From assembly GCA_028554795.2 (NCBI GenBank), contig JAPYKE020000279.1, positions 124,001 through 188,000 on the forward strand: a stretch of 64,000 nt of DNA, given 5' to 3'. This stretch comes from Sinohyriopsis cumingii (Eukaryota; Mollusca; Bivalvia; Unionida; Unionidae). The notes beneath the pieces were generated by a model that worked only from the letters and a program-made list of their open reading frames with translations, was not told where the DNA came from and ran no database searches. A program made the position numbers and the translations under genes. Of this stretch, positions 1-64,000 are shown piece after piece. Position 1 is the stretch's first letter. Every line of letters starts with the position of its first letter.

Positions 1-356
1 CCAAAGATCGGGGCATGCTGATTGGTTTTAGTTTTGCGACTCAACTGCCTGTCCCCATTCTCGCTTGGACAGCTAATAGCTGCTTAATCATCGTACCTCT
101 CCTGCGCTTTTAAAGATACTGTATGAATAGCATGGTGGTATAGTTTATGTGTGCAGTTAGCTTTCATGGAAATCGCATGTAAGATACAAATGACGTTTCA
201 TACGCAATGCCAGCATCATTGGTAACAAAGTTGTAATAAAAACATAGCCATAAAATAAAAGATACAAGTCCTCTGTCTCCCCAGGATTCTTATGATCGTG
301 GTGAATCATGTGTTACCTCTCTTTCTATATCATTCTCTCTCAATCACTCTCTCACA

Positions 357-360
<4 letters not shown>

Positions 361-387
<27 letters not shown>
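361..387. repeat. (CT)n microsatellite, unit 1
   Basis: A pure CT run of 27 bases sits in a pyrimidine-rich stretch that begins near 315. It lies left of the RTE-like LINE remnant. Its length is the same in units 1-3 and two bases longer in units 4 and 5. Confidence 0.97.
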
Positions 388-639
388 CTTGTATATCATG
401 GAAATTGGTCCCGAAGCTCGAGATGATTAATGAAAATGAAGATCGTTGCCAAACGGTCAGTTTAACTATTTCGATGTCAAACGGCAATCAGTTCCAAAGT
501 AGAACCGTAAGAAAATAATTGTCACAGATAATAAGAACCAACATTTTTTGACATTGTTGCTAGTTTCATGGCGCATTTGCCTGAATTAAGCTGTCCATTT
601 CTTCTATGATTCATCAGAATTGTCTCGATCCTTGTTATG

Positions 640-1444
640 CTTGCCAATGCGAAAACTCATTGTCTAGGAGAATGTCCTGCCAACTTATCCTCTGTGTTTT
701 CTTCATGCAGCCAATGTGAAAATAGTTCAGCTTTTTGGCATGACGTCTGTATACCATTCGAATTTATCGTGCATACAGCAGGGTCGGCATTACAATAGCT
801 TTGTTGACATTTAGGCTTGTTTGCAGATTGATCCCTATGCGCTCTTCTAATTTGCTTATAGTCTGCCAAAGACCACATTTACTTGAGCCGTTTCGGTGTT
901 GCTTTCATCATAGATGTGAATTGCACCTGACAGTGTACTGCTGAGTTAGTTGAACTTATCCACTACCTCGAGAGTTTAGCCATTTTACTGTGATGGTAGG
1001 TTCTACATAAGGCTTTCCTGTTGTAGGTTGGTTTAGCACCAATGTCCTACTTATACTGATTGTGAGAGCAACACTGTTTCAAGCTGAAGCGAATTAGTCT
1101 ATACAAATATTGGTCCCAAGCCCGAGTCGTTCTGGAGGTTGGCCAGGATTTTTTTTTAGGGTGGCAAAACTTATCAGAAGGTGGAAATGGAGTCGTGAGA
1201 CTCAGAAAGAATATATTGTAGGGTCGGGGCCAAAAGAGGTTGGTAACCATTGCCATACATATTTTTGCATAACAGACACAGATTTGGGATTCAAGAACAG
1301 TCACTGTCTTTAACATTTTGCCTTTAGTCTCCTCCAACTGAATGGAATGCCATCAATTCGGTACCTGATATCAACCCTTTTGTCACAGCCACGGTAAGCA
1401 CCAGTAAGCATAACAGCGAACATCATACTGAAGAGGGGCTTCTT
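640..1444 (-). pseudogene. Decayed RTE-like LINE reverse transcriptase fragment, unit 1
   Basis: Reading the minus strand in changing frames gives a recognisable string of RT palm and thumb motifs. From the N-terminal side these are LFSMMFAVMLTGAYRGC, then RYRIDGIPFSWRRLKAK, LTISISRTLVLNQP, GKPYVEPTITV, LEVVDKFN, LSSTLSGAIHIYDE, NVVFGRL, SLNVNKAIVMPTLLYA, YRRHAKKLNYFHIGC and ISWQDILLDNE. These match the order seen in abundant animal RTE-type elements often annotated as 'endonuclease-reverse transcriptase' or 'craniofacial development protein 2-like'. The frame changes several times and contains stops. The region that should hold the YADD motif, about 1110-1310, is unrecognisable and looks replaced or expanded. 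No endonuclease or 3' tail was found. Clade assignment is from memory of motifs and is less sure than the RT identity. Confidence 0.82.
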
Positions 1445-2461
1445 TGACTTCTTTGGCGACTGGATGGTTCTGATACATCATTTTAACTTCCTTCATTTAC
1501 TGAATATCGCAACTACGAATTTTGTCTGGTTTAGTATCACGGAAATAAATTAATTTTCATTGTAATTATTAGCACTTTTTCACATTTTAGTAAAGGGCAT
1601 GACGCAATTATTTGTCCTCCAAAAGATAAATTATGGACTAAAATTATCATCTGTCTTCACCAAAGGTATATTATTCAGTTCGTACATTAAATAGGGTCTT
1701 CTTCTATGTTTATGCTGCAGCTCCTTATCTTATTTGGCTGGATGTTTTCATTTCTTCTAAAATAAATGACACACATGTAAAGCCTTGATGTAGTTTCAAA
1801 CATTACCCACCAGCCCCACCTCCTTCCTCAAACAGCGTTCAGCTATCGGGTGTATTTCATCTGGATGTTGAAGGATGGAACTTTGCTTTTATGACGAGAA
1901 ACCCTCTTGTTATAAAACTTTCCACCTACGTGTTTTATTAAAACCATTTCTATATTTCTTCAGATATCCTACCAAAGTTGTTATAAGCGACAACGACTAC
2001 TTTCTATCTTTTGTAAGCACCTGTACTGCATGATAATCAGTTTAAATTATCTTCTTGATACCAAATATTCTATATTGCTCATTTCTTATGAAAGTGGCCT
2101 TAAGTTCCAGGATCAGGTCAGTAAACAATATAAAGTAGCCATCTGGTCTAAATATTATTTGCATTTTGGTAGATTTAGAACAATATTTAATATAGTACAT
2201 ATACATATTTTAACACAGCCGTATAGCAGTGTTGGAGACAAACCAAGATAAGGATACATATTCTCTCTCCAATATTGATGGGATTTGTACCTGCGCACAA
2301 CGTTATGTGAAGATGCATCATTCAATCCTTGGCGACTTTAAAATGCCGACTACAAATCTTCAGTAATTCATTGAAGACGGTATATAACATCATATACTAG
2401 AAAAGGGTGCGACGTCCTAATTACAATAATGTACATTAAGGCTAACCTCAAGTATAAAAAG
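1445..2461. other. Unassigned AT-rich segment between the two LINEs, unit 1
   Basis: No gene or known element was recognised in this kilobase. It has a 73-codon open frame on the plus strand (2030-2251) with no familiar motif. A short exon-like stretch occurs near 1966-2015, preceded by a pyrimidine-rich run ending in CAG and followed by GTAAGC, but it could well be chance. The same segment lies at 16188-17204, 30931-31947, 45676-46692 and 60428-61444. It may be the old host target into which the I/Nimb-like LINE inserted. Confidence 0.6.
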
Positions 2462-2495
2462 GATTGATTGATTGATTGATTGTTTGTTTTTTAAC

Positions 2496-2527
2496 GGCGC
2501 ATCAGCACTGTTAGGCTATTTAGCGCC
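2496..2527 (-). promoter_or_regulatory. LINE 3' hairpin, unit 1
   Basis: On the minus strand GGCGC pairs with GCGCC across a 22-base loop that can itself form an AGC/GCT step. It sits just before the four-base tail. In I-group LINEs a conserved 3'-terminal structure of this kind is thought to be the site the reverse transcriptase recognises on its own RNA. That role is inferred here from position and shape. Confidence 0.7.
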
Positions 2528-2743
2528 AAACAAAGTGTTATTTGTATAATCTTTTAAAACTTATTAAAGGTCCTATATCGACCAGCGATATAAAAGAACA
2601 AATGGTTGAAATTAAAAACGGTAAGATGGTAACGGTGCAAAATAAAGCTTCCCGATCAACGGGAAATGTAGAAAAGATGAATAAGTATTAAAATGGGACG
2701 GTATATATATTGCATAAAACTGCACAAGGTGATAGCATAAAAG

Positions 2744-3613
2744 TCAGAGTTTAGAGTAAATATTTACGGCTTTCAGGAACTCTATAATACGAGTGATGTT
2801 TACAGTATCAAAAAGTTCTTTCATGCCATGCACTTTGTAATAACGATCGCGCGTAGGTTGTAGGTCAAAGCACTCTATCATAAAGTGCTTGACAGTGAAT
2901 GGTTCATTGCAAGAAACGCACTCTGGTGGGTCTTCACCTTTTAGTATGTGGGTGTGGGTGATAGAAGTATGACCAATTCGGATTCTTGCTATGACTATCT
3001 CCTCCCTACGAATGGTTCTGTAGGAAGGAGTCCATTCTCCTAGAGTTGGCTTGATTGCATGAAGTTTGTTATTCACGGCATCATTCCATGATGCCTGCCA
3101 CTTCTGACGAAAGAACTTTCTGATACAAGGTTTAAAATCAGTATATGGTATTTTAAAATCAGATGGTTCTTGAGTAAGGGCCATTTTAGCAGCGCGATCT
3201 GCTTTACCTTTAATGCCAATGTGGCTAGGTAACCAACAGTATATTATATTGTGGGAGACACTCAGCTCGGCATCTTTGAAGAGTATGTTTTTTAATAATG
3301 GGTTCTCCAGTTTTCTATTGTGTAGTGACTGGAGTCCTGATAGCGAATCGGAGAATATGATACTGTTTAAAATATGTTTCTTTTCTATATGTTGCAGAGC
3401 AAGGTCTATTGCTCTGATTTCGGCTGTAAAAATTGATGCTCCATTTGGTAAACGAACTTGCGTTGTATGATTTCCACAAACAAAGGCTGCAGCAACCTTT
3501 TCCTCATCCTTTGATCCTTCAGTGTAAATTCTGGTGTAGTTTTTAAATTCGGTGAGGAGTTCATCGTAAGAGTTGTGGAAGATAGAAGGGTTTGTTTCGG
3601 ATTTTTTTTCCAT
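2744..3613 (-). CDS. LINE ORF2 C-terminal part: RNase H plus CCHC, unit 1
   Basis: This 289-codon frame holds an RNase H type 1 domain, which would remove the RNA strand after first-strand synthesis. Visible active-site positions are E32 in YTEGS, where the family normally has Asp, E65 in FTAE, D89 in FSDS and the Asp of the KADRAAK segment. The motif that usually reads GNEKAD has lost Asn and Glu through a six-base deletion relative to units 4 and 5. Near the C-terminus CVSC followed by HFMIEC forms a C-x2-C-x7-H-x4-C knuckle, usual after RNase H in I-group LINEs. The Met chosen is only the first ATG after a frame break at an eight-A run. In an intact element this part would be continuous with the RT. 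Confidence 0.9.
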   Translation of the reverse strand: MEKKSETNPSIFHNSYDELLTEFKNYTRIYTEGSKDEEKVAAAFVCGNHTTQVRLPNGASIFTAEIRAIDLALQHIEKKHILNSIIFSDSLSGLQSLHNRKLENPLLKNILFKDAELSVSHNIIYCWLPSHIGIKGKADRAAKMALTQEPSDFKIPYTDFKPCIRKFFRQKWQASWNDAVNNKLHAIKPTLGEWTPSYRTIRREEIVIARIRIGHTSITHTHILKGEDPPECVSCNEPFTVKHFMIECFDLQPTRDRYYKVHGMKELFDTVNITRIIEFLKAVNIYSKL

Positions 3614-3697
3614 CGTGTAGCGTAAAACGTACTTTTGGTTGTTTAATTAGCCAGGGTGGTGTTTCGGAGATGGATGTTTTTTGAATTTTAGAAAGAT

Positions 3698-5086
3698 CTA
3701 TATTTGTAGTGTCAAGGCTGGATGATATTCTAATGCCAAAGGAAGGTATGGCGTTTGGTTTATTTTCGTATAAAGTTTTGTATTTGGTTGAAAAACAGCC
3801 GAGAAAGCAGGATTCAGAGGGTTTGATTTTAATTTGAGAGCATACTGTGCGGAAAGCATTTCTCTACGATGCGATAACGGTGGTTCATTCGCCTCAGCTA
3901 GAAGGCTTTCACACGGGGATGTTTTAAATGCTCCCAGAGCCAGTCTTATTCCCTGATGATGAATTGGATCAAGCATTTTAAGATACGATTTTCTGGCTGA
4001 ACCATACACAACGCAACCATAGTCCAGTTTGGAGCGAATAAACGTTCTGTATAAATTTAGGATGACTTTTCTATCAGCACCCCAGTCAGTGTGCGCTACT
4101 ACTTTAAGTAGGTTAAGTGCTTTTAAGCATTTAGCTTTTAAGTTCTTTAGGTGTGGAATAAAGGTCAGTTTTCTGTCAAAGATTATACCTAATAATTTGG
4201 TTTCCTCAACAACTGGAATAGGTGTTCCATCCAGCGTGAGGTTCGGTTCATCGTGATGTTTTCGTAACTGACAGAAATGCATGCATACAGTTTTTAATTT
4301 CGAGAATTTGAAACCGTTTGCATTGGCCCAATTTTGAATTTTGTTTATATTTTGCTGCAGTTGTCTTTCAATTGTATGCATGTGCTTTGACCGATAACAT
4401 ATTAGAAAATCATCAACGTATAAAGAGCAATCCACACCAGGAGTCAAACACTTGGTGATGCTATTAAGTTTGATGTTAAAGAGCGTCACAGATAAAATAC
4501 TGCCCTGGGGCACACCCATCTCTTGCTCGTGCAGATCGGAGAGGGTAGAGCCCACTCGTACTTTGAATTCTCTGTCTGAGAGGAAGTTGGATATGAAAGA
4601 GGGCAGACGGCCTTTTCGACCTAGATCGTTCAGGTCATTTAGTATCCCGTACTTCCATGTCGTGTCATAGGCCTTTTCTAAATCAAAGAAAACCGCTACT
4701 AAATGTTCTTTCTTAATAAATGCATCGCGAATAAATGTTTCCAGTCTAACCAGATGATCATTGGTGCTCCGGCCATATCGAAAGCCACTTTGGAAAGGAG
4801 ATATTAAATTGTTAGTTTCCAAATACCAGACAAGCCGAGAACTGATCATTCGTTCCATTGTTTTGCACACACAGCTTGTGAGTGCAATTGGTCGATAGCT
4901 GTTGGGGTCTTCGCTATCTTTACCGGGTTTGGGGACTGGTATTACAGTTGCTTCTTTCCAGATTTTTGGTACATTACCAGTAATCCATAAATCATTGAAG
5001 AGTTTCAAAAGAGATGTTAAAGATGATTCTGGAAGGTGTTTCAAAAACTGGTAATGTATTTCGTCAGGCCCAAGCGGAAGTATCAT
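3698..5086 (-). CDS. LINE reverse transcriptase, unit 1
   Basis: This 462-codon frame holds a non-LTR reverse transcriptase, which copies element RNA at the nicked target site. Motifs seen are SYRPIALTS (63-71), QSGFRYGRSTNDHL (99-112), motif A FFDLEKAYDTTW with D135, motif B GVPQGSILS (191-199) and motif C YVDD (223-226). The catalytic aspartates are intact. The thumb follows, with LLGIIFDRKLTF and LDYGCVVYGSA. The last 30 or so residues are out of frame because one base is missing near 3787 compared with units 4 and 5. The ATG used is internal: it lies next to a one-base break that separates the RT from the connecting region. Confidence 0.92.
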   Translation of the reverse strand: MILPLGPDEIHYQFLKHLPESSLTSLLKLFNDLWITGNVPKIWKEATVIPVPKPGKDSEDPNSYRPIALTSCVCKTMERMISSRLVWYLETNNLISPFQSGFRYGRSTNDHLVRLETFIRDAFIKKEHLVAVFFDLEKAYDTTWKYGILNDLNDLGRKGRLPSFISNFLSDREFKVRVGSTLSDLHEQEMGVPQGSILSVTLFNIKLNSITKCLTPGVDCSLYVDDFLICYRSKHMHTIERQLQQNINKIQNWANANGFKFSKLKTVCMHFCQLRKHHDEPNLTLDGTPIPVVEETKLLGIIFDRKLTFIPHLKNLKAKCLKALNLLKVVAHTDWGADRKVILNLYRTFIRSKLDYGCVVYGSARKSYLKMLDPIHHQGIRLALGAFKTSPCESLLAEANEPPLSHRREMLSAQYALKLKSNPLNPAFSAVFQPNTKLYTKINQTPYLPLALEYHPALTLQI

Positions 5087-5552
5087 GGGCCTTATCTAAA
5101 GCCTCCCTAAGCTCCGATAGTGAGAACAATTGATTATAACTTTCCGAGTTGTTGGATGTGAATTTTAAACGTGACTTTTCTTTTTGAGTTTTAAGTTTTC
5201 GGAAGGCTTCTGAATAATTAGATGATGAGGAATTTTTCGAGAAACTGTCAGCAAGAATATTTGCAATGTCACGTTTTGAACTAAAGTTGTTATTGTTCAG
5301 TGTCAGATGTCGGAGAGGGTTTTGTTTTCTCTTTCCGTTTATTTTGCGTATAGTGTCCCAAACTTTCTTAACAGAGGAACGAGAGTTTAAAGAAGAAACA
5401 TATTTCTTCCATGATGCTCTTTTACTTTCTTTGATTGTGCGGCGAGCTTTGGCCCGGACAATGCGATATATATTTAAGTTTTCGGGCGTCGGGTGATTAT
5501 TGAATTTTTTTAATGCTTCTCGGCGTTGCAGTATGGCTTCCTTACAATTCCT
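5064..5552 (-). pseudogene. LINE ORF2 connector between endonuclease and RT, unit 1
   Basis: A third reading frame on the minus strand is open for about 160 codons here and begins exactly where the endonuclease frame stops. It has a basic stretch (ARRTIKESKRASWKKYVSS), then VWDTIRKINGKRK and LREALDKAHDTSA. These are typical of the helical linker between endonuclease and RT in I-group and Jockey-group LINEs. One frame change separates it from each neighbour, showing that ORF2 was once continuous. It has no start codon of its own. Confidence 0.85.
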
Positions 5553-6420
5553 TAGTGAGCCAAGGTTTTAGGGTTCTTATACAGTTTGTTGAGGACTTGG
5601 GGATAGATTCTTCTGCAATGGCGGTTAAAATAGATGTAAAATGCTGAATGGGATCGTTAACATTGAAAACTGTATCCTCATTCAGCCTAGTTTTACAGAG
5701 TGTTTCGAACTTGGCCCAGTCGGCCTTCTTTAAATTCCATTGTGGAATTACTTCATCAATTGTAGAGTTATGATTTACAAGGGAGATTGGGAAGTGATCG
5801 CTGCTGTGAAGGTCATCAGCGACCTTCCATTCATAGTCCAAAAGCAGCGAAGGAGAACAAATTGTGAAATCGATGCATGTGTATGTACCCGTGCCTGGGT
5901 GTAAATATGTAGGTGTTTTGGTATTATATAGACACAGATCGTGTCTAGAAATAAGGTCTTCAACTTTGTGAGCTCTGTCACTTATATGATTCGATCCCCA
6001 TAAAATGTTATGGGCATTAAAATCCCCGAGTAAAACAAATGGCGCGGGAAGCTGTTGAACAAGGTCGTCTAATTCGTTTGGTACTAGGTTAGTGTTTGGT
6101 GGTAAGTAAATAGAGCAAAATGTAATCACTCGATGTAGAGTGACGCTTACAGCAATGGCTTGTAAATTGGTATTTAAATGAATGAAGCTATGAGGAGCTC
6201 TGTTGTTCACAATAACAGAAACTCCTCCTGATGCCCTATCAACATTTGGAGAGCAGGTGTTAAACAGGGAGTAGTTTTTAAATGTGATATTGTCCGTATC
6301 TTTCAAGAATGTTTCTTGAAGGCATAGTACCGCAGGATCATGTTCGTTTAAAAGCAGGAGAATATCATTGTAATTTGCTTTAAGTCCTCGACAATTCCAT
6401 TGTATGATAGTGTTTTTCAT
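5542..6420 (-). CDS. LINE APE-type endonuclease, unit 1
   Basis: This 292-codon frame holds an exonuclease-endonuclease-phosphatase domain that would nick target DNA to prime reverse transcription. The expected residues are all present: N9 in QWNCRG, E36 in LQETF, Y105 in SIYLPP, D133 and N135 in GDFNAH, D184 in CIDFTI, and the closing SSDHFP (206-211) with its Asp-His pair. The ATG at 6418-6420 lies 62 bases after the ORF1 stop and is very likely the true ORF2 start, since QWNCRGLK is the usual N-terminus. The frame stops early at KPWLTKEL because of a frame change into the connector. Confidence 0.92.
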   Translation of the reverse strand: MKNTIIQWNCRGLKANYNDILLLLNEHDPAVLCLQETFLKDTDNITFKNYSLFNTCSPNVDRASGGVSVIVNNRAPHSFIHLNTNLQAIAVSVTLHRVITFCSIYLPPNTNLVPNELDDLVQQLPAPFVLLGDFNAHNILWGSNHISDRAHKVEDLISRHDLCLYNTKTPTYLHPGTGTYTCIDFTICSPSLLLDYEWKVADDLHSSDHFPISLVNHNSTIDEVIPQWNLKKADWAKFETLCKTRLNEDTVFNVNDPIQHFTSILTAIAEESIPKSSTNCIRTLKPWLTKEL

Positions 6421-6482
6421 TATAAATTTAAATGAAAGATTGTGGAGCTAGGTTAGACCTTTCGCAGAGGGAATTTGTTTTG

Positions 6483-6791
6483 TTATTTATCTGGAGGAAG
6501 TACGGGGGTGAATTTTTTGTTTGTAGGTCTGGCGTTCCCTTGAGCGCATGGAGCAGATTCTTCTGCATCCATGCTCTCAATGTCTCCAAACCTGTTATAA
6601 AGTTTGATGGGGTCATCTGACCCCTTTTGTTGCCTGTTTCCATGAGATTTATTTTTGTTTTTTGGTGATTTAGGTTGCTGGGTATTGCTGAATGTAGTTT
6701 GTGTAGATGCCGTGTTTCTCTGTGATTGGTAATGAGGGGTGTTTGAGCTTGGTGTTGAATCGGGTGCTTCTGTTTGATGGTTCCCTTGCTG
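6483..6791 (-). pseudogene. LINE ORF1 C-terminal remnant, unit 1
   Basis: A 102-codon open stretch without its own start ends at a TAA 62 bases before the endonuclease ATG. It is rich in Gln, Asn, Ser, Thr and Pro, then basic (SPKNKNKSHGNRQQKG), and closes with an acidic segment (DIESMDAEES) and FTPVLPPDK. Composition and position fit the tail of an I-group ORF1, the nucleic-acid-binding Gag-like protein. The zinc knuckles expected further upstream are absent because the element is cut off near the (TAA)n tract. A unit 3 substitution inside it is silent in this frame, which mildly supports the frame choice. Confidence 0.7.
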
Positions 6792-6875
6792 TCACTTCAT
6801 TCAAAGGGTGTTGGAACTCTATTCATCACCATGGACACATTCAGAGTGTACCTTTTCATCAGAGAGAATGCAGTT

Positions 6876-6904
6876 ATAATAATAATAATAATAATAATAA
6901 TAAT
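6876..6904. repeat. (TAA)n microsatellite, unit 1
   Basis: A 29-base run of TAA steps lies at the broken 5' side of the I/Nimb-like LINE and at the left edge of the middle-repetitive block. It may be the tail of the latter. Its length is equal in all four complete units. Confidence 0.95.
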
Positions 6905-7440
6905 TAGAACTTTGTATAGCGCCTCATCTTTAGAAGCTCTAAGCGCTTTACAATATTAGACAACACCTATAAGATAAAAAAAACATATAATGAAATGATT
7001 ACAAAAACAAACACCATGAAATTAGAAAACATAAAAAACATGCTGAAAATATATAAGGTAGGAAACATTATTAGGCTTTAAGTTTGTTCTTGCAGTCGAA
7101 AGAAGTGAGTTTCGAGAGCACTCTTGAATGGGATCATTAATGAAATGATTACAAAAACAAACACCATGAAATTAGAAAACATAAAAAACATGCTGAAAAT
7201 ATTTAAGGTAGGAAACATTATTAGGCTTTAAGTTTGTTCTTGCAGTCGAAATAAGTGAGTTTTGAGAGCACTCTTGAATGGGATCACTGTGTCTTTGTGT
7301 CTAAGTTCAGTGGGCAATTCATTCGACGTTGCTGGGCCCTGGTATGCAAAAGAACGCTGTCCATATGTCTTTGTTTTCAAAGTGGGAATAATGAGTATAA
7401 ATTATTTAGTTATAAATATTTTGTAAGGATCAAATAGACC
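6905..7440. repeat. Middle-repetitive block next to (TAA)n, unit 1
   Basis: This block starts with TATAGCGCC and AAGCGCTTTACAA, which can pair as AGCGC/GCGCT across about 25 bases, directly after the (TAA)n run. It goes on through a segment that in the plus direction reads like a commonly dispersed invertebrate repeat (GGGCAATTCATTCGACG, AAAGAACGCTGTCCATATG). No protein was recognised. The family name is unknown to me. It contains the 150-bp duplication listed separately. Copies in the other units are at 21648-22183, 36391-36926 and 51143-51678. Confidence 0.55.
6991..7286. repeat. 150-bp tandem duplication, unit 1
   Basis: The segment starting TGAAATGATTACAAAAAC at 6991 recurs at 7141. The second copy runs to 7286, where the two diverge after GGATCA. 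Three substitutions separate them over about 146 bases: near 7050/7200, 7102/7252 and 7113/7263. The duplication therefore predates the amplification of the unit by some margin. Confidence 0.93.
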
Positions 7441-9121
7441 GCACACAACAACTCCTTCGTAAATGGGTTAGAATTCTCGACCACCGGCATCTAGGTAGAA
7501 TAAGAGATTTGATTATTGTGACAGTGGGCAAAAATATATAAAGTATGCTAAATAATGTACTCAGAGAATTTCCTTCTATTGAGTGTTGTTCACGTTAACG
7601 CCGTTATCGATCGATACACTGATTTTGATTTTGGTATTATTTATATTTTTCTGTGCATATAGCCATATAAAAATTCGTTACATGTGAAAAGTGATGATAT
7701 TTAGTGCGTGTAGACAATTTTGAATGATATGAAAGTCCAAGAGATGGAAGCTTACTAAAACAAGGTTAAGTAGATTGAGTTTATGACATGAATCGTTTCT
7801 CATTTAGTTGCATCTCAGTTAGTGATAACGAATATCTTAAGCTGACTATAGTCGTATGACATGAACTGACTGGACATTCCTTTCCACTGCCATTTGTTTT
7901 TCTTCAGGTTGAAACAATAGATGCATTAATTGAGAAAAGGAAGGAATGATTGTAATTTATAAAAGGAAATATAAATGCATTGATTCCGGTTTAATAATAA
8001 ATTAGTGATGTATATGTTCTTTTAAATGGTAATACAGACAAATGCAGTATAGTTGTTATACAAATAGTAATTAAATATATTTAATAGATCAAAAGATCAA
8101 AATGAGCATTTCAATATTTCTTATTCCCATACCAAAAAGCGAAATTTTTTAGAATGTTTTTGGAAGTAAGCAAAGGGCTTCGAATCTCATTGATCAGACA
8201 GTATTTGTAGCTAAAAGCAGGTAGAAATTAGACAAATTTTGAACTTTGAAATGTGATGGTATTGGGTCAACAATTTGGCCTCATTACTATCTCAGTGATT
8301 CCTATGTCTTTTTTTTCAATCCACAATGCCTAACAAGAAACTTAGATAACTAGGCGCTGAAATCGGTTTACTCTCTCTCTCTCTTTCTCCTCCGTGTGCT
8401 GAACGCACCCATACCTTCTAAGACTAAAAATTCACTCTAGCTTTGAGTTTTTGTACAGTTCCTTTGTATATGGCGCTTCGAACTGTTCTTAGATATCAAA
8501 CAAATACTTACAAAATTACCCGTGTGAAATATAAAATAACCGCATTGTTGACGGATAAATTTAAGAGGACAAGCGGAATACCATTGATGCACCTTCTGCT
8601 GTTAATCCATTTTTGTTCATCGTATTTCGTCATTACTGCCATTCATAAGTTGCATACATTTGGTCCATTATATCAATCAATAGTCAGATCTTTCATACTA
8701 AGCAAAAAAGTAGGATATGTTTCCAGAGTAACGTCGAAAATTAGCACTGTCTGAATCAACATGCAAAACAAGCCGCAATCAAGCTGAAATATGAATCAAA
8801 GGCTTTTTATGGTACAGTTTAATAAGGACATTTCTTAATTTTCGCCAACCCAAAAGTGTGCCGCACTAAGTTTTCAACGTTATAGTACATCATAAATATA
8901 GTGAATATTTACGAGAATTTGAAGTAGTTAGTTTTAAGATAGACATACTGATACATATTGGAGTAGTAGCACTCTGGCGACAACAATGACGCTCGGGCGA
9001 CAATGGGAACTAACATTACGCCTCTAGTTTGAAAACTAACACTCCCTCGTCAATTTAACATGAACCATATGTTTAACATTAGTATGACATTCTGACCTCA
9101 AGGGAAAGGATAATGTTGAAC
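7441..9121. other. Unassigned AT-rich segment, unit 1
   Basis: Nothing with recognisable coding content is visible in this 1.7 kb. It includes a short CT run at 8371-8384 and a 94-codon ATG-started open frame on the plus strand (8470-8754) with no known motif and no support beyond being open. Toward the right end occur two near repeats of GGCGACAA (about 8978 and 8997). It is probably old host DNA or an eroded element. Equivalent segments are 22184-23864, 36927-38607 and 51679-53359. Confidence 0.6.
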
Positions 9122-10038
9122 ATGTCCATGTGTTAAATGAGCATCAGTATTTACAAAGGGGAAATGCAATGTTCAAACCACGTCTACTAACCAATGCAAA
9201 CTTTTGACTGAGCAACATACATTCATCTTCTGAGTCACACCAACATTTACTAACCATCACGCCGCTTAAACTCACCAGCACCTAATCTCCACTTGAACAA
9301 CACATACTCACGAACATGCCGTTTTGGTTGCCCAAACCCAAACTTATTAATAAACGACAAAGCAATGGGATGCTAACACATACACACAACCATCCATGAA
9401 AGGGTAGAAATGATCATGCACACACATCAACAGAAGCAGCCATGAATAGCAGTACTGCTCATATACTGTATATAGAAACATATTTAATTACTATCGTACA
9501 TCTAGTGAAAGGAAAGAAATATGTAAGAGTGCTTTCATATATATACAAAGTTACTAATATATCTCTAAAGGGTAAGATTATCCATTCACTATGCACACAA
9601 ACTTGCTACCACACTAAAGGCAACGGGCATTCATACACAAAACACATATAGTTATATCCTGATTTGAGTGGGACGTCGTTTAGGCCACCAAGTTAATAGT
9701 AATCCCTACGCATTATTTGTCCTACATAAAACCCACCTTGGATAAGAAAAGAACATATTTAGAAGGAACTGACCTTGCCGTTCTGAAGTATTGGTTGCAT
9801 CAAAATCAATGAAAGATATCCAGTATTCGACAGCAGTGTCTTGGTATTTAATCGGAACTATACAGTATTGTGCTGACATGCTATTACACCGAATGCATAC
9901 AGACATACATAATGATTGTAGAGAATTATGTCACCAACAGAAAACGTAGTACTTAAACAAATGACCCCAAACTTAGATAATCTGATTATAAGAGGTAATT
10001 CTGGAGTTGTTTAATACATTTCGAGTATCCATAGTCGA
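9122..10038. repeat. Direct repeat A, left flank of the Gypsy fossil, unit 1
   Basis: This 917-bp segment begins ATGTCCATGTG and ends CCATAGTCGA. It matches 13755-14673 with about ten substitutions and a two-base length difference near 9451, roughly 1% divergence. It is not an LTR: it lacks TG...CA ends, and the real LTR lies inside the A/A' pair. Left of it the sequence is unrelated to that left of A'. A small open frame (9706-9906, minus) is present in both copies. Confidence 0.95.
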
Positions 10039-12773
10039 CTCCATGGACTGCTTGAGGGCCGAATGAGGCCTTGCTCTAGCATTTCATCCAATATTGCTTT
10101 TACCTCTTTCCGTTGCGCGAAAGGTATTCTATATGGCCGTTGTTTAATTGGTGTCTCCGAAGTTGTCTTTATACTGTGAGTTAAGATGTTTGTTCGACCA
10201 GGCCTAGTTGTTAGAACATCCTGAAATTCATTGCAAAGATTTCTAATATCCTCTCGTTGGTCTTTTGTCAAGTTTACCCCCAGCTTAACGCCAGCATCAC
10301 CTTCACCTGCTCTTGGAGGAAAGTCAATATCCACACCATCGTTCTCGTCTGCCTTCGTCGCCAGCAGCACAGCACGCTTGTATCCACGCAGCAAGTTTAT
10401 ATGATAGGTAACTGTACCGCGCCTACCGGGTACAGATACCTGGTAGTTAACATCGTTTACCTTCCGGACCACACGATAAGGTCCCTGCCATTGTGCCTTC
10501 ATCTTGGACGAACTTGATGGCAAGAGAATGAGGACTTCATCTCCAGGACTGAATTCTCGTGTTTTCGTGTGACGATCATACAGTGCCTTGATTTTCTTTT
10601 GGCGATCCAACAGATTATCTTTGACAAGAGCCCCGATGTCAGCCAACTTCTCACGCATTTTCACAACATTCTCCACAGTTGACTTCCTTACATCTTCCTC
10701 TCCTGTAAACAAGCCTTGTAAAATCTGCATTGGCCCCCTAACTGGCCAACCATACATCTCTAAGGGTGCAAATCCAGTTTCCTCATGTGGGACTTCGCGG
10801 TATGCAAACAACAAAAATGGCAACATCTCATCCCATTCATTCTTGTTGTCTATACAGAACTTCCGCAACATTGACTTCAAGGTCCCGTTAAAACGTTCTA
10901 CTTTTCCATTTGCTTGCGGGTGATACGGCGTTGTTGTAACTCCACGAATACCCACTAGTTCATACAGCTGTTTCAATAAGGTGCTAGTGAAGTTGGTCCC
11001 TTTGTCTGTTAATATGACCCTTGGAAAACCAACACGGCTAAACAGCTCAATCAGTGCTCTAGCTACATTAGTTGCCTCCATATCCTTCAAAGGAAAAGCT
11101 TCGGGATACCTCGTTGCATCATCAACAACCGTCAGAATGTATTTGCGTCCAGACTTCGTTCTAGATAACGGTCCAACAATATCCATTGCAATTTTTGAGA
11201 ACGGTTCTGTTATCACCGGTGGGCATACCAGTGGTGCTTTCTCACCTGCAGTCTGTTTTGCTGTCATCTGGCATTCATGACACGATGTACAATATCTTTT
11301 TACATCGGAAAACATTCCAGGCCAAAAGAACGATTGGAGAATCCTCTCTTTTGTTTTCTCCAAACCCAGGTGACCTGCAAGGGGTCGATCATGTGCCAGC
11401 TCCATTACCATTTTCCGTAATCCTGCTGGTACAACTATTTGCTCCCCTCCATGTGAACCATCACCAGATTGCCATTTCCGTCGCAAAATATCATTCTCCC
11501 AGAAGAATGCCATTGGCTCCTCCTCAGCCTCTTCACGAGTAGCAAAGGACTTCTCTCTAATACTTTGCAGTGAAATATCCGCAATCTGTAGTTTCGACAA
11601 CATGTCCGCATTCATTGCTGAAAGTTCGTCAACTTCAATGTCATCACGCTGATCAGGATCTTCTGTCTCGATGCTGTTGTTGACAAAGTCATTCTTACCC
11701 TCATGCTCACATTGATCAGTATTTTCCACAGCCCTCTCATCGTCGAGTCCTTTTAACATCGACCTCGTAACAACAAATGACCCTTTCTTGCTAAGTATAT
11801 CCATCCCCAATAGGGCTTCAGCGGCTAGATTTGAAACAAGACCCACTTGCGCTGGTCCCTTATAATATGTAGTGTCGATATTTACCACAGCCAACTGTGC
11901 GGTAAATGGCTGACCCACTGCTGTGTATAACTTAACCTTGTGCCCCTCCAGCTTGCAACTCTCATCAACAAGATCTTCTCTTATCAAGGCCATATCTGAT
12001 CCAGTGTCCTTCACAAACATGATCTCGCGCCCATTCACACATCCTGTTTCTGAAATAAACTTTTCACCAATTGTTGGCTTAACAAAACAAGTTGCCGGAT
12101 TGCCACGATATTTCATGTCATCTGTTGGACAATACCTTGCAATATGTCCCCATTGTTTGCATCGATAACATTGCCTATTCTTCTGCTTGGACTGGTCTTT
12201 TATCGATGTTAGTTTTGCTTGCTGCTGTAAGTTCTGACAATTCATCTTGTTACTATTTACATTTATATTTTGATGAAACTTAATCCGCTGCCCTTGCTGT
12301 TGTAAATTTGTGGGAATATAATCTTCCGCGGCCTCTACGACTGGACTAGAGCCCTTGTTCCTCCTAATCCACTGTGCTTGATCTTGTGGCAAGGCTTTCA
12401 AGAAAAATTCCTCACGAAGACAAATAACTGGGTCATGATCTTCCAAGAAACGCTTTATGTGCTGATCAATCCTGGCCATCAGACCACGATACGTCTCAGT
12501 GCTTTCCTTCTTCATGCTCAACAGTGCCGTGAAATGTTCATGCGGTCTCTTTCCAAAACGATCAATCAGTCCTTTCCTGAGTTCCAGGTAATCACCACAA
12601 GCTTGAGTTGCAACATATCTAGCCTCCCCTGTCAACAGAGTTCTTAGCTGTAATACTTTCAACTCGTCAGACCAATTGGCATGTTTTGCAATTGATTCAA
12701 ACTCTGCCAGGAAAGTCACAATATCCTCTCCTCGTTCATGGTCATATGCATGTAGCTTTACTTTTAATGGCAT
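10011..12773 (-). CDS. Gypsy fossil Gag-protease-integrase-partial RT frame, unit 1
   Basis: This is a 920-codon frame. Residues 1-150 form a capsid-like region; the stretch FFLKALPQDQAQWIRR (123-138) followed by a Glu/Asp-rich helix closely resembles the vertebrate SCAN domain, which is known to descend from Gmr1-like Gag. A C-x2-C-x4-H-x4-C knuckle lies at 202-215. The aspartic protease has DTGSD (256-260) and LLGMDIL (321-327). The integrase has a His-Cys zinc region (about 461-501), a catalytic triad D531, D590, E626 with the 35-residue spacing between the last two, and a GPY/F-type module (WQGPYRVV, 762-769). Residues 851-912 match the start of a reverse transcriptase. The final codons are read from flank A and are not part of the element. 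Confidence 0.92.
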   Translation of the reverse strand: MPLKVKLHAYDHERGEDIVTFLAEFESIAKHANWSDELKVLQLRTLLTGEARYVATQACGDYLELRKGLIDRFGKRPHEHFTALLSMKKESTETYRGLMARIDQHIKRFLEDHDPVICLREEFFLKALPQDQAQWIRRNKGSSPVVEAAEDYIPTNLQQQGQRIKFHQNINVNSNKMNCQNLQQQAKLTSIKDQSKQKNRQCYRCKQWGHIARYCPTDDMKYRGNPATCFVKPTIGEKFISETGCVNGREIMFVKDTGSDMALIREDLVDESCKLEGHKVKLYTAVGQPFTAQLAVVNIDTTYYKGPAQVGLVSNLAAEALLGMDILSKKGSFVVTRSMLKGLDDERAVENTDQCEHEGKNDFVNNSIETEDPDQRDDIEVDELSAMNADMLSKLQIADISLQSIREKSFATREEAEEEPMAFFWENDILRRKWQSGDGSHGGEQIVVPAGLRKMVMELAHDRPLAGHLGLEKTKERILQSFFWPGMFSDVKRYCTSCHECQMTAKQTAGEKAPLVCPPVITEPFSKIAMDIVGPLSRTKSGRKYILTVVDDATRYPEAFPLKDMEATNVARALIELFSRVGFPRVILTDKGTNFTSTLLKQLYELVGIRGVTTTPYHPQANGKVERFNGTLKSMLRKFCIDNKNEWDEMLPFLLFAYREVPHEETGFAPLEMYGWPVRGPMQILQGLFTGEEDVRKSTVENVVKMREKLADIGALVKDNLLDRQKKIKALYDRHTKTREFSPGDEVLILLPSSSSKMKAQWQGPYRVVRKVNDVNYQVSVPGRRGTVTYHINLLRGYKRAVLLATKADENDGVDIDFPPRAGEGDAGVKLGVNLTKDQREDIRNLCNEFQDVLTTRPGRTNILTHSIKTTSETPIKQRPYRIPFAQRKEVKAILDEMLEQGLIRPSSSPWSRLWILEMY

Positions 12774-12782
12774 TGAAGATGT

Positions 12783-13106
12783 TTATTCAGTCGTGTTTTC
12801 TTGACGTTTTACTTTTTCTAACTCAATTTCCAAACGCTTCATTTCTAATCTTAATTTCTTTCTTTCCGTTTCCCATTCAAACTCCTGTCTTAATTCAAAT
12901 TCTCTTTCATTTTTCTTTGCGCTAGTTTTTCGCTTTGTTTCCTTGGGTGGTTGCATGTGCTCAAGGTTAAGTTCCTCTTCATACTCCATAACTTCATTAT
13001 CTGTAAATTCCATCAAATTCTGTGCTGCCGCTTTTCTTCGTGGTCGTCCTGAAGCAACCGTGGCTCCCTCAACTTCGACATCATCAGCAACCGACATAAT
13101 GACCAA
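12783..13106 (-). CDS. Gypsy fossil Gag N-terminal coiled-coil frame, unit 1
   Basis: This 107-codon frame lies directly upstream of the main Gag frame. Its first half is acidic with a basic patch (SGRPRRKAAAQ). Its second half is a highly charged Glu/Lys/Arg/Leu helix with heptad-like spacing (RLEMKRLEIELEKVK), as often found before the SCAN-like capsid in Gmr1-like elements. It has no enzymatic motif. Confidence 0.75.
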   Translation of the reverse strand: MVIMSVADDVEVEGATVASGRPRRKAAAQNLMEFTDNEVMEYEEELNLEHMQPPKETKRKTSAKKNEREFELRQEFEWETERKKLRLEMKRLEIELEKVKRQENTTE

Positions 13107-13393
13107 CTATATGTACGTACTGTAAGTTCTATCACTGTATTCACAGCCACTGGACTAGCTTTAATTATCTACGAGTTTCTGGGCTTACACGTGTACACTC
13201 GTTACAGTGATACACACTTTGCACTTAGCAATTAACAACTGTACGTTATACACACAGTACAACCAGTCACTGCTAATATCACAGATTCACTGAATTCACA
13301 GCTTTCAGAATTGTCAAACACAATTCCAACGTATTGAAAAAAATTCCAAATAATTCACACAGGATTTTGGAATCCGTACCGCTGCCACCAAAA

Positions 13394-13754
13394 TGTTACA
13401 TTCGGGTTCAAAGGACACACAAACACCAAGTAAGGGTCCTACAACTTTATGTAAAATAAAGCTAAAATCTTAAAAAATAAACTAGAAAAAAAGTGTTCAT
13501 TACAGTACCAAGCCCAGCTAAAAACTGCTTGCTCTATCACTCTGCTCTTGTTTTAGTAAGGGTTAGACACATGGAATTCTAATTAAATTAACATTTGTGC
13601 CTTATCCAGGCCCAGATAGCCATGGGAAGATAAACAACAGCACTGAACCTGTTGACAGTCTCTGGTATCAAATATCCAGAATGCTGGGAATAATGTTCTG
13701 CTGTCACTACTAACAATTAGATTCTGCTAGAATATGATACAGGCCCTTATAACA
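13394..13754 (-). repeat. Single LTR of the Gypsy fossil, unit 1
   Basis: This 361-bp segment has perfect five-base inverted ends (TGTTA...TAACA), so it starts TG and ends CA as LTRs do. Its inner end abuts the primer-binding-like site after a three-base spacer. Its outer end abuts flank A'. No second copy of it is found anywhere in the unit. Confidence 0.88.
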
Positions 13755-14673
13755 ATGTCCATGTGTTAAATGAGCATCAGTATTTACAAAGGGGAAATGC
13801 AATGTTCAAACCACGTCTACTAACCAACGCAAACTTTTGACTGAGCAACATACATTCATCTTCTGAGTCACACCAACATTTACTAACCATCACGCCGCTT
13901 AAACTCACCAGCACCTAATCTCCACTTGAACAACACATACTCACGAACATGCCGTTTTGGTTGCCCAAACCCAAACTTATTAATAAACGACAAAGCAATG
14001 GGATGCTAACACATACACACAACCATCCATGAAAGGGTAGAAATGATCATGCACACACATCAACAGAAGCAGCCATGAATAGTGTTGTACTGCTCATATA
14101 CTGTATATAGAAACATATTTAATTACTATCGTACATCTAGTGAAAGGAAAGAAATATGTAGGAGTGCTTTCATATATATACAAAGTTACTAATATATCTC
14201 TAAAGGGTAAGATTATCCATTCACTATGCACACAAACTTGCTACCACACTAAAGGCAACGGGCACTCATACACAAAACACATATAGTTATATCCTGATTT
14301 GAGTGGGACGTCGTTTAGGCCACCAAGTTAATAGTAATTCCTACGCATTATTTGTCCTACATAAAACCCACCTTAGATAAGAAAAGAACATATTTAGAAG
14401 GAACTGACATGGCCGTTCTGAAGTATTGGTTGCAGCAAAATCAATGAAAGATATCCAGTATTCGACAGCAGTGTCTTGGTATTTAATCGGAACTATACAG
14501 TATTGTGCTGACATGCTATTACACCGAATGCATACAGACATACATAATGATTGTAGAGAATTATGTCACCAACAGAAAACGTAGTACTTAAACAAATGAC
14601 CCCAAACTTAGATAATCTGATTGTAAGAGGTAATTCTGGAGTTGTTTAATACATTTCGAGTATCCATAGTCGA
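13755..14673. repeat. Direct repeat A', right flank of the Gypsy fossil, unit 1
   Basis: This 919-bp partner of repeat A starts immediately outside the LTR and ends CCATAGTCGA, after which the sequence continues into the spacer (TTAGAGAACAATG). Repeat A instead continues into the Gypsy element at the equivalent point. The A' copies looked the same in all four full units. Confidence 0.95.
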
Positions 14674-14738
14674 TTAGAGAACAATGATATGTAGAAAATG
14701 GCAATTTTCTTTAGCACAGCATCAACGAATTTTGTAAA

Positions 14739-14760
14739 CATGCCCAAAGATCGGGGCATG
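14739..14760. other. Hairpin across the unit 1/2 boundary used here
   Basis: CATGCCC and GGGCATG form a perfect seven-base stem around an eight-base loop, at the right end of the 70-bp spacer that follows A'. Its role is unknown. It resembles neither an LTR end nor a known transposon terminus. Confidence 0.7.
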
Positions 14761-15099
14761 CTGATTGGTTTTAGTTTTGCGACTCAACTGCCTGTCCCCA
14801 TTCTCGCTTGGACAGCTAATAGCTGCTTAATCATCGTACCTCTCCTGCGCTTTTAAAGATACTGTATGAATAGCATGGTGGTATAGTTTATGTGTGCAGT
14901 TAGCTTTCATGGAAATCGCATGTAAGATACAAATGACGTTTCATACGCAATGCCAGCATCATTGGTAACAAAGTTGTAATAAAAACATAGCCATAAAATA
15001 AAAGATACAAGTCCTCTGTCTCCCCAGGATTCTTATGATCGTGGTGAATCATGTGTTACCTCTCTTTCTACATCATTCTCTCTCAATCACTCTCTCACA

Positions 15100-15103
<4 letters not shown>

Positions 15104-15130
<27 letters not shown>
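15104..15130. repeat. (CT)n microsatellite, unit 2
   Basis: The run is 27 bases, as in unit 1. Confidence 0.97.
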
Positions 15131-15382
15131 CTTGTATATCATGGAAATTGGTCCCGAAGCTCGAGATGATTAATGAAAATGAAGATCGTTGCCAAACGGT
15201 CAGTTTAACTATTTCGATGTCAAACGGCAATCAGTTCCAAAGTAGAACCGTAAGAAAATAATTGTCACAGATAATAAGAACCAACATTTTTTGACATTGT
15301 TGCTAGTTTCATGGCGCATTTGCCTGAATTAAGCTGTCCATTTCTTCTATGATTCATCAGAATTGTCTCGATCCTTGTTATG

Positions 15383-16187
15383 CTTGCCAATGCGAAAACT
15401 CATTGTCTAGGAGAATGTCCTGCCAACTTATCCTCTGTGTTTTCTTCATGCAGCCAATGTGAAAATAGTTCAGCTTTTTGGCATGACGTCTGTATACCAT
15501 TCGAATTTATCGTGCATACAGCAGGGTCGGCATTACAATAGCTTTGTTGACATTTAGGCTTGTTTGCAGATTGATCCCTATGCGCTCTTCTAATTTGCTT
15601 ATAGTCTGCCAAAGACCACATTTACTTGAGCCGTTTCGGTGTTGCTTTCATCATAGATGTGAATTGCACCTGACAGTGTACTGCTGAGTTAGTTGAACTT
15701 ATCCACTACCTCGAGAGTTTAGCCATTTTACTGTGATGGTAGGTTCTACATAAGGCTTTCCTGTTGTAGGTTGGTTTAGCACCAATGTCCTACTTATACT
15801 GATTGTGAGAGCAACACTGTTTCAAGCTGAAGCGAATTAGTCTATACAAATATTGGTCCCAAGCCCGAGTCGTTCTGGAGGTTGGCCAGGATTTTTTTTT
15901 AGGGTGGCAAAACTTATCAGAAGGTGGAAATGGAGTCGTGAGACTCAGAAAGAATATATTGTAGGGTCGGGGCCAAAAGAGGTTGGTAACCATTGCCATA
16001 CATATTTTTGCATAACAGACACAGATTTGGGATTCAAGAACAGTCACTGTCTTTAACATTTTGCCTTTAGTCTCCTCCAACTGAATGGAATGCCATCAAT
16101 TCGGTACCTGATATCAACCCTTTTGTCACAGCCACGGTAAGCACCAGTAAGCATAACAGCGAACATCATACTGAAGAGGGGCTTCTT
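15383..16187 (-). pseudogene. Decayed RTE-like LINE RT fragment, unit 2
   Basis: This copy is the same as in unit 1, with no difference noticed. It is non-functional. Confidence 0.82.
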
Positions 16188-17238
16188 TGACTTCTTTGGC
16201 GACTGGATGGTTCTGATACATCATTTTAACTTCCTTCATTTACTGAATATCGCAACTACGAATTTTGTCTGGTTTAGTATCACGGAAATAAATTAATTTT
16301 CATTGTAATTATTAGCACTTTTTCACATTTTAGTAAAGGGCATGACGCAATTATTTGTCCTCCAAAAGATAAATTATGGACTAAAATTATCATCTGTCTT
16401 CACCAAAGGTATATTATTCAGTTCGTACATTAAATAGGGTCTTCTTCTATGTTTATGCTGCAGCTCCTTATCTTATTTGGCTGGATGTTTTCATTTCTTC
16501 TAAAATAAATGACACACATGTAAAGCCTTGATGTAGTTTCAAACATTACCCACCAGCCCCACCTCCTTCCTCAAACAGCGTTCAGCTATCGGGTGTATTT
16601 CATCTGGATGTTGAAGGATGGAACTTTGCTTTTATGACGAGAAACCCTCTTGTTATAAAACTTTCCACCTACGTGTTTTATTAAAACCATTTCTATATTT
16701 CTTCAGATATCCTACCAAAGTTGTTATAAGCGACAACGACTACTTTCTATCTTTTGTAAGCACCTGTACTGCATGATAATCAGTTTAAATTATCTTCTTG
16801 ATACCAAATATTCTATATTGCTCATTTCTTATGAAAGTGGCCTTAAGTTCCAGGATCAGGTCAGTAAACAATATAAAGTAGCCATCTGGTCTAAATATTA
16901 TTTGCATTTTGGTAGATTTAGAACAATATTTAATATAGTACATATACATATTTTAACACAGCCGTATAGCAGTGTTGGAGACAAACCAAGATAAGGATAC
17001 ATATTCTCTCTCCAATATTGATGGGATTTGTACCTGCGCACAACGTTATGTGAAGATGCATCATTCAATCCTTGGCGACTTTAAAATGCCGACTACAAAT
17101 CTTCAGTAATTCATTGAAGACGGTATATAACATCATATACTAGAAAAGGGTGCGACGTCCTAATTACAATAATGTACATTAAGGCTAACCTCAAGTATAA
17201 AAAGGATTGATTGATTGATTGATTGTTTGTTTTTTAAC

Positions 17239-17270
17239 GGCGCATCAGCACTGTTAGGCTATTTAGCGCC
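17239..17270 (-). promoter_or_regulatory. LINE 3' hairpin, unit 2
   Basis: Both five-base stem arms are intact. Confidence 0.7.
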
Positions 17271-17486
17271 AAACAAAGTGTTATTTGTATAATCTTTTAA
17301 AACTTATTAAAGGTCCTATATCGACCAGCGATATAAAAGAACAAATGGTTGAAATTAAAAACGGTAAGATGGTAACGGTGCAAAATAAAGCTTCCCGATC
17401 AACGGGAAATGTAGAAAAGATGAATAAGTATTAAAATGGGACGGTATATATATTGCATAAAACTGCACAAGGTGATAGCATAAAAG

Positions 17487-18356
17487 TCAGAGTTTAGAGT
17501 AAATATTTACGGCTTTCAGGAACTCTATAATACGAGTGATGTTTACAGTATCAAAAAGTTCTTTCATGCCATGCACTTTGTAATAACGATCGCGCGTAGG
17601 TTGTAGGTCAAAGCACTCTATCATAAAGTGCTTGACAGTGAATGGTTCATTGCAAGAAACGCACTCTGGTGGGTCTTCACCTTTTAGTATGTGGGTGTGG
17701 GTGATAGAAGTATGACCAATTCGGATTCTTGCTATGACTATCTCCTCCCTACGAATGGTTCTGTAGGAAGGAGTCCATTCTCCTAGAGTTGGCTTGATTG
17801 CATGAAGTTTGTTATTCACGGCATCATTCCATGATGCCTGCCACTTCTGACGAAAGAACTTTCTGATACAAGGTTTAAAATCAGTATATGGTATTTTAAA
17901 ATCAGATGGTTCTTGAGTAAGGGCCATTTTAGCAGCGCGATCTGCTTTACCTTTAATGCCAATGTGGCTAGGTAACCAACAGTATATTATATTGTGGGAG
18001 ACACTCAGCTCGGCATCTTTGAAGAGTATGTTTTTTAATAATGGGTTCTCCAGTTTTCTATTGTGTAGTGACTGGAGTCCTGATAGCGAATCGGAGAATA
18101 TGATACTGTTTAAAATATGTTTCTTTTCTATATGTTGCAGAGCAAGGTCTATTGCTCTGATTTCGGCTGTAAAAATTGATGCTCCATTTGGTAAACGAAC
18201 TTGCGTTGTATGATTTCCACAAACAAAGGCTGCAGCAACCTTTTCCTCATCCTTTGATCCTTCAGTGTAAATTCTGGTGTAGTTTTTAAATTCGGTGAGG
18301 AGTTCATCGTAAGAGTTGTGGAAGATAGAAGGGTTTGTTTCGGATTTTTTTTCCAT
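17487..18356 (-). CDS. LINE ORF2 RNase H part, unit 2 (short motif)
   Basis: This 289-codon frame is the same as in unit 1, with the Asn-Glu pair absent from the GNEKAD motif. Confidence 0.9.
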   Translation of the reverse strand: MEKKSETNPSIFHNSYDELLTEFKNYTRIYTEGSKDEEKVAAAFVCGNHTTQVRLPNGASIFTAEIRAIDLALQHIEKKHILNSIIFSDSLSGLQSLHNRKLENPLLKNILFKDAELSVSHNIIYCWLPSHIGIKGKADRAAKMALTQEPSDFKIPYTDFKPCIRKFFRQKWQASWNDAVNNKLHAIKPTLGEWTPSYRTIRREEIVIARIRIGHTSITHTHILKGEDPPECVSCNEPFTVKHFMIECFDLQPTRDRYYKVHGMKELFDTVNITRIIEFLKAVNIYSKL

Positions 18357-18440
18357 CGTGTAGCGTAAAACGTACTTTTGGTTGTTTAATTAGCCAGGGT
18401 GGTGTTTCGGAGATGGATGTTTTTTGAATTTTAGAAAGAT

Positions 18441-19829
18441 CTATATTTGTAGTGTCAAGGCTGGATGATATTCTAATGCCAAAGGAAGGTATGGCGTTTG
18501 GTTTATTTTCGTATAAAGTTTTGTATTTGGTTGAAAAACAGCCGAGAAAGCAGGATTCAGAGGGTTTGATTTTAATTTGAGAGCATACTGTGCGGAAAGC
18601 ATTTCTCTACGATGCGATAACGGTGGTTCATTCGCCTCAGCTAGAAGGCTTTCACACGGGGATGTTTTAAATGCTCCCAGAGCCAGTCTTATTCCCTGAT
18701 GATGAATTGGATCAAGCATTTTAAGATACGATTTTCTGGCTGAACCATACACAACGCAACCATAGTCCAGTTTGGAGCGAATAAACGTTCTGTATAAATT
18801 TAGGATGACTTTTCTATCAGCACCCCAGTCAGTGTGCGCTACTACTTTAAGTAGGTTAAGTGCTTTTAAGCATTTAGCTTTTAAGTTCTTTAGGTGTGGA
18901 ATAAAGGTCAGTTTTCTGTCAAAGATTATACCTAATAATTTGGTTTCCTCAACAACTGGAATAGGTGTTCCATCCAGCGTGAGGTTCGGTTCATCGTGAT
19001 GTTTTCGTAACTGACAGAAATGCATGCATACAGTTTTTAATTTCGAGAATTTGAAACCGTTTGCATTGGCCCAATTTTGAATTTTGTTTATATTTTGCTG
19101 CAGTTGTCTTTCAATTGTATGCATGTGCTTTGACCGATAACATATTAGAAAATCATCAACGTATAAAGAGCAATCCACACCAGGAGTCAAACACTTGGTG
19201 ATGCTATTAAGTTTGATGTTAAAGAGCGTCACAGATAAAATACTGCCCTGGGGCACACCCATCTCTTGCTCGTGCAGATCGGAGAGGGTAGAGCCCACTC
19301 GTACTTTGAATTCTCTGTCTGAGAGGAAGTTGGATATGAAAGAGGGCAGACGGCCTTTTCGACCTAGATCGTTCAGGTCATTTAGTATCCCGTACTTCCA
19401 TGTCGTGTCATAGGCCTTTTCTAAATCAAAGAAAACCGCTACTAAATGTTCTTTCTTAATAAATGCATCGCGAATAAATGTTTCCAGTCTAACCAGATGA
19501 TCATTGGTGCTCCGGCCATATCGAAAGCCACTTTGGAAAGGAGATATTAAATTGTTAGTTTCCAAATACCAGACAAGCCGAGAACTGATCATTCGTTCCA
19601 TTGTTTTGCACACACAGCTTGTGAGTGCAATTGGTCGATAGCTGTTGGGGTCTTCGCTATCTTTACCGGGTTTGGGGACTGGTATTACAGTTGCTTCTTT
19701 CCAGATTTTTGGTACATTACCAGTAATCCATAAATCATTGAAGAGTTTCAAAAGAGATGTTAAAGATGATTCTGGAAGGTGTTTCAAAAACTGGTAATGT
19801 ATTTCGTCAGGCCCAAGCGGAAGTATCAT
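18441..19829 (-). CDS. LINE reverse transcriptase, unit 2
   Basis: This 462-codon frame has the same sequence and the same out-of-frame tail as in unit 1. Confidence 0.92.
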   Translation of the reverse strand: MILPLGPDEIHYQFLKHLPESSLTSLLKLFNDLWITGNVPKIWKEATVIPVPKPGKDSEDPNSYRPIALTSCVCKTMERMISSRLVWYLETNNLISPFQSGFRYGRSTNDHLVRLETFIRDAFIKKEHLVAVFFDLEKAYDTTWKYGILNDLNDLGRKGRLPSFISNFLSDREFKVRVGSTLSDLHEQEMGVPQGSILSVTLFNIKLNSITKCLTPGVDCSLYVDDFLICYRSKHMHTIERQLQQNINKIQNWANANGFKFSKLKTVCMHFCQLRKHHDEPNLTLDGTPIPVVEETKLLGIIFDRKLTFIPHLKNLKAKCLKALNLLKVVAHTDWGADRKVILNLYRTFIRSKLDYGCVVYGSARKSYLKMLDPIHHQGIRLALGAFKTSPCESLLAEANEPPLSHRREMLSAQYALKLKSNPLNPAFSAVFQPNTKLYTKINQTPYLPLALEYHPALTLQI

Positions 19830-20295
19830 GGGCCTTATCTAAAGCCTCCCTAAGCTCCGATAGTGAGAACAATTGATTATAACTTTCCGAGTTGTTGGAT
19901 GTGAATTTTAAACGTGACTTTTCTTTTTGAGTTTTAAGTTTTCGGAAGGCTTCTGAATAATTAGATGATGAGGAATTTTTCGAGAAACTGTCAGCAAGAA
20001 TATTTGCAATGTCACGTTTTGAACTAAAGTTGTTATTGTTCAGTGTCAGATGTCGGAGAGGGTTTTGTTTTCTCTTTCCGTTTATTTTGCGTATAGTGTC
20101 CCAAACTTTCTTAACAGAGGAACGAGAGTTTAAAGAAGAAACATATTTCTTCCATGATGCTCTTTTACTTTCTTTGATTGTGCGGCGAGCTTTGGCCCGG
20201 ACAATGCGATATATATTTAAGTTTTCGGGCGTCGGGTGATTATTGAATTTTTTTAATGCTTCTCGGCGTTGCAGTATGGCTTCCTTACAATTCCT
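19807..20295 (-). pseudogene. LINE ORF2 connector, unit 2
   Basis: This connector is the same as in unit 1 and carries both flanking frame breaks. Confidence 0.85.
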
Positions 20296-21163
20296 TAGTG
20301 AGCCAAGGTTTTAGGGTTCTTATACAGTTTGTTGAGGACTTGGGGATAGATTCTTCTGCAATGGCGGTTAAAATAGATGTAAAATGCTGAATGGGATCGT
20401 TAACATTGAAAACTGTATCCTCATTCAGCCTAGTTTTACAGAGTGTTTCGAACTTGGCCCAGTCGGCCTTCTTTAAATTCCATTGTGGAATTACTTCATC
20501 AATTGTAGAGTTATGATTTACAAGGGAGATTGGGAAGTGATCGCTGCTGTGAAGGTCATCAGCGACCTTCCATTCATAGTCCAAAAGCAGCGAAGGAGAA
20601 CAAATTGTGAAATCGATGCATGTGTATGTACCCGTGCCTGGGTGTAAATATGTAGGTGTTTTGGTATTATATAGACACAGATCGTGTCTAGAAATAAGGT
20701 CTTCAACTTTGTGAGCTCTGTCACTTATATGATTCGATCCCCATAAAATGTTATGGGCATTAAAATCCCCGAGTAAAACAAATGGCGCGGGAAGCTGTTG
20801 AACAAGGTCGTCTAATTCGTTTGGTACTAGGTTAGTGTTTGGTGGTAAGTAAATAGAGCAAAATGTAATCACTCGATGTAGAGTGACGCTTACAGCAATG
20901 GCTTGTAAATTGGTATTTAAATGAATGAAGCTATGAGGAGCTCTGTTGTTCACAATAACAGAAACTCCTCCTGATGCCCTATCAACATTTGGAGAGCAGG
21001 TGTTAAACAGGGAGTAGTTTTTAAATGTGATATTGTCCGTATCTTTCAAGAATGTTTCTTGAAGGCATAGTACCGCAGGATCATGTTCGTTTAAAAGCAG
21101 GAGAATATCATTGTAATTTGCTTTAAGTCCTCGACAATTCCATTGTATGATAGTGTTTTTCAT
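20285..21163 (-). CDS. LINE APE-type endonuclease, unit 2
   Basis: This copy is identical to unit 1 in the protein, with a complete active site. Confidence 0.92.
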   Translation of the reverse strand: MKNTIIQWNCRGLKANYNDILLLLNEHDPAVLCLQETFLKDTDNITFKNYSLFNTCSPNVDRASGGVSVIVNNRAPHSFIHLNTNLQAIAVSVTLHRVITFCSIYLPPNTNLVPNELDDLVQQLPAPFVLLGDFNAHNILWGSNHISDRAHKVEDLISRHDLCLYNTKTPTYLHPGTGTYTCIDFTICSPSLLLDYEWKVADDLHSSDHFPISLVNHNSTIDEVIPQWNLKKADWAKFETLCKTRLNEDTVFNVNDPIQHFTSILTAIAEESIPKSSTNCIRTLKPWLTKEL

Positions 21164-21225
21164 TATAAATTTAAATGAAAGATTGTGGAGCTAGGTTAGA
21201 CCTTTCGCAGAGGGAATTTGTTTTG

Positions 21226-21534
21226 TTATTTATCTGGAGGAAGTACGGGGGTGAATTTTTTGTTTGTAGGTCTGGCGTTCCCTTGAGCGCATGGAGCAGA
21301 TTCTTCTGCATCCATGCTCTCAATGTCTCCAAACCTGTTATAAAGTTTGATGGGGTCATCTGACCCCTTTTGTTGCCTGTTTCCATGAGATTTATTTTTG
21401 TTTTTTGGTGATTTAGGTTGCTGGGTATTGCTGAATGTAGTTTGTGTAGATGCCGTGTTTCTCTGTGATTGGTAATGAGGGGTGTTTGAGCTTGGTGTTG
21501 AATCGGGTGCTTCTGTTTGATGGTTCCCTTGCTG
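21226..21534 (-). pseudogene. LINE ORF1 C-terminal remnant, unit 2
   Basis: This remnant is the same as in unit 1. Confidence 0.7.
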
Positions 21535-21618
21535 TCACTTCATTCAAAGGGTGTTGGAACTCTATTCATCACCATGGACACATTCAGAGTGTACCTTTTC
21601 ATCAGAGAGAATGCAGTT

Positions 21619-21647
21619 ATAATAATAATAATAATAATAATAATAAT
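21619..21647. repeat. (TAA)n microsatellite, unit 2
   Basis: The length is the same as in unit 1. Confidence 0.95.
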
Positions 21648-21733
21648 TAGAACTTTGTATAGCGCCTCATCTTTAGAAGCTCTAAGCGCTTTACAATATT
21701 AGACAACACCTATAAGATAAAAAAAACATATAA

Positions 21734-22029
21734 TGAAATGATTACAAAAACAAACACCATGAAATTAGAAAACATAAAAAACATGCTGAAAATATATAAG
21801 GTAGGAAACATTATTAGGCTTTAAGTTTGTTCTTGCAGTCGAAAGAAGTGAGTTTCGAGAGCACTCTTGAATGGGATCATTAATGAAATGATTACAAAAA
21901 CAAACACCATGAAATTAGAAAACATAAAAAACATGCTGAAAATATTTAAGGTAGGAAACATTATTAGGCTTTAAGTTTGTTCTTGCAGTCGAAATAAGTG
22001 AGTTTTGAGAGCACTCTTGAATGGGATCA
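21734..22029. repeat. 150-bp tandem duplication, unit 2
   Basis: This has the same two copies and the same three differences as unit 1. Confidence 0.93.
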
Positions 22030-23864
22030 CTGTGTCTTTGTGTCTAAGTTCAGTGGGCAATTCATTCGACGTTGCTGGGCCCTGGTATGCAAAAGAACGC
22101 TGTCCATATGTCTTTGTTTTCAAAGTGGGAATAATGAGTATAAATTATTTAGTTATAAATATTTTGTAAGGATCAAATAGACCGCACACAACAACTCCTT
22201 CGTAAATGGGTTAGAATTCTCGACCACCGGCATCTAGGTAGAATAAGAGATTTGATTATTGTGACAGTGGGCAAAAATATATAAAGTATGCTAAATAATG
22301 TACTCAGAGAATTTCCTTCTATTGAGTGTTGTTCACGTTAACGCCGTTATCGATCGATACACTGATTTTGATTTTGGTATTATTTATATTTTTCTGTGCA
22401 TATAGCCATATAAAAATTCGTTACATGTGAAAAGTGATGATATTTAGTGCGTGTAGACAATTTTGAATGATATGAAAGTCCAAGAGATGGAAGCTTACTA
22501 AAACAAGGTTAAGTAGATTGAGTTTATGACATGAATCGTTTCTCATTTAGTTGCATCTCAGTTAGTGATAACGAATATCTTAAGCTGACTATAGTCGTAT
22601 GACATGAACTGACTGGACATTCCTTTCCACTGCCATTTGTTTTTCTTCAGGTTGAAACAATAGATGCATTAATTGAGAAAAGGAAGGAATGATTGTAATT
22701 TATAAAAGGAAATATAAATGCATTGATTCCGGTTTAATAATAAATTAGTGATGTATATGTTCTTTTAAATGGTAATACAGACAAATGCAGTATAGTTGTT
22801 ATACAAATAGTAATTAAATATATTTAATAGATCAAAAGATCAAAATGAGCATTTCAATATTTCTTATTCCCATACCAAAAAGCGAAATTTTTTAGAATGT
22901 TTTTGGAAGTAAGCAAAGGGCTTCGAATCTCATTGATCAGACAGTATTTGTAGCTAAAAGCAGGTAGAAATTAGACAAATTTTGAACTTTGAAATGTGAT
23001 GGTATTGGGTCAACAATTTGGCCTCATTACTATCTCAGTGATTCCTATGTCTTTTTTTTCAATCCACAATGCCTAACAAGAAACTTAGATAACTAGGCGC
23101 TGAAATCGGTTTACTCTCTCTCTCTCTTTCTCCTCCGTGTGCTGAACGCACCCATACCTTCTAAGACTAAAAATTCACTCTAGCTTTGAGTTTTTGTACA
23201 GTTCCTTTGTATATGGCGCTTCGAACTGTTCTTAGATATCAAACAAATACTTACAAAATTACCCGTGTGAAATATAAAATAACCGCATTGTTGACGGATA
23301 AATTTAAGAGGACAAGCGGAATACCATTGATGCACCTTCTGCTGTTAATCCATTTTTGTTCATCGTATTTCGTCATTACTGCCATTCATAAGTTGCATAC
23401 ATTTGGTCCATTATATCAATCAATAGTCAGATCTTTCATACTAAGCAAAAAAGTAGGATATGTTTCCAGAGTAACGTCGAAAATTAGCACTGTCTGAATC
23501 AACATGCAAAACAAGCCGCAATCAAGCTGAAATATGAATCAAAGGCTTTTTATGGTACAGTTTAATAAGGACATTTCTTAATTTTCGCCAACCCAAAAGT
23601 GTGCCGCACTAAGTTTTCAACGTTATAGTACATCATAAATATAGTGAATATTTACGAGAATTTGAAGTAGTTAGTTTTAAGATAGACATACTGATACATA
23701 TTGGAGTAGTAGCACTCTGGCGACAACAATGACGCTCGGGCGACAATGGGAACTAACATTACGCCTCTAGTTTGAAAACTAACACTCCCTCGTCAATTTA
23801 ACATGAACCATATGTTTAACATTAGTATGACATTCTGACCTCAAGGGAAAGGATAATGTTGAAC

Positions 23865-24781
23865 ATGTCCATGTGTTAAATGAGCATCAGTATTTACAAA
23901 GGGGAAATGCAATGTTCAAACCACGTCTACTAACCAATGCAAACTTTTGACTGAGCAACATACATTCATCTTCTGAGTCACACCAACATTTACTAACCAT
24001 CACGCCGCTTAAACTCACCAGCACCTAATCTCCACTTGAACAACACATACTCACGAACATGCCGTTTTGGTTGCCCAAACCCAAACTTATTAATAAACGA
24101 CAAAGCAATGGGATGCTAACACATACACACAACCATCCATGAAAGGGTAGAAATGATCATGCACACACATCAACAGAAGCAGCCATGAATAGCAGTACTG
24201 CTCATATACTGTATATAGAAACATATTTAATTACTATCGTACATCTAGTGAAAGGAAAGAAATATGTAAGAGTGCTTTCATATATATACAAAGTTACTAA
24301 TATATCTCTAAAGGGTAAGATTATCCATTCACTATGCACACAAACTTGCTACCACACTAAAGGCAACGGGCATTCATACACAAAACACATATAGTTATAT
24401 CCTGATTTGAGTGGGACGTCGTTTAGGCCACCAAGTTAATAGTAATCCCTACGCATTATTTGTCCTACATAAAACCCACCTTGGATAAGAAAAGAACATA
24501 TTTAGAAGGAACTGACCTTGCCGTTCTGAAGTATTGGTTGCATCAAAATCAATGAAAGATATCCAGTATTCGACAGCAGTGTCTTGGTATTTAATCGGAA
24601 CTATACAGTATTGTGCTGACATGCTATTACACCGAATGCATACAGACATACATAATGATTGTAGAGAATTATGTCACCAACAGAAAACGTAGTACTTAAA
24701 CAAATGACCCCAAACTTAGATAATCTGATTATAAGAGGTAATTCTGGAGTTGTTTAATACATTTCGAGTATCCATAGTCGA
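23865..24781. repeat. Direct repeat A, unit 2
   Basis: This copy has the same variants as unit 1 at every A/A' diagnostic site inspected. Confidence 0.95.
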
Positions 24782-27516
24782 CTCCATGGACTGCTTGAGG
24801 GCCGAATGAGGCCTTGCTCTAGCATTTCATCCAATATTGCTTTTACCTCTTTCCGTTGCGCGAAAGGTATTCTATATGGCCGTTGTTTAATTGGTGTCTC
24901 CGAAGTTGTCTTTATACTGTGAGTTAAGATGTTTGTTCGACCAGGCCTAGTTGTTAGAACATCCTGAAATTCATTGCAAAGATTTCTAATATCCTCTCGT
25001 TGGTCTTTTGTCAAGTTTACCCCCAGCTTAACGCCAGCATCACCTTCACCTGCTCTTGGAGGAAAGTCAATATCCACACCATCGTTCTCGTCTGCCTTCG
25101 TCGCCAGCAGCACAGCACGCTTGTATCCACGCAGCAAGTTTATATGATAGGTAACTGTACCGCGCCTACCGGGTACAGATACCTGGTAGTTAACATCGTT
25201 TACCTTCCGGACCACACGATAAGGTCCCTGCCATTGTGCCTTCATCTTGGACGAACTTGATGGCAAGAGAATGAGGACTTCATCTCCAGGACTGAATTCT
25301 CGTGTTTTCGTGTGACGATCATACAGTGCCTTGATTTTCTTTTGGCGATCCAACAGATTATCTTTGACAAGAGCCCCGATGTCAGCCAACTTCTCACGCA
25401 TTTTCACAACATTCTCCACAGTTGACTTCCTTACATCTTCCTCTCCTGTAAACAAGCCTTGTAAAATCTGCATTGGCCCCCTAACTGGCCAACCATACAT
25501 CTCTAAGGGTGCAAATCCAGTTTCCTCATGTGGGACTTCGCGGTATGCAAACAACAAAAATGGCAACATCTCATCCCATTCATTCTTGTTGTCTATACAG
25601 AACTTCCGCAACATTGACTTCAAGGTCCCGTTAAAACGTTCTACTTTTCCATTTGCTTGCGGGTGATACGGCGTTGTTGTAACTCCACGAATACCCACTA
25701 GTTCATACAGCTGTTTCAATAAGGTGCTAGTGAAGTTGGTCCCTTTGTCTGTTAATATGACCCTTGGAAAACCAACACGGCTAAACAGCTCAATCAGTGC
25801 TCTAGCTACATTAGTTGCCTCCATATCCTTCAAAGGAAAAGCTTCGGGATACCTCGTTGCATCATCAACAACCGTCAGAATGTATTTGCGTCCAGACTTC
25901 GTTCTAGATAACGGTCCAACAATATCCATTGCAATTTTTGAGAACGGTTCTGTTATCACCGGTGGGCATACCAGTGGTGCTTTCTCACCTGCAGTCTGTT
26001 TTGCTGTCATCTGGCATTCATGACACGATGTACAATATCTTTTTACATCGGAAAACATTCCAGGCCAAAAGAACGATTGGAGAATCCTCTCTTTTGTTTT
26101 CTCCAAACCCAGGTGACCTGCAAGGGGTCGATCATGTGCCAGCTCCATTACCATTTTCCGTAATCCTGCTGGTACAACTATTTGCTCCCCTCCATGTGAA
26201 CCATCACCAGATTGCCATTTCCGTCGCAAAATATCATTCTCCCAGAAGAATGCCATTGGCTCCTCCTCAGCCTCTTCACGAGTAGCAAAGGACTTCTCTC
26301 TAATACTTTGCAGTGAAATATCCGCAATCTGTAGTTTCGACAACATGTCCGCATTCATTGCTGAAAGTTCGTCAACTTCAATGTCATCACGCTGATCAGG
26401 ATCTTCTGTCTCGATGCTGTTGTTGACAAAGTCATTCTTACCCTCATGCTCACATTGATCAGTATTTTCCACAGCCCTCTCATCGTCGAGTCCTTTTAAC
26501 ATCGACCTCGTAACAACAAATGACCCTTTCTTGCTAAGTATATCCATCCCCAATAGGGCTTCAGCGGCTAGATTTGAAACAAGACCCACTTGCGCTGGTC
26601 CCTTATAATATGTAGTGTCGATATTTACCACAGCCAACTGTGCGGTAAATGGCTGACCCACTGCTGTGTATAACTTAACCTTGTGCCCCTCCAGCTTGCA
26701 ACTCTCATCAACAAGATCTTCTCTTATCAAGGCCATATCTGATCCAGTGTCCTTCACAAACATGATCTCGCGCCCATTCACACATCCTGTTTCTGAAATA
26801 AACTTTTCACCAATTGTTGGCTTAACAAAACAAGTTGCCGGATTGCCACGATATTTCATGTCATCTGTTGGACAATACCTTGCAATATGTCCCCATTGTT
26901 TGCATCGATAACATTGCCTATTCTTCTGCTTGGACTGGTCTTTTATCGATGTTAGTTTTGCTTGCTGCTGTAAGTTCTGACAATTCATCTTGTTACTATT
27001 TACATTTATATTTTGATGAAACTTAATCCGCTGCCCTTGCTGTTGTAAATTTGTGGGAATATAATCTTCCGCGGCCTCTACGACTGGACTAGAGCCCTTG
27101 TTCCTCCTAATCCACTGTGCTTGATCTTGTGGCAAGGCTTTCAAGAAAAATTCCTCACGAAGACAAATAACTGGGTCATGATCTTCCAAGAAACGCTTTA
27201 TGTGCTGATCAATCCTGGCCATCAGACCACGATACGTCTCAGTGCTTTCCTTCTTCATGCTCAACAGTGCCGTGAAATGTTCATGCGGTCTCTTTCCAAA
27301 ACGATCAATCAGTCCTTTCCTGAGTTCCAGGTAATCACCACAAGCTTGAGTTGCAACATATCTAGCCTCCCCTGTCAACAGAGTTCTTAGCTGTAATACT
27401 TTCAACTCGTCAGACCAATTGGCATGTTTTGCAATTGATTCAAACTCTGCCAGGAAAGTCACAATATCCTCTCCTCGTTCATGGTCATATGCATGTAGCT
27501 TTACTTTTAATGGCAT
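24754..27516 (-). CDS. Gypsy fossil Gag-protease-integrase frame, unit 2
   Basis: This 920-codon frame is the same as in unit 1. It belongs to an incomplete element. Confidence 0.92.
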   Translation of the reverse strand: MPLKVKLHAYDHERGEDIVTFLAEFESIAKHANWSDELKVLQLRTLLTGEARYVATQACGDYLELRKGLIDRFGKRPHEHFTALLSMKKESTETYRGLMARIDQHIKRFLEDHDPVICLREEFFLKALPQDQAQWIRRNKGSSPVVEAAEDYIPTNLQQQGQRIKFHQNINVNSNKMNCQNLQQQAKLTSIKDQSKQKNRQCYRCKQWGHIARYCPTDDMKYRGNPATCFVKPTIGEKFISETGCVNGREIMFVKDTGSDMALIREDLVDESCKLEGHKVKLYTAVGQPFTAQLAVVNIDTTYYKGPAQVGLVSNLAAEALLGMDILSKKGSFVVTRSMLKGLDDERAVENTDQCEHEGKNDFVNNSIETEDPDQRDDIEVDELSAMNADMLSKLQIADISLQSIREKSFATREEAEEEPMAFFWENDILRRKWQSGDGSHGGEQIVVPAGLRKMVMELAHDRPLAGHLGLEKTKERILQSFFWPGMFSDVKRYCTSCHECQMTAKQTAGEKAPLVCPPVITEPFSKIAMDIVGPLSRTKSGRKYILTVVDDATRYPEAFPLKDMEATNVARALIELFSRVGFPRVILTDKGTNFTSTLLKQLYELVGIRGVTTTPYHPQANGKVERFNGTLKSMLRKFCIDNKNEWDEMLPFLLFAYREVPHEETGFAPLEMYGWPVRGPMQILQGLFTGEEDVRKSTVENVVKMREKLADIGALVKDNLLDRQKKIKALYDRHTKTREFSPGDEVLILLPSSSSKMKAQWQGPYRVVRKVNDVNYQVSVPGRRGTVTYHINLLRGYKRAVLLATKADENDGVDIDFPPRAGEGDAGVKLGVNLTKDQREDIRNLCNEFQDVLTTRPGRTNILTHSIKTTSETPIKQRPYRIPFAQRKEVKAILDEMLEQGLIRPSSSPWSRLWILEMY

Positions 27517-27525
27517 TGAAGATGT

Positions 27526-27849
27526 TTATTCAGTCGTGTTTTCTTGACGTTTTACTTTTTCTAACTCAATTTCCAAACGCTTCATTTCTAATCTTAATTT
27601 CTTTCTTTCCGTTTCCCATTCAAACTCCTGTCTTAATTCAAATTCTCTTTCATTTTTCTTTGCGCTAGTTTTTCGCTTTGTTTCCTTGGGTGGTTGCATG
27701 TGCTCAAGGTTAAGTTCCTCTTCATACTCCATAACTTCATTATCTGTAAATTCCATCAAATTCTGTGCTGCCGCTTTTCTTCGTGGTCGTCCTGAAGCAA
27801 CCGTGGCTCCCTCAACTTCGACATCATCAGCAACCGACATAATGACCAA
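27526..27849 (-). CDS. Gypsy fossil Gag N-terminal coiled-coil frame, unit 2
   Basis: This frame is the same as in unit 1. Confidence 0.75.
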   Translation of the reverse strand: MVIMSVADDVEVEGATVASGRPRRKAAAQNLMEFTDNEVMEYEEELNLEHMQPPKETKRKTSAKKNEREFELRQEFEWETERKKLRLEMKRLEIELEKVKRQENTTE

Positions 27850-28136
27850 CTATATGTACGTACTGTAAGTTCTATCACTGTATTCACAGCCACTGGACTA
27901 GCTTTAATTATCTACGAGTTTCTGGGCTTACACGTGTACACTCGTTACAGTGATACACACTTTGCACTTAGCAATTAACAACTGTACGTTATACACACAG
28001 TACAACCAGTCACTGCTAATATCACAGATTCACTGAATTCACAGCTTTCAGAATTGTCAAACACAATTCCAACGTATTGAAAAAAATTCCAAATAATTCA
28101 CACAGGATTTTGGAATCCGTACCGCTGCCACCAAAA

Positions 28137-28497
28137 TGTTACATTCGGGTTCAAAGGACACACAAACACCAAGTAAGGGTCCTACAACTTTATGTAAAAT
28201 AAAGCTAAAATCTTAAAAAATAAACTAGAAAAAAAGTGTTCATTACAGTACCAAGCCCAGCTAAAAACTGCTTGCTCTATCACTCTGCTCTTGTTTTAGT
28301 AAGGGTTAGACACATGGAATTCTAATTAAATTAACATTTGTGCCTTATCCAGGCCCAGATAGCCATGGGAAGATAAACAACAGCACTGAACCTGTTGACA
28401 GTCTCTGGTATCAAATATCCAGAATGCTGGGAATAATGTTCTGCTGTCACTACTAACAATTAGATTCTGCTAGAATATGATACAGGCCCTTATAACA
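28137..28497 (-). repeat. Single LTR of the Gypsy fossil, unit 2
   Basis: The ends and length are the same as in unit 1. Confidence 0.88.
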
Positions 28498-29416
28498 ATG
28501 TCCATGTGTTAAATGAGCATCAGTATTTACAAAGGGGAAATGCAATGTTCAAACCACGTCTACTAACCAACGCAAACTTTTGACTGAGCAACATACATTC
28601 ATCTTCTGAGTCACACCAACATTTACTAACCATCACGCCGCTTAAACTCACCAGCACCTAATCTCCACTTGAACAACACATACTCACGAACATGCCGTTT
28701 TGGTTGCCCAAACCCAAACTTATTAATAAACGACAAAGCAATGGGATGCTAACACATACACACAACCATCCATGAAAGGGTAGAAATGATCATGCACACA
28801 CATCAACAGAAGCAGCCATGAATAGTGTTGTACTGCTCATATACTGTATATAGAAACATATTTAATTACTATCGTACATCTAGTGAAAGGAAAGAAATAT
28901 GTAGGAGTGCTTTCATATATATACAAAGTTACTAATATATCTCTAAAGGGTAAGATTATCCATTCACTATGCACACAAACTTGCTACCACACTAAAGGCA
29001 ACGGGCACTCATACACAAAACACATATAGTTATATCCTGATTTGAGTGGGACGTCGTTTAGGCCACCAAGTTAATAGTAATTCCTACGCATTATTTGTCC
29101 TACATAAAACCCACCTTAGATAAGAAAAGAACATATTTAGAAGGAACTGACATGGCCGTTCTGAAGTATTGGTTGCAGCAAAATCAATGAAAGATATCCA
29201 GTATTCGACAGCAGTGTCTTGGTATTTAATCGGAACTATACAGTATTGTGCTGACATGCTATTACACCGAATGCATACAGACATACATAATGATTGTAGA
29301 GAATTATGTCACCAACAGAAAACGTAGTACTTAAACAAATGACCCCAAACTTAGATAATCTGATTGTAAGAGGTAATTCTGGAGTTGTTTAATACATTTC
29401 GAGTATCCATAGTCGA
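28498..29416. repeat. Direct repeat A', unit 2
   Basis: This copy is the same as in unit 1. Confidence 0.95.
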
Positions 29417-29481
29417 TTAGAGAACAATGATATGTAGAAAATGGCAATTTTCTTTAGCACAGCATCAACGAATTTTGTAAA

Positions 29482-29503
29482 CATGCCCAAAGATCGGGGC
29501 ATG
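29482..29503. other. Hairpin across the unit 2/3 boundary
   Basis: The seven-base stem is the same as at 14739. Confidence 0.7.
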
Positions 29504-29842
29504 CTGATTGGTTTTAGTTTTGCGACTCAACTGCCTGTCCCCATTCTCGCTTGGACAGCTAATAGCTGCTTAATCATCGTACCTCTCCTGCGCTTTTAAA
29601 GATACTGTATGAATAGCATGGTGGTATAGTTTATGTGTGCAGTTAGCTTTCATGGAAATCGCATGTAAGATACAAATGACGTTTCATACGCAATGCCAGC
29701 ATCATTGGTAACAAAGTTGTAATAAAAACATAGCCATAAAATAAAAGATACAAGTCCTCTGTCTCCCCAGGATTCTTATGATCGTGGTGAATCATGTGTT
29801 ACCTCTCTTTCTATATCATTCTCTCTCAATCACTCTCTCACA

Positions 29843-29846
<4 letters not shown>

Positions 29847-29873
<27 letters not shown>
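29847..29873. repeat. (CT)n microsatellite, unit 3
   Basis: The run is 27 bases, as in unit 1. Confidence 0.97.
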
Positions 29874-30125
29874 CTTGTATATCATGGAAATTGGTCCCGA
29901 AGCTCGAGATGATTAATGAAAATGAAGATCGTTGCCAAACGGTCAGTTTAACTATTTCGATGTCAAACGGCAATCAGTTCCAAAGTAGAACCGTAAGAAA
30001 ATAATTGTCACAGATAATAAGAACCAACATTTTTTGACATTGTTGCTAGTTTCATGGCGCATTTGCCTGAATTAAGCTGTCCATTTCTTCTATGATTCAT
30101 CAGAATTGTCTCGATCCTTGTTATG

Positions 30126-30930
30126 CTTGCCAATGCGAAAACTCATTGTCTAGGAGAATGTCCTGCCAACTTATCCTCTGTGTTTTCTTCATGCAGCCAA
30201 TGTGAAAATAGTTCAGCTTTTTGGCATGACGTCTGTATACCATTCGAATTTATCGTGCATACAGCAGGGTCGGCATTACAATAGCTTTGTTGACATTTAG
30301 GCTTGTTTGCAGATTGATCCCTATGCGCTCTTCTAATTTGCTTATAGTCTGCCAAAGACCACATTTACTTGAGCCGTTTCGGTGTTGCTTTCATCATAGA
30401 TGTGAATTGCACCTGACAGTGTACTGCTGAGTTAGTTGAACTTATCCACTACCTCGAGAGTTTAGCCATTTTACTGTGATGGTAGGTTCTACATAAGGCT
30501 TTCCTGTTGTAGGTTGGTTTAGCACCAATGTCCTACTTATACTGATTGTGAGAGCAACACTGTTTCAAGCTGAAGCGAATTAGTCTATACAAATATTGGT
30601 CCCAAGCCCGAGTCGTTCTGGAGGTTGGCCAGGATTTTTTTTTAGGGTGGCAAAACTTATCAGAAGGTGGAAATGGAGTCGTGAGACTCAGAAAGAATAT
30701 ATTGTAGGGTCGGGGCCAAAAGAGGTTGGTAACCATTGCCATACATATTTTTGCATAACAGACACAGATTTGGGATTCAAGAACAGTCACTGTCTTTAAC
30801 ATTTTGCCTTTAGTCTCCTCCAACTGAATGGAATGCCATCAATTCGGTACCTGATATCAACCCTTTTGTCACAGCCACGGTAAGCACCAGTAAGCATAAC
30901 AGCGAACATCATACTGAAGAGGGGCTTCTT
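30126..30930 (-). pseudogene. Decayed RTE-like LINE RT fragment, unit 3
   Basis: This copy is the same as in unit 1, with no difference noticed. It is non-functional. Confidence 0.82.
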
Positions 30931-31981
30931 TGACTTCTTTGGCGACTGGATGGTTCTGATACATCATTTTAACTTCCTTCATTTACTGAATATCGCAACT
31001 ACGAATTTTGTCTGGTTTAGTATCACGGAAATAAATTAATTTTCATTGTAATTATTAGCACTTTTTCACATTTTAGTAAAGGGCATGACGCAATTATTTG
31101 TCCTCCAAAAGATAAATTATGGACTAAAATTATCATCTGTCTTCACCAAAGGTATATTATTCAGTTCGTACATTAAATAGGGTCTTCTTCTATGTTTATG
31201 CTGCAGCTCCTTATCTTATTTGGCTGGATGTTTTCATTTCTTCTAAAATAAATGACACACATGTAAAGCCTTGATGTAGTTTCAAACATTACCCACCAGC
31301 CCCACCTCCTTCCTCAAACAGCGTTCAGCTATCGGGTGTATTTCATCTGGATGTTGAAGGATGGAACTTTGCTTTTATGACGAGAAACCCTCTTGTTATA
31401 AAACTTTCCACCTACGTGTTTTATTAAAACCATTTCTATATTTCTTCAGATATCCTACCAAAGTTGTTATAAGCGACAACGACTACTTTCTATCTTTTGT
31501 AAGCACCTGTACTGCATGATAATCAGTTTAAATTATCTTCTTGATACCAAATATTCTATATTGCTCATTTCTTATGAAAGTGGCCTTAAGTTCCAGGATC
31601 AGGTCAGTAAACAATATAAAGTAGCCATCTGGTCTAAATATTATTTGCATTTTGGTAGATTTAGAACAATATTTAATATAGTACATATACATATTTTAAC
31701 ACAGCCGTATAGCAGTGTTGGAGACAAACCAAGATAAGGATACATATTCTCTCTCCAATATTGATGGGATTTGTACCTGCGCACAACGTTATGTGAAGAT
31801 GCATCATTCAATCCTTGGCGACTTTAAAATGCCGACTACAAATCTTCAGTAATTCATTGAAGACGGTATATAACATCATATACTAGAAAAGGGTGCGACG
31901 TCCTAATTACAATAATGTACATTAAGGCTAACCTCAAGTATAAAAAGGATTGATTGATTGATTGATTGTTTGTTTTTTAAC

Positions 31982-32013
31982 GGCGCATCAGCACTGTTAG
32001 GCTATTTAGCGCC
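31982..32013 (-). promoter_or_regulatory. LINE 3' hairpin, unit 3
   Basis: Both five-base stem arms are intact. Confidence 0.7.
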
Positions 32014-32229
32014 AAACAAAGTGTTATTTGTATAATCTTTTAAAACTTATTAAAGGTCCTATATCGACCAGCGATATAAAAGAACAAATGGTTGAAATTA
32101 AAAACGGTAAGATGGTAAGGGTGCAAAATAAAGCTTCCCGATCAACGGGAAATGTAGAAAAGATGAATAAGTATTAAAATGGGACGGTATATATATTGCA
32201 TAAAACTGCACAAGGTGATAGCATAAAAG

Positions 32230-33099
32230 TCAGAGTTTAGAGTAAATATTTACGGCTTTCAGGAACTCTATAATACGAGTGATGTTTACAGTATCAAAAA
32301 GTTCTTTCATGCCATGCACTTTGTAATAACGATCGCGCGTAGGTTGTAGGTCAAAGCACTCTATCATAAAGTGCTTGACAGTGAATGGTTCATTGCAAGA
32401 AACGCACTCTGGTGGGTCTTCACCTTTTAGTATGTGGGTGTGGGTGATAGAAGTATGACCAATTCGGATTCTTGCTATGACTATCTCCTCCCTACGAATG
32501 GTTCTGTAGGAAGGAGTCCATTCTCCTAGAGTTGGCTTGATTGCATGAAGTTTGTTATTCACGGCATCATTCCATGATGCCTGCCACTTCTGACGAAAGA
32601 ACTTTCTGATACAAGGTTTAAAATCAGTATATGGTATTTTAAAATCAGATGGTTCTTGAGTAAGGGCCATTTTAGCAGCGCGATCTGCTTTACCTTTAAT
32701 GCCAATGTGGCTAGGTAACCAACAGTATATTATATTGTGGGAGACACTCAGCTCGGCATCTTTGAAGAGTATGTTTTTTAATAATGGGTTCTCCAGTTTT
32801 CTATTGTGTAGTGACTGGAGTCCTGATAGCGAATCGGAGAATATGATACTGTTTAAAATATGTTTCTTTTCTATATGTTGCAGAGCAAGGTCTATTGCTC
32901 TGATTTCGGCTGTAAAAATTGATGCTCCATTTGGTAAACGAACTTGCGTTGTATGATTTCCACAAACAAAGGCTGCAGCAACCTTTTCCTCATCCTTTGA
33001 TCCTTCAGTGTAAATTCTGGTGTAGTTTTTAAATTCGGTGAGGAGTTCATCGTAAGAGTTGTGGAAGATAGAAGGGTTTGTTTCGGATTTTTTTTCCAT
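32230..33099 (-). CDS. LINE ORF2 RNase H part, unit 3 (short motif)
   Basis: This 289-codon frame is the same as in unit 1, with the Asn-Glu pair absent from the GNEKAD motif. Confidence 0.9.
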   Translation of the reverse strand: MEKKSETNPSIFHNSYDELLTEFKNYTRIYTEGSKDEEKVAAAFVCGNHTTQVRLPNGASIFTAEIRAIDLALQHIEKKHILNSIIFSDSLSGLQSLHNRKLENPLLKNILFKDAELSVSHNIIYCWLPSHIGIKGKADRAAKMALTQEPSDFKIPYTDFKPCIRKFFRQKWQASWNDAVNNKLHAIKPTLGEWTPSYRTIRREEIVIARIRIGHTSITHTHILKGEDPPECVSCNEPFTVKHFMIECFDLQPTRDRYYKVHGMKELFDTVNITRIIEFLKAVNIYSKL

Positions 33100-33183
33100 C
33101 GTGTAGCGTAAAACGTACTTTTGGTTGTTTAATTAGCCAGGGTGGTGTTTCGGAGATGGATGTTTTTTGAATTTTAGAAAGAT

Positions 33184-34572
33184 CTATATTTGTAGTGTCA
33201 AGGCTGGATGATATTCTAATGCCAAAGGAAGGTATGGCGTTTGGTTTATTTTCGTATAAAGTTTTGTATTTGGTTGAAAAACAGCCGAGAAAGCAGGATT
33301 CAGAGGGTTTGATTTTAATTTGAGAGCATACTGTGCGGAAAGCATTTCTCTACGATGCGATAACGGTGGTTCATTCGCCTCAGCTAGAAGGCTTTCACAC
33401 GGGGATGTTTTAAATGCTCCCAGAGCCAGTCTTATTCCCTGATGATGAATTGGATCAAGCATTTTAAGATACGATTTTCTGGCTGAACCATACACAACGC
33501 AACCATAGTCCAGTTTGGAGCGAATAAACGTTCTGTATAAATTTAGGATGACTTTTCTATCAGCACCCCAGTCAGTGTGCGCTACTACTTTAAGTAGGTT
33601 AAGTGCTTTTAAGCATTTAGCTTTTAAGTTCTTTAGGTGTGGAATAAAGGTCAGTTTTCTGTCAAAGATTATACCTAATAATTTGGTTTCCTCAACAACT
33701 GGAATAGGTGTTCCATCCAGCGTGAGGTTCGGTTCATCGTGATGTTTTCGTAACTGACAGAAATGCATGCATACAGTTTTTAATTTCGAGAATTTGAAAC
33801 CGTTTGCATTGGCCCAATTTTGAATTTTGTTTATATTTTGCTGCAGTTGTCTTTCAATTGTATGCATGTGCTTTGACCGATAACATATTAGAAAATCATC
33901 AACGTATAAAGAGCAATCCACACCAGGAGTCAAACACTTGGTGATGCTATTAAGTTTGATGTTAAAGAGCGTCACAGATAAAATACTGCCCTGGGGCACA
34001 CCCATCTCTTGCTCGTGCAGATCGGAGAGGGTAGAGCCCACTCGTACTTTGAATTCTCTGTCTGAGAGGAAGTTGGATATGAAAGAGGGCAGACGGCCTT
34101 TTCGACCTAGATCGTTCAGGTCATTTAGTATCCCGTACTTCCATGTCGTGTCATAGGCCTTTTCTAAATCAAAGAAAACCGCTACTAAATGTTCTTTCTT
34201 AATAAATGCATCGCGAATAAATGTTTCCAGTCTAACCAGATGATCATTGGTGCTCCGGCCATATCGAAAGCCACTTTGGAAAGGAGATATTAAATTGTTA
34301 GTTTCCAAATACCAGACAAGCCGAGAACTGATCATTCGTTCCATTGTTTTGCACACACAGCTTGTGAGTGCAATTGGTCGATAGCTGTTGGGGTCTTCGC
34401 TATCTTTACCGGGTTTGGGGACTGGTATTACAGTTGCTTCTTTCCAGATTTTTGGTACATTACCAGTAATCCATAAATCATTGAAGAGTTTCAAAAGAGA
34501 TGTTAAAGATGATTCTGGAAGGTGTTTCAAAAACTGGTAATGTATTTCGTCAGGCCCAAGCGGAAGTATCAT
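33184..34572 (-). CDS. LINE reverse transcriptase, unit 3
   Basis: This 462-codon frame has the same sequence and the same out-of-frame tail as in unit 1. Confidence 0.92.
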   Translation of the reverse strand: MILPLGPDEIHYQFLKHLPESSLTSLLKLFNDLWITGNVPKIWKEATVIPVPKPGKDSEDPNSYRPIALTSCVCKTMERMISSRLVWYLETNNLISPFQSGFRYGRSTNDHLVRLETFIRDAFIKKEHLVAVFFDLEKAYDTTWKYGILNDLNDLGRKGRLPSFISNFLSDREFKVRVGSTLSDLHEQEMGVPQGSILSVTLFNIKLNSITKCLTPGVDCSLYVDDFLICYRSKHMHTIERQLQQNINKIQNWANANGFKFSKLKTVCMHFCQLRKHHDEPNLTLDGTPIPVVEETKLLGIIFDRKLTFIPHLKNLKAKCLKALNLLKVVAHTDWGADRKVILNLYRTFIRSKLDYGCVVYGSARKSYLKMLDPIHHQGIRLALGAFKTSPCESLLAEANEPPLSHRREMLSAQYALKLKSNPLNPAFSAVFQPNTKLYTKINQTPYLPLALEYHPALTLQI

Positions 34573-35038
34573 GGGCCTTATCTAAAGCCTCCCTAAGCTC
34601 CGATAGTGAGAACAATTGATTATAACTTTCCGAGTTGTTGGATGTGAATTTTAAACGTGACTTTTCTTTTTGAGTTTTAAGTTTTCGGAAGGCTTCTGAA
34701 TAATTAGATGATGAGGAATTTTTCGAGAAACTGTCAGCAAGAATATTTGCAATGTCACGTTTTGAACTAAAGTTGTTATTGTTCAGTGTCAGATGTCGGA
34801 GAGGGTTTTGTTTTCTCTTTCCGTTTATTTTGCGTATAGTGTCCCAAACTTTCTTAACAGAGGAACGAGAGTTTAAAGAAGAAACATATTTCTTCCATGA
34901 TGCTCTTTTACTTTCTTTGATTGTGCGGCGAGCTTTGGCCCGGACAATGCGATATATATTTAAGTTTTCGGGCGTCGGGTGATTATTGAATTTTTTTAAT
35001 GCTTCTCGGCGTTGCAGTATGGCTTCCTTACAATTCCT
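34550..35038 (-). pseudogene. LINE ORF2 connector, unit 3
   Basis: This connector is the same as in unit 1 and carries both flanking frame breaks. Confidence 0.85.
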
Positions 35039-35906
35039 TAGTGAGCCAAGGTTTTAGGGTTCTTATACAGTTTGTTGAGGACTTGGGGATAGATTCTTCT
35101 GCAATGGCGGTTAAAATAGATGTAAAATGCTGAATGGGATCGTTAACATTGAAAACTGTATCCTCATTCAGCCTAGTTTTACAGAGTGTTTCGAACTTGG
35201 CCCAGTCGGCCTTCTTTAAATTCCATTGTGGAATTACTTCATCAATTGTAGAGTTATGATTTACAAGGGAGATTGGGAAGTGATCGCTGCTGTGAAGGTC
35301 ATCAGCGACCTTCCATTCATAGTCCAAAAGCAGCGAAGGAGAACAAATTGTGAAATCGATGCATGTGTATGTACCCGTGCCTGGGTGTAAATATGTAGGT
35401 GTTTTGGTATTATATAGACACAGATCGTGTCTAGAAATAAGGTCTTCAACTTTGTGAGCTCTGTCACTTATATGATTCGATCCCCATAAAATGTTATGGG
35501 CATTAAAATCCCCGAGTAAAACAAATGGCGCGGGAAGCTGTTGAACAAGGTCGTCTAATTCGTTTGGTACTAGGTTAGTGTTTGGTGGTAAGTAAATAGA
35601 GCAAAATGTAATCACTCGATGTAGAGTGACGCTTACAGCAATGGCTTGTAAATTGGTATTTAAATGAATGAAGCTATGAGGAGCTCTGTTGTTCACAATA
35701 ACAGAAACTCCTCCTGATGCCCTATCAACATTTGGAGAGCAGGTGTTAAACAGGGAGTAGTTTTTAAATGTGATATTGTCCGTATCTTTCAAGAATGTTT
35801 CTTGAAGGCATAGTACCGCAGGATCATGTTCGTTTAAAAGCAGGAGAATATCATTGTAATTTGCTTTAAGTCCTCGACAATTCCATTGTATGATAGTGTT
35901 TTTCAT
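35028..35906 (-). CDS. LINE APE-type endonuclease, unit 3
   Basis: This copy is identical to unit 1 in the protein, with a complete active site. Confidence 0.92.
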   Translation of the reverse strand: MKNTIIQWNCRGLKANYNDILLLLNEHDPAVLCLQETFLKDTDNITFKNYSLFNTCSPNVDRASGGVSVIVNNRAPHSFIHLNTNLQAIAVSVTLHRVITFCSIYLPPNTNLVPNELDDLVQQLPAPFVLLGDFNAHNILWGSNHISDRAHKVEDLISRHDLCLYNTKTPTYLHPGTGTYTCIDFTICSPSLLLDYEWKVADDLHSSDHFPISLVNHNSTIDEVIPQWNLKKADWAKFETLCKTRLNEDTVFNVNDPIQHFTSILTAIAEESIPKSSTNCIRTLKPWLTKEL

Positions 35907-35968
35907 TATAAATTTAAATGAAAGATTGTGGAGCTAGGTTAGACCTTTCGCAGAGGGAATTTGTTTTG

Positions 35969-36277
35969 TTATTTATCTGGAGGAAGTACGGGGGTGAATT
36001 TTTTGTTTGTAGGTCTGGCGTTCCCTTGAGCGCATGGAGCAGATTCTTCTGCATCCATGCTCTCAATGTCTCCAAACCTGTTATAAAGTTTGATGGGGTC
36101 ATCGGACCCCTTTTGTTGCCTGTTTCCATGAGATTTATTTTTGTTTTTTGGTGATTTAGGTTGCTGGGTATTGCTGAATGTAGTTTGTGTAGATGCCGTG
36201 TTTCTCTGTGATTGGTAATGAGGGGTGTTTGAGCTTGGTGTTGAATCGGGTGCTTCTGTTTGATGGTTCCCTTGCTG
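35969..36277 (-). pseudogene. LINE ORF1 C-terminal remnant, unit 3
   Basis: This remnant is the same as in unit 1 apart from the silent change near 36104 (a Ser codon). Confidence 0.7.
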
Positions 36278-36361
36278 TCACTTCATTCAAAGGGTGTTGG
36301 AACTCTATTCATCACCATGGACACATTCAGAGTGTACCTTTTCATCAGAGAGAATGCAGTT

Positions 36362-36390
36362 ATAATAATAATAATAATAATAATAATAAT
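36362..36390. repeat. (TAA)n microsatellite, unit 3
   Basis: The length is the same as in unit 1. Confidence 0.95.
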
Positions 36391-36476
36391 TAGAACTTTG
36401 TATAGCGCCTCATCTTTAGAAGCTCTAAGCGCTTTACAATATTAGACAACACCTATAAGATAAAAAAAACATATAA

Positions 36477-36772
36477 TGAAATGATTACAAAAACAAACAC
36501 CATGAAATTAGAAAACATAAAAAACATGCTGAAAATATATAAGGTAGGAAACATTATTAGGCTTTAAGTTTGTTCTTGCAGTCGAAAGAAGTGAGTTTCG
36601 AGAGCACTCTTGAATGGGGTCATTAATGAAATGATTACAAAAACAAACACCATGAAATTAGAAAACATAAAAAACATGCTGAAAATATTTAAGGTAGGAA
36701 ACATTATTAGGCTTTAAGTTTGTTCTTGCAGTCGAAATAAGTGAGTTTTGAGAGCACTCTTGAATGGGATCA
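36477..36772. repeat. 150-bp tandem duplication, unit 3
   Basis: This is the same as unit 1 with one more substitution in the first copy (near 36618). Confidence 0.93.
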
Positions 36773-38607
36773 CTGTGTCTTTGTGTCTAAGTTCAGTGGG
36801 CAATTCATTCGACGTTGCTGGGCCCTGGTATGCAAAAGAACGCTGTCCATATGTCTTTGTTTTCAAAGTGGGAATAATGAGTATAAATTATTTAGTTATA
36901 AATATTTTGTAAGGATCAAATAGACCGCACACAACAACTCCTTCGTAAATGGGTTAGAATTCTCGACCACCGGCATCTAGGTAGAATAAGAGATTTGATT
37001 ATTGTGACAGTGGGCAAAAATATATAAAGTATGCTAAATAATGTACTCAGAGAATTTCCTTCTATTGAGTGTTGTTCACGTTAACGCCGTTATCGATCGA
37101 TACACTGATTTTGATTTTGGTATTATTTATATTTTTCTGTGCATATAGCCATATAAAAATTCGTTACATGTGAAAAGTGATGATATTTAGTGCGTGTAGA
37201 CAATTTTGAATGATATGAAAGTCCAAGAGATGGAAGCTTACTAAAACAAGGTTAAGTAGATTGAGTTTATGACATGAATCGTTTCTCATTTAGTTGCATC
37301 TCAGTTAGTGATAACGAATATCTTAAGCTGACTATAGTCGTATGACATGAACTGACTGGACATTCCTTTCCACTGCCATTTGTTTTTCTTCAGGTTGAAA
37401 CAATAGATGCATTAATTGAGAAAAGGAAGGAATGATTGTAATTTATAAAAGGAAATATAAATGCATTGATTCCGGTTTAATAATAAATTAGTGATGTATA
37501 TGTTCTTTTAAATGGTAATACAGACAAATGCAGTATAGTTGTTATACAAATAGTAATTAAATATATTTAATAGATCAAAAGATCAAAATGAGCATTTCAA
37601 TATTTCTTATTCCCATACCAAAAAGCGAAATTTTTTAGAATGTTTTTGGAAGTAAGCAAAGGGCTTCGAATCTCATTGATCAGACAGTATTTGTAGCTAA
37701 AAGCAGGTAGAAATTAGACAAATTTTGAACTTTGAAATGTGATGGTATTGGGTCAACAATTTGGCCTCATTACTATCTCAGTGATTCCTATGTCTTTTTT
37801 TTCAATCCACAATGCCTAACAAGAAACTTAGATAACTAGGCGCTGAAATCGGTTTACTCTCTCTCTCTCTTTCTCCTCCGTGTGCTGAACGCACCCATAC
37901 CTTCTAAGACTAAAAATTCACTCTAGCTTTGAGTTTTTGTACAGTTCCTTTGTATATGGCGCTTCGAACTGTTCTTAGATATCAAACAAATACTTACAAA
38001 ATTACCCGTGTGAAATATAAAATAACCGCATTGTTGACGGATAAATTTAAGAGGACAAGCGGAATACCATTGATGCACCTTCTGCTGTTAATCCATTTTT
38101 GTTCATCGTATTTCGTCATTACTGCCATTCATAAGTTGCATACATTTGGTCCATTATATCAATCAATAGTCAGATCTTTCATACTAAGCAAAAAAGTAGG
38201 ATATGTTTCCAGAGTAACGTCGAAAATTAGCACTGTCTGAATCAACATGCAAAACAAGCCGCAATCAAGCTGAAATATGAATCAAAGGCTTTTTATGGTA
38301 CAGTTTAATAAGGACATTTCTTAATTTTCGCCAACCCAAAAGTGTGCCGCACTAAGTTTTCAACGTTATAGTACATCATAAATATAGTGAATATTTACGA
38401 GAATTTGAAGTAGTTAGTTTTAAGATAGACATACTGATACATATTGGAGTAGTAGCACTCTGGCGACAACAATGACGCTCGGGCGACAATGGGAACTAAC
38501 ATTACGCCTCTAGTTTGAAAACTAACACTCCCTCGTCAATTTAACATGAACCATACGTTTAACATTAGTATGACATTCTGACCTCAAGGGAAAGGATAAT
38601 GTTGAAC

Positions 38608-39524
38608 ATGTCCATGTGTTAAATGAGCATCAGTATTTACAAAGGGGAAATGCAATGTTCAAACCACGTCTACTAACCAATGCAAACTTTTGACTGAGCA
38701 ACATACATTCATCTTCTGAGTCACACCAACATTTACTAACCATCACGCCGCTTAAACTCACCAGCACCTAATCTCCACTTGAACAACACATACTCACGAA
38801 CATGCCGTTTTGGTTGCCCAAACCCAAACTTATTAATAAACGACAAAGCAATGGGATGCTAACACATACACACAACCATCCATGAAAGGGTAGAAATGAT
38901 CATGCACACACATCAACAGAAGCAGCCATGAATAGCAGTACTGCTCATATACTGTATATAGAAACATATTTAATTACTATCGTACATCTAGTGAAAGGAA
39001 AGAAATATGTAGGAGTGCTTTCATATATATACAAAGTTACTAATATATCTCTAAAGGGTAAGATTATCCATTCACTATGCACACAAACTTGCTACCACAC
39101 TAAAGGCAACGGGCACTCATACACAAAACACATATAGTTATATCCTGATTTGAGTGGGACGTCGTTTAGGCCACCAAGTTAATAGTAATTCCTACGCATT
39201 ATTTGTCCTACATAAAACCCACCTTGGATAAGAAAAGAACATATTTAGAAGGAACTGACATGGCCGTTCTGAAGTATTGGTTGCATCAAAATCAATGAAA
39301 GATATCCAGTATTCGACAGCAGTGTCTTGGTATTTAATCGGAACTATACAGTATTGTGCTGACATGCTATTACACCGAATGCATACAGACATACATAATG
39401 ATTGTAGAGAATTATGTCACCAACAGAAAACGTAGTACTTAAACAAATGACCCCAAACTTAGATAATCTGATTATAAGAGGTAATTCTGGAGTTGTTTAA
39501 TACATTTCGAGTATCCATAGTCGA
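38608..39524. repeat. Direct repeat A, unit 3 (mosaic)
   Basis: This copy carries A'-type bases at the sites near 39011, 39113, 39189 and the adjacent pair near 39259-39262, but A-type bases at the other diagnostic sites. The last patch, which matches A' at both bases, occurs in no other A copy and looks like a short gene-conversion tract. Confidence 0.95.
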
Positions 39525-42259
39525 CTCCATGGACTGCTTGAGGGCCGAATGAGGCCTTGCTCTAGCATTTCATCCAATATTGCTTTTACCTCTTTCCGTT
39601 GCGCGAAAGGTATTCTATATGGCCGTTGTTTAATTGGTGTCTCCGAAGTTGTCTTTATACTGTGAGTTAAGATGTTTGTTCGACCAGGCCTAGTTGTTAG
39701 AACATCCTGAAATTCATTGCAAAGATTTCTAATATCCTCTCGTTGGTCTTTTGTCAAGTTTACCCCCAGCTTAACGCCAGCATCACCTTCACCTGCTCTT
39801 GGAGGAAAGTCAATATCCACACCATCGTTCTCGTCTGCCTTCGTCGCCAGCAGCACAGCACGCTTGTATCCACGCAGCAAGTTTATATGATAGGTAACTG
39901 TACCGCGCCTACCGGGTACAGATACCTGGTAGTTAACATCGTTTACCTTCCGGACCACACGATAAGGTCCCTGCCATTGTGCCTTCATCTTGGACGAACT
40001 TGATGGCAAGAGAATGAGGACTTCATCTCCAGGACTGAATTCTCGTGTTTTCGTGTGACGATCATACAGTGCCTTGATTTTCTTTTGGCGATCCAACAGA
40101 TTATCTTTGACAAGAGCCCCGATGTCAGCCAACTTCTCACGCATTTTCACAACATTCTCCACAGTTGACTTCCTTACATCTTCCTCTCCTGTAAACAAGC
40201 CTTGTAAAATCTGCATTGGCCCCCTAACTGGCCAACCATACATCTCTAAGGGTGCAAATCCAGTTTCCTCATGTGGGACTTCGCGGTATGCAAACAACAA
40301 AAATGGCAACATCTCATCCCATTCATTCTTGTTGTCTATACAGAACTTCCGCAACATTGACTTCAAGGTCCCGTTAAAACGTTCTACTTTTCCATTTGCT
40401 TGCGGGTGATACGGCGTTGTTGTAACTCCACGAATACCCACTAGTTCATACAGCTGTTTCAATAAGGTGCTAGTGAAGTTGGTCCCTTTGTCTGTTAATA
40501 TGACCCTTGGAAAACCAACACGGCTAAACAGCTCAATCAGTGCTCTAGCTACATTAGTTGCCTCCATATCCTTCAAAGGAAAAGCTTCGGGATACCTCGT
40601 TGCATCATCAACAACCGTCAGAATGTATTTGCGTCCAGACTTCGTTCTAGATAACGGTCCAACAATATCCATTGCAATTTTTGAGAACGGTTCTGTTATC
40701 ACCGGTGGGCATACCAGTGGTGCTTTCTCACCTGCAGTCTGTTTTGCTGTCATCTGGCATTCATGACACGATGTACAATATCTTTTTACATCGGAAAACA
40801 TTCCAGGCCAAAAGAACGATTGGAGAATCCTCTCTTTTGTTTTCTCCAAACCCAGGTGACCTGCAAGGGGTCGATCATGTGCCAGCTCCATTACCATTTT
40901 CCGTAATCCTGCTGGTACAACTATTTGCTCCCCTCCATGTGAACCATCACCAGATTGCCATTTCCGTCGCAAAATATCATTCTCCCAGAAGAATGCCATT
41001 GGCTCCTCCTCAGCCTCTTCACGAGTAGCAAAGGACTTCTCTCTAATACTTTGCAGTGAAATATCCGCAATCTGTAGTTTCGACAACATGTCCGCATTCA
41101 TTGCTGAAAGTTCGTCAACTTCAATGTCATCACGCTGATCAGGATCTTCTGTCTCGATGCTGTTGTTGACAAAGTCATTCTTACCCTCATGCTCACATTG
41201 ATCAGTATTTTCCACAGCCCTCTCATCGTCGAGTCCTTTTAACATCGACCTCGTAACAACAAATGACCCTTTCTTGCTAAGTATATCCATCCCCAATAGG
41301 GCTTCAGCGGCTAGATTTGAAACAAGACCCACTTGCGCTGGTCCCTTATAATATGTAGTGTCGATATTTACCACAGCCAACTGTGCGGTAAATGGCTGAC
41401 CCACTGCTGTGTATAACTTAACCTTGTGCCCCTCCAGCTTGCAACTCTCATCAACAAGATCTTCTCTTATCAAGGCCATATCTGATCCAGTGTCCTTCAC
41501 AAACATGATCTCGCGCCCATTCACACATCCTGTTTCTGAAATAAACTTTTCACCAATTGTTGGCTTAACAAAACAAGTTGCCGGATTGCCACGATATTTC
41601 ATGTCATCTGTTGGACAATACCTTGCAATATGTCCCCATTGTTTGCATCGATAACATTGCCTATTCTTCTGCTTGGACTGGTCTTTTATCGATGTTAGTT
41701 TTGCTTGCTGCTGTAAGTTCTGACAATTCATCTTGTTACTATTTACATTTATATTTTGATGAAACTTAATCCGCTGCCCTTGCTGTTGTAAATTTGTGGG
41801 AATATAATCTTCCGCGGCCTCTACGACTGGACTAGAGCCCTTGTTCCTCCTAATCCACTGTGCTTGATCTTGTGGCAAGGCTTTCAAGAAAAATTCCTCA
41901 CGAAGACAAATAACTGGGTCATGATCTTCCAAGAAACGCTTTATGTGCTGATCAATCCTGGCTATCAGACCACGATACGTCTCAGTGCTTTCCTTCTTCA
42001 TGCTCAACAGTGCCGTGAAATGTTCATGCGGTCTCTTTCCAAAACGATCAATCAGTCCTTTCCTGAGTTCCAGGTAATCACCACAAGCTTGAGTTGCAAC
42101 ATATCTAGCCTCCCCTGTCAACAGAGTTCTTAGCTGTAATACTTTCAACTCGTCAGACCAATTGGCATGTTTTGCAATTGATTCAAACTCTGCCAGGAAA
42201 GTCACAATATCCTCTCCTCGTTCATGGTCATATGCATGTAGCTTTACTTTTAATGGCAT
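39497..42259 (-). CDS. Gypsy fossil Gag-protease-integrase frame, unit 3
   Basis: This 920-codon frame is nearly identical to unit 1. It belongs to an incomplete element. Confidence 0.92.
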   Translation of the reverse strand: MPLKVKLHAYDHERGEDIVTFLAEFESIAKHANWSDELKVLQLRTLLTGEARYVATQACGDYLELRKGLIDRFGKRPHEHFTALLSMKKESTETYRGLIARIDQHIKRFLEDHDPVICLREEFFLKALPQDQAQWIRRNKGSSPVVEAAEDYIPTNLQQQGQRIKFHQNINVNSNKMNCQNLQQQAKLTSIKDQSKQKNRQCYRCKQWGHIARYCPTDDMKYRGNPATCFVKPTIGEKFISETGCVNGREIMFVKDTGSDMALIREDLVDESCKLEGHKVKLYTAVGQPFTAQLAVVNIDTTYYKGPAQVGLVSNLAAEALLGMDILSKKGSFVVTRSMLKGLDDERAVENTDQCEHEGKNDFVNNSIETEDPDQRDDIEVDELSAMNADMLSKLQIADISLQSIREKSFATREEAEEEPMAFFWENDILRRKWQSGDGSHGGEQIVVPAGLRKMVMELAHDRPLAGHLGLEKTKERILQSFFWPGMFSDVKRYCTSCHECQMTAKQTAGEKAPLVCPPVITEPFSKIAMDIVGPLSRTKSGRKYILTVVDDATRYPEAFPLKDMEATNVARALIELFSRVGFPRVILTDKGTNFTSTLLKQLYELVGIRGVTTTPYHPQANGKVERFNGTLKSMLRKFCIDNKNEWDEMLPFLLFAYREVPHEETGFAPLEMYGWPVRGPMQILQGLFTGEEDVRKSTVENVVKMREKLADIGALVKDNLLDRQKKIKALYDRHTKTREFSPGDEVLILLPSSSSKMKAQWQGPYRVVRKVNDVNYQVSVPGRRGTVTYHINLLRGYKRAVLLATKADENDGVDIDFPPRAGEGDAGVKLGVNLTKDQREDIRNLCNEFQDVLTTRPGRTNILTHSIKTTSETPIKQRPYRIPFAQRKEVKAILDEMLEQGLIRPSSSPWSRLWILEMY

Positions 42260-42268
42260 TGAAGATGT

Positions 42269-42592
42269 TTATTCAGTCGTGTTTTCTTGACGTTTTACTT
42301 TTTCTAACTCAATTTCCAAACGCTTCATTTCTAATCTTAATTTCTTTCTTTCCGTTTCCCATTCAAACTCCTGTCTTAATTCAAATTCTCTTTCATTTTT
42401 CTTTGCGCTAGTTTTTCGCTTTGTTTCCTTGGGTGGTTGCATGTGCTCAAGGTTAAGTTCCTCTTCATACTCCATAACTTCATTATCTGTAAATTCCATC
42501 AAATTCTGTGCTGCCGCTTTTCTTCGTGGTCGTCCTGAAGCAACCGTGGCTCCCTCAACTTCGACATCATCAGCAACCGACATAATGACCAA
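42269..42592 (-). CDS. Gypsy fossil Gag N-terminal coiled-coil frame, unit 3
   Basis: This frame is the same as in unit 1. Confidence 0.75.
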   Translation of the reverse strand: MVIMSVADDVEVEGATVASGRPRRKAAAQNLMEFTDNEVMEYEEELNLEHMQPPKETKRKTSAKKNEREFELRQEFEWETERKKLRLEMKRLEIELEKVKRQENTTE

Positions 42593-42879
42593 CTATATGT
42601 ACGTACTGTAAGTTCTATCACTGTATTCACAGCCACTGGACTAGCTTTAATTATCTACGAGTTTCTGGGCTTACACGTGTACACTCGTTACAGTGATACA
42701 CACTTTGCACTTAGCAATTAACAACTGTACGTTATACACACAGTACAACCAGTCACTGCTAATATCACAGATTCACTGAATTCACAGCTTTCAGAATTGT
42801 CAAACACAATTCCAACGTATTGAAAAAAATTCCAAATAATTCACACAGGATTTTGGAATCCGTACCGCTGCCACCAAAA

Positions 42880-43240
42880 TGTTACATTCGGGTTCAAAGG
42901 ACACACAAACACCAAGTAAGGGTCCTACAACTTTATGTAAAATAAAGCTAAAATCTTAAAAAATAAACTAGAAAAAAAGTGTTCATTACAGTACCAAGCC
43001 CAGCTAAAAACTGCTTGCTCTATCACTCTGCTCTTGTTTTAGTAAGGGTTAGACACATGGAATTCTAATTAAATTAACATTTGTGCCTTATCCAGGCCCA
43101 GATAGCCATGGGAAGATAAACAACAGCACTGAACCTGTTGACAGTCTCTGGTATCAAATATCCAGAATGCTGGGAATAATGTTCTGCTGTCACTACTAAC
43201 AATTAGATTCTGCTAGAATATGATACAGGCCCTTATAACA
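42880..43240 (-). repeat. Single LTR of the Gypsy fossil, unit 3
   Basis: The ends and length are the same as in unit 1. Confidence 0.88.
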
Positions 43241-44159
43241 ATGTCCATGTGTTAAATGAGCATCAGTATTTACAAAGGGGAAATGCAATGTTCAAACCAC
43301 GTCTACTAACCAACGCAAACTTTTGACTGAGCAACATACATTCATCTTCTGAGTCACACCAACATTTACTAACCATCACGCCGCTTAAACTCACCAGCAC
43401 CTAATCTCCACTTGAACAACACATACTCACGAACATGCCGTTTTGGTTGCCCAAACCCAAACTTATTAATAAACGACAAAGCAATGGGATGCTAACACAT
43501 ACACACAACCATCCATGAAAGGGTAGAAATGATCATGCACACACATCAACAGAAGCAGCCATGAATAGTGTTGTACTGCTCATATACTGTATATAGAAAC
43601 ATATTTAATTACTATCGTACATCTAGTGAAAGGAAAGAAATATGTAGGAGTGCTTTCATATATATACAAAGTTACTAATATATCTCTAAAGGGTAAGATT
43701 ATCCATTCACTATGCACACAAACTTGCTACCACACTAAAGGCAACGGGCACTCATACACAAAACACATATAGTTATATCCTGATTTGAGTGGGACGTCGT
43801 TTAGGCCACCAAGTTAATAGTAATTCCTACGCATTATTTGTCCTACATAAAACCCACCTTAGATAAGAAAAGAACATATTTAGAAGGAACTGACATGGCC
43901 GTTCTGAAGTATTGGTTGCAGCAAAATCAATGAAAGATATCCAGTATTCGACAGCAGTGTCTTGGTATTTAATCGGAACTATACAGTATTGTGCTGACAT
44001 GCTATTACACCGAATGCATACAGACATACATAATGATTGTAGAGAATTATGTCACCAACAGAAAACGTAGTACTTAAACAAATGACCCCAAACTTAGATA
44101 ATCTGATTGTAAGAGGTAATTCTGGAGTTGTTTAATACATTTCGAGTATCCATAGTCGA
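43241..44159. repeat. Direct repeat A', unit 3
   Basis: This copy is the same as in unit 1. Confidence 0.95.
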
Positions 44160-44224
44160 TTAGAGAACAATGATATGTAGAAAATGGCAATTTTCTTTAG
44201 CACAGCATCAACGAATTTTGTAAA

Positions 44225-44246
44225 CATGCCCAAAGATCGGGGCATG
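44225..44246. other. Hairpin across the unit 3/4 boundary
   Basis: The seven-base stem is the same as at 14739. Confidence 0.7.
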
Positions 44247-44585
44247 CTGATTGGTTTTAGTTTTGCGACTCAACTGCCTGTCCCCATTCTCGCTTGGACA
44301 GCTAATAGCTGCTTAATCATCGTACCTCTCCTGCGCTTTTAAAGATACTGTATGAATAGCATGGTGGTATAGTTTATGTGTGCAGTTAGCTTTCATGGAA
44401 ATCGCATGTAAGATACAAATGACGTTTCATACGCAATGCCAGCATCATTGGTAACAAAGTTGTAATAAAAACATAGCCATAAAATAAAAGATACAAGTCC
44501 TCTGTCTCCCCAGGATTCTTATGATCGTGGTGAATCATGTGTTACCTCTCTTTCTACATCATTCTCTCTCAATCACTCTCTCACA

Positions 44586-44589
<4 letters not shown>

Positions 44590-44618
<29 letters not shown>
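44590..44618. repeat. (CT)n microsatellite, unit 4 (long allele)
   Basis: The run is 29 bases, one CT step longer than in units 1-3. The length is shared with unit 5. Confidence 0.97.
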
Positions 44619-44620
<2 letters not shown>

Positions 44621-44870
44621 TGTATATCATGGAAATTGGTCCCGAAGCTCGAGATGATTAATGAAAATGAAGATCGTTGCCAAACGGTCAGTTTAACTAT
44701 TTCGATGTCAAACGGCAATCAGTTCCAAAGTAGAACCGTAAGAAAATAATTGTCACAGATAATAAGAACCAACATTTTTTGACATTGTTGCTAGTTTCAT
44801 GGCGCATTTGCCTGAATTAAGCTGTCCATTTCTTCTATGATTCATCAGAATTGTCTCGATCCTTGTTATG

Positions 44871-45675
44871 CTTGCCAATGCGAAAACTCATTGTCTAGGA
44901 GAATGTCCTGCCAACTTATCCTCTGTGTTTTCTTCATGCAGCCAATGTGAAAATAGTTCAGCTTTTTGGCATGACGTCTGTATACCATTCGAATTTATCG
45001 TGCATACAGCAGGGTCGGCATTACAATAGCTTTGTTGACATTTAGGCTTGTTTGCAGATTGATCCCTATGCGCTCTTCTAATTTGCTTATAGTCTGCCAA
45101 AGACCACATTTACTTGAGCCGTTTCGGTGTTGCTTTCATCATAGATGTGAATTGCACCTGACAGTGTACTGCTGAGTTAGTTGAACTTATCCACTACCTC
45201 GAGAGTTTAGCCATTTTACTGTGATGGTAGGTTCTACATAAGGCTTTCCTGTTGTAGGTTGGTTTAGCACCAATGTCCTACTTATACTGATTGTGAGAGC
45301 AACACTGTTTCAAGCTGAAGCGAATTAGTCTATACAAATATTGGTCCCAAGCCCGAGTCGTTCTGGAGGTTGGCCAGGATTTTTTTTTAGGGTGGCAAAA
45401 CTTATCAGAAGGTGGAAATGGAGTCGTGAGACTCAGAAAGAATATATTGTAGGGTCGGGGCCAAAAGAGGTTGGTAACCATTGCCATACATATTTTTGCA
45501 TAACAGACACAGATTTGGGATTCAAGAACAGTCACTGTCTTTAACATTTTGCCTTTAGTCTCCTCCAACTGAATGGAATGCCATCAATTCGGTACCTGAT
45601 ATCAACCCTTTTGTCACAGCCACGGTAAGCACCAGTAAGCATAACAGCGAACATCATACTGAAGAGGGGCTTCTT
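44871..45675 (-). pseudogene. Decayed RTE-like LINE RT fragment, unit 4
   Basis: This copy is the same as in unit 1 within the fragment. A substitution private to unit 4 lies just outside it, near 45700. Confidence 0.82.
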
Positions 45676-46726
45676 TGACTTCTTTGGCGACTGGATGGTT
45701 GTGATACATCATTTTAACTTCCTTCATTTACTGAATATCGCAACTACGAATTTTGTCTGGTTTAGTATCACGGAAATAAATTAATTTTCATTGTAATTAT
45801 TAGCACTTTTTCACATTTTAGTAAAGGGCATGACGCAATTATTTGTCCTCCAAAAGATAAATTATGGACTAAAATTATCATCTGTCTTCACCAAAGGTAT
45901 ATTATTCAGTTCGTACATTAAATAGGGTCTTCTTCTATGTTTATGCTGCAGCTCCTTATCTTATTTGGCTGGATGTTTTCATTTCTTCTAAAATAAATGA
46001 CACACATGTAAAGCCTTGATGTAGTTTCAAACATTATCCACCAGCCCCACCTCCTTCCTCAAACAGCGTTCAGCTATCGGGTGTATTTCATCTGGATGTT
46101 GAAGGATGGAACTTTGCTTTTATGACGAGAAACCCTCTTGTTATAAAACTTTCCACCTACGTGTTTTATTAAAACCATTTCTATATTTCTTCAGATATCC
46201 TACCAAAGTTGTTATAAGCGACAACGACTACTTTCTATCTTTTGTAAGCACCTGTACTGCATGATAATCAGTTTAAATTATCTTCTTGATACCAAATATT
46301 CTATATTGCTCATTTCTTATGAAAGTGGCCTTAAGTTCCAGGATCAGGTCAGTAAACAATATAAAGTAGCCATCTGGTCTAAATATTATTTGCATTTTGG
46401 TAGATTTAGAACAATATTTAATATAGTACATATACATATTTTAACACAGCCGTATAGCAGTGTTGGAGACAAACCAAGATAAGGATACATATTCTCTCTC
46501 CAATATTGATGGGATTTGTACCTGCGCACAACGTTATGTGAAGATGCATCATTCAATCCTTGGCGACTTTAAAATGCCGACTACAAATCTTCAGTAATTC
46601 ATTGAAGACGGTATATAACATCATATACTAGAAAAGGGTGCGACGTCCTAATTACAATAATGTACATTAAGGCTAACCTCAAGTATAAAAAGGATTGATT
46701 GATTGATTGATTGTTTGTTTTTTAAC

Positions 46727-46758
46727 GGCGCATCAGCACTGTTAGGCTATTTAGCGCC
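46727..46758 (-). promoter_or_regulatory. LINE 3' hairpin, unit 4
   Basis: Both stem arms are intact although the neighbouring 3' untranslated part carries several variants. Confidence 0.7.
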
Positions 46759-46974
46759 AAACAAAGTGTTATTTGTATAATCTTTTAAAACTTATAAAAG
46801 GTCCTATATCGACCAGCGATATAAAAGAACAAATGGTTGAAATTAAAAACGGTAAGATGGTAACGGTGCAAAATAAAGCTTCCCGATCAACGGGAAATGT
46901 AAAAAAGATGAATAAGTATTAAAATGGGACGGTATATATATTGCATAAAACTGCACAAGGTGATAGCATAAAAG

Positions 46975-47850
46975 TCAGAGTTTAGAGTAAATATTTACGG
47001 CTTTCAGGAGCTCTATAATACGAGTGATGTTTACAGTATCAAAAAGTTCTTTCATGCCATGCACTTTGTAATAACGATCGCGCGTAGGTTGTAGGTCAAA
47101 GCACTCTATCATAAAGTGCTTGACAGTGAATGGTTCATTGCAAGAAACGCACTCTGGTGGGTCTTCACCTTTTAGTATGTGGGTGTGGGTGATATAAGTA
47201 TGACCAATTCGGATTCTTGCTATGACTATCTCCTCCCTACGAATGGTTCTGTAGGAAGGAGTCCATTCTCCTAGAGTTGGCTTGATTGCATGAAGTTTGT
47301 TATTCACGGCATCATTCCATGATGCCTGCCACTTCTGACGAAAGAACTTTCTGATACAAGGTTTAAAATCAGTATATGGTATTTTAAAATCAGATGGTTC
47401 TTGAGTAAGGGCCATTTTAGCAGCGCGATCTGCTTTTTCGTTACCTTTAATGCCAATGTGGCTAGGTAACCAACAGTATATTATATTGTGGGAGACACTC
47501 AGCTCGGCATCTTTGAAGAGTATGTTTTTTAATAATGGGTTCTCCAGTTTTCTATTGTGTAGTGACTGGAGTCCTGATAGCGAGTCGGAGAATATGATAC
47601 TGTTTAAAATATGTTTCTTTTCTATATGTTGCAGAGGAAGGTCTATTGCTCTGATTTCGGCTGTAAAAATTGATGCTCCATTTGGTAAACGAACTTGCGT
47701 TGTATGATTTCCACAAACAAAGGCTGCAGCAACCTTTTCCTCATCCTTTGATCCTTCAGTGTAAATTCTGGTGTAGTTTTTAAATTCGGTGAGGAGTTCA
47801 TCGTAAGAGTTGTGGAAGATAGAAGGGTTTGTTTCGGATTTTTTTTCCAT
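46975..47850 (-). CDS. LINE ORF2 RNase H part, unit 4 (full motif)
   Basis: This 291-codon frame carries the family-typical SHIGIKGNEKADRAAK stretch, with the last catalytic Asp at residue 140. Differences from units 1-3 are Pro for Ala at residue 72, Tyr for Ser in the GHTYITHT stretch and Leu for Phe near the C-terminus (IIELLKA). The first catalytic position is still Glu. The frame overlaps the end of the RT frame (47798-47850) in another phase. Confidence 0.9.
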   Translation of the reverse strand: MEKKSETNPSIFHNSYDELLTEFKNYTRIYTEGSKDEEKVAAAFVCGNHTTQVRLPNGASIFTAEIRAIDLPLQHIEKKHILNSIIFSDSLSGLQSLHNRKLENPLLKNILFKDAELSVSHNIIYCWLPSHIGIKGNEKADRAAKMALTQEPSDFKIPYTDFKPCIRKFFRQKWQASWNDAVNNKLHAIKPTLGEWTPSYRTIRREEIVIARIRIGHTYITHTHILKGEDPPECVSCNEPFTVKHFMIECFDLQPTRDRYYKVHGMKELFDTVNITRIIELLKAVNIYSKL

Positions 47851-49324
47851 CGTGTAGCGTAAAACGTACTTTTGGTTGTTTAATTAGCCAGGGTGGTGTT
47901 TCGGAGATGGATGTTTTTTGAATTTTAGAAAGATCTATATTTGTAGTGTCAAGGCTGGATGATATTCTAATGCCAAAGGAAGGTATGGCGTTTGGTTTAT
48001 TTTCGTATAAAGTTTTGTATTTGGGTTGAAAAACAGCCGAAAAAGCAGGATTCAGAGGGTTTGATTTTAATTTGAGAGCATACTGTGCGGAAAGCATTTC
48101 TCTACGATGCGATAACGGTGGTTCATTCGCCTCAGCTAGAAGGCTTTCACACGGGGATGTTTTAAATGCTCCCAGAGCCAGTCTTATTCCCTGATGATGA
48201 ATTGGATCAAGCATTTTAAGATACGATTTTCTGGCTGAACCATACACAACGCAACCATAGTCCAGTTTGGAGCGAATAAACGTTCTGTATAAATTTAGGA
48301 TGACTTTTCTATCAGCACCCCAGTCAGTGTGCGCTACTACTTTAAGTAGGTTAAGTGCTTTTAAGCATTTAGCTTTTAAGTTCTTTAGGTGTGGAATAAA
48401 GGTCAGTTTTCTGTCAAAGATTATACCTAATAATTTGGTTTCCTCAACAACTGGAATAGGTGTTCCATCCAGCGTGAGGTTCGGTTCATCGTGATGTTTT
48501 CGTAACTGACAGAAATGCATGCATACCGTTTTTAATTTCGAGAATTTGAAACCGTTTGCATTGGCCCAATTTTGAATTTTGTTTATATTTTGCTGCAGTT
48601 GTCTTTCAATTGTATGCATGTGCTTTGACCGATAACATATTAGAAAATCATCAACGTATAAAGAGCAATCCACACCAGGAGTCAAACACTTGGTGATGCT
48701 ATTAATTTTGATGTTAAAGAGCGTCACAGATAAAATACTGCCCTGGGGCACACCCATCTCTTGCTCGTGCAGATCGGAGAGGGTAGAGCCCACTCGTACT
48801 TTGAATTCTCTGTCTGAGAGGAAGTTGGATATGAAAGAGGGCAGACGGCCTTTTCGACCTAGATCGTTCAGGTCATTTAGTATCCCGTACTTCCATGTCG
48901 TGTCATAGGCCTTTTCTAAATCAAAGAAAACCGCTACTAAATGTTCTTTCTTAATAAATGCATCGCGAATAAATGTTTCCAGTCTAACCAGATGATCATT
49001 GGTGCTCCGGCCATATCGAAAGCCACTTTGGAAAGGAGATATTAAATTGTTAGTTTCCAAATACCAGACAAGCCGAGAACTGATCATTCGTTCCATTGTT
49101 TTGCACACACAGCTTGTGAGTGCAATTGGTCGATAGCTGTTGGGGTCTTCGCTATCTTTACCGGGTTTGGAGACTGGTATTACAGTTGCTTCTTTCCAGA
49201 TTTTTGGTACATTACCAGTAATCCATAAATCATTGAAGAGTTTCAAAAGAGATGTTAAAGATGATTCTGGAAGGTGTTTCAAAAACTGGTCATGTATTTC
49301 GTCAGGCCCAAGCGGAAGTATCAT
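47798..49324 (-). CDS. LINE reverse transcriptase, unit 4 (longer frame)
   Basis: This frame has 508 codons. One extra base near 48025 keeps the C-terminal part in phase, giving a plausible connector to RNase H (PPWLIKQPKVRFTLHDGKK) before the eight-A run ends it. Substitutions from units 1-3 are Asp for Tyr at residue 12, Ser for Pro at residue 52 and Ile for Leu at residue 207. YVDD and the other motifs are unchanged. Confidence 0.92.
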   Translation of the reverse strand: MILPLGPDEIHDQFLKHLPESSLTSLLKLFNDLWITGNVPKIWKEATVIPVSKPGKDSEDPNSYRPIALTSCVCKTMERMISSRLVWYLETNNLISPFQSGFRYGRSTNDHLVRLETFIRDAFIKKEHLVAVFFDLEKAYDTTWKYGILNDLNDLGRKGRLPSFISNFLSDREFKVRVGSTLSDLHEQEMGVPQGSILSVTLFNIKINSITKCLTPGVDCSLYVDDFLICYRSKHMHTIERQLQQNINKIQNWANANGFKFSKLKTVCMHFCQLRKHHDEPNLTLDGTPIPVVEETKLLGIIFDRKLTFIPHLKNLKAKCLKALNLLKVVAHTDWGADRKVILNLYRTFIRSKLDYGCVVYGSARKSYLKMLDPIHHQGIRLALGAFKTSPCESLLAEANEPPLSHRREMLSAQYALKLKSNPLNPAFSAVFQPKYKTLYENKPNAIPSFGIRISSSLDTTNIDLSKIQKTSISETPPWLIKQPKVRFTLHDGKKIRNKPFYLPQLLR

Positions 49325-49790
49325 GGGCCTTATCTAAAGCCTCCCTAAGCTCCGATAGTGAGAACAATTGATTATAACTTTCCGAGTTGTTGGATGTGAA
49401 TTTTAAACGTGACTTTTCTTTTTGAGTTTTAAGTTTTCGGAAGGCTTCTGAATAATTAGATGATGAGGAATTTTTCGAGAAACTGTCAGCAAGAATATTT
49501 GCAATGTCACGTTTTGAACTAAAGTTGTTATTGTTCAGTGTCAGATGTCGGAGAGGGTTTTGTTTTCTCTTTCCGTTTATTTTGCGTATAGTGTCCCAAA
49601 CTTTCTTAACAGAGGAACGAGAGTTTAAAGAAGAAACATATTTCTTCCATGATGCTCTTTTACTTTCTTTGATTGTGCGGCGAGCTTTGGCCCGGACAAT
49701 GCGATATATATTTAAGTTTTCGGGCGTCGGGTGATTATTGAATTTTTTTAATGCTTCTCGGCGTTGCAGTATGGCTTCCTTACAATTCCT
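49302..49790 (-). pseudogene. LINE ORF2 connector, unit 4
   Basis: This connector is the same as in unit 1. Both flanking frame breaks are shared, so they predate the split of the unit types. Confidence 0.85.
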
Positions 49791-50658
49791 TAGTGAGCCA
49801 AGGTTTTAGGGTTCTTATACAGTTTGTTGAGGACTTGGGGATAGATTCTTCTGCAATGGCGGTTAAAATAGATGTAAAATGCTGAATGGGATCGTTAACA
49901 TTGAAAACTGTATCCTCATTCAGCCTAGTTTTACAGAGTGTTTCGAACTTGGCCCAGTCGGCCTTCTTTAAATTCCATTGTGGAATTACTTCATCAATTG
50001 TAGAGTTATGATTTACAAGGGAGATTGGGAAGTGATCGCTGCTGTGAAGGTCATCAGCGACCTTCCATTCATAGTCCAAAAGCAGCGAAGGAGAACAAAT
50101 TGTCAAATCGATGCATGTGTATGTACCCGTGCCTGGGTGTAAATATGTAGGTGTTTTGGTATTATATAGACACAGATCGTGTCTAGAAATAAGGTCTTCA
50201 ACTTTGTGAGCTCTGTCACTTATATGATTCGATCCCCATAAAATGTTATGGGCATTAAAATCCCCGAGTAAAACAAATGGCGCGGGAAGCTGTTGAACAA
50301 GGTCGTCTAATTCGTTTGGTACTAGGTTAGTGTTTGGTGGTAAGTAAATAGAGCAAAATGTAATCACTCGATGTAGAGTGACGCTTACAGCAATGGCTTG
50401 TAAATTGGTATTTAAATGAATGAAGCTATGAGGAGCTCTGTTGTTCACAATAACAGAAACTCCTCCTGATGCCCTATCAACATTTGGAGAGCAGGTGTTA
50501 AACAGGGAGTAGTTTTTAAATGTGATATTGTCCGTATCTTTCAAGAATGTTTCTTGAAGGCATAGTACCGCAGGATCATGTTCGTTTAAAAGCAGGAGAA
50601 TATCATTGTAATTTGCTTTAAGTCCTCGACAATTCCATTGTATGATAGTGTTTTTCAT
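49780..50658 (-). CDS. LINE APE-type endonuclease, unit 4
   Basis: This copy has one protein difference from the others, Leu for Phe after D184 (CIDLTI). The active-site residues are unchanged. Confidence 0.92.
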   Translation of the reverse strand: MKNTIIQWNCRGLKANYNDILLLLNEHDPAVLCLQETFLKDTDNITFKNYSLFNTCSPNVDRASGGVSVIVNNRAPHSFIHLNTNLQAIAVSVTLHRVITFCSIYLPPNTNLVPNELDDLVQQLPAPFVLLGDFNAHNILWGSNHISDRAHKVEDLISRHDLCLYNTKTPTYLHPGTGTYTCIDLTICSPSLLLDYEWKVADDLHSSDHFPISLVNHNSTIDEVIPQWNLKKADWAKFETLCKTRLNEDTVFNVNDPIQHFTSILTAIAEESIPKSSTNCIRTLKPWLTKEL

Positions 50659-50720
50659 TATAAATTTAAATGAAAGATTGTGGAGCTAGGTTAGACCTTT
50701 CGCAGAGGGAATTTGTTTTG

Positions 50721-51029
50721 TTATTTATCTGGAGGAAGTACGGGGGTGAATTTTTTGTTTGTAGGTCTGGCGTTCCCTTGAGCGCATGGAGCAGATTCTT
50801 CTGCATCCATGCTCTCAATGTCTCCAAACCTGTTATAAAGTTTGATGGGGTCATCTGACCCCTTTTGTTGCCTGTTTCCATGAGATTTATTTTTGTTTTT
50901 TGGTGATTTAGGTTGCTGGGTATTGCTGAATGTAGTTTGTGTAGATGCCGTGTTTCTCTGTGATTGGTAATGAGGGGTGTTTGAGCTTGGTGTTGAATCG
51001 GGTGCTTCTGTTTGATGGTTCCCTTGCTG
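50721..51029 (-). pseudogene. LINE ORF1 C-terminal remnant, unit 4
   Basis: This remnant is the same as in unit 1. Confidence 0.7.
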
Positions 51030-51113
51030 TCACTTCATTCAAAGGGTGTTGGAACTCTATTCATCACCATGGACACATTCAGAGTGTACCTTTTCATCAG
51101 AGAGAATGCAGTT

Positions 51114-51142
51114 ATAATAATAATAATAATAATAATAATAAT
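51114..51142. repeat. (TAA)n microsatellite, unit 4
   Basis: The length is the same as in unit 1. Confidence 0.95.
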
Positions 51143-51228
51143 TAGAACTTTGTATAGCGCCTCATCTTTAGAAGCTCTAAGCGCTTTACAATATTAGACA
51201 ACACCTATAAGATAAAAAAAACATATAA

Positions 51229-51524
51229 TGAAATGATTACAAAAACAAACACCATGAAATTAGAAAACATAAAAAACATGCTGAAAATATATAAGGTAGG
51301 AAACATTATTAGGCTTTAAGTTTGTTCTTGCAGTCGAAAGAAGTGAGTTTCGAGAGCACTCTTGAATGGGATCATTAATGAAATGATTACAAAAACAAAC
51401 ACCATGAAATTAGAAAACATAAAAAACATGCTGAAAATATTTAAGGTAGGAAACATTATTAGGCTTTAAGTTTGTTCTTGCAGTCGAAATAAGTGAGTTT
51501 TGAGAGCACTCTTGAATGGGATCA
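51229..51524. repeat. 150-bp tandem duplication, unit 4
   Basis: This has the same two copies and the same three differences as unit 1. Confidence 0.93.
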
Positions 51525-53359
51525 CTGTGTCTTTGTGTCTAAGTTCAGTGGGCAATTCATTCGACGTTGCTGGGCCCTGGTATGCAAAAGAACGCTGTCC
51601 ATATGTCTTTGTTTTCAAAGTGGGAATAATGAGTATAAATTATTTAGTTATAAATATTTTGTAAGGATCAAATAGACCGCACACAACAACTCCTTCGTAA
51701 ATGGGTTAGAATTCTCGACCACCGGCATCTAGGTAGAATAAGAGATTTGATTATTGTGACAGTGGGCAAAAATATATAAAGTATGCTAAATAATGTACTC
51801 AGAGAATTTCCTTCTATTGAGTGTTGTTCACGTTAACGCCGTTATCGATCGATACACTGATTTTGATTTTGGTATTATTTATATTTTTCTGTGCATATAG
51901 CCATATAAAAATTCGTTACATGTGAAAAGTGATGATATTTAGTGCGTGTAGACAATTTTGAATGATATGAAAGTCCAAGAGATGGAAGCTTACTAAAACA
52001 AGGTTAAGTAGATTGAGTTTATGACATGAATCGTTTCTCATTTAGTTGCATCTCAGTTAGTGATAACGAATATCTTAAGCTGACTATAGTCGTATGACAT
52101 GAACTGACTGGACATTCCTTTCCACTGCCATTTGTTTTTCTTCAGGTTGAAACAATAGATGCATTAATTGAGAAAAGGAAGGAATGATTGTAATTTATAA
52201 AAGGAAATATAAATGCATTGATTCCGGTTTAATAATAAATTAGTGATGTATATGTTCTTTTAAATGGTAATACAGACAAATGCAGTATAGTTGTTATACA
52301 AATAGTAATTAAATATATTTAATAGATCAAAAGATCAAAATGAGCATTTCAATATTTCTTATTCCCATACCAAAAAGCGAAATTTTTTAGAATGTTTTTG
52401 GAAGTAAGCAAAGGGCTTCGAATCTCATTGATCAGACAGTATTTGTAGCTAAAAGCAGGTAGAAATTAGACAAATTTTGAACTTTGAAATGTGATGGTAT
52501 TGGGTCAACAATTTGGCCTCATTACTATCTCAGTGATTCCTATGTCTTTTTTTTCAATCCACAATGCCTAACAAGAAACTTAGATAACTAGGCGCTGAAA
52601 TCGGTTTACTCTCTCTCTCTCTTTCTCCTCCGTGTGCTGAACGCACCCATACCTTCTAAGACTAAAAATTCATTCTAGCTTTGAGTTTTTGTACAGTTCC
52701 TTTGTATATGGCGCTTCGAACTGTTCTTAGATATCAAACAAATACTTACAAAATTACCCGTGTGAAATATAAAATAACCGCATTGTTGACGGATAAATTT
52801 AAGAGGACAAGCGGAATACCATTGATGCACCTTCTGCTGTTAATCCATTTTTGTTCATCGTATTTCGTCATTACTGCCATTCATAAGTTGCATACATTTG
52901 GTCCATTATATCAATCAATAGTCAGATCTTTCATACTAAGCAAAAAAGTAGGATATGTTTCCAGAGTAACGTCGAAAATTAGCACTGTCTGAATCAACAT
53001 GCAAAACAAGCCGCAATCAAGCTGAAATATGAATCAAAGGCTTTTTATGGTACAGTTTAATAAGGACATTTCTTAATTTTCGCCAACCCAAAAGTGTGCC
53101 GCACTAAGTTTTCAACGTTATAGTACATCATAAATATAGTGAATATTTACGAGAATTTGAAGTAGTTAGTTTTAAGATAGACATACTGATACATATTGGA
53201 GTAGTAGCACTCTGGCGACAACAATGACGCTCGGGCGACAATGGGAACTAACATTACGCCTCTAGTTTGAAAACTAACACTCCCTCGTCAATTTAACATG
53301 AACCATACGTTTAACATTAGTATGACATTCTGACCTCAAGGGAAAGGATAATGTTGAAC

Positions 53360-54276
53360 ATGTCCATGTGTTAAATGAGCATCAGTATTTACAAAGGGGA
53401 AATGCAATGTTCAAACCACGTCTACTAACCAATGCAAACTTTTGACTGAGCAACATACATTCATCTTCTGAGTCACACCAACATTTACTAACCATCACGC
53501 CGCTTAAACTCACCAGCACCTAATCTCCACTTGAACAACACATACTCACGAACATGCCGTTTTGGTTGCCCAAACCCAAACTTATTAATAAACGACAAAG
53601 CAATGGGATGCTAACACATACACACAACCATCCATGAAAGGGTAGAAATGATCATGCACACACATCAACAGAAGCAGCCATGAATAGCAGTACTGCTCAT
53701 ATACTGTATATAGAAACATATTTAATTACTATCGTACATCTAGTGAAAGGAAAGAAATATGTAGGAGTGCTTTCATATATATACAAAGTTACTAATATAT
53801 CTCTAAAGGGTAAGATTATCCATTCACTATGCACACAAACTTGCTACCACACTAAAGGCAACGGGCACTCATACACAAAACACATATAGTTATATCCTGA
53901 TTTGAGTGGGACGTCGTTTAGGCCACCAAGTTAATAGTAATTCCTACGCATTATTTGTCCTACATAAAACCCACCTTGGATAAGAAAAGAACATATTTAG
54001 AAGGAACTGACCTTGCCGTTCTGAAGTATTGGTTGCATCAAAATCAATGAAAGATATCCAGTATTCGACAGCAGTGTCTTGGTATTTAATCGGAACTATA
54101 CAGTATTGTGCTGACATGCTATTACACCGAATGCATACAGACATACATAATGATTGTAGAGAATTATGTCACCAACAGAAAACGTAGTACTTAAACAAAT
54201 GACCCCAAACTTAGATAATCTGATTATAAGAGGTAATTCTGGAGTTGTTTAATACATTTCGAGTATCCATAGTCGA
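53360..54276. repeat. Direct repeat A, unit 4 (mosaic)
   Basis: This copy has A'-type bases at three consecutive diagnostic sites (near 53763, 53868 and 53941), shared with unit 3, and A-type bases elsewhere. Confidence 0.95.
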
Positions 54277-57011
54277 CTCCATGGACTGCTTGAGGGCCGA
54301 ATGAGGCCTTGCTCTAGCATTTCATCCAATATTGCTTTTACCTCTTTCCGTTGCGCGAAAGGTATTCTATATGGCCGTTGTTTAATTGGTGTCTCCGAAG
54401 TTGTCTTTATACTGTGAGTTAAGATGTTTGTTCGACCAGGCCTAGTTGTTAGAACATCCTGAAATTCATTGCAAAGATTTCTAATATCCTCTCGTTGGTC
54501 TTTTGTCAAGTTTACCCCCAGCTTAACGCCAGCATCACCTTCACCTGCTCTTGGAGGAAAGTCAATATCCACACCATCGTTCTCGTCTGCCTTCGTCGCC
54601 AGCAGCACAGCACGCTTGTATCCACGCAGCAAGTTTATATGATAGGTAACTGTACCGCGCCTACCGGGTACAGATACCTGGTAGTTAACATCGTTTACCT
54701 TCCGGACCACACGATAAGGTCCCTGCCATTGTGCCTTCATCTTGGACGAACTTGATGGCAAGAGAATGAGGACTTCATCTCCAGGACTGAATTCTCGTGT
54801 TTTCGTGTGACGATCATACAGTGCCTTGATTTTCTTTTGGCGATCCAACAGATTATCTTTGACAAGAGCCCCGATGTCAGCCAACTTCTCACGCATTTTC
54901 ACAACATGCTCCACAGTTGACTTCCTTACATCTTCCTCTCCTGTAAACAAGCCTTGTAAAATCTGCATTGGCCCCCTAACTGGCCAACCATACATCTCTA
55001 AGGGTGCAAATCCAGTTTCCTCATGTGGGACTTCGCGGTATGCAAACAACAAAAATGGCAACATCTCATCCCATTCATTCTTGTTGTCTATACAGAACTT
55101 CCGCAACATTGACTTCAAGGTCCCGTTAAAACGTTCTACTTTTCCATTTGCTTGCGGGTGATACGGCGTTGTTGTAACTCCACGAATACCCACTAGTTCA
55201 TACAGCTGTTTCAATAAGGTGCTAGTGAAGTTGGTCCCTTTGTCTGTTAATATGACCCTTGGAAAACCAACACGGCTAAACAGCTCAATCAGTGCTCTAG
55301 CTACATTAGTTGCCTCCATATCCTTCAAAGGAAAAGCTTCGGGATACCTCGTTGCATCATCAACAACCGTCAGAATGTATTTGCGTCCAGACTTCGTTCT
55401 AGATAACGGTCCAACAATATCCATTGCAATTTTTGAGAACGGTTCTGTTATCACCGGTGGGCATACCAGTGGTGCTTTCTCACCTGCAGTCTGTTTTGCT
55501 GTCATCTGGCATTCATGACACGATGTACAATATCTTTTTACATCGGAAAACATTCCAGGCCAAAAGAACGATTGGAGAATCCTCTCTTTTGTTTTCTCCA
55601 AACCCAGGTGACCTGCAAGGGGTCGATCATGTGCCAGCTCCATTACCATTTTCCGTAATCCTGCTGGTACAACTATTTGCTCCCCTCCATGTGAACCATC
55701 ACCAGATTGCCATTTCCGTCGCAAAATATCATTCTCCCAGAAGAATGCCATTGGCTCCTCCTCAGCCTCTTCACGAGTAGCAAAGGACTTCTCTCTAATA
55801 CTTTGCAGTGAAATATCCGCAATCTGTAGTTTCGACAACATGTCCGCATTCATTGCTGAAAGTTCGTCAACTTCAATGTCATCACGCTGATCAGGATCTT
55901 CTGTCTCGATGCTGTTGTTGACAAAGTCATTCTTACCCTCATGCTCACATTGATCAGTATTTTCCACAGCCCTCTCATCGTCGAGTCCTTTTAACATCGA
56001 CCTCGTAACAACAAATGACCCTTTCTTGCTAAGTATATCCATCCCCAATAGGGCTTCAGCGGCTAGATTTGAAACAAGACCCACTTGCGCTGGTCCCTTA
56101 TAATATGTAGTGTCGATATTTACCACAGCCAACTGTGCGGTAAATGGCTGACCCACTGCTGTGTATAACTTAACCTTGTGCCCCTCCAGCTTGCAACTCT
56201 CATCAACAAGATCTTCTCTTATCAAGGCCATATCTGATCCAGTGTCCTTCACAAACATGATCTCGCGCCCATTCACACATCCTGTTTCTGAAATAAACTT
56301 TTCACCAATTGTTGGCTTAACAAAACAAGTTGCCGGATTGCCACGATATTTCATGTCATCTGTTGGACAATACCTTGCAATATGTCCCCATTGTTTGCAT
56401 CGATAACATTGCCTATTCTTCTGCTTGGACTGGTCTTTTATCGATGTTAGTTTTGCTTGCTGCTGTAAGTTCTGACAATTCATCTTGTTACTATTTACAT
56501 TTATATTTTGATGAAACTTAATCCGCTGCCCTTGCTGTTGTAAATTTGTGGGAATATAATCTTCCGCGGCCTCTACGACTGGACTAGAGCCCTTGTTCCT
56601 CCTAATCCACTGTGCTTGATCTTGTGGCAAGGCTTTCAAGAAAAATTCCTCACGAAGACAAATAACTGGGTCATGATCTTCCAAGAAACGCTTTATGTGC
56701 TGATCAATCCTGGCCATCAGACCACGATACGTCTCAGTGCTTTCCTTTTTCATGCTCAACAGTGCCGTGAAATGTTCATGCGGTCTCTTTCCAAAACGAT
56801 CAATCAGTCCTTTCCTGAGTTCCAGGTAATCACCACAAGCTTGAGTTGCAACATATCTAGCCTCCCCTGTCAACAGAGTTCTTAGCTGTAATACTTTCAA
56901 CTCGTCAGACCAATTGGCATGTTTTGCAATTGATTCAAACTCTGCCAGGAAAGTCACAATATCCTCTCCTCGTTCATGGTCATATGCATGTAGCTTTACT
57001 TTTAATGGCAT
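54249..57011 (-). CDS. Gypsy fossil Gag-protease-integrase frame, unit 4
   Basis: This 920-codon frame is nearly identical to unit 1. It belongs to an incomplete element. Confidence 0.92.
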   Translation of the reverse strand: MPLKVKLHAYDHERGEDIVTFLAEFESIAKHANWSDELKVLQLRTLLTGEARYVATQACGDYLELRKGLIDRFGKRPHEHFTALLSMKKESTETYRGLMARIDQHIKRFLEDHDPVICLREEFFLKALPQDQAQWIRRNKGSSPVVEAAEDYIPTNLQQQGQRIKFHQNINVNSNKMNCQNLQQQAKLTSIKDQSKQKNRQCYRCKQWGHIARYCPTDDMKYRGNPATCFVKPTIGEKFISETGCVNGREIMFVKDTGSDMALIREDLVDESCKLEGHKVKLYTAVGQPFTAQLAVVNIDTTYYKGPAQVGLVSNLAAEALLGMDILSKKGSFVVTRSMLKGLDDERAVENTDQCEHEGKNDFVNNSIETEDPDQRDDIEVDELSAMNADMLSKLQIADISLQSIREKSFATREEAEEEPMAFFWENDILRRKWQSGDGSHGGEQIVVPAGLRKMVMELAHDRPLAGHLGLEKTKERILQSFFWPGMFSDVKRYCTSCHECQMTAKQTAGEKAPLVCPPVITEPFSKIAMDIVGPLSRTKSGRKYILTVVDDATRYPEAFPLKDMEATNVARALIELFSRVGFPRVILTDKGTNFTSTLLKQLYELVGIRGVTTTPYHPQANGKVERFNGTLKSMLRKFCIDNKNEWDEMLPFLLFAYREVPHEETGFAPLEMYGWPVRGPMQILQGLFTGEEDVRKSTVEHVVKMREKLADIGALVKDNLLDRQKKIKALYDRHTKTREFSPGDEVLILLPSSSSKMKAQWQGPYRVVRKVNDVNYQVSVPGRRGTVTYHINLLRGYKRAVLLATKADENDGVDIDFPPRAGEGDAGVKLGVNLTKDQREDIRNLCNEFQDVLTTRPGRTNILTHSIKTTSETPIKQRPYRIPFAQRKEVKAILDEMLEQGLIRPSSSPWSRLWILEMY

Positions 57012-57020
57012 TGAAGATGT

Positions 57021-57344
57021 TTATTCAGTCGTGTTTTCTTGACGTTTTACTTTTTCTAACTCAATTTCCAAACGCTTCATTTCTAATCTTAATTTCTTTC
57101 TTTCCGTTTCCCATTCAAACTCCTGTCTTAATTCAAATTCTCTTTTATTTTTCTTTGCGCTAGTTTTTCGCTTTGTTTCCTTGGGTGGTTGCATGTGCTC
57201 AAGGTTAAGTTCCTCTTCATACTCCATAACTTCATTATCTGTAAATTCCATCAAATTCTATGCTGCCGCTTTTCTTCGTGGTCGTCCTGAAGCAACCGTA
57301 GCTCCCTCAACTTCGACATCATCAGCAACCGACATAATGACCAA
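57021..57344 (-). pseudogene. Gypsy fossil Gag N-terminal coiled-coil region, unit 4
   Basis: This is the counterpart of the 107-codon frame in the other units. The coiled-coil half is retained, but the copy is somewhat more decayed and its open part is shorter. Confidence 0.7.
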
Positions 57345-57631
57345 CTATATGTACGTACTGTAAGTTCTATCACTGTATTCACAGCCACTGGACTAGCTTT
57401 AATTATCTACGAGTTTCTGGGCTTACACGTGTACACTCGTTACAGTGATACACACTTTGCACTTAGCAATTAACAACTGTACGTTATACACACAGTACAA
57501 CCAGTCACTGCTAATATCACAGATTCACTGAATTCACAGCTTTCAGAATTGTCAAACACAATTCCAACGTATTGAAAAAAATTCCAAATAATTCACACAG
57601 GATTTTGGAATCCGTACCGCTGCCACCAAAA

Positions 57632-57992
57632 TGTTACATTCGGGTTCAAAGGACACACAAACACCAAGTAAGGGTCCTACAACTTTATGTAAAATAAAGC
57701 TAAAATCTTAAAAAATAAACTAGAAAAAAAGTGTTCATTACAGTACCAAGCCCAGCTAAAAACTGCTTGCTCTATCACTCTGCTCTTGTTTTAGTAAGGG
57801 TTAGACACATGGAATTCTAATTAAATTAACATTTGTGCCTTATCCAGGCCCAGATAGCCATGGGAAGATAAACAACAGCACTGAACCTGTTGACAGTCTC
57901 TGGTATCAAATATCCAGAATGCTGGGAATAATGTTCTGCTGTCACTACTAACAATTAGATTCTGCTAGAATATGATACAGGCCCTTATAACA
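57632..57992 (-). repeat. Single LTR of the Gypsy fossil, unit 4
   Basis: The ends and length are the same as in unit 1. Confidence 0.88.
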
Positions 57993-58911
57993 ATGTCCAT
58001 GTGTTAAATGAGCATCAGTATTTACAAAGGGGAAATGCAATGTTCAAACCACGTCTACTAACCAACGCAAACTTTTGACTGAGCAACATACATTCATCTT
58101 CTGAGTCACACCAACATTTACTAACCATCACGCCGCTTAAACTCACCAGCACCTAATCTCCACTTGAACAACACATACTCACGAACATGCCGTTTTGGTT
58201 GCCCAAACCCAAACTTATTAATAAACGACAAAGCAATGGGATGCTAACACATACACACAACCATCCATGAAAGGGTAGAAATGATCATGCACACACATCA
58301 ACAGAAGCAGCCATGAATAGTGTTGTACTGCTCATATACTGTATATAGAAACATATTTAATTACTATCGTACATCTAGTGAAAGGAAAGAAATATGTAGG
58401 AGTGCTTTCATATATATACAAAGTTACTAATATATCTCTAAAGGGTAAGATTATCCATTCACTATGCACACAAACTTGCTACCACACTAAAGGCAACGGG
58501 CACTCATACACAAAACACATATAGTTATATCCTGATTTGAGTGGGACGTCGTTTAGGCCACCAAGTTAATAGTAATTCCTACGCATTATTTGTCCTACAT
58601 AAAACCCACCTTAGATAAGAAAAGAACATATTTAGAAGGAACTGACATGGCCGTTCTGAAGTATTGGTTGCAGCAAAATCAATGAAAGATATCCAGTATT
58701 CGACAGCAGTGTCTTGGTATTTAATCGGAACTATACAGTATTGTGCTGACATGCTATTACACCGAATGCATACAGACATACATAATGATTGTAGAGAATT
58801 ATGTCACCAACAGAAAACGTAGTACTTAAACAAATGACCCCAAACTTAGATAATCTGATTGTAAGAGGTAATTCTGGAGTTGTTTAATACATTTCGAGTA
58901 TCCATAGTCGA
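57993..58911. repeat. Direct repeat A', unit 4
   Basis: This copy is the same as in unit 1. Confidence 0.95.
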
Positions 58912-58976
58912 TTAGAGAACAATGATATGTAGAAAATGGCAATTTTCTTTAGCACAGCATCAACGAATTTTGTAAA

Positions 58977-58998
58977 CATGCCCAAAGATCGGGGCATG
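58977..58998. other. Hairpin across the unit 4/5 boundary
   Basis: The seven-base stem is the same as at 14739. At the left window edge only the right arm and loop of another copy are present (1-17). Confidence 0.7.
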
Positions 58999-59337
58999 CT
59001 GATTGGTTTTAGTTTTGCGACTCAACTGCCTGTCCCCATTCTCGCTTGGACAGCTAATAGCTGCTTAATCATCGTACCTCTCCTGCGCTTTTAAAGATAC
59101 TGTATGAATAGCATGGTGGTATAGTTTATGTGTGCAGTTAGCTTTCATGGAAATCGCATGTAAGATACAAATGACGTTTCATACGCAATGCCAGCATCAT
59201 TGGTAACAAAGTTGTAATAAAAACATAGCCATAAAATAAAAGATACAAGTCCTCTGTCTCCCCAGGATTCTTATGATCGTGGTGAATCATGTGTTACCTC
59301 TCTTTCTACATCATTCTCTCTCAATCACTCTCTCACA

Positions 59338-59341
<4 letters not shown>

Positions 59342-59370
<29 letters not shown>
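59342..59370. repeat. (CT)n microsatellite, unit 5 (long allele)
   Basis: The run is 29 bases, as in unit 4. Confidence 0.97.
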
Positions 59371-59372
<2 letters not shown>

Positions 59373-59622
59373 TGTATATCATGGAAATTGGTCCCGAAGC
59401 TCGAGATGATTAATGAAAATGAAGATCGTTGCCAAACGGTCAGTTTAACTATTTCGATGTCAAACGGCAATCAGTTCCAAAGTAGAACCGTAAGAAAATA
59501 ATTGTCACAGATAATAAGAACCAACATTTTTTGACATTGTTGCTAGTTTCATGGCGCATTTGCCTGAATTAAGCTGTCCATTTCTTCTATGATTCATCAG
59601 AATTGTCTCGATCCTTGTTATG

Positions 59623-60427
59623 CTTGCCAATGCGAAAACTCATTGTCTAGGAGAATGTCCTGCCAACTTATCCTCTGTGTTTTCTTCATGCAGCCAATGT
59701 GAAAATAGTTCAGCTTTTTGGCATGACGTCTGTATACCATTCGAATTTATCGTGCATACAGCAGGGTCGGCATTACAATAGCTTTGTTGACATTTAGGCT
59801 TGTTTGCAGATTGATCCCTATGCGCTCTTCTAATTTGCTTATAGTCTGCCAAAGACCACATTTACTTGAGCCGTTTCGGTGTTGCTTTCATCATAGATGT
59901 GAATTGCACCTGACAGTGTACTGCTGAGTTAGTTGAACTTATCCACTACCTCGAGAGTTTAGCCATTTTACTGTGATGGTAGGTTCTACATAAGGCTTTC
60001 CTGTTGTAGGTTGGTTTAGCACCAATGTCCTACTTATACTGATTGTGAGAGCAACACTGTTTCAAGCTGAAGCGAATTAGTCTATACAAATATTGGTCCC
60101 AAGCCCGAGTCGTTCTGGAGGTTGGCCAGGATTTTTTTTTAGGGTGGCAAAACTTATCAGAAGGTGGAAATGGAGTCGTGAGACTCAGAAAGAATATATT
60201 GTAGGGTCGGGGCCAAAAGAGGTTGGTAACCATTGCCATACATATTTTTGCATAACAGACACAGATTTGGGATTCAAGAACAGTCACTGTCTTTAACATT
60301 TTGCCTTTAGTCTCCTCCAACTGAATGGAATGCCATCAATTCGGTACCTGATATCAACCCTTTTGTCACAGCCACGGTAAGCACCAGTAAGCATAACAGC
60401 GAACATCATACTGAAGAGGGGCTTCTT
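59623..60427 (-). pseudogene. Decayed RTE-like LINE RT fragment, unit 5
   Basis: This copy is the same as in unit 1, with no difference noticed. It is non-functional. Confidence 0.82.
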
Positions 60428-61478
60428 TGACTTCTTTGGCGACTGGATGGTTCTGATACATCATTTTAACTTCCTTCATTTACTGAATATCGCAACTACG
60501 AATTTTGTCTGGTTTAGTATCACGGAAATAAATTAATTTTCATTGTAATTATTAGCACTTTTTCACATTTTAGTAAAGGGCATGACGCAATTATTTGTCC
60601 TCCAAAAGATAAATTATGGACTAAAATTATCATCTGTCTTCACCAAAGGTATATTATTCAGTTCGTACATTAAATAGGGTCTTCTTCTATGTTTATGCTG
60701 CAGCTCCTTATCTTATTTGGCTGGATGTTTTCATTTCTTCTAAAATAAATGACACACATGTAAAGCCTTGATGTAGTTTCAAACATTACCCACCAGCCCC
60801 ACCTCCTTCCTCAAACAGCGTTCAGCTATCGGGTGTATTTCATCTGGATGTTGAAGGATGGAACTTTGCTTTTATGACGAGAAACCCTCTTGTTATAAAA
60901 CTTTCCACCTACGTGTTTTATTAAAACCATTTCTATATTTCTTCAGATATCCTACCAAAGTTGTTATAAGCGACAACGACTACTTTCTATCTTTTGTAAG
61001 CACCTGTACTGCATGATAATCAGTTTAAATTATCTTCTTGATACCAAATATTCTATATTGCTCATTTCTTATGAAAGTGGCCTTAAGTTCCAGGATCAGG
61101 TCAGTAAACAATATAAAGTAGCCATCTGGTCTAAATATTATTTGCATTTTGGTAGATTTAGAACAATATTTAATATAGTACATATACATATTTTAACACA
61201 GCCGTATAGCAGTGTTGGAGACAAACCAAGATAAGGATACATATTCTCTCTCCAATATTGATGGGATTTGTACCTGCGCACAACGTTATGTGAAGATGCA
61301 TCATTCAATCCTTGGCGACTTTAAAATGCCGACTACAAATCTTCAGTAATTCATTGAAGACGGTATATAACATCATATACTAGAAAAGGGTGCGACGTCC
61401 TAATTACAATAATGTACATTAAGGCTAACCTCAAGTATAAAAAGGATTGATTGATTGATTGATTGTTTGTTTTTTAAC

Positions 61479-61510
61479 GGCGCATCAGCACTGTTAGGCT
61501 ATTTAGCGCC
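61479..61510 (-). promoter_or_regulatory. LINE 3' hairpin, unit 5
   Basis: Both five-base stem arms are intact. Confidence 0.7.
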
Positions 61511-61726
61511 AAACAAAGTGTTATTTGTATAATCTTTTAAAACTTATAAAAGGTCCTATATCGACCAGCGATATAAAAGAACAAATGGTTGAAATTAAAA
61601 ACGGTAAGATGGTAACGGTGCAAAATAAAGCTTCCCGATCAACGGGAAATGTAAAAAAGATGAATAAGTATTAAAATGGGACGGTATATATATTGCATAA
61701 AACTGCACAAGGTGATAGCATAAAAG

Positions 61727-62602
61727 TCAGAGTTTAGAGTAAATATTTACGGCTTTCAGGAACTCTATAATACGAGTGATGTTTACAGTATCAAAAAGTT
61801 CTTTCATGCCATGCACTTTGTAATAACGATCGCGCGTAGGTTGTAGGTCAAAGCACTCTATCATAAAGTGCTTGACAGTGAATGGTTCATTGCAAGAAAC
61901 GCACTCTGGTGGGTCTTCACCTTTTAGTATGTGGGTGTGGGTGATATAAGTATGACCAATTCGGATTCTTGCTATGACTATCTCCTCCCTACGAATGGTT
62001 CTGTAGGAAGGAGTCCATTCTCCTAGAGTTGGCTTGATTGCATGAAGTTTGTTATTCACGGCATCATTCCATGATGCCTGCCACTTCTGACGAAAGAACT
62101 TTCTGATACAAGGTTTAAAATCAGTATATGGTATTTTAAAATCAGATGGTTCTTGAGTAAGGGCCATTTTAGCAGCGCGATCTGCTTTTTCGTTACCTTT
62201 AATGCCAATGTGGCTAGGTAACCAACAGTATATTATATTGTGGGAGACACTCAGCTCGGCATCTTTGAAGAGTATGTTTTTTAATAATGGGTTCTCCAGT
62301 TTTCTATTGTGTAGTGACTGGAGTCCTGATAGCGAGTCGGAGAATATGATACTGTTTAAAATATGTTTCTTTTCTATATGTTGCAGAGGAAGGTCTATTG
62401 CTCTGATTTCGGCTGTAAAAATTGATGCTCCATTTGGTAAACGAACTTGCGTTGTATGATTTCCACAAACAAAGGCTGCAGCAACCTTTTCCTCATCCTT
62501 TGATCCTTCAGTGTAAATTCTGGTGTAGTTTTTAAATTCGGTGAGGAGTTCATCGTAAGAGTTGTGGAAGATAGAAGGGTTTGTTTCGGATTTTTTTTCC
62601 AT
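61727..62602 (-). CDS. LINE ORF2 RNase H part, unit 5 (full motif)
   Basis: This 291-codon frame shares the full GNEKAD motif, the Pro at residue 72 and the Tyr in GHTYITHT with unit 4. It has the usual Phe near the C-terminus (IIEFLKA). Confidence 0.9.
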   Translation of the reverse strand: MEKKSETNPSIFHNSYDELLTEFKNYTRIYTEGSKDEEKVAAAFVCGNHTTQVRLPNGASIFTAEIRAIDLPLQHIEKKHILNSIIFSDSLSGLQSLHNRKLENPLLKNILFKDAELSVSHNIIYCWLPSHIGIKGNEKADRAAKMALTQEPSDFKIPYTDFKPCIRKFFRQKWQASWNDAVNNKLHAIKPTLGEWTPSYRTIRREEIVIARIRIGHTYITHTHILKGEDPPECVSCNEPFTVKHFMIECFDLQPTRDRYYKVHGMKELFDTVNITRIIEFLKAVNIYSKL

Positions 62603-64000
62603 CGTGTAGCGTAAAACGTACTTTTGGTTGTTTAATTAGCCAGGGTGGTGTTTCGGAGATGGATGTTTTTTGAATTTTAGAAAGATCTATATTTGTAGTG
62701 TCAAGGCTGGATGATATTCTAATGCCAAAGGAAGGTATGGCGTTTGGTTTATTTTCGTATAAAGTTTTGTATTTGGGTTGAAAAACAGCCGAAAAAGCAG
62801 GATTCAGAGGGTTTGATTTTAATTTGAGAGCATACTGTGCGGAAAGCATTTCTCTACGATGCGATAACGGTGGTTCATTCGCCTCAGCTAGAAGGCTTTC
62901 ACACGGGGATGTTTTAAATGCTCCCAGAGCCAGTCTTATTCCCTGATGATGAATTGGATCAAGCATTTTAAGATACGATTTTCTGGCTGAACCATACACA
63001 ACGCAACCATAGTCCAGTTTGGAGCGAATAAACGTTCTGTATAAATTTAGGATGACTTTTCTATCAGCACCCCAGTCAGTGTGCGCTACTACTTTAAGTA
63101 GGTTAAGTGCTTTTAAGCATTTAGCTTTTAAGTTCTTTAGGTGTGGAATAAAGGTCAGTTTTCTGTCAAAGATTATACCTAATAATTTGGTTTCCTCAAC
63201 AACTGGAATAGGTGTTCCATCCAGCGTGAGGTTCGGTTCATCGTGATGTTTTCGTAACTGACAGAAATGCATGCATACCGTTTTTAATTTCGAGAATTTG
63301 AAACCGTTTGCATTGGCCCATTTTTGAATTTTGTTTATATTTTGCTGCAGTTGTCTTTCAATTGTATGCATGTGCTTTGACCGATAACATATTAGAAAAT
63401 CATCAACGTATAAAGAGCAATCCACACCAGGAGTCAAACACTTGGTGATGCTATTAATTTTGATGATAAAGAGCGTCACAGATAAAATACTGCCCTGGGG
63501 CACACCCATCTCTTGCTCGTGCAGATCGGAGAGGGTAGAGCCCACTCGTACTTTGAATTCTCTGTCTGAGAGGAAGTTGGATATGAAAGAGGGCAGACGG
63601 CCTTTTCGACCTAGATCGTTCAGGTCATTTAGTATCCCGTACTTCCATGTCGTGTCATAGGCCTTTTCTAAATCAAAGAAAACCGCTACTAAATGTTCTT
63701 TCTTAATAAATGCATCGCGAATAAATGTTTCCAGTCTAACCAGATGATCATTGGTGCTCCGGCCATATCGAAAGCCACTTTGGAAAGGAGATATTAAATT
63801 GTTAGTTTCCAAATACCAGACAAGCCGAGAACTGATCATTCGTTCCATTGTTTTGCACACACAGCTTGTGAGTGCAATTGGTCGATAGCTGTTGGGGTCT
63901 TCGCTATCTTTACCGGGTTTGGAGACTGGTATTACAGTTGCTTCTTTCCAGATTTTTGGTACATTACCAGTAATCCATAAATCATTGAAGAGTTTCAAAA
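62550..64000 (-). CDS. LINE reverse transcriptase, unit 5, partial
   Basis: The frame is open to the right window edge, so its N-terminal part is outside. It is of the unit 4 type, with the in-phase C-terminal connector. Private changes are Ile for Asn in motif B's following helix (TLFIIKINS) and Lys for Asn before WANANGF. Confidence 0.9.
   Translation of the reverse strand, partial: LKLFNDLWITGNVPKIWKEATVIPVSKPGKDSEDPNSYRPIALTSCVCKTMERMISSRLVWYLETNNLISPFQSGFRYGRSTNDHLVRLETFIRDAFIKKEHLVAVFFDLEKAYDTTWKYGILNDLNDLGRKGRLPSFISNFLSDREFKVRVGSTLSDLHEQEMGVPQGSILSVTLFIIKINSITKCLTPGVDCSLYVDDFLICYRSKHMHTIERQLQQNINKIQKWANANGFKFSKLKTVCMHFCQLRKHHDEPNLTLDGTPIPVVEETKLLGIIFDRKLTFIPHLKNLKAKCLKALNLLKVVAHTDWGADRKVILNLYRTFIRSKLDYGCVVYGSARKSYLKMLDPIHHQGIRLALGAFKTSPCESLLAEANEPPLSHRREMLSAQYALKLKSNPLNPAFSAVFQPKYKTLYENKPNAIPSFGIRISSSLDTTNIDLSKIQKTSISETPPWLIKQPKVRFTLHDGKKIRNKPFYLPQLLR

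Follow-up and report, generated by a model that had tools for sequence, protein, structure and literature searches.

Arrays whose larger units are built from smaller ones and homogenised in blocks are known from alpha-satellite higher-order repeats and from human 'composite' TE arrays. In rye subtelomeric heterochromatin, the parts of the pSc200/pSc250 study dealing with TEs describe the joint expansion of repeats and TEs, with TE/monomer junctions that fit low-homology joining (PMC4857426), while the satellite origins treated for Lathyrus sativus include tandem LTR-retrotransposon parts (PMC7004042). TE insertions within satDNA arrays, including TEs in TEs, have also been described (PMC12628747). 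The array reported here shares with rye, as far as those parts of the study go, the expansion of tandem repeats and TEs together, but there the TEs lie beside the arrays, whereas here whole or cut TEs lie within a 6-kb monomer, the loaded unit is the repeat, and early and late states coexist (PMC4857426). As in the Lathyrus cases covered, part of a retrotransposon has turned tandem (compare the 4.638-kb X+gypsy array below); however, the source repeats there are internal to the element, and here tandem growth was seeded by part of an older satellite that stands duplicated on either side of a cut element (PMC7004042). The review's passages on TE insertions contain no case of serial capture in which every loaded unit was amplified (PMC12628747). 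Unlike alpha-satellite and the composite TE arrays, the present unit grew by mobile-element insertion, with target-site duplications (TSDs) still readable. The array is not named in the literature searched on satellites and TEs, which is a weak negative; it is a new case of a satellite with higher-order units whose monomer took in mobile elements.

The window, i.e. the whole 64,000-bp stretch of DNA that was analysed (C279:124001-188000), is fully occupied by 4.34 head-to-tail units of 14,743-14,752 bp, and the array extends beyond it. The 24-mers common within the window give offset peaks at 14,743 and 14,752, with no inverted recurrence within the window, and the 40-mer from position 1 is found again at 14,744, 29,487, 44,230 and 58,982, the starts of units 2, 3, 4 and of the partial unit 5 (58982-64000). 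Units 1 to 5 measure 14,743, 14,743, 14,743, 14,752 and 5,019 bp (partial). These values bear out the initial annotation, which had proposed at least 4.3 such units, the first two differing at only one site: a single substitution in 14,743 bp separates units 1 and 2. There are 11 substitutions between units 2 and 3, 27 substitutions and 3 indels between units 3 and 4, and 5 differences between units 4 and 5 over the 5,019-bp part. Together with the block homogeneity described below, these comparisons support its suggestion of recent amplification or homogenisation. The near-identity of units 1 and 2 would also be expected if the assembler had repeated one composite copy. Contig C279 (592,351 bp) begins and ends within the array, the stretches read (240 kb from its start and the final 1,000 bp) being array sequence, and a 100-N gap lies at a gypsy copy on scaffold C6, so the assembly is strained here. 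However, the ordered unit-specific variants that the initial annotation had pointed to are present across the window units, and several unit types with common junctions occur on C6, C56, C117, C163 and C279, with junction counts from 147 to 652; an assembly artefact is thus very unlikely.

The first unit is organised as follows, without strand assignment unless indicated.

1-14743: tandem unit 1, phase arbitrary
1-2463: U1, a base-monomer piece with about 98% identity to the element-free monomers in C279:1-70 kb
334-387: TC microsatellite inside U1
2450-2463: left copy of the LINE TSD, AAGTATAAAAAGGA, which is the end of U1
2464-6776, minus strand: LINE with endonuclease, RT and RNase H (Pfam) and a (CAAT)n 3' tail at 2464
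6777-9121: M, a base-monomer piece
6876-6904: (ATA)n within M
6988-7286: 150-bp tandem duplication within M
About 7230-7470, minus strand: frame within M, presumably a CR1/L2-like C-terminus
9122-10038: Xa, first copy of a base-monomer segment X of about 920 bp, joined to the gypsy RT at about 10038/10039
10039-13754, minus strand: truncated gypsy element with integrase and the first part of RT, and weaker protease and zinc-knuckle matches
13394-13754: gypsy 5' LTR, 361 bp
13755-14673: Xb, second copy of X, adjoining the 5' LTR where the gypsy was inserted (ATGTC)
14674-14743: J, a base-monomer piece linking X to the next U1

The pieces U1, M, X and J belong to a simpler repeat. In C279:1-70 kb there are 11 successive X-J-U1 units without LINE or gypsy, with a monomer of 6.03-6.2 kb, and the X|J monomer junction has 652 exact matches genome-wide, a value that, like all copy numbers and junction counts given here, depends on the assembly. 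The best explanation as a whole, to which we give a probability of roughly 0.8, is that the window unit derives from this older tandem monomer, which was invaded and then re-amplified. The initial annotation had described a macrosatellite made of transposon debris. The composite unit does form a macrosatellite-like tandem array: head-to-tail units run over a long stretch, and the larger unit encloses the older monomer, which is found on its own in C279:1-70 kb and as part of the 14.74-kb unit. Debris as starting material, on the other hand, is not supported, given the element-free tandem monomers in C279 and the two main elements being secondary insertions with TSDs. Of the three retroelements it had counted per unit, the LINE and the gypsy have Pfam support, but the third, the short frame at about 7230-7470 that would be CR1/L2-like, has no Pfam match.

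High homogeneity on its own is compatible with concerted evolution, and the repeat could be considered as a tandem family of genes, expressed or under selection, or as an array of functional RNAs. Against this, searches up to E 1 gave no Rfam match in 1-15,000 and no Pfam match in the 6 base-monomer frames tested out of 22 frames of at least 55 aa; no tRNA was found in 1-15,000, and the 95-aa frame L009:398-685 has PDB matches at chance level only (E 0.54 and 0.87). The domains found are retroelement domains, and the frames of the LINE are disrupted. An array of genes or RNAs was rejected as very unlikely, and the repeat probably has no selected function.

The LINE carries AP endonuclease, RT and RNase H in this order, as Pfam matches above cut-off in separate frames, the reading frames being broken in the window unit; by its domains it would be of the I/Jockey type with RNase H. 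Its TSD is 14 bp and the empty site is found in element-free monomers. The left copy precedes the (CAAT)n tail, and the right copy is seen in a 16.57-kb unit that begins at C279:95172 and holds a longer form of the element, where it comes after the 5' end of the LINE; the window unit lacks the 5' part of the LINE together with 351 bp of adjacent monomer. The LINE junction has 147 exact matches genome-wide in the assembly, and LINE-bearing units without gypsy measure 11.8-11.94 kb.

Ty3/gypsy elements have two LTRs and produce a short TSD of 4-6 bp. A copy with two LTRs lies at C6:123.7461-123.7517 Mb, flanked by GTGTC and ATGTC (one difference), where the empty monomer reads GAACATGTCC, indicating a TSD of 5 bp; the window copy is without the 3' LTR and the 3' part. 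The integrase is found in the window frame (Pfam), and the two-LTR copy shows RT and RNase H after it. Integrase upstream of RT characterises the Gmr1 clade in the portions of the literature describing it (PMC6238403, PMC8220671), and by this criterion the element would belong with Gmr1, a likeness that rests on domain order. The 920-bp direct repeats were considered as gypsy LTRs and rejected, X being single in element-free monomers and the real LTR being 361 bp long with X adjoining. The LTR|X junction has 225 exact matches genome-wide and the X|gypsy junction 218 (reversed control, 0); as these values are close, few of the array's gypsy copies can end differently on the left, and the two-LTR copy on C6 accounts for at least one of the difference. 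The X|gypsy breakpoint may have a single origin, which the 218 matches alone do not show, since an exact-junction search detects only that junction. The unit holding the two-LTR copy also carries the LINE. The order LINE before gypsy depends on this one two-LTR unit and on the LINE-only runs.

Side branches are also present: units that lack the gypsy, a unit of 18.98 kb enlarged by another element of 2.4 kb, and, on scaffold C6, an array with a 4.638-kb period. Among the 100 LINE places listed, 85 of 95 LINE-to-LINE spacings fit the unit sizes and 10 do not, which is a description and not a test because the sizes were taken from the same data. The fitting spacings among these places comprise 33 of 16.57, 25 of 14.75, 12 of 11.8, 4 of 16.42, 3 of 11.94, 2 of 10.12 and 2 of 18.98 kb, and 4 equal to a unit plus n x 4.638 kb. 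For the 2,150 bp of U1 compared (19 of 23 copies in C279:1-240 kb, the 4 cut by stretch ends being omitted), the 9 element-free copies show 0-7 differences from one another and the 9 element-bearing copies 0-4, against 28-36 between the two blocks, with a border copy (75499) at 9-11 differences from the element-bearing group; homogeneity is greater within than between blocks.

We propose, at the same probability, that the macrosatellite absorbed elements serially, with re-amplification of the loaded units, and that unequal exchange is favoured over rolling-circle amplification. A tandem base monomer of 6.03-6.2 kb would have stood at the start. Insertion of the LINE in one monomer, with its 14-bp TSD, would have been followed by the spread of LINE-bearing units of 11.8-11.94 kb, and the gypsy, with its Gmr1-like domain order, would later have entered X, where a 5-bp TSD arose and units reached about 17.3-17.5 kb. 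An illegitimate exchange joining X, at its end in a unit free of gypsy, to the RT of a gypsy-bearing one, at about one shared base, would have dropped the gypsy 3' part and left X (about 920 bp) on both sides, producing the 16.57-kb units, from which a 1.8-kb deletion would have led to the 14.74-kb window unit. The two X copies could then act as sites of out-of-register exchange, causing gypsy loss (10.12-kb and some 11.8-kb units) and also generating X+gypsy arrays of 4.638 kb, and each new unit type would multiply and become uniform block by block through unequal exchange or gene conversion.

The alleles of X bear on this mechanism. Among 11 gypsy-less LINE units, an Xa-type indel is joined to an Xb-type right part of X in 3: L036 is the sole clean Xa-left/Xb-right mosaic, and in X238064 and L039 an Xb-type letter also occurs close to the left end. 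L038 is a partial mosaic, and the remaining 7 have interleaved or other letters, possible in a gypsy-free ancestor. On sequence grounds, out-of-register exchange at X would account for both the mixed Xa/Xb alleles and the 4.638-kb X+gypsy array. Alternatively, units or X+gypsy segments may have been excised by X-X recombination and their rolling-circle concatemers re-inserted as uniform runs: X-X exchange would free a 4.6-kb circle able to make the 4.638-kb array, and the long uniform run at C6 124.023-124.125 Mb (spacing of about 4.638 kb, one exact site missed) and the near-identical window neighbours would agree with this. However, single contigs contain more than one unit type (14.75, 11.8 and 10.12 kb on C117; 16.4-16.6 and 4.638 kb on C6), and the array places among the matches listed fall on a single scaffold of chromosome size plus smaller contigs, a distribution expected from local exchange. 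Circles, with which both observations are also compatible, are an unlikely source. The initial annotation had held that the sequence does not choose between these routes; the mixed X alleles and the 4.638-kb array do bear on the choice, without excluding circles.

The proposed serial capture of elements by a satellite has a wider interest in that the origin of longer satellite units is commonly deduced from end products. Here, one assembly displays the empty monomer, the LINE, the two-LTR gypsy, its truncation and the accompanying duplication, units that lack it and a smaller derived satellite, and, as states with readable TSDs coexist, the order of steps and capture-driven amplification are directly testable with long reads and related species. 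More tentatively, and with rather low probability, the array may be a pericentromeric or centromeric satellite of the C6 chromosome renewed by serial element capture. In this view every captured element, and most of all the X duplicated through the gypsy accident, would have made out-of-register exchange more frequent, and the loaded unit would thereby have replaced its predecessor. If true, element activity would be recorded in the array in layers that can be dated.

The genome that holds the window (C279:124001-188000) comprises 2.9 Gb in 1,138 contigs. Across the window, 4.34 units of 14,743-14,752 bp each lie head-to-tail, and the initial annotation had correctly given the unit length, the unit number and the one-site difference (one substitution) between units 1 and 2; there are 11 differences between units 2 and 3, and 27 plus three indels between units 3 and 4. 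Each unit holds a LINE and a gypsy element, both on the minus strand, between pieces named U1, M, X and J. Pfam locates the LINE endonuclease, RT and RNase H domains in separate, broken frames at ~2.7-6.4 kb, and the gypsy integrase, above cut-off, in a 923-aa frame at 10.0-12.8 kb, where protease and zinc-knuckle matches fall below their cut-offs; this frame extends to the start of the RT and then passes into other DNA. The gypsy is flanked on both sides by X (920 bp), the two copies (Xa and Xb) being identical at 909 of 923 positions. X itself is ruled out as the gypsy LTR, since the actual LTR (TG..CA) spans 361 bp (13394-13754) and X begins directly after it. The CpG observed/expected ratio of this LTR is 0.08, versus 0.59-0.79 for the six remaining unit pieces, which may be chance, the LTR being short. 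No structured RNA or tRNA was found in window positions 1-15,000 (Rfam, E up to 1; ARAGORN).

The origin of the composite was addressed by reading C279:1-240,000, as 20 stretches of 10 kb each in addition to the window. The first 70 kb of this contig consist of 6.03-6.2-kb tandem units of M, X, J and U1 without LINE or gypsy, including 11 X-J-U1 units in succession lacking either element. Because a tandem monomer exists without the elements, the composite was not built from transposon debris that later became tandem, and the origin proposed by the initial annotation is not borne out. Within the base monomer, a 150-bp tandem duplication (window 6988-7286) adjoins a C-terminal frame that we take to be CR1/L2-like; judging by match coordinates, one copy is missing from some element-free monomers (unit lengths of 6.03 versus 6.18 kb).

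The LINE is longer in 16.57-kb units, where AAGTATAAAAAGGA stands on each side of it; the same sequence occurs once at the matching place in the element-free monomer, and the pair is a target-site duplication of 14 bp. Compared with the 16.57-kb unit, the window unit lacks ~1.8 kb, namely the 5' end of the LINE together with 351 bp of the monomer next to it.

A gypsy with both LTRs was found between M and X in one unit of scaffold C6 (123.7461-123.7517 Mb), where two X|J spacings measure 17.3 and 17.5 kb. Its flanks are GTGTC and ATGTC, the empty monomer having GAACATGTCC there, and they form a 5-bp duplication in which one base differs. Its integrase precedes RT and RNase H, which lie in different frames; this order is described for the Gmr1 clade (PMC6238403, PMC8220671), a likeness in domain order alone. 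Aligned over 359 positions, the 3' LTR of this copy and the window 5' LTR show 9 differences; the copy's own 5' LTR is identical to that of the window over the 201 bp compared. The LINE is also present in this unit; therefore, the gypsy either entered a LINE-bearing unit or met the LINE by exchange.

The unit of the window has X fused to the gypsy RT, with ~1 base shared by the two sources at the junction. This X|gypsy junction has 218 exact matches genome-wide (0 for the reversed control), and LTR|X, at the opposite gypsy end, has 225. These near-equal counts suggest, without proving, that nearly all gypsy copies of the array derive from one exchange, which would explain at once why the gypsy lacks its 3' part and why X is duplicated. 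At several of the variable columns the letters of Xa differ from those of Xb, and Xa closely resembles the X of some units of contig C117 with LINE and without gypsy.

Spacings between LINE junctions were taken from the first 100 of 147 places, yielding 95 spacings between sites of the same contig, over five contigs in all. Among the places listed, 85 of these spacings can be matched to a few unit sizes and 10 cannot, a description rather than a test as the sizes come from the same data.

LINE-junction spacings and their numbers, among the matches listed
16.57 kb: 33
14.75 kb: 25
11.8 kb: 12
16.42 kb: 4
11.94 kb: 3
10.12 kb: 2
18.98 kb: 2
unit + n x 4.638 kb: 4

Subtracting the 4.63-kb X+gypsy from 14.75 kb gives the 10.12-kb unit. 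Among the X copies of gypsy-less LINE units, 3/11 combine an Xa-type indel with an Xb-type right part (one clean, two also with an Xb-type letter near the left end), 1/11 is partial and 7/11 are not decisive. X+gypsy alone, in the parts read, forms a run at ~4,638-bp spacing on C6 (124.023-124.125 Mb, one exact site missed). This run stops at a 100-N scaffold gap at a gypsy copy (L029:4312-4411, C6:124.128 Mb), and the 4.638-kb array is therefore probably longer than assembled. At C117:769-809 kb, X|gypsy spacings alternate between ~4,633 and ~4,509 bp, which may point to an additional X+gypsy unit type of smaller size. In a single unit at C279:75-87 kb, the LINE carries a 2,400-bp element (C279:79271-81670, stretches L016/L017) with short terminal inverted repeats matching at 11/12 positions (CACTGG[T/A]CAACA) and TAT on each side as target-site duplication; its 447-aa frame has no Pfam match, and it presumably resembles a CACTG-type DNA transposon. 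The 18.98-kb spacings, on C117, equal the 16.57-kb unit plus such an element, as would be expected had this element been amplified as well, an agreement in size alone.

Homogenisation was assessed over 2,150 bp of U1 in 19 of the 23 copies of C279:1-240 kb, the four cut by stretch ends being left out. Differences number 0-7 among nine element-free copies and 0-4 among nine element-bearing copies, versus 28-36 between the groups; therefore, each block is uniform separately. One border copy differs from the element-bearing group at 9-11 positions.

Exact matches, the only ones counted, number 652 for X|J and 147 for U1|LINE; 652 monomers would amount to ~3.9 Mb of base monomer. Places are known for the first 100 of each junction search, seemingly in contig order. 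Among the matches listed, the family occurs on C6 (167.9 Mb) at 123.73-124.13 and 130.72-130.83 Mb and on C28, C56, C117, C163, C279 and C601, with no exact junction on C1-C5 or C7-C27. At C6:130.831 Mb (L030:3182-3185), minus-strand U1 meets plus-strand X head-to-head, with an overlap of a few bases. The place inside a large scaffold, this inversion and the gap suggest that the region is heterochromatic, perhaps pericentromeric.

We propose that a satellite monomer would have captured mobile elements stepwise, unequal exchange re-amplifying each new unit, a course that explains the unit states seen; rolling-circle copying could have contributed. Co-amplification of transposable elements and tandem repeats is reported in rye (PMC4857426), and insertions of such elements within satellite arrays have been described (PMC12628747), so this type of phenomenon is already known. 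What is unusual here is the completeness of the series of unit states.
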